Positions 1 to 64,000 of a stretch of 64,000 nucleotides of DNA are shown here, in pieces. The notes under the pieces are model-generated. The model was not told the DNA's origin, did no database searches, and worked only from the letters and a program-made list of their open reading frames with translations. Location of the stretch: assembly GCA_900319645.1 (NCBI GenBank), contig ONPG01000001.1:1-64000 (forward strand). The letters are read 5' to 3'. The position numbers and the translations under genes were made by a program. Position 1 is the first letter of the stretch. Each line of letters opens with the position of its first letter. The stretch comes from an uncultured Bacteroidales bacterium. Its GTDB lineage: Bacteria; Bacteroidota; Bacteroidia; Bacteroidales; Paludibacteraceae.

Positions 1-1361
1 TCGGCGGCGAGTGCCGCGGCGTGGCTGCACCGAAGAAGATACGCGGCGCGGCGTACGAGACCCTGATCATCTACGGCTCCGACACCCCCGACGCCGACCG
101 GAACCAACCCATCTCCTTCCGTATCTGGGATGCCTCCAAAGGCATCGCCTATACCGATGCGAATATACAGCTGCCGGATGCAGGAGCATCCGTTGCCGAT
201 ACGATGGCATCCGTTAATATAACCGGTGGCAATGGTATTGCCGCCTCCGCTAACGCCCCGCTCCTCTTCCGGCAAAACGCCATGCTTGGCTCCTTCAACA
301 CACCGGCTATCTGGACCAAGTCCGACCGCGTGGAGCAACTCATTCCTGTACACGAGAACTGGAACTGGATCGCCTTCGGCGTAGAGCCGCCGTCCGAGTA
401 CTGCGACCTCGTCTTCACGCCGCAATACAAGGGTTGGAACGTGCTTGTCAAGGATCAGGAAACCTTCAGCCAGAGCTCCGGCTCTACCTTCAACGGTCCG
501 CTCAAGCTTGCGGTGAACCGGATGTACAAACTGCGTATCCTGCGTACGACCAAGACGGCGAACGCCACCCTCGACCCGCAGCTCTCCGTTAGCGGCAAGC
601 GGCTGCCTTCCGACTCGATGGAAGTACTAATAGAGCAGGGTTGGAACTGGCTGCCTTATACGCCGCTGTCAACCATGGTGGTGGACGAAGCCCTTGCGGG
701 CGTGCAGCCCAAGGAAGGCGACATCATCAAGTCGCAGACAGGCGTTTCCGTCTATGACATCTACGGCTGGGAAGGCACGCTCACCGCGCTCGAACCCGGA
801 CACGGCTACCTCTATTACAGCACCGACAGCACGGCTAAGGCGGAAAACATCCGCCGCATCCAGCGCAAGCTGATGGCGAAAATGCCAAATGACCAAATGG
901 TAAATGACCAAATGGTAAATGCCCAGCGGTCTTACACCGCTTACCCCTCCAACATGACGATGACGATTCGTCTCATGGACGGCGAGGCGGTAGTGGATAC
1001 CTGCGAGATAGCGGCATTTATCGGCGGAGAGTGCCGCGGTGCCGTCCGTGCGCATACCGACAGCCTCTATTATCTCGTCATTGCCGGCGACGGTGCAGGC
1101 CAGCCGATGGAGCTCCGTACTGTCATCAACGGTGAAGAGAGAGTAATAGACAAGACCCTTACTTTCGTCTCCGACAACCATATCGGCACCCCGTGGGAAC
1201 CGTATGTAATACAGCTCAATGCCGCGGAGGGCGTGGAGGAAATCGAGGCATCCGCCACGCTTGGCGGATACCGCAAAATCCTCATCAACGGTATTCTGTA
1301 CATCATCCGTCCTAACGGCGAGATGTATGATGTGACGGGAAAGAGAGTGTCTGAGAAATAA
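1..1361 (+). CDS. Large secreted surface protein, 3' part only
   Basis: The frame is open from the first bases, so the true start lies upstream and only about the last 453 residues are visible. Two copies of a module marked by GGECRG (the first cut by the window edge, the second about 100 residues before the end) and two tryptophan-rich segments (NWNWIAFGV and GWNWLPYT) indicate a repetitive extracellular protein. The last 35 residues, with the pattern KILINGxLYIIRPNGxxYDVTGKRV, resemble the short C-terminal sorting tails of Bacteroidales secreted proteins (type IX secretion-like). A 15-bp tandem repeat at 887-916 encodes NDQMV twice. The specific function is not recognised; it could be an adhesin or a surface glycan-binding protein. 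A strong terminator follows. Confidence 0.7.
   Translation, partial: GGECRGVAAPKKIRGAAYETLIIYGSDTPDADRNQPISFRIWDASKGIAYTDANIQLPDAGASVADTMASVNITGGNGIAASANAPLLFRQNAMLGSFNTPAIWTKSDRVEQLIPVHENWNWIAFGVEPPSEYCDLVFTPQYKGWNVLVKDQETFSQSSGSTFNGPLKLAVNRMYKLRILRTTKTANATLDPQLSVSGKRLPSDSMEVLIEQGWNWLPYTPLSTMVVDEALAGVQPKEGDIIKSQTGVSVYDIYGWEGTLTALEPGHGYLYYSTDSTAKAENIRRIQRKLMAKMPNDQMVNDQMVNAQRSYTAYPSNMTMTIRLMDGEAVVDTCEIAAFIGGECRGAVRAHTDSLYYLVIAGDGAGQPMELRTVINGEERVIDKTLTFVSDNHIGTPWEPYVIQLNAAEGVEEIEASATLGGYRKILINGILYIIRPNGEMYDVTGKRVSEK
880..924 (+). repeat. In-frame 15-bp tandem repeat inside the surface-protein gene
   Basis: Two exact 15-bp units (887-901, 902-916) plus flanking partial copies encode NDQMV-NDQMV. 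The word aaatgaccaaatggt resembles the low-complexity intercistronic spacers elsewhere in the window rather than the GC-rich coding sequence around it. Confidence 0.85.
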
Positions 1362-1389
1362 ATCATAGCCTCTAGGCTATCCGTATCGC

Positions 1390-1436
1390 AAGAGGCGGAG
1401 CACTTTGACGGTGCTTCGCCTCTTTCTTTGTTTTCT
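1390..1436 (+). terminator. Rho-independent terminator after the surface-protein gene
   Basis: A 14-bp stem (1390-1403 pairing with 1411-1424, one G-U pair) closes a 7-base loop and is followed by the T-rich run tctttgttttcttt. It lies 28 bases past the stop codon. Confidence 0.85.
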
Positions 1437-1504
1437 TTAATTCTTTGCCGTACAGGCACGATCTGCTTCACTGTATGGTTGACCTATATAAATAATTTTT
1501 GGAT

Positions 1505-1551
1505 AATTTTCACTCCGAACTTTTTTGTTTTCCCCTTTCAGTTTCCTGTTA
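1505..1551 (-). repeat. Left boundary copy of the ATPase-cassette repeat
   Basis: This stretch holds one copy of the cactccgaactttttt word and the word cagtttcct. Both words recur in the same order beyond the other end of the ATPase gene (3050-3091). The ATPase stop codon falls within it. It looks like one arm of a direct repeat around a gene cassette. Confidence 0.6.
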
Positions 1552-2823
1552 AGGTTTCAAGCACCCGATTGGCACTACATAGACGCCATCGTCCCGGCGA
1601 TACGCATACTGACCGGCTGTCAGAACCATCAAGAAGGCTGGTTCGCCAATCTTAGAGGTATCTACTGTCCGGGACAATGTAATCAAATTATCTGCGGCAT
1701 CCTCGATCTCTTTACTTCCTGTCTTGACTTCCACTGCTGCCCAGCGACCATCATGAAGGCGGATAATCAAATCAGACTCCAACTCTGAGTTGTCGTGGTA
1801 GTGAAAAACCGTGCCTCTTAATGGCTCCGTATATACGCGCATGTCGCGCAGGCAGAAATCTTCAAATAGGAATCCAAATAAATTAAAGTCATCCAAAATG
1901 CTTTTGGGATTTAACTCCAGTACAGCCGTTGCAATACTGGTATCTACAAAATGACGCTTGTCTGATGTACGGATACCTGTTTTGCTCCGCAAGGATGGTT
2001 GCCATGCTTTGGCATCCTCTACAACGAACAAACGGCGCAACGCGGTCAGATAGTTGGTTAACGTCTTATCGGTTATGGAAATATCGTTTGCTTTCACATC
2101 TGCCATAATGGTGCTGGCAGAAGCCATTGTGGAGATATTGCGCGCGTAACTGCGTAATACCGCACGCACTCTATCCGGATTTTTCTCTGTGCCATCTACA
2201 CGATTCACATCTGTATTTATCAACTCGTCCACCAAGTTAATAGCCACTTCTAATGCGTCCTCTTCTTCCAATCCTAAGGCACCCGGCCAACCTCCACGGC
2301 ACATGACGAACGCTAAGTCCTTTAGCGTTAACGGATTCTCATATAACCCCATCTCTTGCGTACCGTCGAACAATGCCTGCAGCGATACTTGTCCGCGAGA
2401 TTCTTTGGATTCCCAAAGGCTCATTGGACGCATACGAAGTCGCGCTATACGACCTGTTCCTGTGTGCTCCATCTCGCCATTCTCATCGCCATCAATAGGA
2501 GTTGCCGAACCGGTAAGGATAAACTGGTTCATTTCCTGGCGTTGGTCTGCGGCAAAGCGCACTGCATCCCACAAAACAGGAATCGTCTGCCATTCATCTA
2601 ACATGTGAGGAGTTTCTCCTTCCAATAATAATGAAGGCTGCGTGTCCGCTATCTTGCGATACATGGCGCGTTTATCCGGGTTCTGGATATACACGATACT
2701 CTTGGCCAATTGAGCTCCCATGGATGTTTTGCCACACCATTTGGGACCTTCGATCAGTACTGCCGCACTACTGCGCAATTTGCGTTTTAACAGTTCGTCA
2801 CCTATTCGTTCGAGATATTTCAT
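1549..2823 (-). CDS. AAA+ ATPase with DUF4143 C-terminal domain
   Basis: This 424-residue protein belongs to the AAA_14/DUF4143 family, common in several copies in Bacteroidales and of unknown role. Visible motifs are a Walker A GPKWCGKT at residues 26-33, a Walker B-like HMLDEW near 73-78, a sensor-like FILTGSATP near 115, and a C-terminal ELESDLII...VEVKTG segment near 360-380 that resembles a PD-(D/E)xK nuclease core (a D, then ExK). The start ATG at 2823 follows a ~115-base leader with two 48-bp repeats and its own promoter at 2944-2975. The gene is bounded on both sides by related repeats, so it may be a mobile or recombining cassette. The family call is secure; the function is not known. 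Confidence 0.9.
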   Translation of the reverse strand: MKYLERIGDELLKRKLRSSAAVLIEGPKWCGKTSMGAQLAKSIVYIQNPDKRAMYRKIADTQPSLLLEGETPHMLDEWQTIPVLWDAVRFAADQRQEMNQFILTGSATPIDGDENGEMEHTGTGRIARLRMRPMSLWESKESRGQVSLQALFDGTQEMGLYENPLTLKDLAFVMCRGGWPGALGLEEEDALEVAINLVDELINTDVNRVDGTEKNPDRVRAVLRSYARNISTMASASTIMADVKANDISITDKTLTNYLTALRRLFVVEDAKAWQPSLRSKTGIRTSDKRHFVDTSIATAVLELNPKSILDDFNLFGFLFEDFCLRDMRVYTEPLRGTVFHYHDNSELESDLIIRLHDGRWAAVEVKTGSKEIEDAADNLITLSRTVDTSKIGEPAFLMVLTAGQYAYRRDDGVYVVPIGCLKP

Positions 2824-2834
2824 ATTGATTCGTT

Positions 2835-2942
2835 TAAAAATCCGCTAATGTGTATTTTTTCTCGGCACACATGTGCCTTGATTAAAAATCTGCTAATGTG
2901 TATTTTTTCTCGGCACACATGTGCCTTGATTAAAAATCCGCT
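2835..2942 (-). repeat. Tandem 48-bp repeat in the ATPase leader
   Basis: Two 48-bp units (2835-2882 and 2883-2930, one base difference seen) are followed by a 12-bp partial third copy (2931-2942). Each full unit contains the inverted repeat ggcaca-ca-tgtgcc (6-bp stem), so the transcript leader of the ATPase would carry two identical small hairpins. Confidence 0.9.
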
Positions 2943-2943
2943 G

Positions 2944-2975
2944 CAAAGATACAGCTTTTTTCTGACATATGCAAA
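2944..2975 (-). promoter_or_regulatory. Bacteroidota-type promoter for the ATPase gene
   Basis: On the minus strand, TTTG (2975-2972), 20 bases, then TATCTTTG (2951-2944). The -33 element continues as TTTGCATATG, as in most promoters of this window. It lies between the 48-bp and the 23-bp repeats. Confidence 0.8.
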
Positions 2976-2977
2976 TA

Positions 2978-3090
2978 ATTCCGAACTTTTTTGCGTTTTT
3001 ACTCCGAACTTTTTGACGATTTCATTCCGAACTTTTTGATAATTCCACTCCGAACTTTTTGACGTTTTCACTCCGAACTTTTCAGTTTCC
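2978..3090 (-). repeat. Five-copy 23-bp tandem repeat
   Basis: The word ccgaactttt starts at 2981, 3004, 3027, 3050 and 3073, an exact 23-bp period with small differences in the rest of each unit. The fifth copy supplies the last codons and the stop of the PLPBP/HAD gene (KLKSSE). A single related copy sits at 1511-1526 on the far side of the ATPase gene. Confidence 0.9.
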
Positions 3091-4435
3091 TAATCAGTGC
3101 GTGCATGTCTGGGAAGATGAGGTCGGCACCTTCGGCGGCAAGGAGCTCGTCGGGTAGGAGACCGGTGTTGACGGCGATGGTGAAGAGTCCGGCGGCTTTG
3201 CCGGAACGGACACCTAATGGTGCGTTCTCCACGACACAGCACTCGTCCTTGCGGTAGCCGGAGCGTTCCCAGGCTTTGAGATAGGGTTCGGGATCGGGTT
3301 TGCCGTGGGTGACATCCAGCGCGGTAATCATCCTTTCGCGGGTGAAGACACCCGGGAAAGAGCGGTTGAGTTGGTTGAGCAACGACTGCTGACCGCTACC
3401 CGTCACGATCCAGCACTCCACGCCGCGGCTCTGCAGCAAAGCCAACAGTTCGGGTACGCCCTCCACCGGCTCTGCTCCGTTGGGACACATCCGGCGAAAC
3501 GCCTCGGTCTTCTCGTGATAGATCGCTTTGATCTCTTCCAAAGAGACTTGCTCACCTTTCATATCAAACGCTTCGCGGATGACATCTTCTCCGGTGCGAC
3601 CTTCGTTGATATAGGTGGCTTGTTCGTCAAACTCCAGTCCGTGCTTGCGCATCGTCTCTTTCCACGCCACGGCGTGCACCGGCATCGAGTTGAAGAGGGT
3701 GCCGTCCATGTCGAAGAAGAAGGCTTTTGGCATTGGCGTTGGCATTGGCGTTGGGGTCGGGTGGTCTGACCTACCGGTCTGACTGCGTTCGCCGAAGATA
3801 GCGGAGCCGATACGGACGGAGGTGGAGCCGCACTCGATAGCGATTCTGTAGTCGTCGCTCATGCCCATGGAGAGAACGGCTATTGGCTGTTGGCTATTGG
3901 CTTTAAGCCGGTCGTACAGGCTTTGGGCGGTCAGGAAACAGCGGCGGATCTCGGTCTCGTCGTCCGTGTTGGTAGCCATTGTCATGAGTCCGCGCACGCG
4001 GATGTGCGTGTATTCGTCCTGCAAGCGGTTGGCGAACAAGGACGTTATCTCCTCGGGCGTGAAACCCGTTTTGGTCTCTTCGCGCGCCACGTGCAACTCC
4101 AGCAGGATGTCCTGCACGTAGCCTTGTTTGGCTGCCTCGTCGTTGAGGGCTTTGAGGAGACGCAGGGAGTCCACGCTCTCAATCAGATAGGGACGCAGTT
4201 TCAGCAGGTCACGCACTTTGTTGGTTTGCAGGTGACCGATAAAATGCCAGCAGATGTCGGACGGCAGAACCGGCACTTTCTCTTGCAGCTCCTGCACGCG
4301 GCTCTCGCCGAAATGTCGTTCTCCGGCTTCGTACGCTTCGCGGATAGCTTCTACGGGGTGGAACTTGCTGACACAGACTAATGTAAGCCCTTCGGGTATA
4401 TACGTGCGGATAGCTTTTATTTGTTCTGCAACCAT
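3068..4435 (-). CDS. Fusion: PLP-homeostasis protein (YggS/PLPBP) plus HAD hydrolase
   Basis: Residues 1-225 are a PLPBP/YggS domain: VSKFHP with the PLP lysine near residue 24, HFIGHLQTNK, and the C-terminal LSMGMSDDY...VRIGSAIFG. Members bind pyridoxal phosphate and buffer it in the cytosol. Residues 240-455 are a HAD-superfamily phosphatase of the beta-phosphoglucomutase type (FFFDMDGTLFNS nucleophile loop, VTGSG, KPDPEPYLKAWE, VENAPLGVRSG). The two halves are joined by a Pro-Thr-Met linker encoded by a 12-bp tandem repeat (3729-3752). A methionine just before KAFFFDMDG could be the original start of a separate HAD gene. The 5' end overlaps the upstream acyltransferase gene by 19 bases. 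A second low-complexity patch (3878-3901) lies inside the PLPBP part. Family assignments are firm; whether one fused protein or two proteins are made is open. Confidence 0.88.
   Translation of the reverse strand: MVAEQIKAIRTYIPEGLTLVCVSKFHPVEAIREAYEAGERHFGESRVQELQEKVPVLPSDICWHFIGHLQTNKVRDLLKLRPYLIESVDSLRLLKALNDEAAKQGYVQDILLELHVAREETKTGFTPEEITSLFANRLQDEYTHIRVRGLMTMATNTDDETEIRRCFLTAQSLYDRLKANSQQPIAVLSMGMSDDYRIAIECGSTSVRIGSAIFGERSQTGRSDHPTPTPMPTPMPKAFFFDMDGTLFNSMPVHAVAWKETMRKHGLEFDEQATYINEGRTGEDVIREAFDMKGEQVSLEEIKAIYHEKTEAFRRMCPNGAEPVEGVPELLALLQSRGVECWIVTGSGQQSLLNQLNRSFPGVFTRERMITALDVTHGKPDPEPYLKAWERSGYRKDECCVVENAPLGVRSGKAAGLFTIAVNTGLLPDELLAAEGADLIFPDMHALIRKLKSSE
3729..3752 (-). repeat. 12-bp tandem repeat forming the fusion linker
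   Basis: Two exact copies of ggcattggcgtt, with further similar sequence on both sides (3725-3760), encode the PTPMPTPMP linker between the PLPBP and HAD domains. Confidence 0.85.
3878..3901 (-). repeat. Low-complexity in-frame repeat inside the PLPBP domain
   Basis: The words ggctattggc and ggctgttggc alternate with a 14-bp period and encode KANSQQPIAV, just before the conserved LSMGMS motif. Such a stretch is not typical of the family. Confidence 0.6.
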
Positions 4436-5358
4436 TGTATGTACGGCGTGATATAGCGTTGTTTTTTGTCTTCGTACACCGTTTCCAGGTCCACCATAAT
4501 GCCTGTCTCATAGACATTGGCGAGCTCGTCGTTGATGGCGTTTCCGAAGAACATCAGGTCGTTGGTGATATTGAGATAGGCGGAGAACATAGGCGGTATG
4601 ACGGCTCCCTGTTCGCGCACAGCGCGTTGGAGAATGTGGTAGTTCTCCTGCGGGTCGTTGCCCTCAAACGGGTCGATGTCCAGTTTCTCGATCGCCAGCG
4701 GTTGATACGGAGCGAACAATCCTTGTTCGCCACGGTGATAGCGGTCCAGATAATTATATATCAGTTCGCGGGCGGTGGCGTTGTAATCCGGATAGATAGT
4801 CACCTTGCCGATCATATAGCGCAAGGCGGGATGGTTGTGCATGAGTGCGCCGATACCGTCCCAGATGTTATCCAGCGCAAAGAGGGCTTTGACGCCCATC
4901 TCGCGTGTCTGGTACATCGGCTGGACAAACGCTCTGCCGAACTCAATGGTGTTGGGCAGGTACTCGCGGATAAAGCGCTCGGAGTAGTGGAACAGGTGGG
5001 CGGAAGTGATATAGGGCTGCATTTCCCCTTCTTCGTTCGGTCGCAGTTCTGCTTCCGAGCCGAGAAGGTAACGGTAGCCTCCGGCTATCTGCTGATGGTC
5101 AGGATCCCAAACGATGAGTTGGTGGTAGGGACGAGCCATGGTATCCATGTCATCCATGTCCATCTCTTCGCCGGTAGCACCTCCTCCATTGCGATAACTG
5201 ATCTCGCGCAGGCGTGCTATCTCGCGCATGACGTTCGGGCACTCGTGCGCGGTAATGTCATAAATGAGGTTGCCCGCTTTGTTGCTCGGACGGAGCAGAT
5301 GTCCCTCCAGTTCCGAAAGCAACAGATGGGTCTCAACAGGTGGTATGATTGGTTTCAT
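4417..5358 (-). CDS. GNAT/hemolysin-like N-acyltransferase (GlsB/OlsB type)
   Basis: This 313-residue protein resembles the Acetyltransf_5 (hemolysin/ornithine lipid synthase OlsB) family. Family hallmarks seen are the region YHQLIVWDPDHQQIAGGYRY, the EFGRAFVQPMYQ substrate segment and a long C-terminal half that includes KVTIYPDYN. In Bacteroides the homologous GlsB transfers a 3-hydroxy-acyl chain to glycine, the first step of glycine lipid (commendamide) synthesis. The next gene upstream, overlapping by 26 bases, encodes a PlsC-type O-acyltransferase like GlsA, so the pair probably makes a diacyl amino-acid lipid at the inner membrane. The amino acid used is inferred, not shown. Confidence 0.8.
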   Translation of the reverse strand: MKPIIPPVETHLLLSELEGHLLRPSNKAGNLIYDITAHECPNVMREIARLREISYRNGGGATGEEMDMDDMDTMARPYHQLIVWDPDHQQIAGGYRYLLGSEAELRPNEEGEMQPYITSAHLFHYSERFIREYLPNTIEFGRAFVQPMYQTREMGVKALFALDNIWDGIGALMHNHPALRYMIGKVTIYPDYNATARELIYNYLDRYHRGEQGLFAPYQPLAIEKLDIDPFEGNDPQENYHILQRAVREQGAVIPPMFSAYLNITNDLMFFGNAINDELANVYETGIMVDLETVYEDKKQRYITPYIQWLQNK

Positions 5359-6169
5359 AGACTTTGTTTTTTACATACTCCGCCCATTCCGACGGGGTAC
5401 GGCTGTTGTCGAAAGTAGTGTAAGGTATGGGCGGCAGTACGTGTACACGGAAATGTTTGCCGTGTGCGCCGTACATCTCGTCCACCAGATAGAGCATTTC
5501 TATATTCAGTTTGATTCCCAGCCATTTGCGCAGGAGTGCCAGCACGTAGAAGAACCGGCTGTTCTTGCCCTCGAAATAGATAGGCACCACGTCGCGCTGA
5601 TATTCGCGTGCGCGCTGGACAAAGTTCTTCTGCCATTTGAGGTCCTGTATCTCCCAACGATGGTTGATGCGTTGGAGTCGGCTGCACGCTCCGGCAGGGA
5701 AGGTGAGCACATCGGTTTGCGATTCCCACATTTGTTTCTGCTGCTCCACTTGTTCGCGGCTGAGACGGCTGGTCTTGCTCACCGGTGCCCACAGACCGGC
5801 TATCGGCTCCATGAACATCAGCAACTCGTTGACAATCACTTTCAGTTCGCGTTGGTTAGCACGGCTGCGGTGAATCATTTGGGCGATAATCATGCCATCT
5901 AATCCGCCGAGCGGGTGATTGCTGACGAAGATCACAGGCCTGTTGTCGGTGGGGATATGTTCGATCCCCTCAATGGAAGCCGAGCAACCCAGTTCCTCCG
6001 AGACCACCAGATCGATAAACTCGTAGTTTTTCTTGTCCGGATATTTGCGGAGGAACGCATTCATCTCCTGAATGTGCGTGATACGCTCCAGATAGCGGAT
6101 CAGAAACTCCGGCACTTTGGCGTTGGGTGCTTTGCTTTTTAATATGGCTCGTATATCAAACTGCAGCAT
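5333..6169 (-). CDS. PlsC-type O-acyltransferase (GlsA/OlsA type)
   Basis: This 278-residue acyltransferase of the 1-acylglycerol-3-phosphate acyltransferase superfamily has the catalytic motif NHPLGGLDG (H and D) near residue 84 and the downstream FPAG motif near 155. In Bacteroides glycine-lipid synthesis GlsA adds the second fatty acyl chain to the hydroxyl of the N-acyl amino acid made by GlsB. Pairing with the OlsB/GlsB-like gene supports that role here over glycerophospholipid synthesis. Its start overlaps the stop of the DUF4494 gene by one base (TAATG), which suggests translational coupling. Confidence 0.82.
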   Translation of the reverse strand: MLQFDIRAILKSKAPNAKVPEFLIRYLERITHIQEMNAFLRKYPDKKNYEFIDLVVSEELGCSASIEGIEHIPTDNRPVIFVSNHPLGGLDGMIIAQMIHRSRANQRELKVIVNELLMFMEPIAGLWAPVSKTSRLSREQVEQQKQMWESQTDVLTFPAGACSRLQRINHRWEIQDLKWQKNFVQRAREYQRDVVPIYFEGKNSRFFYVLALLRKWLGIKLNIEMLYLVDEMYGAHGKHFRVHVLPPIPYTTFDNSRTPSEWAEYVKNKVYETNHTTC

Positions 6170-6582
6170 TAGTTCACAGCGCGAATAACATCCATGATTG
6201 GCGATTTGGCGACGGAGATAATCTCGCAGTCGTAGGAGCCGAGGAACTGTTTGAGTGCATGCACAGCGTCGTCCAACATGCTGGCTTGCACCAGGACGGA
6301 GACGGCTTTGCGGGTCTCTTTGTCACCGTCGATGGTAATCATCTCCACGCGGCCTTTGTACCAGTACTCACCGCCGTCATTGGGGAAGATATCGAAGAAC
6401 TGCACTTTCTTGCAGCTCGGCACTTCGCAGTCGCCGAAGATAAAGGGTTTGATCTCGTCCATGAGACGCTTCTCCACGTCTGCGGGAGTGAATCCCTCAA
6501 CGAGGTAAGTCTCTTTGGCTTTACTGGGGTTGTCTTCGCCGGTCTGGCGTTCGTAGTTTACTTTGATTTCGTAAAAAAGCAT
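6169..6582 (-). CDS. DUF4494 family protein
   Basis: A 137-residue soluble protein with no signal peptide or membrane segment. The sequence (MLFYEIKVNYER..., VEGFTPADVEKRLMDEI, ...CEIISVAKSPIMDVI) matches the Bacteroidota-specific DUF4494 family. The function is unknown. It is coupled by overlapping stop and start codons to the acyltransferase gene downstream. Confidence 0.85.
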   Translation of the reverse strand: MLFYEIKVNYERQTGEDNPSKAKETYLVEGFTPADVEKRLMDEIKPFIFGDCEVPSCKKVQFFDIFPNDGGEYWYKGRVEMITIDGDKETRKAVSVLVQASMLDDAVHALKQFLGSYDCEIISVAKSPIMDVIRAVN

Positions 6583-6605
6583 ATTTTTATTTCTGTTTAC
6601 TTAAT

Positions 6606-6646
6606 TAGTCATTTTTTCATTTGCTCATTTGCTCATTTACCGTCGT
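6606..6646 (-). repeat. Intercistronic low-complexity repeat
   Basis: Repeats of the 8-base word atttgctc, with variants, fill the gap between the DUF4494 gene and the phosphatase-like gene. It belongs to the class of spacer repeats seen throughout the window. Confidence 0.6.
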
Positions 6647-8110
6647 TTATTCAAACAACAGGTTGATGAGTCCGGTGGCATCGATCTTGCCTTGCGGCAT
6701 AGGCCGCAGTGTGCCCGACCAGTAGAGCAACGGCGAGGTGGGGCGCTCGTCTGTGACCCGGTCGATGGTCTGCGAGTCGTTTTGCATGAGTTGCCATCCA
6801 GGCTGGAGCATAAACACCACGTCTCCCATATGGCGCTTGCTGAGCGTAGAAGCCAAGGGCGGGTAGAGCAGGGCTTCGTGGGCTGGCAGGGCTATCTGCA
6901 CCCCCTCGAAATCCATGAGGAAATTGGCTACTTGACGCTGGATGGTTTCCAGGTTGAGGCGTTTTTGCTCGATCAGCGTCCGGTTGAGATAGACCGACTG
7001 TCCGTAGCCTCCGTCCACCCATCGCTCGTGACCGTAGATAGCCATGAGATAGGTGCCGGTAAGAGCCGCTGCCCGGTCCACATTGAAATACTGGATGGGC
7101 ATGTGCAGGTCAGCAAGCGTCTGCGCATCGGTGCCCAACATCGGTCTGCCTACTACCAGAAGTTGGTAGTTCTCGCGTCCTATACGGCGGTCGAGCTGCT
7201 CCATGAGATAGCCTAAGTCCTGATTGAGCCAGAGATACATGTCCTCGTGTTCCGCCGAGGCAATCCGGTCGCTGGTGGCTTTGGGACTGAGCGAGTTGAG
7301 TTGCAGCAGGAGGAGATCCGGCTGCGCGTCCACGCCCAGACGCTCGGATTGCTGCAAGGCCAGTGCCAGTTCGATGACCAGCGTGTTCGCCGTCGGCGTG
7401 TAGGCCAGCACAGGTGCGACCTCGTAGGAGAATCCTTTTTTCTGCTCCTGCGGAGTAGGGCACGAATAGGTTGGGATATCCATTCGGGGTGTCCATTGAC
7501 GTGCCGCGAGGGTAGGAATACGCATGTTGCTATTCTGTTCGTAGGCAGCGGAGGGCAGTCCTTCGCTATACGCCGACGACGCCACCCACTGCTGTGCCTC
7601 GCAATCGAGCCAGCAGCACGCGTTGGCTGCGTGACCTGCCATCAGAACCGTTGTTTCGGGCTGAATACCTACTGCGTAGATCTTAGCGGCAGGCGAGAGC
7701 AGACGCATCCGGTCGCTCAGGGTGCGGCTCAGCAGTGCTTTCGCTGACAGGCAGAGCGAGGTGCCGATACCTTTCGCCGATTCGTCCTCCAGCATCCCAT
7801 GCAGCAGACGGTCACGGCGCAGAAAATATCGATCCATCGTATAGCCGTGTCGGTCCGGCGTCGTTCCTGTCATAAGCGTAGCGGTTGTTTCGTTGCCGCC
7901 ATAGACCTCATGCGGAAAAGCAACAGAGGTCTGGTAGGCCTCTTCGCTCAGCGTGCGGAGTCCGCCTTTCTGCCAATAAGGGCGAAGCATAGCTAAATTG
8001 TCGCTGTCGAGACCGTCCACCACGGCAACCACGGTTAAACGGGACGAAGCGGCAATGCTTAATGAGAAAAGGCTGAGTATCAGCGTACTATATAGATAAG
8101 TCTTGCGCAT
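6647..8110 (-). CDS. Alkaline-phosphatase-superfamily protein, probably lacking catalysis
   Basis: The start at 8110 gives 487 residues with a signal peptide (MRKTYLYSTLILSLFSLSIA), so it should be periplasmic. The N-terminal core of the alkaline phosphatase / phosphodiesterase fold is visible: VVDGLDSD (metal Asp), then GNETTATLMTGTTPDRHG around the nucleophile position. Farther on, where active PafA-like enzymes have an Asp/His pair and a later ADHG motif, this protein has LNSLSPKATSDR and LLVVGRPMLG, so several metal ligands seem to be missing. The gene overlaps the Lnb-like gene by 31 bases. An in-frame upstream start at 8239 is rejected because it would run deep into that gene and lose the signal peptide. 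Confidence 0.75.
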   Translation of the reverse strand: MRKTYLYSTLILSLFSLSIAASSRLTVVAVVDGLDSDNLAMLRPYWQKGGLRTLSEEAYQTSVAFPHEVYGGNETTATLMTGTTPDRHGYTMDRYFLRRDRLLHGMLEDESAKGIGTSLCLSAKALLSRTLSDRMRLLSPAAKIYAVGIQPETTVLMAGHAANACCWLDCEAQQWVASSAYSEGLPSAAYEQNSNMRIPTLAARQWTPRMDIPTYSCPTPQEQKKGFSYEVAPVLAYTPTANTLVIELALALQQSERLGVDAQPDLLLLQLNSLSPKATSDRIASAEHEDMYLWLNQDLGYLMEQLDRRIGRENYQLLVVGRPMLGTDAQTLADLHMPIQYFNVDRAAALTGTYLMAIYGHERWVDGGYGQSVYLNRTLIEQKRLNLETIQRQVANFLMDFEGVQIALPAHEALLYPPLASTLSKRHMGDVVFMLQPGWQLMQNDSQTIDRVTDERPTSPLLYWSGTLRPMPQGKIDATGLINLLFE

Positions 8111-9081
8111 AAATGAATGAAAGGAATAATCAGTAAACGCCATCCGAATCCTACCAGCGGATGGCAAGAGAAAAATGTGAGGAACGTCACGATGAGCAGC
8201 AGCAACGCGTAGATGACATACAAGATACCATCTGCCCAACGGCTGCGTTTGCCCCTTTTGCGGTCATAGACCGACAAGGTGGCGAGCAGCACAAAAAGGA
8301 GCGCCAAGCCGGCATAACTGGTCTTATACCAAGGTACAGGCGCGATGGCGAAAGGCGCAATGTGCTCCGACTCAATGAGCGACGTACCGTCCGCGTAGCG
8401 GGCTTCGCTGAGGTAGAACATCAGTTCCTCCGGCAGAAATAGCCGCTGTTCGCCTGCCATCGGTCGGTCGGCTTTCGGACCGAACAACAGGTTGATCCCG
8501 AAATCCGCCCAAGAGCCTTTGGGTGTATAGTGACGGATAAACTCGCGGTAGGTTTTGCCCTCGGCGCCCTGATAAAGTGACTGAGGTCTCTTCTTGCCAC
8601 CGCGGCTGAGCACCTCCATCAGAATAAAGTAAGGGCGCGTGGCACAGTTGTCAAAAACAAAATTATACAGATATTTGCGGTTGGCGGGGCGGTAGTTCTC
8701 CGCTAAAGCGTCCCAAACCAGTTGCTTGTCTTCCTGCGAAAGACGGAGAACCTGCTCATAAACAGGTCGTTGCGTCTCTTCGTACTCGCGCATGAACCAC
8801 CAATAGGGCGCAGCCCCCAACTCATACCACGTCTCGCCACGGACAAATTTCCAATAGAAATGGTCAGTGTTGAAATCAAAAATGCCGTAGTTGAACGTGA
8901 TATCCATGTCGTTCTGCGGGTCGCAAATGCGCAGCGCCGTGTGTCCGTAGCGCGCGTAGAGTTCCTCGCCAGGTGAGCAGGTAAGCAACGATATACGTGC
9001 CTCCTCGCTCAGCGTTTGTGCGCAGAGTGTAAGCGACAGCAAGACTGCCACAAGGAGAATATATAGCCGTTTAAAGCACAT
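8080..9081 (-). CDS. DUF4105 / Lnb N-terminal periplasmic domain membrane protein
   Basis: The start at 9081 gives 333 residues: an N-terminal signal/anchor (CFKRLYILLVAVLLSLTLC), a periplasmic DUF4105 domain, and three hydrophobic C-terminal helices. The domain shows the conserved histidine and cysteine of the family in LYARYGHTALRI and FDNCATRPYFI. The founding member Lnb is a lipoprotein N-acyltransferase, and Lnb-like proteins carry a catalytic Cys/His pair. Here the gene sits among lipid-modifying genes (PAP2, GlsA/GlsB-like), which fits a lipid or lipoprotein acyl-transfer role, but this is inference. The start overlaps the PAP2 stop by 11 bases. Confidence 0.78.
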   Translation of the reverse strand: MCFKRLYILLVAVLLSLTLCAQTLSEEARISLLTCSPGEELYARYGHTALRICDPQNDMDITFNYGIFDFNTDHFYWKFVRGETWYELGAAPYWWFMREYEETQRPVYEQVLRLSQEDKQLVWDALAENYRPANRKYLYNFVFDNCATRPYFILMEVLSRGGKKRPQSLYQGAEGKTYREFIRHYTPKGSWADFGINLLFGPKADRPMAGEQRLFLPEELMFYLSEARYADGTSLIESEHIAPFAIAPVPWYKTSYAGLALLFVLLATLSVYDRKRGKRSRWADGILYVIYALLLLIVTFLTFFSCHPLVGFGWRLLIIPFIHLCARLIYIVR

Positions 9082-9709
9082 AACAGATAATCGCGTAAGG
9101 CAGGAAAGTACACATGATTCCCAACAGCCATCCAGCCACCACCTGTGCGGGCGTGTGGGCATTAAGATAAAGCCGTGCGCACATGAGTATCAGCGAGGCC
9201 GCCAGCCATACTGCCAGCATCGGCCACGTCGGTATAGCCCCTATGCCCATGCAAAAACTCAATACTCCGCCGAACAAGCCGCCGAATCCGGTCAGGTGTG
9301 CGCTGATTTTCCACCAATGGTTGATTACCGTCACCAGCCCGATAGCTACGGTGGCGCCGACCGCCACCGTCCCGATATAGAAGGGCACGTGAAGAATAGA
9401 AACCAGCAGGTAGGTCCAGAAACAAAACCCCAGCGCCGCATACATATAAGGATACGTGCGCTCGCGCGCGTTAAAAATCTGCATGCTGCTCACTTTGCCT
9501 TTGCGGACAAGCGTCCAGATAGCCGTAGCCGGCAGGATGCACGTCAGGAGCAGCGTACCGAGGACCGCCACCAGTGTCCAGATAAGCGGTACCGGGTGCT
9601 CCGGAGTGGAGTAGGCATAGCTGAAGAGCGCCATTCCGTAGGTGGGCACAAACAGAGGATAGAGTACAATGCTCAAGATCTGGGATACTATGTTCAGAAA
9701 ATGTCTCAC
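9071..9709 (-). CDS. PAP2-family membrane phosphatase-like protein
   Basis: A 212-residue protein with about six hydrophobic helices. Degenerate PAP2 motifs are visible: the basic NARERTYPY segment, KISAHLTGFGG (matching PSGH), and ARLYLNAHTPAQVVAG (matching SRxxxxxHxxxD, with Gln for the final Asp). The family removes phosphate from lipid phosphates such as undecaprenyl pyrophosphate or phosphatidate. The departures from consensus make activity uncertain. The stop overlaps the Lnb-like start, and its own start overlaps the rpoN stop by four bases. Confidence 0.75.
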   Translation of the reverse strand: MRHFLNIVSQILSIVLYPLFVPTYGMALFSYAYSTPEHPVPLIWTLVAVLGTLLLTCILPATAIWTLVRKGKVSSMQIFNARERTYPYMYAALGFCFWTYLLVSILHVPFYIGTVAVGATVAIGLVTVINHWWKISAHLTGFGGLFGGVLSFCMGIGAIPTWPMLAVWLAASLILMCARLYLNAHTPAQVVAGWLLGIMCTFLPYAIICYVL

Positions 9710-11193
9710 AGTGTTTTGCGAAGTCGAGCTACAGGAATTCCGAGTATATCGCGGTATTTGGCAACTGTGCGCCGCGCAATGGGGTAACCATGTTCGCGCA
9801 GAGCGTCCACCAGTTGCTCGTCGGTCAGCGGAGTACGTTTGTCCTCACCGTCCACCAGTTCCTGCAGGATTTTTTTGATCTCACGTGTGGAAACCTCATC
9901 TCCGTCGCTGTTGGTCATCGATTCGGAGAAGAAGTATTTGAGCGGGTAGATACCGAACCGTGTCTCTACGTACTTGCTGTTGCTCACGCGCGAGATAGTG
10001 GATACATCGTAGCCGGTGCGGTCGGAGATGTCCTGCAAAATCATTGGTTTGAGGCTGGTTTCCTCGCCATCCAAAAAGAAATCGTATTGGAACTTGAGAA
10101 TAGCTGTCATCGTTTTCATGAGCGTCTCGTTGCGCTGATGAATTGCATCGATAAACCATTTAGCGGCATCCAGTTTGGAGCGGATGAACTGCGCTGCCTG
10201 GCGTGTCTCGGCGTTCTGCGGCATCGCGCTGTAGTTGGCGAGCATGTCGCTGTATTCGCGGCTCACATGCAACTCAGGGATATCGCCCGTGTTGAGGACG
10301 ACAAACAGTTCGTCATCGCGGTTCTCAATGGTGAAATCCGGAATAATGGTCTCGCGTTGCGTCTCGTAAACCGAGCCGGTGAAGGCGTTGGCGGGTTTCT
10401 GGTTGAGGTGGATAATCTCTTGTACTGCCTGCTGGAACGCCTCGTTGGTGCAGCCGATGCGCTGGATGATTTTGTCAAAATGGTGTTTGGAAAACGCGTC
10501 GAAATAGTGGCTAAGGATCGTGGTAGCCAGTTGTACCGGTTCGGTCTGCGGCTTGCGTTTGAGCTGCGTGAGCAGACACTCTTGCAGGTTGGCACTGGCA
10601 ATACCGGCAGGGTCGAACTGCTTGATTTGCTGCACAATAGACTCCATCTCCTGATCGGTTACCTCTATCTGCTCCTGGAACATCAGATCGTCAACCAGTT
10701 GCTCCGTGGTGCGCCTGAGATAGCCGTCATCGTCAATATTACCAAGCACCCATTTGGCTATGTGCCTTTGGGGTTTGGTCATCTTGGTCAGGTAGATCTG
10801 CGCTTTCAGTTCCTCAATCAGACTGCTGCCTCCAATGATAGGCACTTCGCGGCGGTCTTCGTCCGCGGGGTTGTACTGCTGGCGAAGCATGTAACTCGGC
10901 GTTTCGTCGTCCGACACGTACTGCTCGTAGTTAAAATCCTCGTTTTGCAGCGGGTCGTGTCCGGCATCCTCGTACTCCTCGCCATAGCCTCCGTACTCCT
11001 CGTCCAGGCTCCCGGTCTGTTCGGTCTCGTCACGTCCTTCTTCGAGCGCCGGATTTTCCTGCAACTCCTCGTTGATACGTTTGCTTAGCTCGATGGACGG
11101 CAGTTCGAGCATGCGAATCACTTGAATCTGTGTGGGCGACAACTTGGTTGTCTGCGTCATCGTTTGATTAAGACCGAAACTTTGCATAGCCAT
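9706..11193 (-). CDS. rpoN: RNA polymerase sigma-54 factor
   Basis: This 495-residue protein has all three sigma-54 regions: a glutamine-rich N-terminal activator region (LNQTMTQTTKLSPTQIQVIRML), an acidic region II (about residues 50-110), the core-binding domain, and the C-terminal RpoN box ARRTVAKYRDILGIPVA, which contacts the -24 promoter element. It directs core polymerase to -24/-12 promoters that need an AAA+ activator. It heads a run of overlapping envelope-lipid genes on the same strand. Confidence 0.97.
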   Translation of the reverse strand: MAMQSFGLNQTMTQTTKLSPTQIQVIRMLELPSIELSKRINEELQENPALEEGRDETEQTGSLDEEYGGYGEEYEDAGHDPLQNEDFNYEQYVSDDETPSYMLRQQYNPADEDRREVPIIGGSSLIEELKAQIYLTKMTKPQRHIAKWVLGNIDDDGYLRRTTEQLVDDLMFQEQIEVTDQEMESIVQQIKQFDPAGIASANLQECLLTQLKRKPQTEPVQLATTILSHYFDAFSKHHFDKIIQRIGCTNEAFQQAVQEIIHLNQKPANAFTGSVYETQRETIIPDFTIENRDDELFVVLNTGDIPELHVSREYSDMLANYSAMPQNAETRQAAQFIRSKLDAAKWFIDAIHQRNETLMKTMTAILKFQYDFFLDGEETSLKPMILQDISDRTGYDVSTISRVSNSKYVETRFGIYPLKYFFSESMTNSDGDEVSTREIKKILQELVDGEDKRTPLTDEQLVDALREHGYPIARRTVAKYRDILGIPVARLRKTL

Positions 11194-11232
11194 AGATTTT
11201 TAAATTACCGGTTAACAATTACCAATCACCAA

Positions 11233-12360
11233 TCATTTAATGAGTTCGAGCACGGCGGAACTGATATAGTTCAGTTGCTCCTCGTCCAGCTCGGTGTGCA
11301 TAGGCAGCGAGAGCACGCATGAGGCAAGTTTCTCGGCTACCGGGAAATCACCGTCTTTGTAGCGCGGATCGAGATATGCTTTCTGCTGGTGCAGCGGAAC
11401 GGGATAGTATATCATAGCGGGAATTCCGCGTTCCGCCAATTGTTCACGCAACTGGTCTCGGTCGGCTCCTGCCACGCGGAGTGTGTATTGGTGGAACACA
11501 TGGGTGGAGTTGTTTTGACGACCTGGGATTAGCAGTTTGCTGTTGCCTGCGAACGCTTTGTCGTAGCAGGCGGCAGCACGCTGACGGGCGGCAATATACT
11601 CGTCCAGATGCGGCAGTTTAGCGTCCAGCACGGCGGCTTGAATACTATCCAGACGGCTGTTGACACCGATCATTTCGTGGTGGTAGCGAACGACCATGCC
11701 GTGGTTGGCGATAGCGCGCATGCGCGCTGCCAGTTCGTCATCGTTGGTGAAGATAGCACCGCCGTCGCCGTAGCAACCCAGATTTTTCGAGGGGAAGAAA
11801 CTGGTGCAGCCGATGTGACCGATAGTGCCCGCCTGCTTGGTCTCGCCGTTGGAGAAAGTATATCTCGCACCGATAGCCTGACACGCGTCCTCCACTACGT
11901 AGAGGTGGTGCTCCTGTGCCAGTTGCATGAGTGGCTCCATGTCGGCGCATTGGCCGAACAGATGGACAGGCACGATGGCTTTGGTGCGTGGCGTGATAGC
12001 GCGGCGTACGGACTCAAGATCCATATTCATCGTCTCCCAGTCCACGTCCACTACAACCGGAGTCAGGCCTAACAATGCCACCACTTCGGCAGTGGCAATA
12101 AACGTGAAGGTAGGAGTGATCACTTCGTCTCCGGCTTTCAAACCAAGTCCCATCAGCGCTATCTGCAAGGCATCAGTGCCGTTGCCGACTGGTATCACAT
12201 GCTTGGCGCCGGTGTATTGCTCCAAGTGTGCTTGGAAATCCGTTACTTTCTTTCCTTTGATGAACGCAGCGGAGTCAATCACCTCCTGAATACCTGCGTC
12301 AATCTCTTGTTTGATGTGTTGATACTGCGTTTGCAGGTCAACCATTTGAATCTTTTTCAT
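11233..12360 (-). CDS. DegT/DnrJ/EryC1-type sugar aminotransferase
   Basis: This 375-residue PLP enzyme of the DegT/StrS family transaminates keto-sugar nucleotides for surface polysaccharides. Visible features are GNGTDALQIAL (phosphate binding), VVEDACQAIGA (the Asp that contacts the pyridine ring), SFFPSKNLGCYGDGG (the PLP lysine) and NSRLDSIQAAVL. It overlaps the ybbR stop by four bases (12357-12360), so the two are probably coupled. No other polysaccharide genes lie next to it, so the sugar substrate cannot be inferred. Confidence 0.92.
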   Translation of the reverse strand: MKKIQMVDLQTQYQHIKQEIDAGIQEVIDSAAFIKGKKVTDFQAHLEQYTGAKHVIPVGNGTDALQIALMGLGLKAGDEVITPTFTFIATAEVVALLGLTPVVVDVDWETMNMDLESVRRAITPRTKAIVPVHLFGQCADMEPLMQLAQEHHLYVVEDACQAIGARYTFSNGETKQAGTIGHIGCTSFFPSKNLGCYGDGGAIFTNDDELAARMRAIANHGMVVRYHHEMIGVNSRLDSIQAAVLDAKLPHLDEYIAARQRAAACYDKAFAGNSKLLIPGRQNNSTHVFHQYTLRVAGADRDQLREQLAERGIPAMIYYPVPLHQQKAYLDPRYKDGDFPVAEKLASCVLSLPMHTELDEEQLNYISSAVLELIK

Positions 12361-13292
12361 TGCTCCAACAAAAATTCTACTACACCCGGATAGGCCCAGG
12401 CGGTAGTGATATAGGGGTTTTTATAAATCAGATTTACATCCAGTTTCTCTTTCATGTCGGGAGAATAGCTGCATACGGCACGGATGTGCTCGTTGCTAAC
12501 CTGCGCAAAATGGCTGATTCCCACGCGTACGGTCACTTCCACTTCCCTCGGGAAAATACGGATGTGGTAGCCTTCCGGCACGCCTTCCACGCGGATAGGG
12601 ATAATCATTTTCTTCTCCGTGAACCGCTCTGTGACGATACGGACATCTACGCTGTCAACACTTGCGCGGATATTCCTCGGCAACGCCAAAGCCAAGCGGA
12701 GACGGGTCGTGTCCATGAGATCTGTGCGGCCAACCGGCTTCGTATAAATCGTGTCTATCGCCTCCAGATGTCTCGAGTCACCATATATTTTTATATTCGT
12801 GCGCGCGAGAGTTGGGCGTCCGACCGGTTGGTATTCAGGCGCAGGCCGCCAGTCGTTGGCTACCGCGAGCGGAACGGTTTTCTCCTGCTCGGTGTAGTAT
12901 GCGCAGTTGATCTCTTCGGGCGCAATCTCAATGAGCCGGCTGGTGCCTTGCAGCAAGTCGCTGATACTGCGTCTGAGAGCGTCCGAAGGAATATGCAATG
13001 TTCCTTTCTCTCCGTGGATATACGCGTGCAAATCGATGGAGAGACGGAGCGGTTCGCGGTGGTAGGCTGCCAGTCGTGCGCCGGCATCGCGAATCTCAAC
13101 CATTATGGTATCCGGCAATCCGGTGCCTCCGAAAGAGATTGTTCCCGCCACTCCGTTATAGGACACGAGAACCGGTACACGGGTATTGCGTGCGGATTGC
13201 ATGGCATGCCCGTACCAAATGATAGCCGCCAGCACTACAAACAGTGCGAACGTCATCACCTCGCGCCACTCTATTTTCGGAGTTTTTCTCAT
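12357..13292 (-). CDS. YbbR-domain protein
   Basis: A 311-residue protein with one N-terminal membrane helix (EVMTFALFVVLAAIIWYGHAM) and a beta-rich extracytoplasmic part with YbbR-like repeats. In Bacteroidota ybbR commonly sits with yajC and nusB, as here. In Firmicutes the related CdaR regulates a diadenylate cyclase, but no such cyclase gene lies next to this one. Confidence 0.85.
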   Translation of the reverse strand: MRKTPKIEWREVMTFALFVVLAAIIWYGHAMQSARNTRVPVLVSYNGVAGTISFGGTGLPDTIMVEIRDAGARLAAYHREPLRLSIDLHAYIHGEKGTLHIPSDALRRSISDLLQGTSRLIEIAPEEINCAYYTEQEKTVPLAVANDWRPAPEYQPVGRPTLARTNIKIYGDSRHLEAIDTIYTKPVGRTDLMDTTRLRLALALPRNIRASVDSVDVRIVTERFTEKKMIIPIRVEGVPEGYHIRIFPREVEVTVRVGISHFAQVSNEHIRAVCSYSPDMKEKLDVNLIYKNPYITTAWAYPGVVEFLLEQ

Positions 13293-13317
13293 GGTCTATA
13301 ACGTGTCTGTGACGCAT

Positions 13318-13644
13318 TTATTTCTGCTGAGCCTGTGCCTCGGAGGCGTCAGCATAAACGCTATCTTTGCTTACTTTGATAGTCACATCCTTGGCGATCG
13401 TGATGATGAAAGTGGTATCCTGTACCTCTTTGATCTCGCCGTATATACCGCCTGCGGTTACTACTTTGTCTCCTTTTTTCATTGCTTCACGTTGCTGCTG
13501 AAGTTCTTTTTGTTTCTTGGTCTGGGGACGGATCATGAAGAAATAGAAGACTACGAAGATCAGGATCATCATAATCCAAAACGACCACTGGCTTCCTTGT
13601 TGTGCAGCACCTGCCTCGGCCTGCAATAAAATGAAATTAAGCAT
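13318..13644 (-). CDS. yajC: Preprotein translocase subunit YajC
   Basis: This 108-residue protein has one membrane helix (FWIMMILIFVVFYFFMIRPQ) followed by the hallmark KKQKELQQQREAMKKGDKVVTAGGIYGEI segment, split here between residues about 45 and 75. YajC joins SecDF at the SecYEG translocon. It lies between nusB and ybbR, the usual Bacteroidota order. Confidence 0.95.
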   Translation of the reverse strand: MLNFILLQAEAGAAQQGSQWSFWIMMILIFVVFYFFMIRPQTKKQKELQQQREAMKKGDKVVTAGGIYGEIKEVQDTTFIITIAKDVTIKVSKDSVYADASEAQAQQK

Positions 13645-13680
13645 AAAAATGTATTGTTTTATTGGTTATTATTCCGTGGA

Positions 13681-14634
13681 TTATCTCAGGGTTGACGCTT
13701 TGAGAAGGCTGTTGTCCTCCTTCATATCACGCAGGATCTCGTTGAGAATACCGTTGATAAACTGGTAACTCTTGTCTCCGGAATACTCCTTTGCCAGTTC
13801 GATATATTCGTTCATGGAAACGGAGATAGCAATATTGTCAAACTCAGTTATCTCCGCCAGAGCCGCCTCAAGGATCACGCGGTCCATGTCGGCTATACGG
13901 TCGGCTTCCCAACCCTTGAGGTGGGTGTTGATCAGTTCTTCAAACTGGCTGTGTTCGCGGATGGCTTTGTCCAGCAGGTCTGTAGCGAAGCGCAACTCGG
14001 ACTCTTCGTCAAACATAGGCAGCAGCTCGGTGGATGGTGTGCTGTTCTGGTTGAAGCGTTTGATCGTCTTAACCACATAGCTGAGCACCACATCCATGTC
14101 AGTGGTCCAATTGGCTTTGTCGAGGACTACTTCCATCTCGTCCAAAGCTTCGCTCAGATTCTCGTTCTCGGGGAGAAGGTTCTGGTAGATCTTGCGCCAA
14201 ACCATTTTGTCGTCGTCGTAGCTGCACTCGGGCGCAGCCATATAGGCGCGGTAGAAATCACAGTCCTGCAACTGTTTGTACACAGCGCTGACTGCCGGCA
14301 TACCACTATCCCAACTGAGGTTCTGCTCTTGGATTCGTGCGCGCAACGCGCGGTTGTCAAACAACTGCTGCGCCAGCTGGTTCTCCACAAACCTGCGGTT
14401 GGGGTGCCATTCGCGGTGGGTGGCTCGCGCGCGAGCCGCCTGTTCCTCCAACTGTTGCTGGGCATAAGCGGTCAGGCTATTGGCGAAATCCAATAGAGTA
14501 AAATACAAATCATACGTGTCGGCAAAACTTTTTAATAGTTCTTTGCGAGCTGTAAGGGGCGTTCTGCCCGGGTCTTTGTAGTACGCGAACAGTGTTTGTA
14601 TCACACGGGTTCGCACCATTGTTCTGTTTATCAT
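13681..14634 (-). CDS. nusB: Transcription antitermination factor NusB
   Basis: The ATG at 14634 gives 317 residues (a second ATG at 14619 is also possible). The opening MVRTRVIQTLFAYYKDP and the C-terminal domain ending in ILEAALAEITEF, SVSMNEYIELAKEYSGDKSYQFINGILN match NusB. The long middle section is usual for Bacteroidota NusB. NusB with S10 forms antitermination complexes on rRNA operons. Codons upstream of 14634 are not used because the promoter (14685-14716) lies there. Confidence 0.92.
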   Translation of the reverse strand: MINRTMVRTRVIQTLFAYYKDPGRTPLTARKELLKSFADTYDLYFTLLDFANSLTAYAQQQLEEQAARARATHREWHPNRRFVENQLAQQLFDNRALRARIQEQNLSWDSGMPAVSAVYKQLQDCDFYRAYMAAPECSYDDDKMVWRKIYQNLLPENENLSEALDEMEVVLDKANWTTDMDVVLSYVVKTIKRFNQNSTPSTELLPMFDEESELRFATDLLDKAIREHSQFEELINTHLKGWEADRIADMDRVILEAALAEITEFDNIAISVSMNEYIELAKEYSGDKSYQFINGILNEILRDMKEDNSLLKASTLR

Positions 14635-14684
14635 TATTGTATATGTACGGGCGCGTATATTGCACGCGCAACTAAAATTGTGCG

Positions 14685-14716
14685 CAAAGTTACAAAAAAA
14701 TTTTGGTATTTGCAAA
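14685..14716 (-). promoter_or_regulatory. Promoter for nusB
   Basis: On the minus strand, TTTG (14716-14713), 20 bases, then TAACTTTG (14692-14685). It overlaps the oppositely directed promoter of the DUF3276 gene. Confidence 0.82.
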
Positions 14717-14732
14717 AAAAGTAGTAATTTTG
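14702..14732 (+). promoter_or_regulatory. Promoter for the DUF3276 gene
   Basis: TTTG (14702-14705), 19 bases, then TAATTTTG (14725-14732), about 30 bases before the ATG at 14763. It shares sequence with the nusB promoter on the other strand. Confidence 0.8.
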
Positions 14733-14762
14733 CAGCGAATTTATACAAAAAATAATTTTAGT

Positions 14763-15155
14763 ATGGAAAATCGGAAGTTTGAAGAGCGTAAAGAGCCGGA
14801 AATTGTGTACAGCCGTTCCGTAAAAGCCGGCAAGCGAATTTACTATCTGGATGTACGCAAAGCGCGTAACGAGGATTTGTATCTCTGTATAACGGAGAGC
14901 AAACGCCGCCAGGCGGGTGAGGACGAGCAACCCTCCTTCGAGAAGCACAAACTGTTTCTTTACAAAGAAGATTTTGCACGTTTCACTGAGGGACTGAAAG
15001 ATGTGATCGGCTACGTGCAGGAGCAGTTGGGTGACATCGAAGAGCGACCCGAGTGGAAACCCGAGCCGGCAGAAGTGGCGGAAGCCTCTCAGGCTGTTGA
15101 GGCAGAAGAAAAAGAAGAGTCTAAAAAGAAAGGCTTCTTCGGTATCTTCAAATAA
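14763..15155 (+). CDS. DUF3276 / PUR-family nucleic-acid-binding protein
   Basis: A 130-residue protein with an N-terminal PUR-alpha-like domain (VYSRSVKAGKRIYYLDVRKAR, DLYLCITESKRR, FLYKEDFARFTEGL) and an acidic, lysine-ended tail (EEKEESKKKGFFGIFK). DUF3276 proteins are small Bacteroidota PUR-domain proteins that bind DNA or RNA; the precise job is not known. The ATG at 14763 is chosen because the promoter lies just upstream. The 3' end overlaps the convergent coaBC gene by 8 bases. Confidence 0.88.
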   Translation: MENRKFEERKEPEIVYSRSVKAGKRIYYLDVRKARNEDLYLCITESKRRQAGEDEQPSFEKHKLFLYKEDFARFTEGLKDVIGYVQEQLGDIEERPEWKPEPAEVAEASQAVEAEEKEESKKKGFFGIFK

Positions 15156-16356
15156 GTGCGTCGATGATGCCTGCGGCTATGTCTGCCTTGCTCTGAAGGG
15201 GCAGGGTAGAATGGTCGCCGTCGGCAGTAAGAATAGTGACGCGATTCGTGTCGGTTCCAAAACCGGCTCCTTTGTCGCGCAAAGAATTGAGGATAATAGC
15301 ATCCATGTGCTTGCTTGTGAGTTTGCGAAGCGCATTGGTTTGCTCGTTTTGAGTCTCCAGGGCAAAGCCGATCAGGCGTTGCCCTTTTTGTTTGCTTGCA
15401 CCCAGTGTTGCTGCTATGTCCGGCGTGGTGCGCAGGGCAAGCGTCATGTGGTCCTGCCCGGGTTGTTTCTTGATTTTCTCGGAAGCCTCTTCCGACGGCG
15501 TGAAATCCGCCACGGCAGCGCAGAGGATGGCGGTGTCGGCTTCTGGCCAGACACTTGTGGCAGCCTTGTACATCTCTTGGGCGGTTTGTACGTCCATGCG
15601 GTGAACGCGTCCGTCAATGTCATGAATGTGCTCGGTGGTAGGACCGCTGACGAGCGACACTTCTGCTCCTCGGCGGACACATTCGCGCGCGAGGGCAAAA
15701 CCCATTTTGCCGGTGGAGTAGTTGCTGAGGTAGCGCACAGGGTCGATTTTCTCCTGGGTCGGGCCGGCTGTGATGAGAATATGTCTGCCCGTCAAGGTCT
15801 TAGGTGTCAGCACATCCTGAACGGCCTCGAACAGAAAATCAATCTCCGGCATTCGCCCTTTGCCGCTGGTGCCGCACGCCAGCGCGCCTGTATCCGGCTC
15901 CAGCACGGTGAAATGCTCCCACGAGCGGAGGGTGGCAATCGCTTTTTGGGTGGCGGGGTTCTCCCACATCTTGTCGTTCATAGCCGGAGCCAGCACTACC
16001 GGTTTGCGTGCTGCGCACGAACAGAGCGTGGTAGTGAGGGCGTCGTCGGCTATGCCGGCTGCTGTTTTGGCAAGCACATTGGCGGTAGCGGGCGCCACGA
16101 GCATTACATCCGCCCATTCGGGCAAAGAAATATGCTCGGTGGCGTGCTCGTTGATGGCAGCAAACACATCCGAATAGACGCTATGACCGGAGAGTGTCTG
16201 AAGAGTCATTTCCGTAACAAACTCCAACGCGTGACGAGTGGTCGTCACGCGTACTTCGGCGCCTGCCTTGGTGAAAAGGCGGATGAGTTCGGGAATTTTG
16301 TAGGCTGCTATCCCGCCGCTAATACCTATTAATATGTGCTTCCCCTGAATTGTCAA
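15148..16356 (-). CDS. coaBC: CoaBC: phosphopantothenoylcysteine decarboxylase / phosphopantothenate-cysteine ligase
   Basis: A bifunctional 402-residue enzyme of coenzyme A synthesis. The N-terminal flavoprotein decarboxylase shows GISGGIAAYK, the PAMN motif and the Cys-containing CGTSGKGRMPE loop. The C-terminal ligase begins HILITAGPTQEKIDPVRYLSN and includes NYSTGKMG. The start codon is TTG at 16356, inside a heptad repeat; no ATG lies near enough to give the family N-terminus. The gene follows rpoZ and bamD in one operon. Confidence 0.95.
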   Translation of the reverse strand: MTIQGKHILIGISGGIAAYKIPELIRLFTKAGAEVRVTTTRHALEFVTEMTLQTLSGHSVYSDVFAAINEHATEHISLPEWADVMLVAPATANVLAKTAAGIADDALTTTLCSCAARKPVVLAPAMNDKMWENPATQKAIATLRSWEHFTVLEPDTGALACGTSGKGRMPEIDFLFEAVQDVLTPKTLTGRHILITAGPTQEKIDPVRYLSNYSTGKMGFALARECVRRGAEVSLVSGPTTEHIHDIDGRVHRMDVQTAQEMYKAATSVWPEADTAILCAAVADFTPSEEASEKIKKQPGQDHMTLALRTTPDIAATLGASKQKGQRLIGFALETQNEQTNALRKLTSKHMDAIILNSLRDKGAGFGTDTNRVTILTADGDHSTLPLQSKADIAAGIIDALI

Positions 16357-16371
16357 TTGTCAATTGTCAAC
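16348..16371 (-). repeat. Heptad repeat carrying the coaBC start
   Basis: The 7-base word aattgtc is repeated three times. Read on the minus strand it is ttgacaa, and one copy provides the TTG start codon of coaBC. Confidence 0.85.
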
Positions 16372-16704
16372 TTACTTCAGAGCTTCGTCGCGGTTGCCGG
16401 TGCGGTAAACCAAGTCGCCGTCGATAAACTCCTGGGTAGCCATGAGTGTAGCTTTCGGCAGACGCTCGTACTGGCGGCTGATCTCAATCTGCTCTTTGTT
16501 CTCGAAAGTCTCCTCAAGCGAGTCCTGGGGAATAGAGAAATCCTGCAGCTTGGCATCGAGTTCTTTCTTCATGCCCGTGCTGATCTGGTTGGCACGTTTG
16601 GCGATGATAGCTACTGTCTCATACACGTTTCCGACCGGTTCGGTCAGTTGGTTAATGTCGCGGGTTACTGTGTTGCGCGGTGCTTTTGAATTTTTGTAAT
16701 CCAT
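16372..16704 (-). CDS. rpoZ: RNA polymerase omega subunit (Rpb6-like)
   Basis: A 110-residue protein matching the Bacteroidota omega/Rpb6 type: NVYETVAIIAKRANQIS near residues 26-42 is the conserved omega helix, and ISRQYERLPKATLMATQEFIDGD follows, split across residues 73-95. Omega helps assemble and stabilise RNA polymerase. It lies between bamD and coaBC, an order common in the phylum. Confidence 0.93.
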   Translation of the reverse strand: MDYKNSKAPRNTVTRDINQLTEPVGNVYETVAIIAKRANQISTGMKKELDAKLQDFSIPQDSLEETFENKEQIEISRQYERLPKATLMATQEFIDGDLVYRTGNRDEALK

Positions 16705-16706
16705 AA

Positions 16707-16757
16707 AACTATTTACGATTTAATTATTTACAATTTGGTCATTTACAATTTAATCAT
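16707..16757 (-). repeat. Intercistronic repeat between bamD and rpoZ
   Basis: Alternating words such as tttacgattta and tttacaattta with a 15-bp spacing. On the minus strand it reads as TAAATnGTAAAT-type sequence, the same orientation relative to transcription as the other spacer repeats. Confidence 0.75.
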
Positions 16758-17561
16758 TTATTCGTTCGTCACCTTGCGTACTTGCACCATCATTTTGTCC
16801 GCTTCCTTGCGGTGGCGCGAGTTGGGAAATTCGGTGATAAAATTGTAGTACTCGTCCTGTGTTTCGCGTGCGCGGTCGAGTTTGAGGTTCTCAAACGAGT
16901 TGATCATCTGCTGGTATTTGGCTTGCAGGATCAGCCAACTGAAATCCTCCTGGTATTTGTTGCTCGGGTAGTTCTTGAGCGCATTCTTGCTGACGATCTC
17001 GCAACTGAGGTAGTTGTTGCCGAGGTAGGTGCCCAGATTGTAGTACAAGCGTGCGTTGTAGAGCTCTTTCAGCGCCAGTTTGTCGTACATCTCGCTCATC
17101 TCCTGGTAGGCCTGTCCGGCGTACGGACTCTCAGGGAATAGTTCCACAAATTGGGTGAATGCCTCGATGGCGTTGCGGGTTATCTCTTGCTCCAAACGCG
17201 GATCGGGACTATCCAGATATTGGCAATGACCAAGCTGGAAATAGGCCTCGGTAGCGTATTTGCCTTTGGGATAATTGCGGGTATAGGCGCGGTAGTACTC
17301 GGTAGCCGAAGCGTAGTCTTTCTGTCCCATGTAGCAGCGTGAGAGGTAAGCCAGCACGTCCTCGGAACGCTCGGTACCTTTGTAGTAGGTGGAGACGTCG
17401 TCCAGCAGCGTCTGGGCTTTCACGTACTGCTTGTTGTTGAAATACCGCAACGCCGCCTGATATTTCTCCTCGGGGTCGCGTGATTTCAACAGTTTCTGGT
17501 ATTCACCGCAGCCGGAGAGCAAGACCGATAAAAGTAATATGAACAGTCCTTTTTTCTTCAT
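16758..17561 (-). CDS. bamD: Outer membrane assembly lipoprotein BamD
   Basis: The ATG at 17561 gives 267 residues: a lipoprotein signal with lipobox LSGC (cysteine near residue 18), then tetratricopeptide repeats (YQAALRYFNNKQYVKAQTLL, LAYLSRCYMGQKDYASATEY, AYFQLGHCQYL). BamD is the TPR lipoprotein of the BAM complex that inserts outer-membrane beta-barrels. The promoter at 17580-17611 leaves a leader of about a dozen bases. First gene of bamD-rpoZ-coaBC. Confidence 0.93.
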   Translation of the reverse strand: MKKKGLFILLLSVLLSGCGEYQKLLKSRDPEEKYQAALRYFNNKQYVKAQTLLDDVSTYYKGTERSEDVLAYLSRCYMGQKDYASATEYYRAYTRNYPKGKYATEAYFQLGHCQYLDSPDPRLEQEITRNAIEAFTQFVELFPESPYAGQAYQEMSEMYDKLALKELYNARLYYNLGTYLGNNYLSCEIVSKNALKNYPSNKYQEDFSWLILQAKYQQMINSFENLKLDRARETQDEYYNFITEFPNSRHRKEADKMMVQVRKVTNE

Positions 17562-17579
17562 CCTAACGAAATGAGCCTG

Positions 17580-17611
17580 CAAAGGTACAATTTTTTTTGT
17601 AAATATGCAAA
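17580..17611 (-). promoter_or_regulatory. Promoter for bamD
   Basis: On the minus strand, TTTG (17611-17608), 20 bases, then TACCTTTG (17587-17580). The -33 box reads TTTGCATAT. Confidence 0.85.
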
Positions 17612-17617
17612 TTTTTT

Positions 17618-18649
17618 TTACTTTTGCAATCTTTCTTCCCATTTTTCGGAGGTAATTACCTCAGTTGAGTCGCCTTTGGCTATAATCAGGTAACATTCTG
17701 CGTCTCCGGAACGCTCGATCATCTCCTTGGCTTTTTCCGCTCCGAGCACCATACAAGCGGTAGCCAGTGCGTCAGCGCGCATACAGGTGTTGCTGATCAC
17801 GGTGGCACTCAGCAGCGAGTGCTGCACAGGACTGCCGGTACGCGGGTCAATGGTGTGGCTGCGTTTCTGCTCGCCGTCGTAGTAGAAATTGCGATAGTTT
17901 CCGCTGGTGGCCATACAAATGTCAGAGACTGCGATGATCTCTTGCAACTCCGACTGCCGGCCGGTGATGTCGTCGGCGGGTTTGGTGATGCCTACATGCC
18001 ATTTGTCACCTTTGGCGTTCACGCCACGGCAGACGATTTCGCCTCCGATCTCCACCAGATAGTTTTTGCAACCGTTCTTCGCCAGCACTCCGGCCACCAC
18101 ATCGCAGGCTTGTCCTTTAGCCACTGCGCCGGCATCCAGCATAATTCGCGGATCGGCTTTGATAACACGGTGGTTGACCAGTTGCACTTTGCGGAAACCT
18201 ACAAATGAGCGGATACTATCCACGGCGTGTTGGTCGATAGCCCATTGACCTTGGTCGTTGCGTCCTTTGAAACCGAATCCCCAGAGGTTGACCAGCGGAG
18301 CCACGGTGATGTCGAAAGCACCTTCGGAGAGTGTATTCACGCGTTGCGCTTCGTCCCACATCTCGTCGAAATAGATGTCCGTAACGGTGTCACGGTTGGC
18401 GTTGATGGCTGAGATCGTGGAGTGGGGATTGAACATGCTCAGGCTGTTATCGAAAGCTTTCATCGCGGCACGGATACTGTCGTGCAGATCCTTGCCTGAT
18501 TCGTAGCGGATGCTGTAGAAAGTGCCGAACACTCTGCCTTGGTTGTGGAAATACTGCGGTTTCGGCTCTTCCTCTATAAAGAAAAGAACCGAAACAGCAA
18601 TCACTATTCCTATCAGCGAGCTGGCAATCCGTATCTTGCGTCTGTTCAT
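17618..18649 (-). CDS. apbE: FAD:protein FMN transferase (ApbE)
   Basis: A 343-residue membrane-anchored enzyme (N-terminal helix IASSLIGIVIAVSVLFFI). It attaches FMN covalently to threonine of target flavoproteins such as NqrB/NqrC or RnfG in the periplasm. Hallmarks seen are MGTFYSIRY-like VFGTFYSIRY, LDAGAVAKGQACDVV (FAD site), VEIGGEIVCRG, and SGNYRNFYYDGEQKRSHTID with TGSPV. Its target genes are not in this window. The two barrel genes and HTH gene lie upstream on the same strand. Confidence 0.95.
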   Translation of the reverse strand: MNRRKIRIASSLIGIVIAVSVLFFIEEEPKPQYFHNQGRVFGTFYSIRYESGKDLHDSIRAAMKAFDNSLSMFNPHSTISAINANRDTVTDIYFDEMWDEAQRVNTLSEGAFDITVAPLVNLWGFGFKGRNDQGQWAIDQHAVDSIRSFVGFRKVQLVNHRVIKADPRIMLDAGAVAKGQACDVVAGVLAKNGCKNYLVEIGGEIVCRGVNAKGDKWHVGITKPADDITGRQSELQEIIAVSDICMATSGNYRNFYYDGEQKRSHTIDPRTGSPVQHSLLSATVISNTCMRADALATACMVLGAEKAKEMIERSGDAECYLIIAKGDSTEVITSEKWEERLQK

Positions 18650-18674
18650 ACAATCCTCCTTTGCCGGATACGTG

Positions 18675-19541
18675 TTAGAACCAGAATCCGAGACCGATCG
18701 TGCCGTTCAGTTTCTGGCAGCCGATTTTCTCGTCACCGGAAGCTTTGATGAAGGCATTCTCTTTGTTCACGCCGTCAGGGTTAAGCGAACCCTGTGCAAA
18801 CAGATCCAGCGTTACGTGCTCGAACTCCCACTCTTTGTTCACTTTCAGGCTGATGTTGGTGCAAGCGAATTTGCTGTTGCCGTAAGTCGGGTTTCTCCAC
18901 GGCGACATTCCGACAACTGCTCCGATCGTCACGCCTGCGTTCTCGAACGTGTGGTCGTAGCCGATCTCGAAATACGAGCTGTAGGCACGGGTCGGATTGC
19001 CCTCGTCGTCGTAGTTCAGGTCCTGACCGGCGATAGTGGTGTACCAGTTGAAATACAGACCGGCTTTGGTCAGGTAGCCGAAATCATAGCCTGCCCAGAT
19101 CTCCGTAGTACTGGTGTTGCCGTTGACGTCCAGTTGGTCCACGCTCTGCCAGGAGAAGAAATTGGAGCCGTCGCAGTAGTAATAGTGGTAAGCACCAATC
19201 GTCAGACCGTACGTACGGAACGACAAAACGACGTCCAGTTCCGGTACGAAATAGGTGTTCGGGTTGATTTCCGATCCTTCGCTGTCGATGTATTTCGGCA
19301 AACCTTTGCGGAAACCCCAGTCGGAAGCTCCGATATTTGCCCACACACCGGCACGGAACGAGGTGTGATTGCCGTCGTAGCCGATCTCAACGTCCGGTTG
19401 GAAACTCAAGCCGCCGTTGTACAAGCCACGCCAGATGTACGTACTAACAATCTCTGCGCCGGCGTCGTAAGCAAATTCAACCGCATTCGCAGAGAGAACT
19501 ACAGCCACCAAGGCTGTCAAAAGAGATAAAGATTTTTTCAT
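18675..19541 (-). CDS. Outer-membrane beta-barrel protein (TorF/MipA-like), copy 1
   Basis: A 288-residue protein with a signal peptide (MKKSLSLLTALVAVVLSANA), then alternating hydrophobic/aromatic beta strands ending in phenylalanine (GLGFWF), as expected of an outer-membrane barrel. The opening EIVSTYIWRGLYNGGLSFQP recalls the TorF-type putative outer membrane proteins. It shares layout and motifs with the next gene (YIWRG vs YLWRG, RAYSSYFEIGY vs RAWSSYLELSY, GMSPWR vs GITPWK). The cargo or ligand is unknown. Confidence 0.75.
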   Translation of the reverse strand: MKKSLSLLTALVAVVLSANAVEFAYDAGAEIVSTYIWRGLYNGGLSFQPDVEIGYDGNHTSFRAGVWANIGASDWGFRKGLPKYIDSEGSEINPNTYFVPELDVVLSFRTYGLTIGAYHYYYCDGSNFFSWQSVDQLDVNGNTSTTEIWAGYDFGYLTKAGLYFNWYTTIAGQDLNYDDEGNPTRAYSSYFEIGYDHTFENAGVTIGAVVGMSPWRNPTYGNSKFACTNISLKVNKEWEFEHVTLDLFAQGSLNPDGVNKENAFIKASGDEKIGCQKLNGTIGLGFWF

Positions 19542-19591
19542 TGTACCTTAAAAATATTTGGTTGTTTTAATATGTTTTCAAATTTAACGGG

Positions 19592-19612
19592 ATAATATAC
19601 TTAGTATATTAT
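19592..19612. promoter_or_regulatory. AT-rich perfect inverted repeat between the barrel genes
   Basis: ataatatac and gtatattat are perfect 9-base arms around a 3-base centre. No T-run follows on either strand, so a protein-binding operator is more likely than a terminator. It sits 51 bases upstream of the copy-1 barrel start. Confidence 0.5.
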
Positions 19613-19661
19613 AGGGTGTGCCATGTTGCGATAGTGTCCCGATTTGGTCCTTACTCACCCA

Positions 19662-20564
19662 TCACTTGAGGTACACTCCTACGCTCAGGTTGGCGTTGAC
19701 GGTCTGTGCGGCAGGCACCTTTGGATCCCATTTCGCACTTTCCGGGTCGTGCGCCAGCATAGTGGGGTTGATGGCCAATTGACCTTGCACCATCAGTCCG
19801 CAACGCTTGCTCAGACTCCAGTCTTTGCGCAGACGCAACTCGACGTTCACAACTCCGAAATCACGTACGTACCAGGTGTAGCAACTTTTCCAGGGAGTGA
19901 TTCCCACGGCGCCGTACAGACTGATGTCGTATTTGAACTTATGGGTATAACTGAGTTCCAGATAGCTGGACCACGCTCTTTTGATCGGACCTATCGTGTC
20001 TGGGTAATAGCCGTCGGCTGCAGCCACGCGGGTTGCCCAGTGGATTGTGAGCGGCAGTTTGCTGCTGACCGTATAGCGCAGATTAGCCTCCAAACGGTTG
20101 CCCATGCCGAACCTATTGGTGAAATCAAAGAATCCGCAGTCGTCATCCAAATGGCGTACGTACAGCAGGTACACATTCAGTCCCCAACGGTTGAAACCCA
20201 GCGAGAAATCCACTTCAGGTTGGAAGGATTCAAACCGCCAATCGTACGTGCCTATATTCCACCACATGTCGAAATACGCGCCGCCGTAACCCACGTTGGC
20301 GGAAGCCTGCAGGTTGAGTGCGCCGCAATATTGTCCGCGCCACAGATAGGCGGCATTGACGGTCGCTTTGGCATTGTAGGTCAGCCCGACCGGCTGGCTG
20401 TAGTCGTCCAGCCAGCGGCTGGCGCCTGACGTTTTTCCGGCTACCTCCGAGGAATCAGAGGCGTTCGCTTCGCTCGCACGTGCAGGCGCGTAAAATAAAA
20501 AAGGTAAAGCCCCGATCCATATGATCAGAGCTGTTACCCGTAGGTTGTGGTTGAAAATTTTCAC
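19662..20564 (-). CDS. Outer-membrane beta-barrel protein, copy 2
   Basis: A 300-residue protein with an N-terminal membrane-targeting helix (VTALIIWIGALPFLFYAPARA) and a barrel domain from about residue 55. It is a diverged paralogue of the neighbour at 18675-19541: AAYLWRGQYCGALNLQ, WNIGTYDWRFESFQPEVDFSLG, KRAWSSYLELSYTH, GITPWKS. The pair probably arose by tandem duplication. The function is unknown. Confidence 0.75.
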   Translation of the reverse strand: MKIFNHNLRVTALIIWIGALPFLFYAPARASEANASDSSEVAGKTSGASRWLDDYSQPVGLTYNAKATVNAAYLWRGQYCGALNLQASANVGYGGAYFDMWWNIGTYDWRFESFQPEVDFSLGFNRWGLNVYLLYVRHLDDDCGFFDFTNRFGMGNRLEANLRYTVSSKLPLTIHWATRVAAADGYYPDTIGPIKRAWSSYLELSYTHKFKYDISLYGAVGITPWKSCYTWYVRDFGVVNVELRLRKDWSLSKRCGLMVQGQLAINPTMLAHDPESAKWDPKVPAAQTVNANLSVGVYLK

Positions 20565-20576
20565 GATGCCTGAGTA

Positions 20577-20819
20577 TTAAAGGGCATTCTGAACCTCCCA
20601 CGCCATGCGCAGAGCAACCTCCAGAATGCGGGTGTTGCTGAATACCACGATGCCGCCGTCAGGACCCGGCTCGATGTGGTAATCCGCGTTACCCTCGCCG
20701 TTGAAATATGCTCTTACTTCCTCACCCGTGATAGCCAGCTCTGCGGCTATCGCATCCATACTGCCATGAGGCAAACTGTCTTTTACGCTACGAAGGCGAT
20801 TGAATGTTGTACGCACCAT
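20577..20819 (-). CDS. Small helix-turn-helix protein
   Basis: An 80-residue protein of a Bacteroidota family often annotated as a DNA-binding protein. The N-terminal half (MVRTTFNRLRSVKDSLPHG...AIAAELAITGEEVRAYF) looks like a helix-turn-helix, and the glycine-rich GPDGGIVVF precedes a short helix. It has its own promoter (20872-20903) and is read divergently from mnmE. A role in regulating the two barrel genes just downstream is a guess from position. Confidence 0.7.
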   Translation of the reverse strand: MVRTTFNRLRSVKDSLPHGSMDAIAAELAITGEEVRAYFNGEGNADYHIEPGPDGGIVVFSNTRILEVALRMAWEVQNAL

Positions 20820-20871
20820 AATTGAATAAGTGTTTAGTATTATTAAATGTTAATTTTTCGATTTCTGGGTG

Positions 20872-20903
20872 CAAAGTTACACATTTTTTTTCATTTGTGC
20901 AAA
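20872..20903 (-). promoter_or_regulatory. Promoter for the HTH gene
   Basis: On the minus strand, TTTG (20903-20900), 20 bases, then TAACTTTG (20879-20872). Confidence 0.82.
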
Positions 20904-20928
20904 TAAAAAATGATTTATGCGCACTTTT

Positions 20929-20960
20929 TTTGTGTATATGGATTTTTTTTTGTACCTTTG
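20929..20960 (+). promoter_or_regulatory. Promoter for mnmE, almost leaderless
   Basis: TTTG (20929-20932), 20 bases, then TACCTTTG (20953-20960). The mnmE ATG is at 20970, only 9 bases past the -7 box, so the leader should be a few bases at most. Confidence 0.85.
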
Positions 20961-20969
20961 CAGGCGAAA

Positions 20970-22328
20970 ATGGATACAATCTGTGCCATATCCACTCCGT
21001 ACGGGACCGGCGGGATAGCTGTTGTCCGTGTTTCCGGAAATGAAGCGGTCGCTCTTTGCGACACGCTTTTTCGTGGCAGAAAACGCTTGGCTGATGTGCA
21101 GGCTAACAGCGTGTGCTACGGGTCTATTGCGCGTCAGGATGAGGTCTTGGACGAAGTGCTCTGTTCGGTTTTCCGTGCGCCGCACTCGTTCACGGGCGAG
21201 GATGTGGTGGAGATTGCCTGCCACGGCAGTCTGTATATCCAGCAGACGCTTGTCGAATGGCTGATTGACGCCGGATGCCGTGCGGCGCAGCCGGGTGAGT
21301 TCACGCGTAGAGCGTTTGCCAACGGACGGATGGATCTGGCGCAGGCGGAAGCCGTGGCGGATCTGATTGCCGCCCAGTCGAAAGCAGAGAAAGACTTGGC
21401 ACTCAGTCAGCTGCGCGGATCTGTTTCCCACGAATTGGCGGATTTGCGTGAGCGGCTTTTGAAACTCACTTCGCTGATCGAACTGGAACTTGATTTTGCC
21501 GACCACGAAGAGCTGGAGTTTGCCGACCGGAGTGAACTGGCGGATTTGTCCGACGAGATTGAGCGCAAACTGAGTGGGCTCACGGCTTCGTTTCGCACAG
21601 GTAACGCTATCCGACACGGAGTGCCAGTGGCGATTATCGGAGCGCCCAACGTAGGCAAATCCACGCTTCTGAACGCGCTTTTGGGTGAACAACGGGCTAT
21701 CGTCAGCGAGGTGAAAGGCACGACGCGCGATACGATAGAAGATACGCTGGTGATTGACGGCATTCTCTTCCGCCTGACAGACACGGCGGGTATCCGCGAA
21801 ACAGCCGACACCATCGAGAACTTAGGTATTGAGCGCAGCCGCCGTGCGGCGCAACAAGCGCAGATAATCATCGCGCTTTCGGACGCCACGCAACCCGAGA
21901 CGCTGACTGCATCTTACCTTGATGAGATGCACTCAATCCTAGACAATACGTTTGGTACTTGTTGGATACAAGCGGTCAACAAAGTGGATATACAACCCCT
22001 CACCAATATCCGACTACCCCTCGGATTGATCCCTCTCTCCGCCAAGTCCGGCGACATCGATTTGCTCAAAAAAGAGCTTGTGCGTGTGGCGCAAAGCACG
22101 ATGCACACCCAGGCGGTAATGCTCTCGAATGCCCGCCATTACGAGGCCGTTGTGCGTGCGCATGAGGCGATCGTGCGCGTTCAAAAAGGTATGCGTGACG
22201 GACTTTCCGGCGAACTCCTTTCGCTTGATTTGCAGGATTGTCTGAACGCGCTCGGCGAAGTGACCGGACAGATCACCAACGCCGAAGTGCTGCAAAACAT
22301 TTTCAGCAAATTCTGTATAGGAAAATAA
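20970..22328 (+). CDS. mnmE: tRNA modification GTPase MnmE
   Basis: The ATG at 20970 gives 452 residues. With MnmG, MnmE makes the cmnm5 group on U34 of tRNAs. Seen are the N-terminal THF-binding domain (MDTICAISTPYGTGGIAVVR), the G domain with P-loop GAPNVGKS, the G2 loop GTTRDT and DTAGIRE, and the catalytic C-terminal FCIGK with its cysteine. An in-frame upstream start at 20910 is rejected because the promoter lies between. First gene of mnmE-yicC-gmk-nadD. Confidence 0.96.
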   Translation: MDTICAISTPYGTGGIAVVRVSGNEAVALCDTLFRGRKRLADVQANSVCYGSIARQDEVLDEVLCSVFRAPHSFTGEDVVEIACHGSLYIQQTLVEWLIDAGCRAAQPGEFTRRAFANGRMDLAQAEAVADLIAAQSKAEKDLALSQLRGSVSHELADLRERLLKLTSLIELELDFADHEELEFADRSELADLSDEIERKLSGLTASFRTGNAIRHGVPVAIIGAPNVGKSTLLNALLGEQRAIVSEVKGTTRDTIEDTLVIDGILFRLTDTAGIRETADTIENLGIERSRRAAQQAQIIIALSDATQPETLTASYLDEMHSILDNTFGTCWIQAVNKVDIQPLTNIRLPLGLIPLSAKSGDIDLLKKELVRVAQSTMHTQAVMLSNARHYEAVVRAHEAIVRVQKGMRDGLSGELLSLDLQDCLNALGEVTGQITNAEVLQNIFSKFCIGK

Positions 22329-22331
22329 ATT

Positions 22332-22376
22332 ATGAAATCGTAATAAATCGTAAATCGTCAAATCGTAAATCATTTT
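22332..22376 (+). repeat. Intercistronic aaatcgt repeat before yicC
   Basis: Several copies of the 7-base word aaatcgt fill the gap from the mnmE stop to the yicC ATG. TAA triplets occur in more than one frame. Confidence 0.85.
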
Positions 22377-23279
22377 ATGCTTCTTTCTATGACTGGTTAT
22401 GGCAAATCCGAAAGCCAAATGCGCGGACGCACGCTGGTTTGTGAAGTCCGTTCGCTGAACTCCAAATCGATAGATATGAGTGTTCGTTTGCTCACGGCGC
22501 TTCGTGCGCGTGAGTTGGATTTGCGTACGCAGGTGGCCAAACGTGTGGAGCGCGGTAAGGTCGATCTGGCCATCTACATGCAAGACACCAACGAGCCGTC
22601 TTCGCTGAATAACCGTAACACTTTTGCGCCTCTCAACTGGGAAGCTGCCAAGACCTATGCGCAGCAGTATATTGAGAATTTCGGTGGCGAAGTGCCTGCG
22701 GAAGTGATGGCATCTATTCTTCGCCTGCCGGACGTAGTAAAAATACAGGAAGACAGTTCCGACCTTACGGACGAAGAGTGGGCGGCTGTACAGACGCAAC
22801 TCGACAAAGCGCTGGACGCTTTTGTGGCTTTCCGTACACAGGAAGGAGCCGCACTCGAACGGATGTTCAACGAGAAACTCGACGCCATAGCCGATTTGCT
22901 GGCGCAGGTGGAGCCGTTTGAGAAGGGCAGGGTAGCCAAGATCAAAGAGCGCCTGGAGCAGAACCTTGCCCAGTTGAGCGAACAGACACAGGCGCAGATT
23001 GACCGCAACCGTCTGGAGCAGGAGATGATTTATTACCTCGAGAAACTGGATATTACCGAAGAGAAAGTGCGTCTCACCAACCATATCAAATACTTCCGTG
23101 AGACGATGGCGGGTAGCGGTGAAGGAGTGGGCAAAAAGCTCGGTTTTATCGCGCAGGAAATGGGACGCGAGATCAACACGCTCGGTTCCAAATCCAACCA
23201 GTCGGAGATGCAGATTATCGTGGTTAAGATGAAGGATCTGCTTGAGCAAATCAAAGAGCAAGTGCTGAACGTGCTATAA
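22377..23279 (+). CDS. YicC-family endoribonuclease-like protein
   Basis: A 300-residue protein with the YicC N-terminal signature SMTGYGKSES and EVRSLNSKSIDMSVRL, and the C-terminal DUF1732 region (LDITEEKVRLTNHIKYF, GKKLGFIAQEMGREINTLGSK, MKDLLEQIKEQVLNV). E. coli YicC is an RNase that can degrade small RNAs such as RyhB. The yicC-gmk pair is a widely conserved neighbourhood. Confidence 0.93.
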   Translation: MLLSMTGYGKSESQMRGRTLVCEVRSLNSKSIDMSVRLLTALRARELDLRTQVAKRVERGKVDLAIYMQDTNEPSSLNNRNTFAPLNWEAAKTYAQQYIENFGGEVPAEVMASILRLPDVVKIQEDSSDLTDEEWAAVQTQLDKALDAFVAFRTQEGAALERMFNEKLDAIADLLAQVEPFEKGRVAKIKERLEQNLAQLSEQTQAQIDRNRLEQEMIYYLEKLDITEEKVRLTNHIKYFRETMAGSGEGVGKKLGFIAQEMGREINTLGSKSNQSEMQIIVVKMKDLLEQIKEQVLNVL

Positions 23280-23300
23280 ATAACCAATTACCAATAACCC

Positions 23301-23855
23301 ATGATTTACATTTTCTGTGCGCCTTCGGGCAGTGGCAAATCTACGATGGTCAATCACCTTTTGGCTATGCATCCGGAGCTTTTCGAGCTTTCCGTATCCT
23401 GTACTACGCGCCAGCCGCGAGGCAATGAGATACACGGACGCGAGTATTATTTCATTTCGGTAGATGAGTTCAAATCGCGTATTGCCAACAACGATTTCAT
23501 CGAGTATGAACAGGTCTATGATGGATTGTTCTACGGCACACTCCGCGAAGAGATTGATCGTATCGAGAGTGCCGGCAAACAGGTGCTTTTCGACGTGGAT
23601 GTCAAGGGGGGAATCCATTTGAAGAATATCCTCGGCGACAAAGCCACTTCTATTTTTATCTGCCCGCCGTCGATTGAAGAACTGCGCCGGCGTCTGGAAG
23701 GACGAGGAGATACAAGTCCGGAGATGATAGAGAAACGCCTGGCGAAAGCGGAGGATGAACTTTCCTACAAAGACCGGTTCGACCGCGTGGTGATCAACGA
23801 CACCCTCGCGCACGCTTTCAAGCAACTCGATGCCATCATCGAAGAGAATAAGTAA
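23301..23855 (+). CDS. gmk: Guanylate kinase
   Basis: This 184-residue kinase converts GMP to GDP with ATP. The P-loop is APSGSGKST at residues 6-14, the GMP-binding segment is SCTTRQPRGNEIHGREYYF, and the lid contains RRRLEGRGDTS. The start is separated from yicC by a short spacer that shares a 15-base word with a repeat inside folC. The last codons and the stop lie in a 16-bp direct duplication. Confidence 0.96.
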   Translation: MIYIFCAPSGSGKSTMVNHLLAMHPELFELSVSCTTRQPRGNEIHGREYYFISVDEFKSRIANNDFIEYEQVYDGLFYGTLREEIDRIESAGKQVLFDVDVKGGIHLKNILGDKATSIFICPPSIEELRRRLEGRGDTSPEMIEKRLAKAEDELSYKDRFDRVVINDTLAHAFKQLDAIIEENK

Positions 23856-23872
23856 AATCGAAGAGAATAAGT
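23838..23872 (+). repeat. 16-bp direct duplication at the gmk stop
   Basis: atcgaagagaataagt occurs at 23838-23853 and again at 23857-23872. The first copy contains the last gmk codons; the second is intergenic. It looks like a recent local duplication. Confidence 0.85.
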
Positions 23873-23887
23873 CATTCTTTCACAACA

Positions 23888-24451
23888 ATGCGGCGTATAG
23901 GTATTTACGGCGGCAGTTTCAATCCGGTGCATTTCGGGCACGTGGGTTTGGCGAAATGGGTCATCGGGCATACGGACCTTGATGAGTTATGGCTGATGGT
24001 CAGCCCGCTTAATCCCTTGAAAGCCAATGTGCAATCTTCCGATAGCGCAACGGATCTGAGTGCGAATTTTCAATCCCGTTTGGCGGCAGTACGTGAAGCG
24101 GTCAAAGATATCCCCGGCGTGAAAGCGTCGGATTTTGAGTTCTCGCTTCCCCGTCCGAGTTATACTGCCAACACGCTTCGTGCCTTGCAAAATGCTTATC
24201 CTGAATGCGAATTCACGCTTGTGATAGGCGAAGACAATCTGGCTATTTTCCCCAAATGGCGCGAGTACGAATATATTCTTCAGCATTTCCGTGTGTTTGT
24301 CTATCCGCGCCACGCCGGCACATCATCTTCCGGTCATTCATTCTCCGAATCGTCCCTTAATTCACCTGCCAAGAACCTTGTGTTCCTGGCGGGTGCCCCG
24401 TATTTCGACATCTCCTCCACCGAGCTACGGAATGCCCGTTCTTCCGAATAG
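23888..24451 (+). CDS. nadD: Nicotinate-nucleotide adenylyltransferase, short C-terminus
   Basis: A 187-residue enzyme that joins nicotinate mononucleotide and ATP in NAD synthesis. Seen are GIYGGSFNPVHFGHVGLAKW (nucleotidyltransferase HxGH motif), SPLNPLK, SLPRPSYTANTL and the C-terminal ISSTELR (matching SSTxIR). In relatives about 15 further residues with a conserved tail follow that motif; here the frame ends after NARSSE. The missing tail and the adjoining restriction island suggest that the 3' end was replaced. Confidence 0.93.
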   Translation: MRRIGIYGGSFNPVHFGHVGLAKWVIGHTDLDELWLMVSPLNPLKANVQSSDSATDLSANFQSRLAAVREAVKDIPGVKASDFEFSLPRPSYTANTLRALQNAYPECEFTLVIGEDNLAIFPKWREYEYILQHFRVFVYPRHAGTSSSGHSFSESSLNSPAKNLVFLAGAPYFDISSTELRNARSSE

Positions 24452-24497
24452 GGGAGGAAGTCTATCAATTCTCTTGTCTTTCTCAATACCACATCGT

Positions 24498-24535
24498 TAC
24501 CACTACGCAACGTCGTAGTGGTATTCGTCTGTTTA
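24498..24535. terminator. Hairpin between convergent nadD and res genes
   Basis: taccactacg (24498-24507) and cgtagtggta (24514-24523) form a perfect 10-bp stem with a 6-base loop, followed by ttcgtctgttta. It could serve as a terminator for both strands. Confidence 0.6.
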
Positions 24536-24564
24536 TATTCAATCATCTTTTCGATGAAGGAGAT

Positions 24565-27240
24565 TTAGAAGAATTCAGGATTTGTAGCACAACCTGTAAT
24601 TTCTTTAAATTGTGTTGTGAAGTTCGTTAGTTTCTTAGAAACATCTCTATCTCTATTGAAGAACGGCAGACCGTAGATATTGAATTTCTCGCCTTTCAAA
24701 CAGAACTGACCGATGTCCGCTCCTTGGATTTGGTTGAGAAAATCTTCTTTCCACTGGTCGTTTGCCAATAAGTGTGTACCTTTCGGCTCAATGAAGATTT
24801 GCAAGTTGTCGTAGTCCTCGCCATCCTTGCGACGCAGGAATAATACAAAGTCCGGAGCAAAAGCTCTACCATCCTCAAAATTATAAATCTTGAAATCCAA
24901 CTCATTGCGCACAAGCCATACTTCTTCGCTGTATTTCTCACGCAGTTTGACATAAATATCATCTATATATTTCACCAGATATTTTTCTTCAGACGTACCA
25001 AAACAATCGGTATAGGCATACCAATTCTTCTCGCTCAAATTCAAGTGGAAGCCGTGGTTGTATATATCATTCATCGACTTGCCAAATTGCTCATTGCTGG
25101 ACGTATTCTCAAACCACAGTTTATGATCGCGGAAGACTAACTTCACAGCGGCGGGTTTGAACTCAGTAGTACCTTTGTATTTCTTCTCTTGCGTAGATAA
25201 CTGCGGTACTATTTGCTGGAGCACTTCGGTAGCAATATAGAGTTTGTTTTTCTGGCTCATTTTGCCGGGTTCAATTTCATCTGAGGCACCTATTACTACA
25301 AACTGAATATGGCTCAAGTATCGGGCATCCTTCATAAACATTTGGATAGATGTCAGCGATGGGAAAAGACGATGCAGTTTGTCGAAATGCAGTTCCGAGA
25401 AACGGTTAATAGCCGTGCGTACAACGTTCTCTCCCAAATCAGAGAACTTCAGTTGTTGGCGGCTTTGTGCGGTCAATTCGGCAGAAGTATAGCGTCCGAA
25501 GATGTCACCGGATTTCTGTTGTCCGGTCGGCATTGTGACTTCATAGCGTTTGTTACGAATAGCGTCACTCAAGCCGTCCACGTTCTTTTCTTCCGGTGCT
25601 ATCTCCCGTTGTTCGTTCGTGAAGATAACTCCTTTTTGATACAAACGCGATTGTTTGAATTCCTCTTTTAGGTTCTCGTCCACCTCTACATATTGCTCGG
25701 CGATGATACCTGTCTCGACCAAAGCAGAGTGTAACTCTTGTATATAACGCGGATTATGCTGGCTATGATAGTGCAGTTTCTCAATGACGCGAAGCGGATT
25801 ATCCATGTCATCGTCATATTTGCGCACACCATTCTTGCCGGACTTGTTGGGATCTTCGAAGGCGTAATAACGTGCGCCACGACCGATAAGTTGCGCTTCC
25901 TGCATAGTAGTCTTTCCGGGCTTATTGCCTTTCGCGTCGCGCGTATCATACAGGCGCACGATATCAAACAGGTTGAGCACATCCCATCCTTCGTTGAGCA
26001 TATCTACCGCAAAGACCGCACGGTAATCATTATTCGGGGACTCCAGAGAATTGAGATGTTGCTGCTTCTCCGGCGTGATATTATTGCCATCTACCAAGAG
26101 CAAGCGTTCCTCGCAGAAATCCTCTTGTAACTCCAAAATCAGGTTCTCGTCTGTAATTCCGTGCTCTTCAAAGTAGCGGAAAGCCGTTTGTAGGTCATCG
26201 CATGCCAAGTTTCGCAGGAATGCAATCTTATCTGCTTTGAGGTGCGTGATAGCCTCCACGAAAGTCTGCAAGAAAGCGTTATTCTCCTTAATGGTCTTGG
26301 ACTTGAACATAACTACCGGCTTGCGGTTGAGACCCAGCGTTGCAAAGAGTTTGCGCTTGTACTGGCTCATTACCACCGCTTGCAAGGCTCTGTCTATAGG
26401 CGCAAGGTCGGCTTCCACCACTTCTATATCTTTAGAATAACCATCCTCACGGAAGCGTTTGAGCGGATAATCGAAGATGATTTTGTCGTAGTATTTCTCT
26501 GCAATAAACGGATTTGTGAGGTCAGCCGTTGCCGTGAACTCCAACAACATATTCTTCTCGTTGCTCTGGAAAATACGCATAACCGTCTGTTCCCAGTTGG
26601 TCGTTTCCTCGTTTGCTTCGCCCACATTGAAATTGATGGTCGTTTGCTTTCCTCCGTCGCGTGTCTCGGAATTGATGTGATGCGCTTCGTCCGCAATCAG
26701 CACTACTTGCTGTTCCGCAAAATCATCTATCGTCACGCTGTTCTCACGTGGATTATTAAGCGTGGTGTGCAAGCCTTGAATGGTAGTAAGGCAGAAATTG
26801 ATGCAGTCGGGATTAGCGCCTTGGAAATTCTCCACCTCGTTTATCTCCACCTGCTTGCCGTTGATCTCTATCTTCTTGGCAAAGAGGTACTTATCCGAAG
26901 CGGGATTGAGGAAATTATCTCGCGTTTTCTCCACGATATTCGTACTATCCACAAAGAAAAGGAAATTGCGATAACCTTGTTCGTACAGATAGAGCATCGC
27001 ACCTGCCATGACTAAGGTCTTTCCCGAACCCGTAGCCATGTGGAAGAGCAAATGCGGACGCAAAGGGCGTTGGTCGTACTCGCTCATATACGTCGTGAAA
27101 TAGCGGAAGCACTCGTCCTGATACGGACGTAGCGTACGCGAAAGCGAGGTATAGAAGTACTGCGGCAACTCCACACGGTCAAGGTAACGCTTGCCGAACT
27201 CCTCGACTAATCGTTCTTGTAGTTTCTTATCTGCGGGCAT
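24565..27240 (-). CDS. Type III restriction enzyme, Res subunit
   Basis: An 891-residue protein with a superfamily-2 helicase core and a C-terminal nuclease. The P-loop is MATGSGKTLVMAG near residue 68, motif II is IADEAHH near 183, and the nuclease core shows APDFVLFL then IFIEPKG (PD-(D/E)xK) near 800-830. Together with Mod it cuts DNA after ATP-driven translocation or sliding when two unmodified sites face each other. The start overlaps the mod stop by 14 bases. It lies in the probable acquired island next to nadD. Confidence 0.95.
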   Translation of the reverse strand: MPADKKLQERLVEEFGKRYLDRVELPQYFYTSLSRTLRPYQDECFRYFTTYMSEYDQRPLRPHLLFHMATGSGKTLVMAGAMLYLYEQGYRNFLFFVDSTNIVEKTRDNFLNPASDKYLFAKKIEINGKQVEINEVENFQGANPDCINFCLTTIQGLHTTLNNPRENSVTIDDFAEQQVVLIADEAHHINSETRDGGKQTTINFNVGEANEETTNWEQTVMRIFQSNEKNMLLEFTATADLTNPFIAEKYYDKIIFDYPLKRFREDGYSKDIEVVEADLAPIDRALQAVVMSQYKRKLFATLGLNRKPVVMFKSKTIKENNAFLQTFVEAITHLKADKIAFLRNLACDDLQTAFRYFEEHGITDENLILELQEDFCEERLLLVDGNNITPEKQQHLNSLESPNNDYRAVFAVDMLNEGWDVLNLFDIVRLYDTRDAKGNKPGKTTMQEAQLIGRGARYYAFEDPNKSGKNGVRKYDDDMDNPLRVIEKLHYHSQHNPRYIQELHSALVETGIIAEQYVEVDENLKEEFKQSRLYQKGVIFTNEQREIAPEEKNVDGLSDAIRNKRYEVTMPTGQQKSGDIFGRYTSAELTAQSRQQLKFSDLGENVVRTAINRFSELHFDKLHRLFPSLTSIQMFMKDARYLSHIQFVVIGASDEIEPGKMSQKNKLYIATEVLQQIVPQLSTQEKKYKGTTEFKPAAVKLVFRDHKLWFENTSSNEQFGKSMNDIYNHGFHLNLSEKNWYAYTDCFGTSEEKYLVKYIDDIYVKLREKYSEEVWLVRNELDFKIYNFEDGRAFAPDFVLFLRRKDGEDYDNLQIFIEPKGTHLLANDQWKEDFLNQIQGADIGQFCLKGEKFNIYGLPFFNRDRDVSKKLTNFTTQFKEITGCATNPEFF

Positions 27241-29182
27241 AGAACTGACGAGTTAAGAGTTTGTCATTTTCCGTGAGCGCAAAGTGGGTATCATCTATGT
27301 CCGCAAATGGGATATAGAGCATATTCTTGTCAAGGCACTCGATTAAGAAACGCTTTTGGTCATCTAAGGAAAGATCCTTAAACGTTTCTGCGCCTTCATC
27401 AAACATCTTCGGCGATACCTTGTAAGACAAGAAGCCTTTTTCTTGTAACCGCTCCCACATTTCTTGCAATTTGAATGGCTCTGTAGCTGCCATTATTTCA
27501 TCCACTAACTGCTGATTTGCTTGCGCCAATTCGCAATAGACAAAGGAATTATGCGCATATTTGTCGCCGTCTAATAATCCCGGATTTTGTGGATTCCATC
27601 CAACAGATTTAGAGCATCCCCCTTGTTCACCTTCTATAACCAATTGCAATCTTTTAGCTATAATATCCTTAATGTAGTCCATTTGTTCTACACCAACATA
27701 TCGTCTGTTCATTTTGTGAGCAACAGATGCGGTTGTTCCACTACCCAAATGAAAATCCAAAACAATATCTCCTTCGGCAGATGCAATTTCAATAAGTCTT
27801 TGAATCAAAAATTCAGATTTGGGGTAGTCAAATACTTTATCTCCAAATAGTTGTTGCAAGTGCTCTTGAGCACGGTCATTAATAATCGCTGAATCTATGA
27901 TGAAGGTTTGCGTTTTCTGCCCTTTTGTCTTTCCCTCTTTAACTAAATAATCTTTTACATATATATCGTACTCATCTTGAGAGTTTTTTTTGCAAACAAG
28001 TAATTCAGTGTTGTTTTCTACATTGCTTCTTTGCCATCTCCATCTTCCTTCTGTACCATCTGTCTTTATCGGATATATTTCTATGTCGCTTTCAGAAGAT
28101 TTATTAATGGAGATTTTGTTAGAGGTTTCATTATAATATATTGGATAATACATATTAGGCCGATCTTCCCTCCGAGAAGCATTTCCTGATTTGCGGAGGG
28201 ATAGTAATCTGTACACATCTTCGGAGTTGTTATCCTCTTTTATTCCGAAATTGTAAAAAGTTGCCATATCCTCTTTCCTAGAATAACACAAAATGTATTC
28301 GTGCGATTTTGCAATAGGATAAGCCGATTCTTGTCTTCCTCGTGGATTCATTAAGGGAATTATGCAAGCAACAAAGTTCTTCCTTCCAAATATCTGATCT
28401 AGTAATACCTTCAAATATGCCTGCTCGTTATCATCGCATTGTACAAATAGTACTCCATCATTCCTCAGCAAATCTTTCGCCACTTCCAAACGGTTTTTCA
28501 TAAAAGTCAGCCATGTGGAATGGTTGAAACTATCATTATAGCCGAAACTATCGTTACCTGTATTGTACGGTGGATCGATATAGATTAGTTTTACGCTGTT
28601 ACGGAAACGCTCGCGGAGAGAATAGAGCGCAAGCAGGTTGTTACCTTTGATGATGAGGTTATCGTCCGGACGCAATTCGGTTGCTTCGTGCTCGCCTTTG
28701 CTGTCATAGCGGCGGAAATGGCATAGTGCTTTCGGCTCGGTCAAACTGTTAATCTCGTCCGGCGCAAGCGTCTCATTCCAGAAAATCTCTTGGCGTTTGG
28801 CATCCTCTTTCGTCTGCCCGCCTTCCAACATACAATCTTTGTACGGCCACGAGAGAACCACCTCGCGACTTTCGCTCAAGAACTCACCATTCTCATTTGT
28901 AAGACCCACTTTGTTCTTAAACGCAGTATAGGAATCCGGCAAGAACTGCTTGTTCATCACAAAGCGTTGGAACTTCACTTTGTCGAACACCAACACCCCA
29001 TCGACCTCCGAAAAGAACTGCTTTTTCAGTTTCTCGTCGGCTAACAGGTAATGCAGCAGTTTCGGGTCAAGTGCCAAAGCTGCCTCTATGACGTTATTCT
29101 TCAGCAAATGACCATCTTCCGTACAAAAGCGGCTATCCATTCGAAGCACAACTTGCTCCAGATGATTGAAAAGATTTTCCAT
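27227..29182 (-). CDS. Type III DNA methyltransferase, Mod subunit
   Basis: The ATG at 29182 gives 651 residues; an in-frame start at 29206 is also possible. This beta-class adenine-N6 methyltransferase has motif IV DPPYNTGNDSF near residue 208 and motif I DFHLGSGTTASVAHK near 505. The region between them is the target-recognition domain, and its DNA (about 27600-28350) is visibly richer in A+T than both ends of the gene. By hand count, the 60 bases from 27961 hold 17 G+C and the 60 from 28681 hold 34. This suggests that the recognition domain was exchanged by recombination. An A8/T8 tract lies at 27984-27991. Confidence 0.95.
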   Translation of the reverse strand: MENLFNHLEQVVLRMDSRFCTEDGHLLKNNVIEAALALDPKLLHYLLADEKLKKQFFSEVDGVLVFDKVKFQRFVMNKQFLPDSYTAFKNKVGLTNENGEFLSESREVVLSWPYKDCMLEGGQTKEDAKRQEIFWNETLAPDEINSLTEPKALCHFRRYDSKGEHEATELRPDDNLIIKGNNLLALYSLRERFRNSVKLIYIDPPYNTGNDSFGYNDSFNHSTWLTFMKNRLEVAKDLLRNDGVLFVQCDDNEQAYLKVLLDQIFGRKNFVACIIPLMNPRGRQESAYPIAKSHEYILCYSRKEDMATFYNFGIKEDNNSEDVYRLLSLRKSGNASRREDRPNMYYPIYYNETSNKISINKSSESDIEIYPIKTDGTEGRWRWQRSNVENNTELLVCKKNSQDEYDIYVKDYLVKEGKTKGQKTQTFIIDSAIINDRAQEHLQQLFGDKVFDYPKSEFLIQRLIEIASAEGDIVLDFHLGSGTTASVAHKMNRRYVGVEQMDYIKDIIAKRLQLVIEGEQGGCSKSVGWNPQNPGLLDGDKYAHNSFVYCELAQANQQLVDEIMAATEPFKLQEMWERLQEKGFLSYKVSPKMFDEGAETFKDLSLDDQKRFLIECLDKNMLYIPFADIDDTHFALTENDKLLTRQFYARR

Positions 29183-29347
29183 GCAAAAAGCGTGAATTAT
29201 TTGCAATCGCGCTTACATCTAACATCGCGGCTCTGGAAAACACCGTTTGGGTAATATAAGCACACAAATAATCCACGCCCGAAGACGTGAACTTTGGCTT
29301 GCTTATTCTCACCCGTAATTTTTCCAGAATTTCGATGTTAGAGAATA

Positions 29348-29438
29348 AGAGCAAAAGCTCTGTTAATTAATTAAATATGTTATTGCGCAACGCTTTGCGC
29401 CTATGTTTAATATTCTCCGCTTTTTACATCTCGGAGAA
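29348..29438. other. Three inverted repeats in the mod-toxin gap
   Basis: Three small hairpins stand in a row: agagc-aaaa-gctct (29348-29361), gcgcaa-cgct-ttgcgc (29385-29400), and ttctccg / cggagaa (29413-29419 with 29432-29438). They follow the toxin stop (minus strand), so they may be terminator or attenuator structures or a small RNA. No convincing gene lies between 29183 and 29447. Confidence 0.5.
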
Positions 29439-29447
29439 GGATGGTGG

Positions 29448-29759
29448 TTATTTTATTCTTTTAGCTTGCAGATCTGGTTCACGGCGTGTGTCCCATAAAT
29501 CAACAATATAAATGTTTTCACCATCTATGTAATAAATAATTTTACATAGTTTTGTAACTACGAAACTTCTATATAACTTAGTTCCGTTTTGTAATAACGG
29601 TTCTACTTTGCCTAATTCCGGAAACGCTACAAGATCGTCCTCTGTTTTATCCAGATAAGTGTAAAAATCTATTAAAGAATTGGTTCCGAACTCTTCATAA
29701 ATATAATCTGCAACGATGTTTTGCTGTTGCAGAGCACTTGTAGTCCAAATGATATTCAT
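29448..29759 (-). CDS. RelE/ParE-family toxin
   Basis: A 103-residue type II toxin of the RelE/ParE superfamily: IIWTTSALQQQNIVADYIYEE, FPELGKVEPLL, LYRSFVVTKLCKIIYYIDGENIYIVDLWDTRREP. The pattern (small, basic C-terminus, YRSFVV...IIYYI...WDTRR) fits ParE-like more than RelE-like members. Its start overlaps the antitoxin stop by four bases, the usual operon arrangement with antitoxin first. Confidence 0.88.
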   Translation of the reverse strand: MNIIWTTSALQQQNIVADYIYEEFGTNSLIDFYTYLDKTEDDLVAFPELGKVEPLLQNGTKLYRSFVVTKLCKIIYYIDGENIYIVDLWDTRREPDLQAKRIK

Positions 29760-30010
29760 GCATTCAGCAATTTGGCAAGATGTTCTTTGCGAATTTGTCG
29801 TGCTTCCTGCATCGTATGTACTCTGCCTTTGGCAATGTCTTCTTCGGATTGAGCAATACGCGCGTAAATCTCGTCAATCGTATATGGCTGAAGGGGTGCT
29901 TTGGAATCAGCTGCTTCAATCAAACGTGCAGCAAGCCACCTCATGTTGGCAGCGGATAAGTTGTATGAGCGAATATCCTCATATACGTTTTGTAAGGCAG
30001 CAGTACTCAT
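29756..30010 (-). CDS. Antitoxin of the RelE/ParE pair
   Basis: An 84-residue helical protein upstream of the toxin. The C-terminal half (TIDEIYARIAQSEEDIAKGRVHTMQEARQIRKEHLAK) resembles the toxin-wrapping tail of Bacteroidota antitoxins paired with RelE/ParE toxins. No clear DNA-binding domain can be named in the N-terminal half. It has its own promoter at 30047-30078. Confidence 0.75.
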   Translation of the reverse strand: MSTAALQNVYEDIRSYNLSAANMRWLAARLIEAADSKAPLQPYTIDEIYARIAQSEEDIAKGRVHTMQEARQIRKEHLAKLLNA

Positions 30011-30046
30011 AATAGTGTTGATAAATCTTCTTTCAGTTTTCGGCTA

Positions 30047-30078
30047 CAAAATTACAATAAAAAAATGACACATGCAAA
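30047..30078 (-). promoter_or_regulatory. Promoter for the toxin-antitoxin operon
   Basis: On the minus strand, TTTG (30078-30075), 20 bases, then TAATTTTG (30054-30047). The -33 box reads TTTGCATGTG. Confidence 0.82.
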
Positions 30079-30140
30079 TTTATGTGCCATTTTTTTCAAA
30101 ATATTCCTGTTTCGGTATTATTTTACTTAGAGCTCATCAG

Positions 30141-30965
30141 TTATTTTTTGAAGCGGAGCATTCGCCAGTCGCCGTTGGAACGGGTGGCGAGGTGACGGAG
30201 ACCGTGAGAGACGGCGGAGGAGATGAGGGAGGGACAATCCTCTTCGTAGAACCCACTCAGCCAGAGTTCGCCTCCCGGGCACAAGTGGCGGGCGTATAAG
30301 GGCATCTGCGAAAGGAGGACGTTGCGGTGGATGTTGGCGAGGATGAGATCGAAACCTTTCTCTAACTCTCCACATAAAGGAGTGGGGATGGTGTCGCCTA
30401 AGCGGGCGTCAATCTCCACGCCGTTCAGGGCGGCATTCTCCAGAGTGTTGGCAACCGATTTGTCGTCAATATCAATCGCCAGCACGTGGGTGGCTCCCAG
30501 TTTCTTGGCAAAGATAGCTAATACACCGGTTCCGCATCCATGATCGAGGACATTGAATGATTGGTGACGGGTGTCCCTTCCGTCTGTGGGTTCCCCGTTT
30601 GACAGAGACGCCGTCAGGTAATTAATCAGGGTATCAATCATCATCGAGGTCGTCTCGTGGTGTCCGGCTCCGAAGGCGCAATGAGGGATGATCTTCACGC
30701 CCAAGGGCAGTTCCTGAACCGGGTGTTCGGCTTCCCAAACAGCGTTCCAGTTCTCGTCCGGCACTTCGGAAACAGTAAACGGAAGACCGGAAGTGGAAAG
30801 GTAGTCCGTGATAGCGGTTTGGTTCTGTTGCCAGAGGTCGGAGGGGATATAGTAATCCTCGCCGTCGATGGTGTCTATGCCCAGATCGCAGAGTTGCTGG
30901 TCAAACAAGTCTTTCTGCCACTCTTCGGCGAAAGAGGTGTGAATATGGATGACACTATACTGCAT
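30141..30965 (-). CDS. prmA: Ribosomal protein L11 methyltransferase
   Basis: A 274-residue SAM-dependent methyltransferase that trimethylates L11. The N-terminal recognition domain holds IHTSFAEEWQKDLFDQQL. The catalytic domain shows LDHGCGTGVLAIFAKKLGA (motif I) with LAIDIDD, and the NIxxN-type LILANIHRN. A stretch with no family match, near residues 118-135 (SNGEPTDGRDTRHQSF), precedes motif I and may be another low-complexity insertion. Confidence 0.93.
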   Translation of the reverse strand: MQYSVIHIHTSFAEEWQKDLFDQQLCDLGIDTIDGEDYYIPSDLWQQNQTAITDYLSTSGLPFTVSEVPDENWNAVWEAEHPVQELPLGVKIIPHCAFGAGHHETTSMMIDTLINYLTASLSNGEPTDGRDTRHQSFNVLDHGCGTGVLAIFAKKLGATHVLAIDIDDKSVANTLENAALNGVEIDARLGDTIPTPLCGELEKGFDLILANIHRNVLLSQMPLYARHLCPGGELWLSGFYEEDCPSLISSAVSHGLRHLATRSNGDWRMLRFKK

Positions 30966-30993
30966 AGCTAACCTGTCTGCGGAAGTTCTCCGC

Positions 30994-31587
30994 TTACCAC
31001 TTGTTGTAGTGAATCAGCGACTCGTTGTATTTCTGCTTGACGGCAGGTTGTTCGGCGGGATAGCCGACGGGCACGATAGCCAGCGGAACGATGTTTTCCG
31101 GCAAACCCAACATCTCTTGCACCTGTGCGGCGCGCGGAGTGGGGTACATTCCTGTCCAAACGGCTCCGAGTCCCATGGAGTGAGCGGCAAGCAGGAGGTT
31201 CTCGGTGGCAGCAGCTACGTCTTGTACCCAGAAATCGCGTCCTGCTCCTTCAAGCGCTTTGTCCAGATCGCCGCAGAGAACGATAGCCAAGGGTGCGTTG
31301 TTCTGGCAGCGGGTGTTGGGCAGTTCGGCGCCGATACGGTCGATAATCTGTTTGTCGGAAATGACCACAAACGCCCACGGCTGTTTGTTGACCGCTGAAG
31401 GAGCCGCCATAGCTGCACGGAGAAGGGTATCCACTTGGGCTTGCGTCAGAGGCTCGCCCGTGAACTGACGCACAGAGACACGCGTCAGGATGTTGTTAAT
31501 CACTTGGTTGTCCATTGTTTTGGGTTGTTGTTGGTTACAGCTGATGAGCGTGAGCATACACATAACTGCGAGGATGATCTTCTTCAT
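30994..31587 (-). CDS. Nitroreductase-family lipoprotein
   Basis: A 197-residue protein with a lipoprotein signal (MKKIILAVMCMLTLISC, lipobox LISC) followed by a nitroreductase domain that starts with VSVRQFTGEPLT and includes AAMAAPSAVNKQPWAFVVI, WVQDVAAATENLLLAAHSMGLGAVW and VPVGYP. Family members are FMN-dependent oxidoreductases. A lipid-anchored extracytoplasmic form is less common; the substrate is unknown. Confidence 0.88.
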   Translation of the reverse strand: MKKIILAVMCMLTLISCNQQQPKTMDNQVINNILTRVSVRQFTGEPLTQAQVDTLLRAAMAAPSAVNKQPWAFVVISDKQIIDRIGAELPNTRCQNNAPLAIVLCGDLDKALEGAGRDFWVQDVAAATENLLLAAHSMGLGAVWTGMYPTPRAAQVQEMLGLPENIVPLAIVPVGYPAEQPAVKQKYNESLIHYNKW

Positions 31588-31603
31588 TATTGTTCAAATT
31601 ATG

Positions 31604-31683
31604 GGATTACTGGATTTCTGGATTACTGGATTTCTGGATTACTGGAATTCCGGATTACTGGAATTCTGGATTACTGGAATTCC
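31604..31683 (-). repeat. Five-copy 16-bp tandem repeat
   Basis: Five units of 16 bp starting with ggattactgga at 31604, 31620, 31636, 31652 and 31668. Units 4 and 5 encode the folC C-terminus (KYWNSSNPEFQ) and its stop; units 1-3 lie between folC and the nitroreductase gene. Confidence 0.95.
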
Positions 31684-32983
31684 AGTATTTTAGTATTTCT
31701 CCTACCAGATAATTGCTGCCACCGATGAAGATGGCATCGGTTTTATCGGCATTTTCGAGAGCATAAGCGAGTGCGTCTGTCGGCTTGTCAATCGCTATGC
31801 TATCCATTTCCTCCCTTGTGTTGAGGTTTAGGAAGAGGTTTCTCATCTCTTCCGCCGTACGGGCACGACGGGTGTTGGGCGTCGTGAAAATATAACGGTA
31901 TTTGTCCCCTTTCGGCATCAGACGCAGGACGACGTCGGTATCTTTGTCGTTGACCATGCCAAAGATAATCCAGATGTGGCGGGCGGGTAGTTCTTTCAAC
32001 TGATGCGCAACGTACTGGAGTCCGTGGCTGTTATGTCCGGTATCGCAGATGATGAGCGGATGTTCGCTGAGCGTTTCCCATCTGCCTCGGAGACCTGTGA
32101 GGGAACAGACGCGGGCGAAACCGGAAGAAAGAGCATTATTGGTAATTGGTAATTGGTAATTGGTATAGTTTCTCAGTACTTGCAACGCCACGTAGGCTGT
32201 TTGGAGGTTTTTCTCCTGATACTCGCCTTTAAGTTCGCAGACGGGTGCTTCGCGCAGACGGCGGGTTCGCATGTAGCCGCACTGGTCGGCAAACCAGATG
32301 CGACAATCGGTCGTCTCGAGTCCTTCGCCCAAGATACCACACTCGCGCGCGCGTTCCAAAAATACATTAATGGTCTGCGGATGGCTCTCGCCGATGACGC
32401 AGGGTACGCCGGGTTTGATGATACCTGCTTTCTCGCGGGCAATCTTAGGCAAGGTGTTGCCCAGGAACTCCGTGTGATCGAAACCGATATTGGTGATGAC
32501 GGACACCAGCGGCGTCAGTACGTTCGTACTATCCAACCGTCCGCCCAAGCCCACTTCCACCACGGCGATGTCCACATGCTGCTCCACAAAATAGGCGAAC
32601 GCCATGGCGGTCATCGTCTCGAAGAAAGAGGGCTGCGTCTCGTCCAGAAACGTACGGTTTTGTTCGATGAATTCAGCCACTTTGGTCTCGGGAATAGGTT
32701 CTCCGTTGATACGAATCCGCTCACGCAGGTCAATAAGATGCGGGCTGGTATATAGACCCACTTTGAGTCCTGCTGCTTGCAGCACGGCGGCTATGAGGTG
32801 CGAAGTGGAACCTTTTCCGTTTGTACCCGCCACATGTACGGCACGCAGGTGTTCCTGCGGATTACCCACATGCGCCATGAGCCGGAGTGTGTTCTCCAGC
32901 CCCGGTTTGTACGCATCGGCTCCTACCACGTGAAACGGCGGACGGGCGTTGTATAGATAATCTATGGCTTCGTTGTAAGACAC
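31655..32983 (-). CDS. folC: Dihydrofolate synthase / folylpolyglutamate synthase
   Basis: A 442-residue ATP-dependent ligase that adds glutamate to dihydropteroate and to folates. Seen are HVAGTNGKGSTSHLI (P-loop), VEVGLGGRLDSTNVL, TNIGFDHTEFLGNTLPKIA and the C-terminal ICDTGHNSHG. A segment near residues 273-283 (TNYQLPITNNA) is encoded by a 7-bp repeat (32137-32165) and is not expected in the family. The last 11 residues come from a separate 16-bp repeat. Codon use outside these patches matches the neighbours. Confidence 0.95.
   Translation of the reverse strand: MSYNEAIDYLYNARPPFHVVGADAYKPGLENTLRLMAHVGNPQEHLRAVHVAGTNGKGSTSHLIAAVLQAAGLKVGLYTSPHLIDLRERIRINGEPIPETKVAEFIEQNRTFLDETQPSFFETMTAMAFAYFVEQHVDIAVVEVGLGGRLDSTNVLTPLVSVITNIGFDHTEFLGNTLPKIAREKAGIIKPGVPCVIGESHPQTINVFLERARECGILGEGLETTDCRIWFADQCGYMRTRRLREAPVCELKGEYQEKNLQTAYVALQVLRNYTNYQLPITNNALSSGFARVCSLTGLRGRWETLSEHPLIICDTGHNSHGLQYVAHQLKELPARHIWIIFGMVNDKDTDVVLRLMPKGDKYRYIFTTPNTRRARTAEEMRNLFLNLNTREEMDSIAIDKPTDALAYALENADKTDAIFIGGSNYLVGEILKYWNSSNPEFQ
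32137..32165 (-). repeat. Heptad repeat inside folC
   Basis: Three full copies of ggtaatt from 32141, with partial copies around them. On the coding strand it contains accaattaccaataa, the same 15 bases found in the yicC-gmk spacer at 23283-23297. Confidence 0.92.
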
Positions 32984-32990
32984 GTGTTTA

Positions 32991-33050
32991 ATTTACGATT
33001 TGACGATTTACGATTTGACGATTTACGATTAGACGATTTACGATTTGACG
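32991..33050 (-). repeat. Four-copy 15-bp repeat between dnaE and folC
   Basis: Four 15-bp units (atttacgatttgacg, one with a single change) from 32991 to 33050. Read on the minus strand they show aaatcgt words, matching the plus-strand spacers before yicC, tsf and the glycosyltransferase gene. Confidence 0.95.
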
Positions 33051-33057
33051 AGTTATT

Positions 33058-36000
33058 TTACGAATTGTTTTCGCTGGTAATTACGCCGAAATTGAGGATG
33101 CCGTCCTGGCGTTTTTGTTGGAGCCAGCGGTAGAAATGCGGCGTGATGTGTACGCTGAACTTACGGCTGGTGAGGGCTACCTGGTGACGGTTGATGGGGT
33201 TGGTCACCTGCAGATGTACGCGTCCGTTGCCGGGATTGCGTTCGATCTGTTCGCTCAGCTCTTCCACCAGTTCGTTGGTCACTTGGGAGATAGGCAGGTT
33301 GATGCGGATTCCTCCGGTCTGTTTGTCCTGCACATCTTTGAGCAGTTCGACGTTCTGAACCATAAACTCGTATTCCGCTTCTTCCTCTTTGGCTTCTTTG
33401 AACCACCGGCTTCCGGCGTTACGTTGCTGGATGATGCCCGTGACGAGGACATAGATGTTTTTCTGCATCAGCGGGGCAAACTGTCGGTAGGTGTTGCCGA
33501 ACATGACGAGTTGGTAACTGCCTGTGTAGTCCTCGATGGTATATCGTCCGTAGGGGTTGCCTTTCTGGCTGACAAGCTGGTCGGCGTCGGTAATGATACC
33601 TCCAATGCGGCAGGGCTGGTTAGCGTGAGTATGAATGAACTCGGACGGCAGTTGCGGTCTTTTCTCTGTCTCCTGCGGTTGGGTAGCAGCAGGTTTCTGA
33701 GGTGTGGCAACGGTTGGCACTTCGTCGGTATTTTCCTCTTCGCCGTAGTCGAGTGTCTCTTCTTGTGCCGGTTCTTCCTGTGTAGGTCCGCTGATAGCCA
33801 GTTCTTCTTTCATCTGCTGTTCTGCTACCAGACGTGCGTCCGGGCGTCGCCAACTGTCGAATTTGGTCAGTTCCTGTGCGGAGATGTTACAAAGCTCTTT
33901 GACCTCGTATTCATATTCGTCCAGCGGGTGTGCGGAGAGATAGATACCGATGAGGTCTTTCTCTTTGTTGAGCCGTTCGATGGTGTTCCATCGTGCTACG
34001 TTCGGCAGGTCGGGATGTTTGATTTCGATAGCCGTGTCGAGGTCTCCGAAGAGCGAGTTCTGGCTTTGCTCTTTGTCCTGCTGGTAGCGGTTGCCGTATT
34101 GCATGAGGCGTTCGAGTACGGTTTCGCCGGTGTCGTACGTACCGAGCAGTTGCTCGCGATAAACGTCGTCGAAGCACTCGAAAGCACCTGCTTGTGCGAG
34201 GTTCTCGATGGTCTTGCGGTTGCAGGACTGGAGGTTGACGCGCTCGAGGAAATCGAACAAGTCTTTGTATTTGCCGTTTTTCTCACGCTCGTGGATGATG
34301 GCTTCTGCAGCTCCTTCGCCCACACCTTTGATGCCGCCCAGACCGAAGCGGATGTCGCCGTGGCTGTTGACGGTAAAACTGAGTTCGGATTCGTTGACGT
34401 CTGGCTCCAAGACATTGATCTTCAACACCCTGCACTCGTCCATCAGTTTGGTTACCTCCTTGATATCGTCCTTGTGGACGGTCAGGTTTGCCGCCATGAA
34501 CTCGGCAGGGTAGTGTGCCTTGAGGTAACCTGTCTGGTACGCTACCCACGAGTAGCATGCCGCGTGCGATTTGTTGAAAGCATACGAGGCGAATTTCTCC
34601 CAGTCTGCCCAAATCTTGTTGAGAATCTTCTCGTCGTGACCATTCGCTTTTCCGCCGTCCATGAACTTACCTTTCAGTTCCTGCAGAACCGCCATCTGTT
34701 TCTTACCCATCGCCTTACGGAGTTTGTCGCTCTCGCCGCGTGTGAAGTTCGCCAACAGACGGCTGAGCAGCATGACTTGCTCCTGATAGACGGTCACGCC
34801 GTAAGTGTCCTTGAGGTATTTCTCCATGACAGGGATGTCGTAGGTCACCGGTTCTGTTCCCTGCTTGCGGCGGATGAACTGCGGGATGTAGTCCATCGGT
34901 CCCGGACGATAGAGGGCGTTCATGGCGATGAGGTCGCCGATGACGGTCGGCTTGAGTTCACGCAGGTATTTCTGCATACCTCCGGACTCGAACTGGAAGA
35001 CGGCTACTGTTCTGCCGGCCTGGAAAAGCTTGTAGGTCAGTTCGTCGTCAATAGGTATATGGTCGATGTCGATATCTATGTTACGGGCTTTTTTGATGTT
35101 ACGCAGGCACTCCTTGATAATCGTCAGGGTGATGAGCCCGAGGAAGTCCATCTTGATCAGGCCGACAGACTCCACTACGTGTCCGTCGTATTCGGTCACG
35201 AGCACACGTTTCTTGGTGGCTTTGTCCTCTACGGACGACAGAGGCGCAAAATTGGTCAGGTCGTCGGCTCCGATGATGACACCGCAGGCATGTACGCCCA
35301 CCTGGCGTACCGTTCCCTCGAGTTGTGCGGCATAGCGAAGCATCGAGCGGATATTGGAATCTGGCCCTTCGTATTCCTCCTTGAGCTGTTCGATGTATTT
35401 ATAGCAGTTCTTGAGCGTCACTTTGGGCGATTTGCCTTTGTCGTCTTTGATGTTGCCCGGGAACTCTCGGTCGGGGATAAAGGATTTCAGTTCGTTCACT
35501 TTGTTGAGCGGCACTTGCTGCACGCGTCCCACATCCGCGAGGGCGGATTTGGTAGCCATCTTGCCGTACGTGACGATATGCGCCACATGTGTCTCGCCGT
35601 ATTTGCGGCTGACCCAGTCGAGCACTTTTCCTCGTCCGCAATCCTCGAAGTCGGTATCGATATCGGGCAGGGAGATACGGTCGGGGTTGAGGAAACGCTC
35701 AAACAGGAGGTCGTATTTCAACGGGTCGAGGTCGGTTATATGCAGACAGTAAGCCACCACGCTTCCAGCCGCTGATCCACGTCCGGGACCGACGCTCACG
35801 TCCAGCTCCTCGCGGGCCGCACGAATGAAGTCCATCACAATAAGGAAGTAACCCGGGAAACCCATCGTCTTCATGATATGCAACTCAAAGCGGATTCGCT
35901 CTTCCTGCTCTTCGGTCAGGGTCTCGCCATAACGCTCGTGCGCGCCTTTGTAGGTAAGGTATTTGAGGTAATCCGCCTCGAACTTGATACGGTACAAACG

Positions 36001-37140
36001 GTCGTATCCGCCGAGTTTCTTGATTTTCTTCTCTGCATCTTTCTCGCTCATGACGACGTTGCCGTTCTCGTCGCGGGTGAACTCGTCGAAGAGCTCCTGC
36101 TCCGTGAATTTCTGCCTCCACTCGGCTTCTGTTCCGAAGCTCTCGGGTATATCAAAGAGCGGCATGATCGGGTCGTGGTCGATGTCGTAGATCTCCACTT
36201 TGTTGACGATGTCCTGGGTGTTGGCAAGGGCTTCGGGGACGTCCTGGAAGATTTCGAACATCTCCTCGGGTGTCTTGAGCCACTCCTGCTTGGTGTAGTG
36301 CATTCGGTCCACGTCGTTCACGAAATGGTTCGTACTGAGGCAGATCAATCGGTCGTGTGCCTCGGCGTCCTCTTCGTTGACGAAGTGGGAATCGTTTGTG
36401 CAGATGATCTTGACGTTGTATTTGTGCGCCAAGTCGATGAGTACCGGGTTGACTTGTTTCTGGCGTTGGTAGGTCTCCTGGTCGCCTCCGGGACGCTGTG
36501 TCTCGTGGCGTTGGAGCTCGATGTAGTAGTCCTCGCCAAAGAGGTTCTTGAACCATTTCACCGTCTCTTCCGCCTCGTTGAAATCGCCGTTTTTGGCAAT
36601 ACCTTCCATCACTTTCTGCGGCAACTCACCGCCGAGGCATGCCGAGGAGCAGATGATGCCCTCGTGGTATTTCTCCAGCAGTTCTTTGTCGATACGCGGA
36701 GTGTGGTAGTAAGCGTCCGCCATGAATCCGGCCGACACGATGCGGCAGAGATTGTGATAGCCCACCATGTTCTTCGCCAGGAGGATCAAGTGCCATCCTG
36801 AGCGGTCGATGGTATAGGTCCTTCCTTCACCGTTCACGGCTTTGTCGTCGGTCTTGCTGAAGCGGCCGCGTCGTGCGCAATAGACCTCGCAGCCCACGAT
36901 AGGCTTGAACGGGAGCGGTTCGGTTCCCGATTTGTCACTTTCCTCCCAGGCTTCTTTGCGTTTTTTGTTGATTTTCTTGCAATAATCCAGCAGTTCTTTG
37001 ATGCCGTACATATTGCCATGGTCGGTGAGCGCCACGGCGTTCATGCCCGAGGCGATACATTTATCCACTATCTCTTCCACTTTGGACATTCCGTCGAGCA
37101 GGGAGTAGTGCGAGTGCACATGCAAATGCGTAAATTCCAT
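33058..37140 (-). CDS. dnaE: DNA polymerase III alpha subunit
   Basis: The ATG at 37140 gives 1360 residues. The PHP domain opens with THLHVHSHYSLLDGM and ALTDHGNMYG. The polymerase active site shows GPGRGSAAGS and PDIDTDFED (catalytic aspartates). Near residue 770 are RPGPMDYIPQFIRRKQG and TYGVTVYQEQVM. Past the HhH region an OB fold (about 1230-1280) follows an acidic, Pro/Glu/Thr-rich insert near 1160-1205. It is the main replicative polymerase. The seven codons before 37140 overlap the promoter and are rejected. A long open frame on the opposite strand is only its shadow. Confidence 0.97.
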   Translation of the reverse strand: MEFTHLHVHSHYSLLDGMSKVEEIVDKCIASGMNAVALTDHGNMYGIKELLDYCKKINKKRKEAWEESDKSGTEPLPFKPIVGCEVYCARRGRFSKTDDKAVNGEGRTYTIDRSGWHLILLAKNMVGYHNLCRIVSAGFMADAYYHTPRIDKELLEKYHEGIICSSACLGGELPQKVMEGIAKNGDFNEAEETVKWFKNLFGEDYYIELQRHETQRPGGDQETYQRQKQVNPVLIDLAHKYNVKIICTNDSHFVNEEDAEAHDRLICLSTNHFVNDVDRMHYTKQEWLKTPEEMFEIFQDVPEALANTQDIVNKVEIYDIDHDPIMPLFDIPESFGTEAEWRQKFTEQELFDEFTRDENGNVVMSEKDAEKKIKKLGGYDRLYRIKFEADYLKYLTYKGAHERYGETLTEEQEERIRFELHIMKTMGFPGYFLIVMDFIRAAREELDVSVGPGRGSAAGSVVAYCLHITDLDPLKYDLLFERFLNPDRISLPDIDTDFEDCGRGKVLDWVSRKYGETHVAHIVTYGKMATKSALADVGRVQQVPLNKVNELKSFIPDREFPGNIKDDKGKSPKVTLKNCYKYIEQLKEEYEGPDSNIRSMLRYAAQLEGTVRQVGVHACGVIIGADDLTNFAPLSSVEDKATKKRVLVTEYDGHVVESVGLIKMDFLGLITLTIIKECLRNIKKARNIDIDIDHIPIDDELTYKLFQAGRTVAVFQFESGGMQKYLRELKPTVIGDLIAMNALYRPGPMDYIPQFIRRKQGTEPVTYDIPVMEKYLKDTYGVTVYQEQVMLLSRLLANFTRGESDKLRKAMGKKQMAVLQELKGKFMDGGKANGHDEKILNKIWADWEKFASYAFNKSHAACYSWVAYQTGYLKAHYPAEFMAANLTVHKDDIKEVTKLMDECRVLKINVLEPDVNESELSFTVNSHGDIRFGLGGIKGVGEGAAEAIIHEREKNGKYKDLFDFLERVNLQSCNRKTIENLAQAGAFECFDDVYREQLLGTYDTGETVLERLMQYGNRYQQDKEQSQNSLFGDLDTAIEIKHPDLPNVARWNTIERLNKEKDLIGIYLSAHPLDEYEYEVKELCNISAQELTKFDSWRRPDARLVAEQQMKEELAISGPTQEEPAQEETLDYGEEENTDEVPTVATPQKPAATQPQETEKRPQLPSEFIHTHANQPCRIGGIITDADQLVSQKGNPYGRYTIEDYTGSYQLVMFGNTYRQFAPLMQKNIYVLVTGIIQQRNAGSRWFKEAKEEEAEYEFMVQNVELLKDVQDKQTGGIRINLPISQVTNELVEELSEQIERNPGNGRVHLQVTNPINRHQVALTSRKFSVHITPHFYRWLQQKRQDGILNFGVITSENNS

Positions 37141-37158
37141 TGTAACCAAATTTGGGTA

Positions 37159-37190
37159 CAAAGTTACAACTTTTTTTTGACATGTGCAAG
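37159..37190 (-). promoter_or_regulatory. Promoter for dnaE
   Basis: On the minus strand, CTTG (37190-37187), 20 bases, then TAACTTTG (37166-37159). The leader is about a dozen bases. Confidence 0.8.
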
Positions 37191-37560
37191 AGGGTGGGCG
37201 ATTTTTTTTGTGCGAAGAAGGATGAGCGGCGAGTCAGATTCGGTATAAAAAGAAGAAAGGACGCAGGGCTGACGTCCTGCGCACTCGACAAAAAATGGCC
37301 AAAACTATTGTTTTAGGGGTGTATTCGAGGTTTTAGGGATGGTTTTCGGGTCGTTTCTCTCCCGTTTCTCTCCCCTTTCTCTTCCGATAATCACCCATGA
37401 ATCACCCATGAATCACCCATGTATCACCCATGAATCACCCATAGTCAGCAAAAAACTGACTGCTACTTCACGGGCTTAAAAATGGGCACTTGGCGTGGTA
37501 GGAGGATTCTTTTGAGAAACGGGATAAAATCGCGCATTTCTCAAAAAAAATGCCCGTTTA
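37191..37560. other. 370-bp stretch without a gene
   Basis: No credible reading frame is seen. It holds short inverted words (aggacg...cgtcct and cgcagg...cctgcg at 37258-37280), runs of tttctctcc, and the 11-bp tandem repeat listed separately. It separates the divergent dnaE and glycosyltransferase genes. Confidence 0.6.
37389..37443 (+). repeat. Five-copy 11-bp tandem repeat
   Basis: Five contiguous 11-bp units (aatcacccatg, with two single changes). The word atcacccat also occurs in a low-complexity patch inside the GSCFA gene (48771-48779). Confidence 0.95.
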
Positions 37561-37592
37561 CTTGCATATGTGCAATTTTTGTTGTATCTTTG
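37561..37592 (+). promoter_or_regulatory. Promoter for the glycosyltransferase operon
   Basis: CTTG (37561-37564), 20 bases, then TATCTTTG (37585-37592). The -33 box reads CTTGCATATGTG. Confidence 0.8.
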
Positions 37593-37599
37593 CACGCTA

Positions 37600-37676
37600 A
37601 ATCGTAAATCGACAAATAGAAAATCGCAAATTGAGAAATAGAAAATCGTAAATCGAGAATCGACAAACCGTAAATA
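37600..37676 (+). repeat. Leader repeat before the glycosyltransferase gene
   Basis: Imperfect repeats of aaatcgtaaatcgac and aaatagaaaatcg with a spacing near 15 bp fill the whole untranslated leader between the promoter and the ATG at 37679. Confidence 0.8.
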
Positions 37677-37678
37677 AT

Positions 37679-38647
37679 ATGGACATTTCAATCATAGTGC
37701 CTCTTTTTAACGAGGCGGAATCGCTACCACATCTGTACGAATGGATCGCACGGGTGATGAAGGAAAACAAGTTCAGCTACGAGGTTATTTTCGTCAACGA
37801 CGGAAGTACCGATAACTCGTGGGAAGTCATAGAGAAGTTGAAAACTGAAAGTTTAGAACTGAAAGGTGAGGGCGAGATTCATGGTATCTGCTTCCGCAGA
37901 AACTACGGCAAGTCGGCGGCGTTGCAGATGGGATTCCAGGCTGCTAAAGGCGACGTGGTAATCACTATGGACGCTGACCTGCAGGACAGCCCGGACGAGA
38001 TACCCGAACTGTACAAGATGATTACCGTAGATGGCTTCGACCTCGTGAGCGGATGGAAACAGAAACGCTATGACAACAAACTGACGAAGAACCTGCCGTC
38101 CAAACTGTTCAACGCTACGGCACGCCGCGTGACGGGTATTCATCTGCACGACATGAACTGCGGTCTGAAAGCTTATCGCAAAGACGTGGTGAAGAATATC
38201 GAGGTGTTCAGCGAGATGCACCGGTATATTCCGTATCTGGCGAAAAACGCCGGTTTTACCAAGATAGGCGAGAAAGTCGTTCAACACCGCAAACGCGAGT
38301 TCGGAACCAGCAAATTCGGCATGAGCCGGTTCGTGAACGGCTACCTCGACCTGCTGACCTTGTGGTTCCTGAACAAGTTCGGCAAACAGCCGATGCACTT
38401 CTTCGGTTTAGTGGGAAGTCTGATGTTTTTCATCGGTTTCATCGCAGTAATCGTGGTTGGCGGCATGAAATGGTACGCGCTGGCGCATGGCATCAAAGCG
38501 ATGTTAGTGGGCGTTAATCCGTATTTCCATATCGCCATACTGATGATGATCCTGGGCTGTATGCTGTTCCTCGCCGGATTCCTTGGCGAGCTCATCATCC
38601 GCAACAGCCCGAGCAGAAACGACTACCTTGTTAAAACAGAAATCTGA
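37679..38647 (+). CDS. Family 2 glycosyltransferase with two membrane helices (GtrB/DPM type)
   Basis: A 322-residue enzyme with a cytoplasmic GT-A domain (SIIVPLFNEAESLPHLYEWI, FVNDGSTDNSWEVI, MDADLQDSPDEIP with the metal-binding DxD) and two C-terminal helices (GLVGSLMFFIGFIAVIVVGG and ILMMILGCMLFLAGFLGELI). Relatives transfer a sugar from a nucleotide sugar to undecaprenyl or dolichyl phosphate. A patch at residues 54-64 (LKTESLELKGE) is encoded by a tgaaaac-type repeat (37837-37870). Confidence 0.9.
   Translation: MDISIIVPLFNEAESLPHLYEWIARVMKENKFSYEVIFVNDGSTDNSWEVIEKLKTESLELKGEGEIHGICFRRNYGKSAALQMGFQAAKGDVVITMDADLQDSPDEIPELYKMITVDGFDLVSGWKQKRYDNKLTKNLPSKLFNATARRVTGIHLHDMNCGLKAYRKDVVKNIEVFSEMHRYIPYLAKNAGFTKIGEKVVQHRKREFGTSKFGMSRFVNGYLDLLTLWFLNKFGKQPMHFFGLVGSLMFFIGFIAVIVVGGMKWYALAHGIKAMLVGVNPYFHIAILMMILGCMLFLAGFLGELIIRNSPSRNDYLVKTEI
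37837..37870 (+). repeat. tgaaaac-type repeat inside the glycosyltransferase gene
   Basis: The first 14 bases, gttgaaaactgaaa, are identical to bases 39881-39894 in the intergenic spacer after the next gene. Confidence 0.75.
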
Positions 38648-38660
38648 AAACTGAAAACTG

Positions 38661-39878
38661 ATGGCGCAAAACCTCGACGAACAAGTCAATACTATTGAAC
38701 GTGCGTTAGGCGAACGGATGATCCGCCACGCGCTGATTATTCTGCGCAGCTGGCTCATAGAGTTAGGTGAGGATAACCCGTACGAAGCACGTTACACGGA
38801 GATAAGCGACCAGTACAGAACGCTCTTTGAGGACTTCCTGACAAGCGAAGATCCGGAACGCGAGGCGCAACTCGACCGGCTGACAGGCGAGACCTACAAA
38901 CTGGTGGATGCCGTCTATGCCACCCTCCGGGTACGCAAAGGCTTATCGCCGGATATACACGGTTTCAACGGACAAAATCCGCAATCAGTCATGCACTACT
39001 GGTCGGAGTGCGTGCAGTTCAAGGACTCGGATTTCGCGTGGCTGCGGGAAGTGCTCAACGATCCGGACCGTTCGGCGATCGCGCTCATGGCGGTCTCGGC
39101 GGTCAGCAAGAACCTCAGAGAGAACTTCTCCGAACCGATGATGCTGGCGCTGATAGATGCTATCAACAGCGACAGCCATGTCGTAGCCGAACAAGCTCTG
39201 GCGAATGTGATGCTGCTACTGGCACATTACGACGTGCGAATCGATTTCTTCCCGGACATACAGAACGCTTTTGCCGAAGCCATCGGTGATGGAGACAGCG
39301 CTTTTGAGGTGCTTTGCGCCATGATACGGAGTACCAAAGTGAGTCTGAGGGATATGTTGGCGCGCAAAGAGATCTCGTACGACGAACTGCCGCAGGAGTT
39401 GCGCGATCTGCTGTCTATGACAGGTTCGGAGAACGACGTCAGCGGCATCGCTTCGTGGGTGCCCAATTCCGAACAGGAATATATGTCGGGCATCATACAG
39501 ATCCTGCCGGACACATGGCTCTATTCGCTGCTCGTCGGCGATGACGCGCAAAGGTTGCGAACGATCAAACTGATGTACCTGAGTATCGGCAAAATGGATT
39601 TGGTGTGGGATAATATCAGCCTGGCGGAGAGTTTCCTTGTGCAGCAGATGCGCGCCAACAAAGCCACCGCATTGGACTACATCAACTACGGTCACTGTTT
39701 CCTGCTCAGAGGTGACCGAATGATGGCGTACGAGAACTACCGCACGGCACGTGAGATGTGCAAAGGAGCCAAGGAATTCTTCGCGCTCTTCCGTCCAGAC
39801 CGACGTCAGTTAGTGGATCGCGGCGTACCTGTCGAACAAGTCTATCTGATTGAAGACCAACTACTGTCTGTGAATTGA
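38661..39878 (+). CDS. Uncharacterised alpha-helical protein
   Basis: A 405-residue protein that I do not recognise. It has no signal peptide or membrane helix. It looks almost wholly helical, with repeat-like helices (WLREVLNDPDRSAIALMAVS, DAINSDSHVVAEQALANVML) that recall HEAT or TPR solenoids; the last third (ALDYINYGHCFLLRGDRMMA) is TPR-like. It is probably a cytosolic scaffold protein of Bacteroidales. It follows the glycosyltransferase gene after a 13-base spacer of the ctgaaaa repeat type and is likely in the same operon. Confidence 0.75.
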   Translation: MAQNLDEQVNTIERALGERMIRHALIILRSWLIELGEDNPYEARYTEISDQYRTLFEDFLTSEDPEREAQLDRLTGETYKLVDAVYATLRVRKGLSPDIHGFNGQNPQSVMHYWSECVQFKDSDFAWLREVLNDPDRSAIALMAVSAVSKNLRENFSEPMMLALIDAINSDSHVVAEQALANVMLLLAHYDVRIDFFPDIQNAFAEAIGDGDSAFEVLCAMIRSTKVSLRDMLARKEISYDELPQELRDLLSMTGSENDVSGIASWVPNSEQEYMSGIIQILPDTWLYSLLVGDDAQRLRTIKLMYLSIGKMDLVWDNISLAESFLVQQMRANKATALDYINYGHCFLLRGDRMMAYENYRTAREMCKGAKEFFALFRPDRRQLVDRGVPVEQVYLIEDQLLSVN

Positions 39879-39902
39879 AAGTTGAAAACTGAAAACTGAA
39901 AG
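39872..39902 (+). repeat. ctgaaaa repeat after the helical-protein gene
   Basis: Copies of tgaaaac and ttgaaag occupy the gap between convergent genes and read in the direction of the upstream gene. Confidence 0.8.
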
Positions 39903-39906
39903 GGCG

Positions 39907-41307
39907 CTAAAACGCTACTCCTAAACCTGCGTCGATGAACTCGGCGCGAACGCCATGTGTCTTCAGACCCAGTTGGACAAACAGATGGTCCAACACATGG
40001 TATTTCATCACAAACTGCATGTAACACCAGCCGTCCTGATAATTGCTGGCTTTGGAGAAATCGTAGCTGTAGAACACGCCACGGTTGAGCGGAGTGCCGG
40101 CTTGGTCAGCCGCTTTCGCCTCGGCGTACGGCTCCAGGTTCTTCACAGGGTCGAACACATAGAAACCCACGTGCAGACCTGCGGTCAGACGACCGATGAT
40201 GAACTCCGGCTGCACGCTGATACCCACGCGGAAACAGTTCTTGACGTTGCTTTCTTTGAGATACGTCTTGCCGAAATATGTCACGGGCGCATCCGGGTTA
40301 GCGGCGGCGTAATCCTTGCTCACGCAGCGGTAGTAGTCGTCGTAGAACGCATCCACACCGGCTCCGAGACGGAAGATACTCACAGGCACCCAATAGGCTG
40401 CGGCTTTCACGCTGGCTGCTCCGAAGAACTGCATCTTGGGATAGTTGTCGCGGTAGTAGTTCTGCTTGACCGCTCCCGTCGCACTAATCTCCACCGCCCA
40501 GGGTTTGTCCACGCCGTCGTAGAGTTTGCGAGGCACATCGGGTTTGGGTGTTTTATAGACACGGATGGTGTCTGCCAGATTAGTCGGATTACTCGGATTA
40601 CTCTGAATACTCCGATTACTCTGATTACTCTGAGGATGGTATCTCACTCCCAAAGCCGCCATCGCCATGTTGTAGCCGCCGTTCGGGTGCATGACACTAC
40701 CGTTACTTATGTGCCGCCAACCGCCGTTGAGCGTGATCTCCCAACCGTCTTTGATAGGAAAATCCATGTATAGTTCCAAAGCCAAATAGGCATTGAGGAT
40801 AGAGCCTATCGACCAGTTACTGAGCAACTTACCGCTCGCGTCACGGGCTACCTCATAGCGGTTGTACCCCTCGGGAAGCGTGTTGGCGTACGTCTTTGTG
40901 ACAGCCGCCAGACCCACAGTCGGACGGGCACCTATACGGAAATGTTTGCCGTTGTAGAAAGGCATGTTGATGTAGCCGTACGCCGCAATCGCCGAACCAA
41001 GCATCTTGTCGTTGCCGAGATTCAGATAACTGGCTCCCACGCCGATGGAAGCGTTGTTCCATTGCTGCAAACAATGCCAGCGGCCCGTGGGCAGAAACTC
41101 CACAGCGAACTCGCCACCTAACACAGGACGGTTGATCCACTGGTCAACCTTGTCGTCCTTGAGCATCATTCCGCCTGTTCCGCTCAAACGGTACGCCAAC
41201 TCGTAATGGGGCAGGGCAGACCACGCGAACGGAGAACAGCACAAAGAGAGGAGTCCCGCAAGGATCATCCTCCTGCCAAAACGGCCGTGTTTACCTTCAG
41301 TTTTCAC
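39907..41307 (-). CDS. Acyloxyacyl hydrolase / PagL-like lipid A deacylase
   Basis: A 466-residue outer-membrane barrel protein. It has a signal peptide in the first 35 residues (MILAGLLSLCCSPFAWSALP) and the PagL-type catalytic segment GGWRHISNGSVMHPNGGYN, with the His-Ser pair typical of 3-O-deacylases acting on lipid A. After that domain a repeat-coded patch QSNQSNRSIQSNPSNPTN (40580-40634) leads to a second, barrel-like half of unknown role. The family call rests on the HxSNG motif and is good; the enzyme activity is inferred. Confidence 0.85.
   Translation of the reverse strand: MKTEGKHGRFGRRMILAGLLSLCCSPFAWSALPHYELAYRLSGTGGMMLKDDKVDQWINRPVLGGEFAVEFLPTGRWHCLQQWNNASIGVGASYLNLGNDKMLGSAIAAYGYINMPFYNGKHFRIGARPTVGLAAVTKTYANTLPEGYNRYEVARDASGKLLSNWSIGSILNAYLALELYMDFPIKDGWEITLNGGWRHISNGSVMHPNGGYNMAMAALGVRYHPQSNQSNRSIQSNPSNPTNLADTIRVYKTPKPDVPRKLYDGVDKPWAVEISATGAVKQNYYRDNYPKMQFFGAASVKAAAYWVPVSIFRLGAGVDAFYDDYYRCVSKDYAAANPDAPVTYFGKTYLKESNVKNCFRVGISVQPEFIIGRLTAGLHVGFYVFDPVKNLEPYAEAKAADQAGTPLNRGVFYSYDFSKASNYQDGWCYMQFVMKYHVLDHLFVQLGLKTHGVRAEFIDAGLGVAF
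40580..40634 (-). repeat. 9-bp tandem repeat inside the PagL-like gene
   Basis: Six 9-bp units related to cagagtaat (coding strand) encode three-residue repeats such as QSN and PSN. It joins two domains and keeps the frame because the unit is a multiple of three. Confidence 0.92.
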
Positions 41308-41338
41308 TTTTCAGTTTTCATTTTTGAGATTTTCGGCG

Positions 41339-41370
41339 CAAAGGTACAAAAATATTTGCACATATGCAAA
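41339..41370 (-). promoter_or_regulatory. Promoter for the PagL-like gene
   Basis: On the minus strand, TTTG (41370-41367), 20 bases, then TACCTTTG (41346-41339). It overlaps the ffh promoter on the opposite strand; the near-palindrome tttgcacatatgcaaa (41355-41370) holds both -33 boxes. Confidence 0.85.
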
Positions 41371-41386
41371 AAAAATAGTAATTTTG
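41355..41386 (+). promoter_or_regulatory. Promoter for ffh
   Basis: TTTG (41355-41358), 20 bases, then TAATTTTG (41379-41386). The leader to the ATG at 41411 is about 20 bases. Confidence 0.85.
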
Positions 41387-41410
41387 CACCCGCAAATAAA
41401 AAATGAATGT

Positions 41411-42715
41411 ATGTTTGATAATCTGTCAGAACGATTAGAACGAAGTTTCAAGATCCTCAAAGGTGAGGGAAGAATTACCGAGATCAATATTGCGGAGACC
41501 GTTAAGGACATCCGCAAAGCGCTCTTGGAAGCCGATGTTAACTACAAAACCGCCAAGCAGTTTACCGACCAGGTGAAAGAGAAAGCACTCGGTCAGAACG
41601 TCATGACCTCCGTCCGTCCGGGACAGTTGATGGTCAAGATCACGCACGACGAACTGGCGGCACTCATGGGCGGCGAGACCCAGGAACTGAACCTCAAGGG
41701 CAACCCTGCTGTCATCCTTATGGCGGGTCTCCAGGGTTCCGGTAAGACCACTTTCGCCTCCAAACTGGCTAACTGGCTGCAAACCAAGAAGAATAAACGC
41801 GTCATGCTCGTTGCCTGTGACGTCTATCGTCCCGCTGCCATCGAGCAGTTGCGTGTGCTGGGCGAGCAGATCAACGCGAAAGTCTATCTGGGTCTGGAGG
41901 AATCTAATCCCGTCAAGAAAGCCGAAGCGGCAATAGCCGAGGCAAAACGTCTGGGCTATGATGTCGTCATCGTCGATACCGCCGGACGTCTGGCTGTGGA
42001 TGAGCAGATGATGACCGAGATTGCGGCTATCAAATCCGCTATCCAGCCCTCGGAGACGCTTTTCGTCGTGGACGCCATGACCGGACAGGACGCTGTCAAT
42101 ACCGCCAAGGAGTTCAACGACCGTCTGGATTTCGACGGCGTGGTTCTCACCAAACTCGATGGTGACGCACGAGGCGGAGCGGCTCTCTCGATCCGCTCGG
42201 TAGTCAACAAACCGATCAAGTTCATCGGAACGGGCGAGAAAATGGAGGCACTCGACGTGTTCCACCCGGCTCGTATGGCTGACCGTATCCTCGGTATGGG
42301 TGACGTCGTCTCCCTCGTTGAGCGTGCGCAAGAGCAGTACGACGAAGCCGAAGCACGCCGCATCAGCAAGAAAATAGCCAAGAACCAGTTCGATTTCAAC
42401 GATTTCATCGGCCAATTGAACCAAATCAAGAAAATGGGTTCGATGAAGGAACTCATGGGCATGATCCCCGGCATGGACAAAGCGCTCAAGGGTGTGGAGG
42501 TCAGCGACGACGCTTTCAAGCCTATCGAGGCGATGATCAACTCCATGACACCGGCCGAGCGTGCTAATCCGGGTCTGCTGAACGGCAGCCGCAAGAACCG
42601 TATCGCCAAAGGCGCCGGCGTCACTATCGTCGATCTCAACCGCTTCCTCAAGCAGTTTGACCAAACCTCGAAGATGATGCGCAAAGTGCAGCAGATGAGC
42701 GGCAAAAGACGTTAA
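41411..42715 (+). CDS. ffh: Signal recognition particle GTPase Ffh
   Basis: The ATG at 41411 gives 434 residues. The N domain comes first; the G domain has GLQGSGKTTFASKLA (P-loop), DVYRPAAIEQL, VDTAGRLAVDEQM and TKLDGDARGGAALSI; the methionine-rich M domain (MGSMKELMGMIPGMDK onward) binds signal peptides and 4.5S RNA. It targets inner-membrane proteins to SecYEG. Upstream in-frame codons lie in the promoter. folD follows after four bases. Confidence 0.97.
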   Translation: MFDNLSERLERSFKILKGEGRITEINIAETVKDIRKALLEADVNYKTAKQFTDQVKEKALGQNVMTSVRPGQLMVKITHDELAALMGGETQELNLKGNPAVILMAGLQGSGKTTFASKLANWLQTKKNKRVMLVACDVYRPAAIEQLRVLGEQINAKVYLGLEESNPVKKAEAAIAEAKRLGYDVVIVDTAGRLAVDEQMMTEIAAIKSAIQPSETLFVVDAMTGQDAVNTAKEFNDRLDFDGVVLTKLDGDARGGAALSIRSVVNKPIKFIGTGEKMEALDVFHPARMADRILGMGDVVSLVERAQEQYDEAEARRISKKIAKNQFDFNDFIGQLNQIKKMGSMKELMGMIPGMDKALKGVEVSDDAFKPIEAMINSMTPAERANPGLLNGSRKNRIAKGAGVTIVDLNRFLKQFDQTSKMMRKVQQMSGKRR

Positions 42716-42719
42716 AAAA

Positions 42720-43619
42720 ATGAACCTTTTAGACGGTAAGAAAATAGCTGCGGATATTCGTGCGGAATTGCGCGAAGAGGTCGAGACGCTGAAGGCACAA
42801 GGCAAACGTGTGCCGAAACTGGCTGTGGTGATAGTGGGCAATAATCCCGCCTCCGAGACGTACGTCAACAACAAAATCAAGGCGTGCGCGGAAGTGGGTA
42901 TAGAGGCTGCGCGTATCGCCTATGACGAAAGCATCAGCGAGCAGACACTCCTCAACGAAGTGACCAAACTCAACAACGACCCGACCATCGACGGTTTCAT
43001 CGTCCAACTGCCGCTGCCCGAACATATCAACGAGTCGGCTATTCTTTCTGCTATCGACTACCGCAAGGATGTGGACGGCCTGACGCCGGAGAACGTCGGA
43101 CGCACGGTACAAGGTCTGCCCTCGCTCGTCTCTGCTACGCCGCGAGGTATTCGTGAACTGCTGGCTCGCTATGACATCCAAACCGAAGGCAAGCATGTGG
43201 TGGTCATCGGGCGGTCGAACATCGTCGGCAAACCGATAGCCATGCTGCTTATGCAGCGGCCGTACTTGTCCCTGCCGGGCATGAGTGCTTCGTCACTCGG
43301 AGATGCCACGGTCACGATCTGCCACAGCAAAACACGTAACCTGGCGGACATTTGCCGCACGGCGGATATCATCATCGTGGCAGCCGGTTCGCCCAAACTG
43401 CTGACGGCGGACATGGTCAGAGACGGAGTGGTAGTCATCGACGTGGGTATCAACAGGGTGGATGACATAACATCGCCGAGAGGTTACCGACTGGTTGGCG
43501 ACGTGGACTTCGAGAGTGTTGCTCCCAAAGCGGCGTTTATCACGCCTGTTCCCGGAGGAGTCGGACCGATGACCATCGCCTCGCTCCTGCAAAACACCCT
43601 GCAAGCCTATCATTCATAA
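42720..43619 (+). CDS. folD: Methylene-THF dehydrogenase / methenyl-THF cyclohydrolase
   Basis: A 299-residue bifunctional enzyme of one-carbon metabolism. Seen are ASETYVNNKIKACAEVGI (catalytic Tyr and Lys), QLPLPEHINESAIL, KDVDGLTPENVG, VVIGRSNIVGKPIAMLL (NADP site) and TPVPGGVGPMTIA. It follows ffh closely, so the two may share a transcript. Confidence 0.97.
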   Translation: MNLLDGKKIAADIRAELREEVETLKAQGKRVPKLAVVIVGNNPASETYVNNKIKACAEVGIEAARIAYDESISEQTLLNEVTKLNNDPTIDGFIVQLPLPEHINESAILSAIDYRKDVDGLTPENVGRTVQGLPSLVSATPRGIRELLARYDIQTEGKHVVVIGRSNIVGKPIAMLLMQRPYLSLPGMSASSLGDATVTICHSKTRNLADICRTADIIIVAAGSPKLLTADMVRDGVVVIDVGINRVDDITSPRGYRLVGDVDFESVAPKAAFITPVPGGVGPMTIASLLQNTLQAYHS

Positions 43620-43641
43620 TTTTTAATTTTATATTTCCCAC

Positions 43642-44742
43642 TTGAATATTCTTGATAAAATAGAAGGCCTTGAGGCTAAGTTCCACGAGGTCAGCCTCCT
43701 CATCACAGACCCATCGGTTATTGCCGATCAGGCGCGTTATGTGCGTCTCAACCGCGATTACCACGACCTGGAGCGTGTGTTGGAGTGTGCCCGCCGTTAC
43801 AAGAAAGCCGTGACGGACCTGCAGGACGCCAAGGACCTGTTCTTCAACGAGACAGATGCGGAGATGAAGGAGATGGCGAAAGCCGAGATAGACGAACTCG
43901 AGCCGCAGATTCCCAAACTGGAGGAAGAACTCAAACTCCAGCTCCTGCCGCAGGATCCCGAGGACGGCAAGAACGTCGTCATGGAGATCCGCGGAGGAAC
44001 AGGAGGCGACGAAGCGGCTATCTTTGCCGGAGACCTCTTCCGCATGTACACCAAGTATTTCGAGATCAAGGGCTTCAAATACACCATATCGTCCTTTACC
44101 GAAGGCGCTTCCGGCGGCTACAAGGAGATTATCTTCAACGTCACAGGCACCAACGTCTATGGCACGCTCAAATACGAATCGGGCGTTCATCGTGTCCAGC
44201 GTGTGCCTGTAACCGAGACGCAGGGCAGGGTACACACTTCTGCCGCTACGGTTGCCGTGCTGCCCGAAGCCGACGAGTTCGAGGTGCATATCAACGAAGG
44301 GGAAATCAAATGGGAGACTTTCCGTTCCGGCGGAGCGGGCGGACAGAACGTCAACAAAGTGGAGTCCGGTGTGCGTCTGCGTTATAACTGGCGAAACCCC
44401 AATACCGGCGAAGTGCAGGAGATTCTCATCGAGTGTACAGAGACGCGTGACCAGCCAAAGAACAAGGAACGCGCGCTCTCGCGCCTGCGCACGCAGATAT
44501 ATGATAAGGAGCATCAGAAATACATCGACGACATAGCTGCTCGCCGCAAGACGATGGTCTCCACGGGCGACCGTTCCGCCAAGATCCGCACGTATAACTA
44601 TCCGCAGGGGCGTATTACCGACCACCGTATAGGCTATACGGTCTATAACCTCGCTGCCTTCATGGACGGCGATATCCAGGGTGTTATCGATGCCCTCCAG
44701 GTAGCCGAGAACGCCGAGCGCCTCAAAGAATCAGAATTGTAA
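43642..44742 (+). CDS. prfA: Peptide chain release factor 1
   Basis: A 366-residue class I release factor for UAA and UAG. The stop-reading motif region is HRVQRVPVTETQGRVHTS (PVT, the RF1 type), and the peptidyl-hydrolysis motif is GGAGGQNVNKVESGVRL with GGQ. The start is a TTG at 43642; an in-frame stop at 43624 and the lack of ATG or GTG leave it as the only reasonable start. Confidence 0.96.
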   Translation: MNILDKIEGLEAKFHEVSLLITDPSVIADQARYVRLNRDYHDLERVLECARRYKKAVTDLQDAKDLFFNETDAEMKEMAKAEIDELEPQIPKLEEELKLQLLPQDPEDGKNVVMEIRGGTGGDEAAIFAGDLFRMYTKYFEIKGFKYTISSFTEGASGGYKEIIFNVTGTNVYGTLKYESGVHRVQRVPVTETQGRVHTSAATVAVLPEADEFEVHINEGEIKWETFRSGGAGGQNVNKVESGVRLRYNWRNPNTGEVQEILIECTETRDQPKNKERALSRLRTQIYDKEHQKYIDDIAARRKTMVSTGDRSAKIRTYNYPQGRITDHRIGYTVYNLAAFMDGDIQGVIDALQVAENAERLKESEL

Positions 44743-44754
44743 ATTACAAAGAGC

Positions 44755-45120
44755 ATGAAAAAGTATTTATTATTTGCTTTAATGCTAATAGCATTAGTCT
44801 TGACTTCCTGTGAGAAAGAGGGTTGGAAAAGTCATGCTAAAAGGACTTTTATAACCGAGTCTCATATTATAGAGATGGAGGTGTCCGATTCTCCGTGGGG
44901 CGCTTCTGAAGGCACGCACATGGAGTCATTTTTTACAGGACATTGGGAGGATACCGGTGAAGAGTCATTTTTCAAAGTGAATGCAATAGAAGGATTCACA
45001 TTCGAAGAAGGTTATATATACACCTTGTATATCGAAATTCTTCGCTACGAGAATCCACCTTCAGAGATGTATCCTTACAAATACAAACTGATTCGTATTA
45101 AGTCCCAAACGAAGGCTTAG
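44755..45120 (+). CDS. DUF4377 lipoprotein
   Basis: A 121-residue protein with a lipoprotein signal (LLFALMLIALVLTSC) and the DUF4377 pattern FFKVNAIEGFTFEEGYIYTL...NPPSE...YKYKLIRIKS. DUF4377 proteins are small secreted or lipid-anchored proteins of unknown role. Base composition is lower in G+C than the adjoining genes, so it may be a recent addition. Confidence 0.82.
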   Translation: MKKYLLFALMLIALVLTSCEKEGWKSHAKRTFITESHIIEMEVSDSPWGASEGTHMESFFTGHWEDTGEESFFKVNAIEGFTFEEGYIYTLYIEILRYENPPSEMYPYKYKLIRIKSQTKA

Positions 45121-45153
45121 AAAAAATCGTTGCAGTCGCAAAAGTGGAGTGAG

Positions 45154-45858
45154 ATGTACCTCTTTTACTGTCCAGACATAGAGAAAAGACAAACGCTCTC
45201 CGAGGAGGAGAGCGGGCATTGTGTGCGAGTGCTTCGTTATTCCGTGGGAGACGAGATTCTCATCACAGACGGCAAAGGAACGACTTATACGGCGCGAATA
45301 ACCAATCCGCATTCTAAGCATTGCGATTTTGAGATTATCTCGCGTGAGAAGCAGGAACCGCACCACCGGTTTCACCTCCACATAGCGATAGCGCCGACGA
45401 AGAATATCGAACGCATGGAATGGGCTATCGAGAAATGTGTGGAGATAGGGGGGGATGAGATAACACCGCTGCTATGCCGTTTTTCGGAACGGAAAACGCT
45501 TCGCACGGACCGACTCGAGAAAATCATTCTCTCTGCCGCCAAACAGTCCCTTACACCATACTTGCCGGTATTGCATGAATTAACACCCTACGACACGTTC
45601 ATTCGCGAGCAGGCTCAGAAAAATCAGCAGAACTTCATCGCCCATTGTTACAAAGAGGACAAGCGTGTTCTCAAGGACGAAATAGAGCGGGGGAGGGATG
45701 TACTGGTGTTGATTGGCCCGGAAGGCGATTTTAGCGAGAAAGAGGTGGCGGACGCTTTGGCTTTGGGCTTTATTCCCGTCAGTCTGGGAAACAGCCGTCT
45801 GCGCACAGAGACTGCTGCTATCGTCGCCTGCCACACGGCGGTACTCATAAACGAATAA
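45154..45858 (+). CDS. rsmE: 16S rRNA m3U1498 methyltransferase
   Basis: The ATG at 45154 gives 234 residues. It is a SPOUT methyltransferase with an N-terminal PUA-like domain (YLFYCPDIEKRQTLSEEESGH, split) and the C-terminal knot with LVLIGPEGDFSEKEV and VSLGNSRLRTETAAIVA, which bind SAM. An in-frame TTG at 45130 would add eight residues with no family match. Confidence 0.95.
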   Translation: MYLFYCPDIEKRQTLSEEESGHCVRVLRYSVGDEILITDGKGTTYTARITNPHSKHCDFEIISREKQEPHHRFHLHIAIAPTKNIERMEWAIEKCVEIGGDEITPLLCRFSERKTLRTDRLEKIILSAAKQSLTPYLPVLHELTPYDTFIREQAQKNQQNFIAHCYKEDKRVLKDEIERGRDVLVLIGPEGDFSEKEVADALALGFIPVSLGNSRLRTETAAIVACHTAVLINE

Positions 45859-45916
45859 TTGATAATTGATAATTCTTAGCCCTAACGGGCATGATTATTT
45901 TCGACAAGCGAAAATA

Positions 45917-46546
45917 TTGATAATTGATATTTTGTCTATAGATACCGACATATTGCTTTGGATTAACGGCCATTACACGGAATGGCTGGATACGTTCATG
46001 TGGTACGTCAGCCGTTCCTCGACATGGATCCCGCTCTATGTGCTGCTGGTGGGGCTGATTGTCTTGAAATACCGAAGCTGGAAAACTGTCCTGCTCATTC
46101 TGTTAGGATTTGGAGTGGCGGTCGGTTTGGCGGATTTCACTACCAGCGGCATCATCAAACCCTTGGTTTGCCGTCTGCGTCCGACCCACGAACCGGCTTT
46201 GGAAGGAATGGTACATCTCGTGAACGGTTACACAGGCGGATTGTATGGTTTTTGCAGCAGTCATGCCGCTAACACGATGGCGTGCGGATTGCTGTTCAGC
46301 CTGCTCTATAAAAACAAATATGCCACCACAGGTCTGATGATCTGGGTGGCTTTGAACTGCTACAGCCGCATGTATCTGGGCGTACACTATCCCGGAGATA
46401 TACTCTGCGGATTGCTTATCGGCGCTCTGCTTGCGGCTCTGGTGTATGTTGTATTGGCTCGTTGGGTGCTAACTGCCGGGTCTCCCTCGGAGCTACAAAA
46501 TTCGCGCCACGAGGACGACGGGGCTGCTCGGCCGGGTGGTTCATAA
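45917..46546 (+). CDS. PAP2-family phosphatase
   Basis: About 209 residues with five or six membrane helices and intact PAP2 motifs: KPLVCRLRP (KxxxxxxRP), GFCSSHAANT (PSGH-like) and SRMYLGVHYPGD (SRxxxxxHxxxD). Likely substrates are undecaprenyl pyrophosphate or other lipid phosphates. No ATG fits: the start is taken as TTG at 45917, inside an attgata repeat, with TTG at 45932 as an alternative. The last 43 codons overlap the convergent gene at 46416-46841 by 131 bases, and the final ~25 residues look non-native. Confidence 0.85.
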   Translation: MIIDILSIDTDILLWINGHYTEWLDTFMWYVSRSSTWIPLYVLLVGLIVLKYRSWKTVLLILLGFGVAVGLADFTTSGIIKPLVCRLRPTHEPALEGMVHLVNGYTGGLYGFCSSHAANTMACGLLFSLLYKNKYATTGLMIWVALNCYSRMYLGVHYPGDILCGLLIGALLAALVYVVLARWVLTAGSPSELQNSRHEDDGAARPGGS

Positions 46547-46841
46547 ACTGCTCGAACTCCTCGGGCGTCAGCAGATCTTGCAACTCCGCGTAGATGGCCT
46601 GCATCCGCTCCATGTTCTCAGCACGGGTCAGACCTTTCTGACGCACACGCGCATACTTGAGGTGCATCCTGTAGATGGTGTCAATACGTACCGAGTCCTG
46701 AATACCCAATTCGCGTACCAGCCTTTCGGTTTGTTTCTGCGCCTCCTCTTCGGGAGTACGTTGCGGACGCGAAAGCTCCTGAGCCATCACCATGCCGCCA
46801 AACATTGCGGCTATTAGAATAGAAAAGAAGAAACGTTTCAT
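46416..46841 (-). CDS. Small secreted helical protein (DUF4890- or Spy-like)
   Basis: A 141-residue protein with a signal peptide (MKRFFFSILIAAMFGGMVMA) followed by a charged helical region (EEEAQKQTERLVRELGIQDS, RMHLKYARVRQKGLTRAENM, DLLTPEEFEQFM) like the periplasmic DUF4890/Spy group, and a Pro/Arg-rich C-terminal tail. That tail is encoded opposite the last PAP2 helix. Function unknown. The next gene (46863) starts divergently 21 bases away. Confidence 0.7.
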   Translation of the reverse strand: MKRFFFSILIAAMFGGMVMAQELSRPQRTPEEEAQKQTERLVRELGIQDSVRIDTIYRMHLKYARVRQKGLTRAENMERMQAIYAELQDLLTPEEFEQFMNHPAEQPRRPRGANFVAPRETRQLAPNEPIQHTPEPQAERR

Positions 46842-46862
46842 GCCAAAACTACAACAAAAACT

Positions 46863-48095
46863 ATGCCATTTAGTCCCGAAATAGAATTAGCCAAGCGACT
46901 TTATTTTTCTCAGCAAGGCGAGAACCGGCAGTCACGCCCTGCTGTACGCGTGGCGTTGGCGGGAATGATGATAGGTGTGATGGTGATGGTGGTGACTATC
47001 TGCGTGGTGGTGGGCTTCAAGCAAACGATCACCCGTCAGGTGGCGGGCTTCGGAGCGCATATACAGGTCGTTTCGTTTGACAACAACAACACATACGACC
47101 TCCAGCCGATTGAGGTCTCCGACTCTTTGTTGGCCCTGTTGGGCAGCTATCCGCACGTAGCGAATGCCGCTCCTTTCGTGACCAAACCCGGTATGCTCAA
47201 GACCGACAGCTCTTTTCACGGCATAGTACTCAAGGGAACCGACTACTGGGATTTTTTTGCGCGTAACATCCGCGAGGGAGCTCTGCCCTCCAAACCGCAG
47301 GAAGTGCTGGTGTCTCAGCCGGTTGCCAAGTCGCTTGGCCTAAGCGTGGGAGATGCCGTGAATGCGTATTTCGTGGACGAGACGGATGTGCGGGCAAGAC
47401 GTTTCGTGATAAGCGGTCTGTACGAAACGGGTTTCGGACAGTTTGACGAGCTGTTTGTGCTCACGCCCTTGACTACTGCGCTCCGCCTGCAAGGCTGGGA
47501 CGAGCATACTTACTCTGGAGTGGAGATATTGGTGGACGACCTCTCTTGCCTGAACGAGGTGGCGGACCGTATCTATTTCGCTACCGTCAATCATCTGGAC
47601 GAAGAAGGCTATCACACCTATTATGTCCAGACGCTCCAGGAGCAGAATCCGGCTGTTTTTGCGTGGCTCGACCTGCTGGACATGAATGTGGTGGTTATTA
47701 TAGTGCTTATGCTCTTAGTGGCGGGATTCAATATGGTCTCGGGTTTGATCATCCTTATTCTGGATGGCATTCAGTTGATTGGAATCCTCAAAGCGCTCGG
47801 GGCTGACAACCGTTTTGTCCGCCGTATTTTCCTTACCCAGGCTTTGATGCTGATTGTCAAAGGACTGCTCTACGGAAACGTGGTGGGACTCGGCTTGGTG
47901 GCTATCCAGTATTTTACCAATCTGATTCCTCTGGAGGCGGCTACGTATTATGTGAGCTATGTGCCTGTCACGTTTGCCTGGGGATGGATAGTTGTGCTCA
48001 ACCTGCTGACTATTGCTGTCTCCATGCTGGTTCTGTTGCTGCCGTCTATGATCATCAGCCGCATCAGTCCGGCAAAGGTCATGCACTTTGAGTAA
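46863..48095 (+). CDS. LolC/LolE-type ABC permease
   Basis: A 410-residue membrane protein: an N-terminal helix (VALAGMMIGVMVMVVTICVV), a MacB-like periplasmic domain (about residues 60-270) and three C-terminal helices of the FtsX type (VVIIVLMLLVAGFNMVSGLI, split family motif ILKALGADNRFVRRIFL). LolCE with LolD releases lipoproteins from the inner membrane for transport to the outer membrane. No ATPase partner is adjacent, so another FtsX-family role is possible. Confidence 0.88.
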   Translation: MPFSPEIELAKRLYFSQQGENRQSRPAVRVALAGMMIGVMVMVVTICVVVGFKQTITRQVAGFGAHIQVVSFDNNNTYDLQPIEVSDSLLALLGSYPHVANAAPFVTKPGMLKTDSSFHGIVLKGTDYWDFFARNIREGALPSKPQEVLVSQPVAKSLGLSVGDAVNAYFVDETDVRARRFVISGLYETGFGQFDELFVLTPLTTALRLQGWDEHTYSGVEILVDDLSCLNEVADRIYFATVNHLDEEGYHTYYVQTLQEQNPAVFAWLDLLDMNVVVIIVLMLLVAGFNMVSGLIILILDGIQLIGILKALGADNRFVRRIFLTQALMLIVKGLLYGNVVGLGLVAIQYFTNLIPLEAATYYVSYVPVTFAWGWIVVLNLLTIAVSMLVLLLPSMIISRISPAKVMHFE

Positions 48096-48159
48096 TTGAC
48101 AATTGATAAGTGATAGTTGATAGTTAGTAGTTGTTTAGTTGTTTATTGGTCATTCAAGA

Positions 48160-49086
48160 ATGAAACTGCAAACGTTCATAGAAATACCTGCTTCCTCGTG
48201 GCAAATTGGCTACGACGACCGGATTTTGCTGTTGGGTTCCTGTTTCTCCGACGAGATAGGGAGCAAACTGCAGGAACACTATTTCCGGCTGACATCCAAT
48301 CCTTTCGGCACGCTCTATAACCCGCTTTCTATTGCGCAGGCTTTGCAGATGAAGGAAGTACCCGAGCTGGTCGAATACGGCGGTCTGTGGCATTCGATGG
48401 CACACCACGGTTCGTTCTCTTTTGCTTCGCGTACGGAAACATCCGAAGCCGTCAGCCGTTCTATCCGGACTCTCCAACAGGCGTTTCAGGATGCCTCTGT
48501 GGTGATGATTACGTTCGGAACGGCGTGGATCTATGAGCAGGACGGCAGGCTTGTCGGCAACTGCCACAAGATGTCGGCGGACTGTTTCACTCGTCGCCGT
48601 CTGTCGGTTGAGGAGATAGTAGCTGCATGGCAGCCGATCCTTGCCGCTTATCCCGACAAGAAATGGCTCTTTACCGTCTCGCCTATTCGTCATGTGAAAG
48701 ACGGTCTGCACGAGAACCAGCTGAGCAAAGCCACGCTCCTCATGGCGGTTGAGCAACTCACCCATCTCCCATCACCCATCACCAACAGCGGCAAAGCCGC
48801 ATACTTCCCCTCTTACGAGATTCTGCTGGACGAGTTGCGGGACTATCGTTTCTATGCTGACGACCTGGTTCATCCCTCGACTTTGGCGGTTCAATATATC
48901 TGGGAACGGTTTGTCGGGACGTATATGTCTCCCGCCACGCGCGAGGAGATGCGCACGCTTCATCAGTTGTGGCTTGACCGCCATCACACGTTCCTGCATG
49001 CCGATACAAAAGAAGCGTACGCCTTTCTACAGCGTACGCAATCCAAACTCAAACAATTGTTGCTTCACTATCCGTGGATAGAGTAG
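48160..49086 (+). CDS. GSCFA-domain protein
   Basis: The ATG at 48160 gives 308 residues. The diagnostic LLLGSCFSDEIG lies near residue 24, with NPFGTLYNPLSIA and TFGTAWIYE behind it, and a late DDLVHPSTLAVQYIWERF. GSCFA proteins look like SGNH-type hydrolases: GSCFS would hold the nucleophile serine and DDLVHP the Asp/His. The substrate is unknown. A repeat-coded patch (THLPSPITNSG) lies at 48759-48786. Confidence 0.9.
   Translation: MKLQTFIEIPASSWQIGYDDRILLLGSCFSDEIGSKLQEHYFRLTSNPFGTLYNPLSIAQALQMKEVPELVEYGGLWHSMAHHGSFSFASRTETSEAVSRSIRTLQQAFQDASVVMITFGTAWIYEQDGRLVGNCHKMSADCFTRRRLSVEEIVAAWQPILAAYPDKKWLFTVSPIRHVKDGLHENQLSKATLLMAVEQLTHLPSPITNSGKAAYFPSYEILLDELRDYRFYADDLVHPSTLAVQYIWERFVGTYMSPATREEMRTLHQLWLDRHHTFLHADTKEAYAFLQRTQSKLKQLLLHYPWIE
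48759..48786 (+). repeat. Low-complexity repeat inside the GSCFA gene
   Basis: Variants of the word atcaccc in series encode THLPSPITN. The word atcacccat is the core of the intergenic 11-bp repeat at 37389-37443. Confidence 0.75.
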
Positions 49087-49090
49087 GCGC

Positions 49091-50731
49091 TTATTTGCAC
49101 TCTGTCAGAGCCCTGTGGAACTCCGGGTCGTAGCGCAACTGGTAAGCCGCCTGACCGCGTTGGTAGTAGTAACGCAGGACGATCTCGTTACCCAACAGGT
49201 GCTTCACTTCGTCTATGTTCCGGCGGATAGCCTCCCGGAAATCAGGTGTCAACTCCGGCTCGAACGCTTTCAGTTTCTCGAGGGTTGTGCTGTCTATGTC
49301 CTCATGTTCCGCCATGCGGATCATGTCGCTAAAGAACTTGCTGGTCTCGGTTTCGTAAGTGAATCCGCGCTCGTCCAGCCAGTTGCAGAAATCCTCTATC
49401 TCCTTGTCCGTCAGTTCAAACTCCTGCGGAGCGGCTATGCTGTCGTGCAGACGATGGTAGCGTGTGGCGTAGTCAAAGAGATAGTGGTTGATGTAGAGCG
49501 AATAGGTGATATCCACTTTCGTGCTGTCGTCTATCACAATATCGGGCAGAATACCTCCTGCGGTATCTTTCTTGAGTTCGTGTCCTTTCTGTGCCTCGCT
49601 GTAGTCGATTGCCTGAATACAACGTCCTGAAGGCAGGTAGTATTTGCTGGTCGTCACTTTGACGTGTCCGCCATAGACCACAGGACGCACGTTCTGCACT
49701 AATCCTTTGCCGAAGGTACGTTGGCCTATCAGTTTGGCGCGTCCTAAATCCTGCAAAGCGCCTGAGACGATCTCGCTTGCCGAAGCGGAGTTCTTGTCCA
49801 CCAGCACGATAAGCGGCAGGTCTTTGTATCGGGGGTTGTTGCGGGTCTTGTAGATACGGTTGCTGTTGGAGGTCTTGCCTTTGGTCTCCACAATCATCTG
49901 GTCGCGCTCGACAAACAGGTTGACAATCTGCAGGGCTTCATCCACGATGCCGCCTCCGTTTCCACGCAGGTCCACAATCAGCTTGCGGGCACCTTGGTTG
50001 TAATACAGGTCATCCAGAGCGTTACTGAAAGCCAAAGCTGATCCTTCGGTAAACTCGCCAAAAGCGATGTAGCCCACTGTCTCGGGAAGCGAATCAGCCT
50101 TGAAGGCGGCATAGTATTGCACGGGATCCATGTGGATATCTTCGCGCACAATCTCTACCTTGAAGGGCTTGGCCACACCTTCGCGTTCCAACTCCAGAAC
50201 GACGGTCGTACCGGGTACTCCGCGCAGGTTGTTGCTCACTTCGCTTACGCTCATACCTTTGGTACTTTTGCCATCTACCGAGACGATCCTGTCGCCCGCT
50301 TGCACGCCTGCACGTTGTGCCGGTTTGCCCTCGTAGGGATTGACGGCATAGGTCCACAGCGAGTCTTTGTCCACTTTGGTTTTGCGTCCCTTGGCGGTCT
50401 GACTTTTGGAGCCGGGTTTCGGACGTTGCTGGATAATACTGCCTATACCGCCGTATTTGCCGGTGGTCATCATACGCAGGTCGCGGTCGTTTTTCTTCGG
50501 GTAGTAAACCGTATATGGGTCAATCTTGCGGAGCATGGCGTTTATTGCCGTCTCGGTCAGTTGCTCGTAGTTGAGTGTGTCCACATAGTTGACGTCCACT
50601 TGCCGGAGCACATCCGTGAAGATGTTGATGCTCTCCTCGGCGCGTGCTGTGGATTGACGCTCCTGGGCGGAGAGGAATGAACCGGGAATAAGGAATAAGG
50701 ATAAAAGGCTTATTACTATTTGTCTATTCAT
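49091..50731 (-). CDS. S41 C-terminal processing protease
   Basis: A 546-residue periplasmic serine protease: signal peptide (VISLLSLFLIPGSFLSA), a PDZ domain (GKPAQRAGVQAGDRIVSVDG near residues 135-155), and the S41 catalytic domain with DLRGNGGGIVDEAL, the serine in KNSASASEIVSGALQD and the lysine in RTFGKGLVQ. CtpA-type enzymes trim or degrade periplasmic proteins. In Bacteroidales several paralogues exist; the target is unknown. Confidence 0.93.
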   Translation of the reverse strand: MNRQIVISLLSLFLIPGSFLSAQERQSTARAEESINIFTDVLRQVDVNYVDTLNYEQLTETAINAMLRKIDPYTVYYPKKNDRDLRMMTTGKYGGIGSIIQQRPKPGSKSQTAKGRKTKVDKDSLWTYAVNPYEGKPAQRAGVQAGDRIVSVDGKSTKGMSVSEVSNNLRGVPGTTVVLELEREGVAKPFKVEIVREDIHMDPVQYYAAFKADSLPETVGYIAFGEFTEGSALAFSNALDDLYYNQGARKLIVDLRGNGGGIVDEALQIVNLFVERDQMIVETKGKTSNSNRIYKTRNNPRYKDLPLIVLVDKNSASASEIVSGALQDLGRAKLIGQRTFGKGLVQNVRPVVYGGHVKVTTSKYYLPSGRCIQAIDYSEAQKGHELKKDTAGGILPDIVIDDSTKVDITYSLYINHYLFDYATRYHRLHDSIAAPQEFELTDKEIEDFCNWLDERGFTYETETSKFFSDMIRMAEHEDIDSTTLEKLKAFEPELTPDFREAIRRNIDEVKHLLGNEIVLRYYYQRGQAAYQLRYDPEFHRALTECK

Positions 50732-50793
50732 TTTGTCTATTGTCTTTTAGCAGGCTTGCCTGCGGTCTTTTGTCTTTGAGCGAAGCAAGTCTT

Positions 50794-51246
50794 TTATCTC
50801 AGTTTGTTCGGCACATAGGCGCTTACGTCCTTGCCGTAGGAATACAGGTCACGGACGAGGGTGGAGGAGATATGTGCATACTCGGGACGGGTGTACAGGA
50901 TGATGGTCTCCACGCCTGCGAGTTGTTTGTTGGCTTCCGCCATGTTGCGTTCGTATTCAAAATCCTCCACACAACGGATGCCGCGGAGAATGAATTGTGC
51001 CTCGTTTTCTGCGGCAAAATCCACGGTCAGGCAATCATAGATGCCCACTTTGACGCGGGGTTCGTCGGCAAAGATCTTACGGATTGCCTCTTCGCGTTCA
51101 CGGATAGGGAAGGTCTCTTTCTTCGTACTGTTACGTCCGATACCGATAATAATCTCGTCGAACAACTCCAAGCCACGTTTCACGATATCATAGTGGCCGA
51201 TGGTAAACGGGTCGAACGACCCGGGGAAAATAGCTTTCTTACTCAT
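50794..51246 (-). CDS. coaD: Phosphopantetheine adenylyltransferase
   Basis: A 150-residue enzyme for the fourth step of coenzyme A synthesis (ATP plus phosphopantetheine to dephospho-CoA). The nucleotidyltransferase motif FPGSFDPFTIGH is at residues 7-18; IGIGRNSTKK, LRGIRCVEDFEYE and SSTLVRDLYSYG are also typical. Another CoA gene, coaBC, lies elsewhere in the window, so the pathway is not clustered. Confidence 0.96.
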   Translation of the reverse strand: MSKKAIFPGSFDPFTIGHYDIVKRGLELFDEIIIGIGRNSTKKETFPIREREEAIRKIFADEPRVKVGIYDCLTVDFAAENEAQFILRGIRCVEDFEYERNMAEANKQLAGVETIILYTRPEYAHISSTLVRDLYSYGKDVSAYVPNKLR

Positions 51247-51265
51247 AACTTTCAGTTTTCAGTTT

Positions 51266-52267
51266 TCAGTTTCCAACCGCTTTCTGGTGGTTGATAACAG
51301 GGTTGTTGTACATCTCGTATAGTTTCTCGCGCAGGAATGCTTCGTCTTTGTTGGGGATGTCTATCAGGGCGATCCGGCTCTCTATATATGCCTCAAAATC
51401 CGTGCCACGGTCGAATATCTCATATCCCATATGGATGTGACGGTCTATGATGTCGCATATATGTTGCGCCTGTTCACTATGGGGTTGCGTGCGATATTCG
51501 GGGTGAGCCGCCAGCATGACATCAATCTCGGGATTGATACTGGGTGTGAGGCGATAGACCACGCGTCCTTTGCGGCCGTGAATACCGGTTGCCATCGACT
51601 CCACGTCGTCCCGTTTAGTCTTGCGCCAGCGGGGATTGTCGCGTTTGAGCTGCATCTCACGGGCTTTGAGGTAGTCGCACGGGTCGTATTCATAGGAGAT
51701 ACTTACCGGGCAGATATTCAGGTCTTTGATTGCCTTGTAGAAATCCGGGCAATCCATCGTCAGCATGTGGAGCACAGAGGCTTGCGTGAGGTCGTTACTG
51801 TCCTTGGCACGTCCTTCGCGTTGGGCGAGCCAGATGGATTTATGGCGTGTACGCAGATGGCGGATATACGCGGACAGTTTCTTGGCGTTCTCCAACTGGG
51901 CATGTGCTCCGCAACCGCGTTTGACGGCAAAGCAACGGTTGAAACGCATCAGCACTTCTATCCATTTCTTGGCGAACAGGTTATCGCCTACGCCCATGTA
52001 CGGACGGATGAAATAGCGGGTTCGGAGCAGGTAGGATAACCAGGCAGCGTCCATGACGATGTCGCGATGGTTGGTCATGAAGAATGCACCATGACGGATG
52101 TCTTTCTCTATTTGCTTGCGGTCGCCCAAGTAGTCCAGACGAAGACCGTCCGTCGTCTTGTATTGGAGGTATTGCAAATACGGGAATACGAGCAGAAAAT
52201 CCGTGAACGGCAGGATGGCTGCCGTGTGATAGCACGCTATGTCCTTATATATATTTAACGGTTTCAA
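51266..52267 (-). CDS. PlsC-type acyltransferase
   Basis: About 334 residues from a proposed TTG at 52267 (MKPLNIYKDIACYHTAAIL). The acyltransferase motifs NHRDIVMD (His and Asp) and QREGRAKDS (matching EGT/EGR) are clear. A longer frame to 52354 would add residues translated from the taaatcg-type spacer and overlap the next gene, so it is rejected. It probably esterifies a glycerol or lysolipid, but the substrate is unknown. A second acyltransferase of this superfamily lies at 5333-6169. Confidence 0.85.
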   Translation of the reverse strand: MKPLNIYKDIACYHTAAILPFTDFLLVFPYLQYLQYKTTDGLRLDYLGDRKQIEKDIRHGAFFMTNHRDIVMDAAWLSYLLRTRYFIRPYMGVGDNLFAKKWIEVLMRFNRCFAVKRGCGAHAQLENAKKLSAYIRHLRTRHKSIWLAQREGRAKDSNDLTQASVLHMLTMDCPDFYKAIKDLNICPVSISYEYDPCDYLKAREMQLKRDNPRWRKTKRDDVESMATGIHGRKGRVVYRLTPSINPEIDVMLAAHPEYRTQPHSEQAQHICDIIDRHIHMGYEIFDRGTDFEAYIESRIALIDIPNKDEAFLREKLYEMYNNPVINHQKAVGN

Positions 52268-52307
52268 GATATGTATTATTTTACGATATTTACGATTTAC
52301 GATAGTC

Positions 52308-52664
52308 TCAGGCCATTTTGTCCAGCGCGGCTTTGGAGGCTTCACGATAGGCAACCATCAGTCCGCCTGTGCCGAGCAGGGTTCCGCCAAAATAGCGGAC
52401 GACTACCACGAGTATGTTATCCAATCCGCGGGCATCAATCGACCTCAGGATAGGAGCTCCGGCTGTGCCGTGCGGTTCGCCGTCGTCCTTGGTACGCCAT
52501 AGGTTCGGACCCAGACGATAGGCGTAGCATACATGACGGGCGTCGTGGTATTTTTTCTTGTACCACGCAATTCGCGTCTTGGCTTCGTCTTCGTCCTTGA
52601 TCGGCTCTGCGAAGGCGAGAAACTTGCTCCCGCGATCCTTGTATATTCCTTCTGCTACGGCCAT
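52308..52664 (-). CDS. IMPACT/YigZ-family protein, short form
   Basis: A 118-residue protein matching the N-terminal UPF0029/Impact domain: YKDRGSKFLAFAEPI, DARHVCYAYRLG, DDGEPHGTAGAPIL, NILVVVVRYFGGTLLGTGGL. Full-length bacterial homologues run to about 200 residues with a C-terminal DUF1949 domain that is missing here, and the usual residues before AEGIYK are also short. The function of the family is poorly known (ribosome- or translation-linked). Confidence 0.88.
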   Translation of the reverse strand: MAVAEGIYKDRGSKFLAFAEPIKDEDEAKTRIAWYKKKYHDARHVCYAYRLGPNLWRTKDDGEPHGTAGAPILRSIDARGLDNILVVVVRYFGGTLLGTGGLMVAYREASKAALDKMA

Positions 52665-52667
52665 TTA

Positions 52668-52710
52668 CCAATTATCAATTGTCAATTATCAATTGTCAAT
52701 TATCAATTAC
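52668..52710 (-). repeat. Heptad repeat between the C1 peptidase and IMPACT genes
   Basis: Alternating caattat and caattgt words, seven bases each. On the minus strand it reads attgataattgac, as in other transcript-oriented spacers. Confidence 0.92.
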
Positions 52711-53921
52711 CATTGAATCTTTTTCTTGATTTCTTTAGGCACGGCATTTTTGTGAACGAGCACGTCGTTGGTCTTGTAGCGCATGAACGCTTCGCTCACG
52801 TACCAAATACCTTTGTAGTCCGAACGCATGGTTCCCCAGCTGTTCTTGATCATGTAGTATTTCTTGCCGTTCTGGTCCTTAGCGATACCGAAGATCTGCA
52901 TGCCGTGGTCGTCGGTTGTCTCCCAGTTGTCGTAGGCGTCCTGACGCATTTGCTGGGTGATCTCTTTCTCCGGAAGGGGTTTCTTGGTCAGTTCTTCTTT
53001 CTTTTTGTCGGCAGTCATGCCCACCCATTTGGCCATGTCCGATCCTGTTATGTCGGCTCCGTGGTCGTCATCCGGCACTACGCCAATACCTTTGCGGGTG
53101 AAGCCTATCTCGCTCACGTCTGCGCCCCATGCGAGGGTGTAACCTTTGGCGAGGGCGTTGTCTATCACTTGCATCAGCTCGTCTATCGGCAGGTTGTACA
53201 TCTGGTCCATACGCCAGTTGTCCGGCACTTCCAGGGCGAATTTCTCGTAGAAAGGATGGTGGGTATAGCTGGTAAACGACACGTAGTCGTCTGCTTTCAG
53301 ACCCAGTTCCTTGACGAACGATTTGGGAGTGTAGGTCTTGCCTTCGTAGGTGAACTCCTCCGGACATTTGCCCAGATAGGTGTCATAGACAGCCTGCAGG
53401 CCTTCTTTCCAAACGGGTGAGATCCGTTTCAGTCCGTTCAGTCCTTTGAGGTAACCGCTTGCCACGTGGTCCAGTTCGCTATGAACGGGCAGGGTATCGT
53501 TCTTGGTCCATCCGTAGCGGATGCCGGGCATTGCTTCTTGCGGAACCAGACCGTAGTGCTCCATGCAATAGATCACGTCATAGGCGCTTCCGCCGGGGGC
53601 GAAATGCGGCTCGTTATACAGACGTACGCAATAGACTGCGCGGTCGATCATGGTCTTGCTCACGACGAACATCTCGCTCAGATCCAGCTCTTTGCCCTTG
53701 GTGCGCAGCACTTCCGACTCTAAGAATCCGATGGTCGAGAATGCCCAGCACGTCGAGCTGCGGTTCTGGTCTTTGACAGGAGTGATGCCCACGCTGTCAA
53801 TAGTGGTAAAACGGAATCCCTCTACGGTATCCTTGTCACTTTGTACCTTAACTGTGTCTGTTTGTGCAAAAAGGCTTGCACTCATTGCCGCCATAGCGGC
53901 TATAGTAAGTATCTTTTTCAT
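52707..53921 (-). CDS. C1-family cysteine peptidase (PepC/bleomycin hydrolase type)
   Basis: The ATG at 53921 gives 404 residues with a signal peptide (MKKILTIAAMAAMSASLFA), so it should be periplasmic or secreted. The catalytic triad is visible: Cys in QNRSSTCWAFSTIG, His in DDHGMQIFG, and Asn in MIKNSWGT. The long insertion between Cys and His is typical of the bleomycin hydrolase group. Bacteroidales use such aminopeptidases on peptides outside the cytosol. Confidence 0.93.
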   Translation of the reverse strand: MKKILTIAAMAAMSASLFAQTDTVKVQSDKDTVEGFRFTTIDSVGITPVKDQNRSSTCWAFSTIGFLESEVLRTKGKELDLSEMFVVSKTMIDRAVYCVRLYNEPHFAPGGSAYDVIYCMEHYGLVPQEAMPGIRYGWTKNDTLPVHSELDHVASGYLKGLNGLKRISPVWKEGLQAVYDTYLGKCPEEFTYEGKTYTPKSFVKELGLKADDYVSFTSYTHHPFYEKFALEVPDNWRMDQMYNLPIDELMQVIDNALAKGYTLAWGADVSEIGFTRKGIGVVPDDDHGADITGSDMAKWVGMTADKKKEELTKKPLPEKEITQQMRQDAYDNWETTDDHGMQIFGIAKDQNGKKYYMIKNSWGTMRSDYKGIWYVSEAFMRYKTNDVLVHKNAVPKEIKKKIQW

Positions 53922-53957
53922 AATTCTTGATTGATTCACACTTGCGGATAGTTGTTA

Positions 53958-55064
53958 TTAATCCGGGAACTCCATAAGGTACGCTTTGATAAACGCATCT
54001 ATGTCTCCGTCCATAACGGCATTCACGTTCGAGGTCTGATAGTTGGTACGATGGTCTTTGACACGCCGGTCGTCGAACACATAACTGCGGATCTGGCTTC
54101 CCCATTCGATTTTTTTCTTGCCTGCCTCCACTTTCGCTTGTGCCTGACGTCTTTTCTCCAACTCCAGTTCGTACAACTGCGAACGGAGGTGACGGAGGGC
54201 GTTCTCGCGGTTTTTCGGTTGGTCGCGGGTCTCGGTATTCTCTATCACGATCTCGTCCGGCTGACCGGTTAGCGGGTTGACAAATTTATAGTGCAGGCGC
54301 ACGCCCGATTCCACTTTGTTGACGTTCTGTCCGCCGGCTCCGGAGGAGCGGAAAGTGTCCCAGCTGATACCTGCGGGATTGACTTCCACCTCAATCGTGT
54401 CGTCTATCAGAGGCACTACGAACACGCTTGCGAACGAGGTCATACGTTTGCCTTGTGCGTTATAGGGACTCACGCGTACGAGACGATGGACGCCGTTCTC
54501 GCTTTTGAGATAGCCGTACGCCATGTCGCCTTCTATGTTGAACGTCACGGTCTTGATACCGGCTTCGTCGCCCTCCTGAAGGTTGGCTATCGTCACTTTG
54601 TAGTCATGCTTCTCGCAATACCGCTGGTACATACGCATCAGCTGTTCCGCCCAGTCCTGTGCCTCTGTGCCGCCTGCGCCGGAAACGATCTTCAGTACAG
54701 CTGGCATCTGGTCTTCCTCATGCGAAAGCATGTTTTTCATCTCCAGATCCTCCACTTCCTGCAAGGCATGTGCGTAAGCCGCATCCACTTCCTCTTCGGA
54801 AACCAGTTCTTCCTTGTAGTAGTCGAACGCGAGAGCAAGTTCTTCCACGGCTGCGCGGACGCCCTCATAGCCTTCTATCCATCGTTTGATACTTTTCACC
54901 TTGCGCATCTGCGCCTCGGCTACTTTGGCATCATCCCAAAAGCCGGGAGCCTGGGTGTGCAATTCTTCCTCCTCCAGCTGAATACGTTTCTCATCAATCT
55001 GCAGATACGCTTTGAGTTTGTCTGCCCGCTGTTGGATGTCTTTCAGTTGTTCTATTGTTATCAT
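53958..55064 (-). CDS. prfB: Peptide chain release factor 2
   Basis: A 368-residue release factor with GAGGQNVNKVESGVRLHY (GGQ). The stop-recognition loop reads VRVSPYNAQGKR, that is SPY where RF2 normally has SPF, and it lies in the RF2-type context. The start MITIEQLKDIQQRADKLKAYL continues without the in-frame UGA and +1 shift that regulate prfB in many bacteria (LQIDEKR here where others have L-shift-D). It should read UGA and UAA. Confidence 0.95.
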   Translation of the reverse strand: MITIEQLKDIQQRADKLKAYLQIDEKRIQLEEEELHTQAPGFWDDAKVAEAQMRKVKSIKRWIEGYEGVRAAVEELALAFDYYKEELVSEEEVDAAYAHALQEVEDLEMKNMLSHEEDQMPAVLKIVSGAGGTEAQDWAEQLMRMYQRYCEKHDYKVTIANLQEGDEAGIKTVTFNIEGDMAYGYLKSENGVHRLVRVSPYNAQGKRMTSFASVFVVPLIDDTIEVEVNPAGISWDTFRSSGAGGQNVNKVESGVRLHYKFVNPLTGQPDEIVIENTETRDQPKNRENALRHLRSQLYELELEKRRQAQAKVEAGKKKIEWGSQIRSYVFDDRRVKDHRTNYQTSNVNAVMDGDIDAFIKAYLMEFPD

Positions 55065-55068
55065 AAAT

Positions 55069-55147
55069 CAATTATCAATTGTCAATTATCAATTATCAAT
55101 TATCAATTATCAATTGTCCATTGTCCATTGTCCATTGTCCATTGTCC
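55069..55147 (-). repeat. Long heptad repeat spanning the kinase 3' end
   Basis: About eleven contiguous 7-base units, first caattat/caattgt words and then cattgtc words. On the minus strand the first units encode the end of the cytidylate-kinase-like protein; the rest is the spacer before prfB. Confidence 0.95.
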
Positions 55148-55705
55148 TTTCTCCCGTACGCAGTCGGCTATGAATCGTGCTATGGTCTTCGGTTCCAAGC
55201 CCGCCACATTCACCACTAAGTCATAGTTGCGGGCGTCATAACGGGTCTTGCCGCTAAAGGTCTTTGTGAAGTTCTCACGTGCCTCATCTACTTTTTTGAT
55301 CAGTTGCTCTGCGCTTTTCTCGTCGAGTTCCAAACGGCGTGCCACTTTCTCTATGCGGTAGGCTTTGTCTGCCATGAAAAAGACCTTGAACGCCCGTTTG
55401 TCGTCTTTGAAGATATGGAAACCCGTGCGACCCATGAGCACGCACGAACCTTTCTGTGCCAGCTCCAAGATGAGTTGTTTTTCCTCCTCGTATAGGTCTT
55501 TCGATACGTTTTCGTACCAGAAACTCGGTTTTACCGACTTGATCTGATCTACCGCATCTTGGGTCAGGTTACGTTCTTTGCGTATTGGTTCCAGCACTTG
55601 GCGGTCATACATAGGTACGCCTAACAGCTCTGCCAACGCGATGGCAATCTCTCGTCCACCGGTGCCAAATTCCCGGCCGATAGTTACGATAAAATGCTTT
55701 TCCAT
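55103..55705 (-). CDS. Cytidylate-kinase-like protein
   Basis: A 200-residue protein of the cytidylate kinase-like (AAA_26) family. The P-loop is atypical (IGREFGTGGREIA near residues 9-21); MYDRQVL, VLMGRTGFHIF and VFFMADKAYRIEKV follow. Members occur across Bacteroidales with no fixed role; a nucleotide kinase is likely. The last 14 residues (GQWTMDN then GQWTIDN) are translated from the heptad repeat and form a seven-residue repeat that ends at the stop codon. Confidence 0.85.
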   Translation of the reverse strand: MEKHFIVTIGREFGTGGREIAIALAELLGVPMYDRQVLEPIRKERNLTQDAVDQIKSVKPSFWYENVSKDLYEEEKQLILELAQKGSCVLMGRTGFHIFKDDKRAFKVFFMADKAYRIEKVARRLELDEKSAEQLIKKVDEARENFTKTFSGKTRYDARNYDLVVNVAGLEPKTIARFIADCVREKGQWTMDNGQWTIDN

Positions 55706-55739
55706 ATGGGTTGTTTCTTGTTGTTACTCAATTTGCATG

Positions 55740-55771
55740 CAAAGGTACAAAAAAAATCTGACATATGCAAG
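55740..55771 (-). promoter_or_regulatory. Promoter for the kinase-like gene and prfB
   Basis: On the minus strand, CTTG (55771-55768), 20 bases, then TACCTTTG (55747-55740). The -33 box reads CTTGCATATG. Confidence 0.8.
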
Positions 55772-56018
55772 TAAACGGGGTATTTTTTTTGAGAAAAGTG
55801 TAATTTTATTGTTGTTCAAGCTAAAGTTCAGGACTGCCAATCAAATTCAAACCGACATTTTTGTGTGAATCTGTGATTTGTGTGAATCACGACATATCTT
55901 TGCATCGGATTTCGGAAAGAGCCTTTAGATTAATGCTTCCTACATGCAGGCGCGCAACATATCTCAAGCATATCTCAAGCATCTTCATCGAAACAATTTA
56001 TATTTTTTGTGGAATTTA
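55772..56018. other. 247-bp gap between divergent promoters
   Basis: No credible gene. Two short direct repeats are seen: gtgtgaatc in the 55861-55887 stretch and the 11-base word catatctcaag, tandem around 55958-55980. An isolated TATCTTTG occurs at 55894-55901 without a clear -33 box. Confidence 0.55.
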
Positions 56019-56050
56019 TTTGCAGGTCTCAAAAAAAAGCAGTAATTTTG
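56019..56050 (+). promoter_or_regulatory. Promoter for tcdA
   Basis: TTTG (56019-56022), 20 bases, then TAATTTTG (56043-56050); the ATG at 56062 leaves a leader of about five to eight bases. Confidence 0.85.
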
Positions 56051-56061
56051 CACCCGATTTT

Positions 56062-56757
56062 ATGAATAACGACTTTTTCCATAGAACAGAGCTTCTTGTC
56101 GGAACGGAAGGAATGGCACGTCTCGCCTCTGCGCGTGTGATACTTTTTGGAGTGGGCGGAGTAGGGAGCTGGTGTGCGGAGAGCCTCATCCGTTCGGGTA
56201 TCGGTCATCTGACAATAGTCGATTCCGACTGCGTGGATGTGACGAATATCAACCGTCAGTTGCCGGCTACAACCCAGACCGTGGGACAACCCAAAGTGGA
56301 GGTGCTCCGGGCGCGTCTGCTGACCATTAACCCCGAGGCGGAGATTATCGCCCGGCAGGAGCGTTATACGCCCCAGACGGCGGAATCGTTCGGACTGGAG
56401 AACTACGACTACGTGATAGACGCTATCGACTCCCTCCCTGACAAAGCTGACCTGATCCTGCGTGCATCCGGAATGAAAACCAAACTGTTCTCCTCGATGG
56501 GAGCCGCCTTCAAGATGGATCCTACGCGTATTCAGGTGGCGGAGTTCTGGAAAGTGGCGGGATGTCCTCTGGCGGCTGCGCTACGCAACCGTTTCAAACG
56601 CAACAAGACCTTCCCCCAGCGCAAGTTCCGTTGTGTCTTCTCCGACGAGATGAGACGCCCCAAGGATGCCAAGGAAAACGGTACGGTTGTCCATATAACC
56701 GCCGTCTTCGGCTTTACGCTTGCCGGACTGGTCATCAAAGACGTAATTGAAAATTGA
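56062..56757 (+). CDS. tcdA: tRNA threonylcarbamoyladenosine dehydratase (ThiF/E1-like)
   Basis: The ATG at 56062 gives 231 residues. The E1-like Rossmann core shows VILFGVGGVGSWCAESLIRSG and VDSDCVDVTNINRQ, with VIDAIDSLPDKADLI and a C-terminal VHITAVFGFTLAG. TcdA cyclises t6A37 of tRNAs to ct6A with ATP. Upstream in-frame codons lie before and in the promoter and are not translated. Confidence 0.92.
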   Translation: MNNDFFHRTELLVGTEGMARLASARVILFGVGGVGSWCAESLIRSGIGHLTIVDSDCVDVTNINRQLPATTQTVGQPKVEVLRARLLTINPEAEIIARQERYTPQTAESFGLENYDYVIDAIDSLPDKADLILRASGMKTKLFSSMGAAFKMDPTRIQVAEFWKVAGCPLAAALRNRFKRNKTFPQRKFRCVFSDEMRRPKDAKENGTVVHITAVFGFTLAGLVIKDVIEN

Positions 56758-56766
56758 AGATTGAAA

Positions 56767-58668
56767 ATGAGAATAAACGAAATCATGAATGCCCTTCAGC
56801 CGCTTCGTGTGATAGGCGGTCTGAATGGTAACCTCGACATCCGTCATCTGCTGACCGACAGCCGTCAGTTGGCTCACTCGCAGGCGAAGAACACGCTTTT
56901 CTTCGCCCTCCGTACCGCCCATAACGACGGCACGAGATATATAGCCGACCTGTATGCGAAAGGCGTTCGCGTCTTCGTTGTGGGACTGGAGTCCATTGCC
57001 AACAACCCCTTGCCTGCCACCACGGACCCGACGGTCTTTATAGTGGTGGACAACGCCCTGAATGCCTTGCAGGATCTGGCGGCTTACGTCCGCTCGCAGT
57101 TCCACGGCACGGTCATCGGCATAACCGGTTCCAACGGCAAGACCACCGTCAAGGAATGGCTCTTCCAACTGCTCAAAGACGACTACTGGGTGATCCGTTC
57201 GCCTAAGTCCTACAACTCGCAGATAGGCGTCCCGCTCTCCGTTTGGCAACTGACGAACCTGCAGGACGGCAAAGTGCCGGGATCCAAGAAAAAACCAATC
57301 GCTATCTTCGAGGCAGGTATCTCACAACCCGGCGAGATGGAAAGGCTGGAACAAATCATCCGACCCACCATAGGCGTCATCACCTATATCGGCCACGAAC
57401 ACGACGAGAACTTCCTCTCGCTGGAACAAAAACGGGCGGAGAAAATGAAACTCTTTGTCCGCTCCAAGCAAGTGATAGAAGACCCGACCCATCAGAACGC
57501 CCGCACGTGTGCCGCCGTGATGCGTGCCTTGGGCTACGACGAAGAGACCATCGCCTCGCGTATCCTCCACCAGACCCACGAGACCGTGCTCTCGGTCAAC
57601 CTCTCCGCACTCGTGGACAACGTACGCTATTTCCGCTCGCTCCTCCGTCCCGAAACCAAACTGACCTGTATGGTCAAGGCGTTTGCCTACGGAGCCGGTA
57701 GCGTGGAGGTCAGCAAAGCCCTTCAGAAAAGCGGTATGGTCGATTATCTGGCTGTGGCGGTTGCCGACGAAGGTGTGGAACTCCGCAAAGCCGGTATCAC
57801 CCTGCCGATCATCATCATGGATCCCGAGGTGGCAGCGCTCGACATCATCCTGGAGAACAACCTCGAACCGAACGTCTATTCCTTCGCATCGCTGGAGAAC
57901 ATCATAGAAGCCGCCGAAGCCAAAGGACTGGAGAACTATCCCGTCCACGTGAAGATAGACAGCGGCATGCACAGGCTGGGATTCTACCACGAAGAGATGC
58001 CGGCTCTTATTGCCCGTCTCCGCGGACAGAAAGCCGTCCGCGTGGCGTCGGTCTTCTCCCACCTGGCAGGAAGCGACGAACAGCAGTTTGACGAGTTCAC
58101 GCTTTCACAGATTCACTATTTCGATACCTGTGCCGAGCAACTCAAAGCCGGACTGAATTACCCGATAATCAAACATATCTGCAACTCCGCGGGCATAGAG
58201 CGTTTCAGCCAATACCAGTTCGACATGTGCCGTCTGGGTATTGGTCTGTACGGGTTCTCGTTCGCGGGCGCAAGACTGCGTAACGTCTGCACGCTCAGGA
58301 CAACCATCCTCTCCGTCAAGACCGTCAAAGCCGGAGAGACCATCGGCTACGGCCGACATACCACGCTAACCGAAGACCGCACGATAGCCGTCATACCAAT
58401 CGGTTATGCCGACGGCTTCGACCGGCGTTTCTCCAACTACGGAGGCGAAGTGCTCATCCGCGGCAAACGTTGTCCGGTGGTGGGAAACGTGTGCATGGAT
58501 CAGGCTATGATTGACGTCACAGGCACAGATGCACAACCCGGAGATGCAGTCGAGATCTTCGGAGATAAACTGCCGCTTGAGGAACTGGCGGACAAACTTG
58601 GCACAATCACCTACGAAATACTAACATCCGTTTCCCGCCGTGTCCAACGTATCTATTTCTACGAATAG
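56767..58668 (+). CDS. MurF-Alr fusion with a truncated MurF part
   Basis: The ATG at 56767 gives 633 residues. From about residue 280 to the end is a complete alanine racemase: MVKAFAYGAG (PLP lysine), KIDSGMHRLGF, HICNSAGI, CRLGIGLYG, GYGRHTT, PIGYADGFDRR, VGNVCMDQAMID. Before it stands part of MurF (the D-Ala-D-Ala-adding ligase): the UDP-binding domain, ATP loop GITGSNGKTTVKEW, SYNSQIGVPLSVW and YIGHEHDENFLSLEQKRAEK. Then the sequence jumps to DPTHQNARTCAAVMRALGY, and the whole third domain is absent. Typical Bacteroidota MurF-Alr proteins are over 800 residues, so roughly 150-200 are missing. Alr is predicted active; MurF is doubtful. Confidence 0.93.
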   Translation: MRINEIMNALQPLRVIGGLNGNLDIRHLLTDSRQLAHSQAKNTLFFALRTAHNDGTRYIADLYAKGVRVFVVGLESIANNPLPATTDPTVFIVVDNALNALQDLAAYVRSQFHGTVIGITGSNGKTTVKEWLFQLLKDDYWVIRSPKSYNSQIGVPLSVWQLTNLQDGKVPGSKKKPIAIFEAGISQPGEMERLEQIIRPTIGVITYIGHEHDENFLSLEQKRAEKMKLFVRSKQVIEDPTHQNARTCAAVMRALGYDEETIASRILHQTHETVLSVNLSALVDNVRYFRSLLRPETKLTCMVKAFAYGAGSVEVSKALQKSGMVDYLAVAVADEGVELRKAGITLPIIIMDPEVAALDIILENNLEPNVYSFASLENIIEAAEAKGLENYPVHVKIDSGMHRLGFYHEEMPALIARLRGQKAVRVASVFSHLAGSDEQQFDEFTLSQIHYFDTCAEQLKAGLNYPIIKHICNSAGIERFSQYQFDMCRLGIGLYGFSFAGARLRNVCTLRTTILSVKTVKAGETIGYGRHTTLTEDRTIAVIPIGYADGFDRRFSNYGGEVLIRGKRCPVVGNVCMDQAMIDVTGTDAQPGDAVEIFGDKLPLEELADKLGTITYEILTSVSRRVQRIYFYE

Positions 58669-59431
58669 GCTGACTATCGGCTATCGCAGGTCAGGTTCGG
58701 CGGATGCCGTCATCCAGCGTGACCTCACTTTCTCGCTCATGGAGGGCGAGATGGTCTGCATGCTCGGACCCAACGGTTGCGGCAAATCGACCCTGTTACG
58801 CACCCTTGCCGGCTTGCAACCGGCTCTCGGAGGAAGCTACTCGCTTCGTACTCTCTCTTTAGGAGAGGGAAGGGGAGAGATAGCCAAATCCATAGCTCTT
58901 GTCTTGACCGAACGGCTCTCGATGGACAACACCACGGTTCACGACGTGGTGGCACTCGGGCGTTACCCCTTCACCTCATTCCTCGACGGCTTGACTGACC
59001 TTGACGAACGGATCATAACCGAATCCCTGGAGCAGGTGGGTTTCACCAATCCCCAATCCCAAACCACCAATCCCCAATTCCCCATCACTCTCTCTCCCTT
59101 CAACTCGCATTCCGATGGAGAGAAACAACGTATCCTGATAGCCAAAGCACTTGCCCAACAGACTCCGATCATCCTTCTGGACGAACCCACAGCACACCTC
59201 GATCTGCCGCACAGGATTCTCGTTCTGCGGCTCCTCCGACGTCTGGCACACGAGCAAGGCAAGACTATCCTTATCTCCACCCACGAGCTCGATCTGGCAC
59301 TTGCCCTCTCTGATAGAATATTGCTTATGATACCAAGCGAAGGGGTTTTGCTGAATTCGTCGGATAGCCTTCGCAAACAAAACGCGTTCACAAAAGCCTT
59401 CGGAATGGATATTTTCAATCCCTTGGGATAA
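58640..59431 (+). CDS. ABC transporter ATPase (iron/cobalamin uptake type)
   Basis: A 263-residue ATPase from a GTG at 58640, overlapping the murF-alr end by 29 bases. The Walker A is LGPNGCGKSTLLRTLAGL, the signature is SDGEKQRILIAKAL, the Walker B and D-loop are ILLDEPTAHLD, and the switch is STHELDLAL. The SDGE form of the signature is typical of FecE/BtuD-type ATPases. A repeat-coded patch (TNPQSQTTNPQFPITLSP) interrupts the helical domain just before the signature. No permease or binding-protein gene is adjacent. Confidence 0.88.
   Translation: MSNVSISTNRLTIGYRRSGSADAVIQRDLTFSLMEGEMVCMLGPNGCGKSTLLRTLAGLQPALGGSYSLRTLSLGEGRGEIAKSIALVLTERLSMDNTTVHDVVALGRYPFTSFLDGLTDLDERIITESLEQVGFTNPQSQTTNPQFPITLSPFNSHSDGEKQRILIAKALAQQTPIILLDEPTAHLDLPHRILVLRLLRRLAHEQGKTILISTHELDLALALSDRILLMIPSEGVLLNSSDSLRKQNAFTKAFGMDIFNPLG
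59045..59088 (+). repeat. Low-complexity repeat inside the ABC ATPase gene
   Basis: The word ccaatcccc recurs with small changes and encodes TNPQSQTTNPQFPIT. It sits between the Q-loop region and the signature motif, a position that faces the partner subunit or permease. Confidence 0.88.
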
Positions 59432-59471
59432 GCGTCTTTTTTGCATAAAAATAATGTTTTCGAGCAAAAAA

Positions 59472-59503
59472 TTTGCATATATGTGCAAAATTTTGTAACT
59501 TTG
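59472..59503 (+). promoter_or_regulatory. Promoter for the transglutaminase-like gene
   Basis: TTTG (59472-59475), 20 bases, then TAACTTTG (59496-59503). The -33 region is TTTGCATATATG. Confidence 0.85.
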
Positions 59504-59521
59504 CACGCAAATTTGAATACC

Positions 59522-61093
59522 ATGCGTAGAGTACTACTTTTTTTATGTGCGTTCGTGGCAGCATCTGCCATGGCACAGCAAGACAGTTTTGAGGAGTTCC
59601 GCAAGCGGCAGCAAGCCAGTTTCAACCAGTTCAAATCGGACCAGCAAGCCGAGTTCGACGAGTTCCGCAGACGCGTGAATGCCGAGTATGCCGATTTCAT
59701 GCGCAAGGCATGGGAGAACTTCCCCGCTCAGGAGCCGGAGAAGCCCGTTAAAGAGCCGGAGGTAAAGCCGGTTGTGTTTGAGGATGAACCCGCTCCTAAG
59801 CCACAGGACGAACCTGCTCCGGTAGCCCAAGAACCTGAGGAAGAGCGTGCTCCCAAAGAGGATATCGCCCCCATCACCACGCCTAAGACCCAGATTGACA
59901 CCAAGCCCGTGGAGATAGCCGTCAAGCCTGTCGTGGTCATCATTCCAGCTCCCGAACCCGAACCGGAACCGATTGCTCCGGTTGAGCCCAAGAAAGAGGC
60001 ATACAAACGCGTGACCGTCAACTTTTTCAGCACGCTCGCTACCATCGGTTTTCCCGCTAACGACAACCTCAAACTGGCGCAACTGAACGAGAACGCCATA
60101 GCCGACGCATGGCAGCAACTGGCGCAACCCCAATATGATATTACCGTCAAAACGGCTCTGGATGCCCGCAAAGCCAATAACCTCTGCGACTGGGCGTACA
60201 TGCAACTGCTCCAAGCCGCCTGCGAGAAACAATACGGCAAGACCAACGAGGCGGTTCTGGCAGAGGCGTTCCTGATGGTTCAGTCCGGCTATCGCATCCG
60301 ACTGGGAATGGCGAACAGCAAACTCTATATGCTGATTGCCAGCAACTACGACATCTTCGATTACGTCTATTACAAGCTCGACGGCAGCAAGTTCTACCTC
60401 ATCAGTCAGGACCAATGCCGCGACATGCAGATCACCCAAGCCAAATACGGCAAGGAGCGTTCGCTCTCCATGCAGATTTCCAAACTGCCCAGACTCAATT
60501 CCGACCCGACACCCAAACGCTCGCTCACGTCCAAGAAAGGCGTGACCGCTTCTGCGTCGGTCAACCGCAACCTGATTGATTTCTTCAATACCTATCCCCA
60601 GGCATGTGTGAGCGGCAAACAGACCACCCGTTGGGCGGCTTACGCCAATACGCCTCTGGACAAAGCGGTTAAGGACCAACTCTATCCCTCGCTCAAAAAG
60701 ACCATCGAAGGCATGAGCGAACGCGAGGCGGTAGGTATCCTGCTCAACTGGGTTCAGACGGCTTTTGAATACAAGTTCGACGATCAGGTCTGGGGACACG
60801 ACCGTGCGTTCTTCGCCCAGGAGACACTCTTCTATCCCTATTGCGACTGCGAGGACCGCTCGATCCTCTTCTCACGCCTTGTGCGCGACCTGGTGGGACT
60901 GGACGTCGTACTCCTTTATTATCCCGGCCACTTGGCTACGGCCGTGGGATTTACCAACGAGGTTAAGGGGGATTACCTGACCTACAACCAACGCAAATAC
61001 GTGGTCTGCGACCCGACGTATATCAACGCAGGAGTAGGCAAAACCATGCCCGGCATGAACAATCAAGAGGCACAAGTGATTGCACTTAAATAA
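59522..61093 (+). CDS. Secreted protein with a transglutaminase-like domain
   Basis: The ATG at 59522 gives 523 residues. Order: signal peptide (MRRVLLFLCAFVAASAMA), a coiled-coil-like repeat of F-x-x-F patterns (FEEFRKRQQASFNQFKSD, FDEFRRRVNAEYADFMRKAW), a Pro/Glu/Val-rich linker (about residues 75-180), a helical region, and a C-terminal transglutaminase-like domain with Cys in YPYCDCEDRSILFS, His in YYPGHLATAVGF and Asp in VVCDPTYINAG. The catalytic triad looks intact. The Pro-rich linker could span the periplasm or cell wall. Target unknown. Confidence 0.8.
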   Translation: MRRVLLFLCAFVAASAMAQQDSFEEFRKRQQASFNQFKSDQQAEFDEFRRRVNAEYADFMRKAWENFPAQEPEKPVKEPEVKPVVFEDEPAPKPQDEPAPVAQEPEEERAPKEDIAPITTPKTQIDTKPVEIAVKPVVVIIPAPEPEPEPIAPVEPKKEAYKRVTVNFFSTLATIGFPANDNLKLAQLNENAIADAWQQLAQPQYDITVKTALDARKANNLCDWAYMQLLQAACEKQYGKTNEAVLAEAFLMVQSGYRIRLGMANSKLYMLIASNYDIFDYVYYKLDGSKFYLISQDQCRDMQITQAKYGKERSLSMQISKLPRLNSDPTPKRSLTSKKGVTASASVNRNLIDFFNTYPQACVSGKQTTRWAAYANTPLDKAVKDQLYPSLKKTIEGMSEREAVGILLNWVQTAFEYKFDDQVWGHDRAFFAQETLFYPYCDCEDRSILFSRLVRDLVGLDVVLLYYPGHLATAVGFTNEVKGDYLTYNQRKYVVCDPTYINAGVGKTMPGMNNQEAQVIALK

Positions 61094-61127
61094 AAGATAA
61101 TGGATTATTGACAATTGATAATTGGGA

Positions 61128-61652
61128 ATGAAAGGAAACAAGGCTATATGGGTTGTTCTGCTGCTTGTGGCGGTAGCGGCAGCAGGAGCGGTAACGTGGT
61201 ATATGCTGCGTGACGAGCAACCCGCGCAGGAACAACCGGAGCAGGATGAGGTGGAAACAGGCGTTACGACATCCGACGGCTTCTCGACTGATGCCGTCAT
61301 CTATATGGAGGACGAGATGCCGGAGGCGGATCCGATGATTGTCGGCAAATGGCAGTCCTCGGACAACCCACAATGGTACAAGGTCTATTATGACGACTAC
61401 GATGAAGACGAACAACTGTTCTGGGGCAAAGAGTGGGATGAATCAGAGGATGTGCTGGAGGAAGATCTCAAATACCACGGAAACGGATGGTTCCGATGGG
61501 AGAAGAAGGGCACGGAACTATGTGAATACGCCACGATGGACTACCGCGACGTGCCGATTGCCAAGATATACGAAATCACCTATTTGGACAGCACAACCAT
61601 CGCTTATCATGAGAAAAGCCGTCGCCAACCCTATCGTTTTACAAGAAAATGA
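61128..61652 (+). CDS. Uncharacterised single-pass membrane protein
   Basis: The ATG at 61128 gives 174 residues: one N-terminal helix (AIWVVLLLVAVAAAGAVTWYM), an acidic stretch, then a compact beta-rich domain (IVGKWQSSDNPQWYKVYYDD, WFRWEKKGTELCEYATMDY). I do not recognise the family. The aromatic, acidic domain might fold like a small lipocalin-type barrel. It follows the transglutaminase-like gene after a spacer of the attgata type and is probably cotranscribed. Confidence 0.7.
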   Translation: MKGNKAIWVVLLLVAVAAAGAVTWYMLRDEQPAQEQPEQDEVETGVTTSDGFSTDAVIYMEDEMPEADPMIVGKWQSSDNPQWYKVYYDDYDEDEQLFWGKEWDESEDVLEEDLKYHGNGWFRWEKKGTELCEYATMDYRDVPIAKIYEITYLDSTTIAYHEKSRRQPYRFTRK

Positions 61653-61680
61653 GCCTTTTTTGAAAAAAAAACGCAAAATA

Positions 61681-61712
61681 TTTGGTCATATCAAAAAAAA
61701 ATAGTAATTTTG
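61681..61712 (+). promoter_or_regulatory. Promoter for rplM-rpsI
   Basis: TTTG (61681-61684), 20 bases, then TAATTTTG (61705-61712). The leader to the rplM ATG at 61869 is about 150 bases, far longer than for other genes here. Confidence 0.85.
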
Positions 61713-61718
61713 CAGCCG

Positions 61719-61868
61719 TTTTTCGCGTGTAACTCGCGCGGGAACATAAAATAAACAATATTAATCGCCGCGTTGGGCAGTGGATTCGCGTGAAATAGTA
61801 CCCCGTACATTTGTAAATCGCAAATCGTAAATGATGTCTGTCGGCACGGCCTAAAACAAACTAAATTA
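61719..61868 (+). promoter_or_regulatory. Long leader of the rplM-rpsI transcript
   Basis: The leader includes GC-rich patches (ctcgcgcggg, cgccgcgttgggc) and an aaatcgt-type repeat (61815-61835). Ribosomal-protein operons are often controlled through such leaders by one of their products. No known leader motif was recognised. Confidence 0.4.
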
Positions 61869-62324
61869 ATGGAATTTAACAGTTACATGACAGCGTCTGT
61901 GAACAAAGCAACTGCTCAGAAAGAGTGGGTTGTTGTGGATGCTGAAGGCCAGATTCTCGGCCGCATGGCTAGCAAAGTAGCCAAGTTGTTGCGCGGTAAG
62001 TACAAACCGTCGTACACACCCAATGTAGATTGCGGAGACAACGTAATCATCGTCAACGCCGCTAAGGTTCAGCTTACCGGCAACAAATGGAACGACCGCG
62101 TTTATGTACGCTACACCGGTTTCCCGGGTGGTCAGCGTGAGTTCACTCCGGCTGATTTGATGGCCAAGGGTGCAGACAAACTCGTTCGTCGCGTAGTAAA
62201 AGGTATGCTTCCGAAAAACCGCCTCGGAGCTCGTCAGATCACCAATCTGTACATCTTCGACGGAGCAGAGCACAACATGCAGGCTCAGCAACCTAAACAA
62301 ATTGATATTAACACTTTGAAATAA
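61869..62324 (+). CDS. rplM: 50S ribosomal protein L13
   Basis: A 151-residue protein with the L13 core EWVVVDAEGQILGRMASKVA, NAAKVQLTGNKWNDRVYV, YTGFPGG, and VKGMLPKNRLGARQITNLYI. It binds 23S rRNA early in 50S assembly. First gene of rplM-rpsI. Confidence 0.98.
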   Translation: MEFNSYMTASVNKATAQKEWVVVDAEGQILGRMASKVAKLLRGKYKPSYTPNVDCGDNVIIVNAAKVQLTGNKWNDRVYVRYTGFPGGQREFTPADLMAKGADKLVRRVVKGMLPKNRLGARQITNLYIFDGAEHNMQAQQPKQIDINTLK

Positions 62325-62336
62325 AAATAGAAGAAC

Positions 62337-62723
62337 ATGGAAACAGTTAATGCATTAGGACGTCGTAAAGAGGCAGTTGCACGCGTTTACGTCAATGAGG
62401 GTGCCGGCAAGATTACTATCAACGGCCGCGACATCGAGACATATTTCCCCTCTTCTATTCTGCGCTATATCGTGCTCCAGCCGCTCAACAAACTCGAGGC
62501 TGCTGGCAAATACGATATCAAGGTTACGCTGGACGGCGGAGGATTCAAAGGTCAGGCAGAGGCTTTGCGTTTGGCTATCGCTCGTGCTCTGGTCAAAATC
62601 AATCCGGAAGACAAGGCTGCTCTGAAGGCAGAAGGCTTCATGACTCGTGACGCTCGTGAGGTTGAGCGTAAGAAACCGGGTCAGCCCAAAGCTCGCAAGC
62701 ACTTCCAGTTCAGCAAACGTTAA
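62337..62723 (+). CDS. rpsI: 30S ribosomal protein S9
   Basis: A 128-residue protein: ALGRRKEAVARVYV at the start, KYDIKVTLDGGGFKGQAEAL in the middle, and the basic C-terminal tail RDAREVERKKPGQPKARKHF...FSKR that reaches the P-site tRNA. It follows rplM after 12 bases. Confidence 0.98.
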   Translation: METVNALGRRKEAVARVYVNEGAGKITINGRDIETYFPSSILRYIVLQPLNKLEAAGKYDIKVTLDGGGFKGQAEALRLAIARALVKINPEDKAALKAEGFMTRDAREVERKKPGQPKARKHFQFSKR

Positions 62724-62739
62724 TCGAAACTACAATCCA

Positions 62740-62779
62740 AATCGTGGGGACTCCTTCGGGACTACCTCACGATTGTTTT
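62740..62779 (+). terminator. Probable terminator after rpsI
   Basis: aatcgtg (62740-62746) and cacgatt (62768-62774) pair as the outer stem, with an imperfect inner stem around a ttcg loop, followed by gtttt. Confidence 0.65.
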
Positions 62780-62903
62780 GGTTGCCTAAAGCGCGCGTGC
62801 GTGCTTGTGCGTATATTTATAATGTATTATGCGCATGAAGAGCATACCAAAATCAACGGATATTAATCAAATAACTAAACAAACATTAAACATTTCAATC
62901 AAA

Positions 62904-63734
62904 ATGAGAACTAATTTTGATCAACTTCTCGAGGCTGGCGCACACTTTGGTCACCTCAAACGCAAATGGAATCCCGCTATGGCTCCTTACATCTACATGG
63001 AGCGTAACGGCATCCACATCATCGACCTCAACAAGACTGTTGTGAAAGTAGAAGAGGCTGCAGAGGCTCTCAAGAACCTCGCTCGTAGCGGACGCAAAGT
63101 GCTGTTTGTCGGCACCAAGAAACAGGCTCAGGAGGTAGTAGCCGCTCACGCACAGGAAATCGGCATGCCGTATATCACCGAGCGTTGGGCCGGTGGTATG
63201 CTTACCAACTTCCCGACTATCCGCAAGGCTGTCAAGAAAATGGGTCAGATCGACAAGATGATGACCGACGGCACCCTGGAGAACGTCAGCAAACGCGAGA
63301 AACTGCAAATCACCCGTCAGCGTGAGAAACTGGAGAAGAACCTTGGTTCTATCGCAGACATGACTCGTCTCCCGAGCGCAGTTTTCGTAGTGGACGTAAT
63401 GGAGGAGCATATCGCAGTGGCAGAGGCTAACCGCCTCGGTATCCCTGTTTTCGGTATTGTGGACACCAACTCCAACCCCAACAACATCGATTTCGTAATC
63501 CCTGCTAACGACGACGCAACCAAGTCGATCGACGTGATCCTTGGCGCTGTTTGCGATGCAATCAAGGAGGGACTCGAAGAGCGCAAAGTAGAGAAAGCAG
63601 ACGAGCAAGCTGCTGAAGCTCAGGCTGATGCAGAGGCTCCCGCTCCCAAAGAGCGTCGTCAGCGTATCCGCAAAGCTGCTCCCAAAGCAGAGGCTGAGAA
63701 AGTAGCTGAAGCTAAGGAAGAGGCTGCTGAATAA
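62904..63734 (+). CDS. rpsB: 30S ribosomal protein S2
   Basis: The ATG at 62904 gives 276 residues: FDQLLEAGAHFGHLKRKWNP, GIHIIDLNKTV, RKVLFVGTKKQAQ, ERWAGGMLTNFPTIRK, DTNSNPNNIDFVIPANDDA. The C-terminal 45 residues are an acidic, Ala/Glu/Lys-rich extension, common in the phylum. It is followed by tsf, the usual order. Confidence 0.98.
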   Translation: MRTNFDQLLEAGAHFGHLKRKWNPAMAPYIYMERNGIHIIDLNKTVVKVEEAAEALKNLARSGRKVLFVGTKKQAQEVVAAHAQEIGMPYITERWAGGMLTNFPTIRKAVKKMGQIDKMMTDGTLENVSKREKLQITRQREKLEKNLGSIADMTRLPSAVFVVDVMEEHIAVAEANRLGIPVFGIVDTNSNPNNIDFVIPANDDATKSIDVILGAVCDAIKEGLEERKVEKADEQAAEAQADAEAPAPKERRQRIRKAAPKAEAEKVAEAKEEAAE

Positions 63735-63779
63735 TAATCGTAAATCGTTAAATCGTAAATCGTAAAATCGTAAATTATT
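63735..63779 (+). repeat. aaatcgt repeat between rpsB and tsf
   Basis: Five copies of the 7-base word aaatcgt or near variants fill the gap and end right before the tsf ATG. TAA triplets appear repeatedly in the reading direction. Confidence 0.92.
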
Positions 63780-64000
63780 ATGGCAGTAACATTAGCAGAT
63801 ATCAAGAAACTGCGTGACATCACAGGCGCAGGTATGATGGACGTCAAGAAAGCACTCGAAGAGGCTAACGGCGATTTCGAGGTTGCTAAAGACCTGCTCC
63901 GCAAACGCGGTCAGGCTATCGCAGCTAAACGTAGCGACCGTGAGGCTTCCGAGGGTTGCGTACTCGCGAAGGTACAGGGCAACTTCGGCGCTATCGTGGG
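63780..64000 (+). CDS. tsf: Elongation factor Ts, 5' part
   Basis: The frame starts at ATG 63780 and runs off the window, with 73 codons seen. [37 protein letters not shown] and [20 protein letters not shown] are the EF-Ts UBA-like N-terminal domain. EF-Ts reloads EF-Tu with GTP. Confidence 0.97.

Follow-up and report, generated by a model that had tools for sequence, protein, structure and literature searches.

Short tandem repeats fill many co-directional intergenic gaps in a Paludibacteraceae-type Bacteroidales genome

Repeat arrays in the window

The window analyzed here is a stretch of 64,000 nt from the 2.64-Mb metagenome genome of a Paludibacteraceae-type member of the Bacteroidales. 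TRF reported 59 rows of tandem repeats in this stretch. Genes in the window were identified by Pfam; because the gene calls come from a simple, purpose-written caller, individual starts and neighbours may be wrong.

Arrays of the heptad TAAATCG precede yicC (22335-22371, plus strand), lie in the 5' leader of a GT2 glycosyltransferase gene (37598-37675, plus) directly 3' of a TAnnTTTG promoter-like box, and fill the rpsB-tsf gap (array 63736-63775, plus; gap 63735-63779), where tsf extends beyond the window end and was identified from its N-terminus. In one relative (G002, L316), a promoter-like box lies downstream of the array. On the minus strand, a 7/8-nt TAAATCG array (32991-33055) lies between dnaE (33058-37140) and a gene with Mur-ligase domains (31655-32983; folC in the original prediction), and a TAAATATCG/TAAATCG array (52251-52304) occupies the gap 52268-52307.

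The word TGAAAAC is found at 38633-38661 (plus), where one TGA terminates the glycosyltransferase gene and the array end overlaps the next ATG, and at 51250-51272 (minus), where the array precedes a cytidylyltransferase-like gene and provides the upstream stop codon. A TGAAAAC-type array (41296-41334, minus) lies in the 5' region of the minus-strand gene that ends at 39907. All three TGAAAAC places named earlier were recovered, but the array at 39883-39901 (plus) stands behind a stop codon in a convergent gap and precedes no start. Arrays of TAATTGA precede a PAP2 gene (array 45855-45874, plus; gene 45866-46546) and a release-factor gene with PCRF and RF-1 domains, earlier called prfB (array 55068-55146, minus, entering the end of a cytidylate-kinase-like gene). 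The array announced beside the C1 peptidase is present as TAATTGA/CAATTGA (52665-52709, minus), with the peptidase stop codon as one unit, but it stands upstream of a UPF0029 gene. The 7/8-nt arrays TTGATAA, TTGATAG and TAGTTGTT (48088-48145, plus) precede a GSCFA gene.

The remaining minus-strand arrays, given in sense, are the 8-nt GCAAATGA (6609-6638) in the co-directional gap 6583-6646; ATTGGTG (11216-11235) in the gap 11194-11232, upstream of a sigma-54 gene (9706-11193); AATTGAC (16348-16370), overlapping the start region of coaBC (15148-16356); the 15-nt AAATGATTAAATTGT (16711-16760), reaching the stop codon of an upstream YfiO-type gene (called at 16758-17561); and the 8/16-nt AGTAATCC (31604-31682), crossing the stop codon of the Mur-ligase/folC-type gene. 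On the plus strand, AATAACC (23279-23299) fills the gap 23280-23300. An 11-nt array, AATCACCCATG (37389-37442), lies in a divergent gap and is classed separately by its period. TRF rows were present at every site named in advance, before yicC, tsf, GT2, the genes called folC, PAP2 and prfB, and coaBC, as well as at the three TGAAAAC sites. No Rfam family matched at its gathering threshold in the window, and a known RNA family was rejected.

Density and period

The gap sample consisted of the window and a further 400 kb (464 kb in total), with 216 gaps of 12-1000 bp; an array was counted where TRF gave a score of at least 40 at a period of 6-18 nt. Tandem arrays were found in 71 of the 216 gaps, against a mean of 2.6 and a maximum of 6 in 30 dinucleotide shuffles, so that shuffled sequence does not approach the density of this genome and the claim that tandem words fill many short gaps holds. 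Among co-directional gaps of 40-80 bp in the same sample, 23 of 42 carried an array. Periods of 7 (77 rows) and 8 (42) were commonest among 295 mostly non-coding TRF rows, with 38 rows at period 11, and lag matches within co-directional gaps were maximal at 7 and 8 nt.

Direction relative to genes

Genome-wide, 107 arrays consist of TAAATCG, TGAAAAC or TAATTGA. Of those in co-directional gaps, 73 follow the reading direction of the genes and 8 oppose it (p 3e-14, an overstatement, as are the other binomial values, because arrays of one family are not independent). By word, the counts with and against were 28:0 for TAAATCG, 22:3 for TGAAAAC and 23:5 for TAATTGA; since the caller missed the PAP2 gene at 45866, the TAATTGA array in front of it was tallied as convergent. 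A genome-wide strand bias is therefore present, and the prediction that families with a clear direction keep it relative to the gene is borne out. Two 8-nt families showed no significant direction in this genome (CTCGTGAT 3:7, ATATCGA 7:3).

Across seven species, TAAATCG read with the genes in 79 cases and against them in 2, and one of these two exceptions sits directly before a tRNA gene in sense. Two TAAATCG arrays precede tRNA genes, which have no start codon, and none of 97 was assigned to a convergent gap. An excess of A over T in sense was equally common in non-array gaps (85:32) and in arrays (50:15), and the excess of sense stops was weak (37:12 in arrays, 62:40 in non-array gaps, p 0.10); thus, a general asymmetry of gaps accounts for part of the direction. 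A universal A-rich rule was rejected, as the same bias exists in non-array gaps and T-rich words occur between rpsB and tsf.

The same words also occur in viral contigs, with genes there taken as the greedy longest ORFs (80 of 104 TAACTGA stretches gave 52 arrays, and 35 of 36 TGAAAAC stretches gave 34). No significant direction was seen in these contigs (TAAATCG 6:3, TAACTGA 12:24, TAATTGA 10:14, TGAAAAC 4:5), and the idea that the heptad word alone forces direction was rejected.

Stop codons and start sites

Arrays often begin at the stop codon of the preceding gene and end a few nt short of the following start. Among 79 co-directional TAAATCG arrays, 25 provide the upstream stop, as do 15 of the 29 TGAAAAC arrays with an upstream sense gene; the preceding gene then ends at -3, -10 or -17. 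Of 128 co-directional gaps, 36 contained a repeated heptamer made up of a stop and four further bases, whereas shuffling gave a mean of 10.6 and at most 19.

The three main words by their sequence carry stops in all forward frames. Frame closure, as originally suggested, received modest support: of 39 array gaps, 17 had all three frames closed within their first 45 nt, against 13 of 59 non-array gaps (p 0.027); as plain fractions, flipped arrays reached 23% and shuffled arrays 29%. The suggestion does not extend to all arrays: no frame was closed in 8% of them (1% of shuffles), and of the 46 array words that the 464-kb sample has in co-directional gaps, 17 lacked a sense stop. A universal stop rule was rejected: CTCGTGAT has TGA in one direction only, and 3 of its arrays read the stop-bearing way against 7 the opposite way. 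The rule is not general, because the two octad families show no significant direction.

In 82 TAAATCG leaders, A-peaks lie at -6 to -9 and at -13 to -17, the last A[AC]AT ends 3-7 nt before the start in 55, and the spacer length modulo 7 is non-uniform (p 0.0009). In the mixed sample, phase to the start was marginal, with a fraction of nulls of 0.03-0.06 at periods 7-7.5. The available text of Baez et al. (PMC6847099) gives A at -3 as a positive determinant and lists nucleotides -3, -6, -12 and -13. Start-site accessibility, proposed earlier, was rejected as far as folding goes: the predicted unpaired probability in 39 arrays was 0.536, compared with 0.529 when shuffled (p 0.40) and 0.503 when flipped (p 0.06), which gives no support beyond base composition; 71 non-array gaps gave 0.515.

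Turnover and sharing of words

Of 38 species, 12 have an rpsB-tsf gap of 1-2 nt, 24 one of 25-50 nt and 2 one of more than 100 nt. Fifteen of the 24 gaps of 25-50 nt are periodic at 7/8 nt; TAAATCG accounts for six of them and other words for nine. Among the rpsB-tsf words, those of L033 and L052 are T-rich and that of L044 has no stop. Slippage-driven growth of spacers, as first proposed, agrees with these sizes and periodicities, but independent slippage alone leaves unexplained one 27-mer that is common to 13 arrays (14 sites) with unrelated flanks. In 85 arrays, shared non-consensus 8-mers had a value of 0.059 within species and 0.037 between species; the difference of 0.0225 exceeds the largest of 500 permutations (0.0129).

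Several unrelated words occur within one genome, and relatives have many locus-specific words. TAAATCG as a phylum-wide word was rejected: in a phylum sample of 296 genomes, 28 have its doublet, mostly in 1-3 copies. In genus g20, 80 kb of G108 showed arrays in none of 11 co-directional gaps and no pair of GCTAAATGCTAAAT; GCTAAATGCTAAAT, the reversed pattern, occurs up to 108 times in the genus.

Comparison with known repeats

In heterocystous cyanobacteria, short tandemly repeated repetitive (STRR) heptads occur in non-coding DNA. To our knowledge, STRRs have not been linked to a direction relative to genes or to shared stop codons.

The original prediction that no such family had been described does not stand. 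TAACTGA heptamer repeats are reported from marine Beggiatoaceae, some Cyanobacteria and five Bacteroidetes (MacGregor 2015, PMC4679880), and the kind is thus already known from the Beggiatoaceae heptads. In the available text of that study, they are 7-nt direct repeats, mostly intergenic and immediately 5' of starts, mostly forward in the Beggiatoaceae genome and with forward stops in all three frames; reverse copies lie inside ORFs, and no functional pattern was seen among the genes. Here, too, 7-nt direct repeats are mainly intergenic, and three words, unlike the two octad families, point forward to a nearby start. The TAACTGA word itself is not the one used here: its doublet was found 0 times in this genome and at a low count in 10 of 61 genus genomes. 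The same text describes indels in 7-nt steps in Cyanothece, repeats that are not mainly forward in a Microcystis sample, and a suggested role of TAACTGA as the binding site of an RNA-binding protein. Whereas one word was followed there, several words coexist here, 7- and 8-nt units are mixed, and species differ in the word at one orthologous gap; the regulator model misfits here because of this turnover.

The tandem repeats of archaeal Borgs (PMC9879509, available text) are likewise rapidly evolving, of independent origin, present in intergenic regions and ORFs, and A-enriched on the gene strand; their ORF units are multiples of three and the intergenic ones mostly are not. They differ in the longer units of the examples (18-21 nt), in their perfect copies and in their location on archaeal extrachromosomal elements, and dispersed word families are not described in that text. 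Compared with the repeats known from a few other bacteria, what is new here is that one genome carries several words, that the word at one orthologous gap turns over, that words are homogenised in a species-specific way, and that the direction is strong.

Interpretation

Words of mostly 7-8 nt fill many co-directional gaps and some 5' leaders, the three main words follow gene direction, and the same gap may hold different words in different species. Such repeats are frequent in the short gaps of a group of gut and rumen bacteria. There is perhaps an even chance that the arrays are lineage-specific spacer satellites of transcribed gaps, combining slippage growth, within-genome copying and stop-bearing, A-rich leaders kept in sense. 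Slippage and unequal recombination would lengthen a spacer fast; copying between spacers of one genome, to which the shared sequence points, would spread and homogenise a word; and flanking coding sequence would limit array growth. The sense direction would be kept for closing upstream frames, with a stop in each unit and a unit length that is not a multiple of three, and for giving the A-rich leader that Bacteroidetes ribosomes use without a Shine-Dalgarno sequence. Because this demand is generic, the word itself can change. If the satellite reading is right, intercistronic DNA here is a fast-evolving directional satellite and not a random residue, ordinary genes (tsf, the release factor, yicC, the dnaE neighbours) receive stop codons and leaders from it, and a generic model takes the place of the regulator model for TAACTGA repeats. 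The arrays would then also allow the concerted evolution of very short bacterial repeats to be measured.

It is possible, if rather doubtful, that slippage arrays merely pile up in unconstrained spacers as neutral filler, their direction reflecting an A-rich, stop-rich sense strand and the purging of harmful cases. The locus-specific words of relatives, the A bias of non-array gaps, the octads without significant direction and the lack of a folding benefit would all be expected from this, but TAAATCG keeps its 79:2 bias though A exceeds T by just one base in seven, and its absence from convergent gaps, the phase to the start codon and the common 27-mer also argue for more than filler.

We consider it unlikely that the heptad works as a translation leader that is iterated and slippage-proof, its word being spread or replaced as a directional, copy-number-tolerant leader part and not as a regulator site. 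The 7-nt pitch equals the distance between -6 and -13, positions tuning initiation in Bacteroidetes, so that adding or removing whole units would leave an A-box correctly spaced from the start and every frame still closed by a stop.

A regulon whose words bind an RNA-binding protein (of bS1, cold-shock protein or CsrA type) is quite improbable: the directional position a few nt ahead of starts and the phased A-boxes suit it, but species carry different words at the same gap, one genome carries several unrelated words, and the downstream genes of seven species (incomplete genomes) form 11 ortholog clusters with 24 of 91 proteins, which by plain count leaves most of them unshared, and show no evident theme by eye. 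About as improbable are non-autonomous mobile elements, one per word family, inserting into transcribed spacers with an orientation preference; the 27-mer between unrelated flanks, arrays inside genes in open frames (such as L155 and L305), TAATTGA repeats adjoining a shared element present in 5 copies and the words in viral contigs would fit them, but the arrays differ in length and shade into degenerate copies.

Arrays in gene gaps

The window (G000:C40:1-64000) belongs to a source genome of 2.64 Mb in 48 contigs with a completeness of 84%. Gaps were sampled from the window and 20 evenly spaced 20-kb stretches (464 kb in total, 313 genes), whose places were picked independently of repeats on long contigs from the TAAATCG match list; genes were called by a simple custom hexamer model. 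The window alone contains 59 TRF rows. Arrays fill many of the gaps: with a TRF score of at least 40, a period of 6-18 and gaps of 12-1000 bp, they were present in 71 of 216 gaps; 30 dinucleotide shuffles averaged 2.6 such gaps and never gave more than 6, which bears out the prediction that the repeats are denser than in shuffled sequence. An array was present in 23 of the 42 co-directional gaps that measured 40-80 bp.

Self-matching in co-directional gaps peaked at lags 7 and 8, and in divergent gaps at lags 11 and 20-22; because of this difference, arrays with an 11-nt period, such as 37389-37442, appear to form a class of their own. Arrays of this kind in divergent gaps were seen in the window (37389-37442) and in two other stretches (L012:11266-11310; L016:13111-13155), with the words AATCACCCATG and, twice, AATCACGCTAT. 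Their period is near the DNA helical repeat, and they are possibly DNA-level elements. Short hairpin-like palindromes (e.g. GCAGCCTTTGGCTGC) between A-rich short repeats were also noticed by eye in some gaps (window 50732-50793; L007:9339-9400; L020:14887-14978).

Direction relative to genes

Whole-genome pattern matching gave 50 TAAATCG pairs (0-2 nt apart), 46 doubled TGAAAAC and 49 doubled TAATTGA; the reversed patterns gave 0, 2 and 5 matches, respectively. After flanking DNA was added, 32, 40 and 35 distinct arrays were obtained. In co-directional gaps, the sense to antisense counts were 28:0, 22:3 and 23:5, or 73:8 when pooled (p 3e-14, arrays within a family not being independent); thus, the predicted strand bias relative to genes is present genome-wide for these three words. 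The remaining TAAATCG arrays comprised 3 in divergent gaps, all toward the right-hand gene, and 1 within a called gene. For TGAAAAC, 5 were divergent, 4 convergent, 2 within an opposite-strand gene and 4 had a missing neighbour; for TAATTGA, 5 lay within opposite-strand genes and 2 were called convergent, one of which is the miscalled PAP2 case.

Among 97 TAAATCG arrays from seven species of the genus (G002, one of these genomes, contributing 11 of its 17 matches), 79 were ++, 6 -+ and 2 --, 6 were inside genes in sense, 3 inside in antisense and 1 had a missing neighbour; none was called in a convergent gap. Of the two -- cases, one is a sense array directly followed by a tRNA gene, and so is one case in the source genome. 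TAAATCG arrays stand right before tRNA-Thr and tRNA-His genes, and a TGAAAAC array before tRNA-Arg, all in the tRNA direction (L236:1476-1489, G056 locus L264, L241). Arrays within called genes occur at L305, L310, L304, L313 and L155; those of L155 and L305 appear by eye to keep a stop-free frame, and the L304 and L313 proteins are orthologs from two species.

Two octad families behaved differently from the three main words (10:10 vs 73:8, p 0.0002). CTCGTGAT (30 of 35 matches, 15 arrays) was 3 sense to 7 despite TGA on its sense strand, and ATATCGA (30 of 67 matches, 17 arrays), with no stop in either direction, was 7:3. In viral contigs no significant direction was found (TAAATCG 6:3, TAACTGA 12:24, TAATTGA 10:14, TGAAAAC 4:5); all 6 sense TAAATCG arrays there lay at most 30 nt from a start.

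Stop side and start side

In 25 of the 79 co-directional TAAATCG arrays, and in 15 of the 29 TGAAAAC arrays that have a sense gene upstream, an array unit supplies the stop codon of the upstream gene; relative to the array start, that gene ends at -3, -10 or -17. In the sample, the stop-plus-four heptamer was repeated at unit distance in 17 of 39 array gaps vs 8 of 59 non-array gaps, and it recurred in 36 of 128 gaps (shuffled mean 10.6). Of the original prediction of frame closure, this stop sharing stands. Folding and the octad families speak against any simple rule based on start-site accessibility or on stop codons.

In 82 TAAATCG leaders, the last A[AC]AT lay most commonly 3, 4 or 6 nt from the start (12, 15 and 18 cases), with A-peaks at -6 to -9, -13 to -17 and -21 to -25. 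This spacer was non-uniform modulo 7 (p 0.0009, ortholog pairs included), and phase to the start was marginal in the mixed sample. TTTG and TAnnTTTG are promoter boxes of the Bacteroidetes type. Such promoter-like boxes precede some arrays, e.g. just before 37598, and TAnnTTTG occurred at most 75 nt upstream in 13 of the 97 TAAATCG arrays of the seven species.

Sense A exceeded T in 50:15 of the arrays (70 arrays; seven of eleven sampled genomes) but already in 85:32 of the non-array gaps; sense stops exceeded antisense stops in 37:12 of these 70 arrays and already in 62:40 of non-array gaps. The data themselves show how dense the arrays are, which way the three words point, that arrays share stop codons and fill gaps, that one gap can hold different words, and that arrays resemble each other within a species. 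That the arrays are spacer satellites retained in the sense direction is a reading we hold at an even balance of belief, and its main rival, neutral filler, seems rather unlikely. As spacer satellites, the arrays may grow by slippage, be copied within the genome and serve as leaders, as we infer from the patterns described here.

Known repeats

The original prediction named no described family. However, the TAACTGA repeats of PMC4679880 resemble these arrays in kind: they agree in position, in direction and in the way they close frames. Among Bacteroidetes, that paper lists 14 sets from F. litoralis and 2 from Paludibacter propionicigenes; it regards the repeats as putative protein-binding sites whose spread may have been horizontal. 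Among the papers listed by literature searches for this phenomenon in Bacteroidales or Paludibacteraceae, with subscription journals mostly outside their coverage, no other was about it.

Word turnover and copies

The best 37 rpsB relatives (identity 81-94%) are metagenome genomes named as uncultured Bacteroidales or Paludibacteraceae, and many of them come from rumen or gut. Of 38 species, 12 have an rpsB-tsf gap of 1-2 nt, 24 one of 25-50 nt and 2 one of more than 100 nt. Fifteen of the 24 gaps of 25-50 nt were 7/8-periodic at p <0.05, and their words differ: six carry TAAATCG, the others TTTTTAA-like words, ATTAATT, CAAATTT, TTGAAAA, AAATGGTAAATGAAC or a mixed word. Two of the nine non-significant gaps (L038 and L040) are identical in sequence. 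Stretches from ten relatives (contigs of G007, G182 and G061 taken from match lists) again contained other words, and some species had few arrays or none; arrays were absent from the co-directional gaps of the stretches sampled from G028 (0/9), G108 (0/11) and G063 (0/6), and the G008 stretch had no co-directional gaps to test.

Variant 8-mers of TAAATCG arrays were shared more within species than between species. A 27-mer of units 7-7-8-5 occurred at 14 sites in 13 arrays of fetched source-genome DNA, and 11 ortholog clusters, which take in 24 of the 91 downstream proteins, had an array in two or three species. A shared element of 45-60 nt, AATTCTTAGCCC..GGGCACGATTATTTTCGACAAGCGAAAATCTTGATAATTG, was present in 5 copies in fetched DNA (L251:1510, L254:1579, L257:1540, L010:18756, L016:18059), four of them beside TAATTGA repeats; it may be REP- or MITE-like. 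The reversed control word GCTAAATGCTAAAT, absent from all searched genomes of the window's genus, reached 108 copies per genome in genus g20 of the family (G079, G108, G127, G144 and others), which suggests another lineage-specific heptad.
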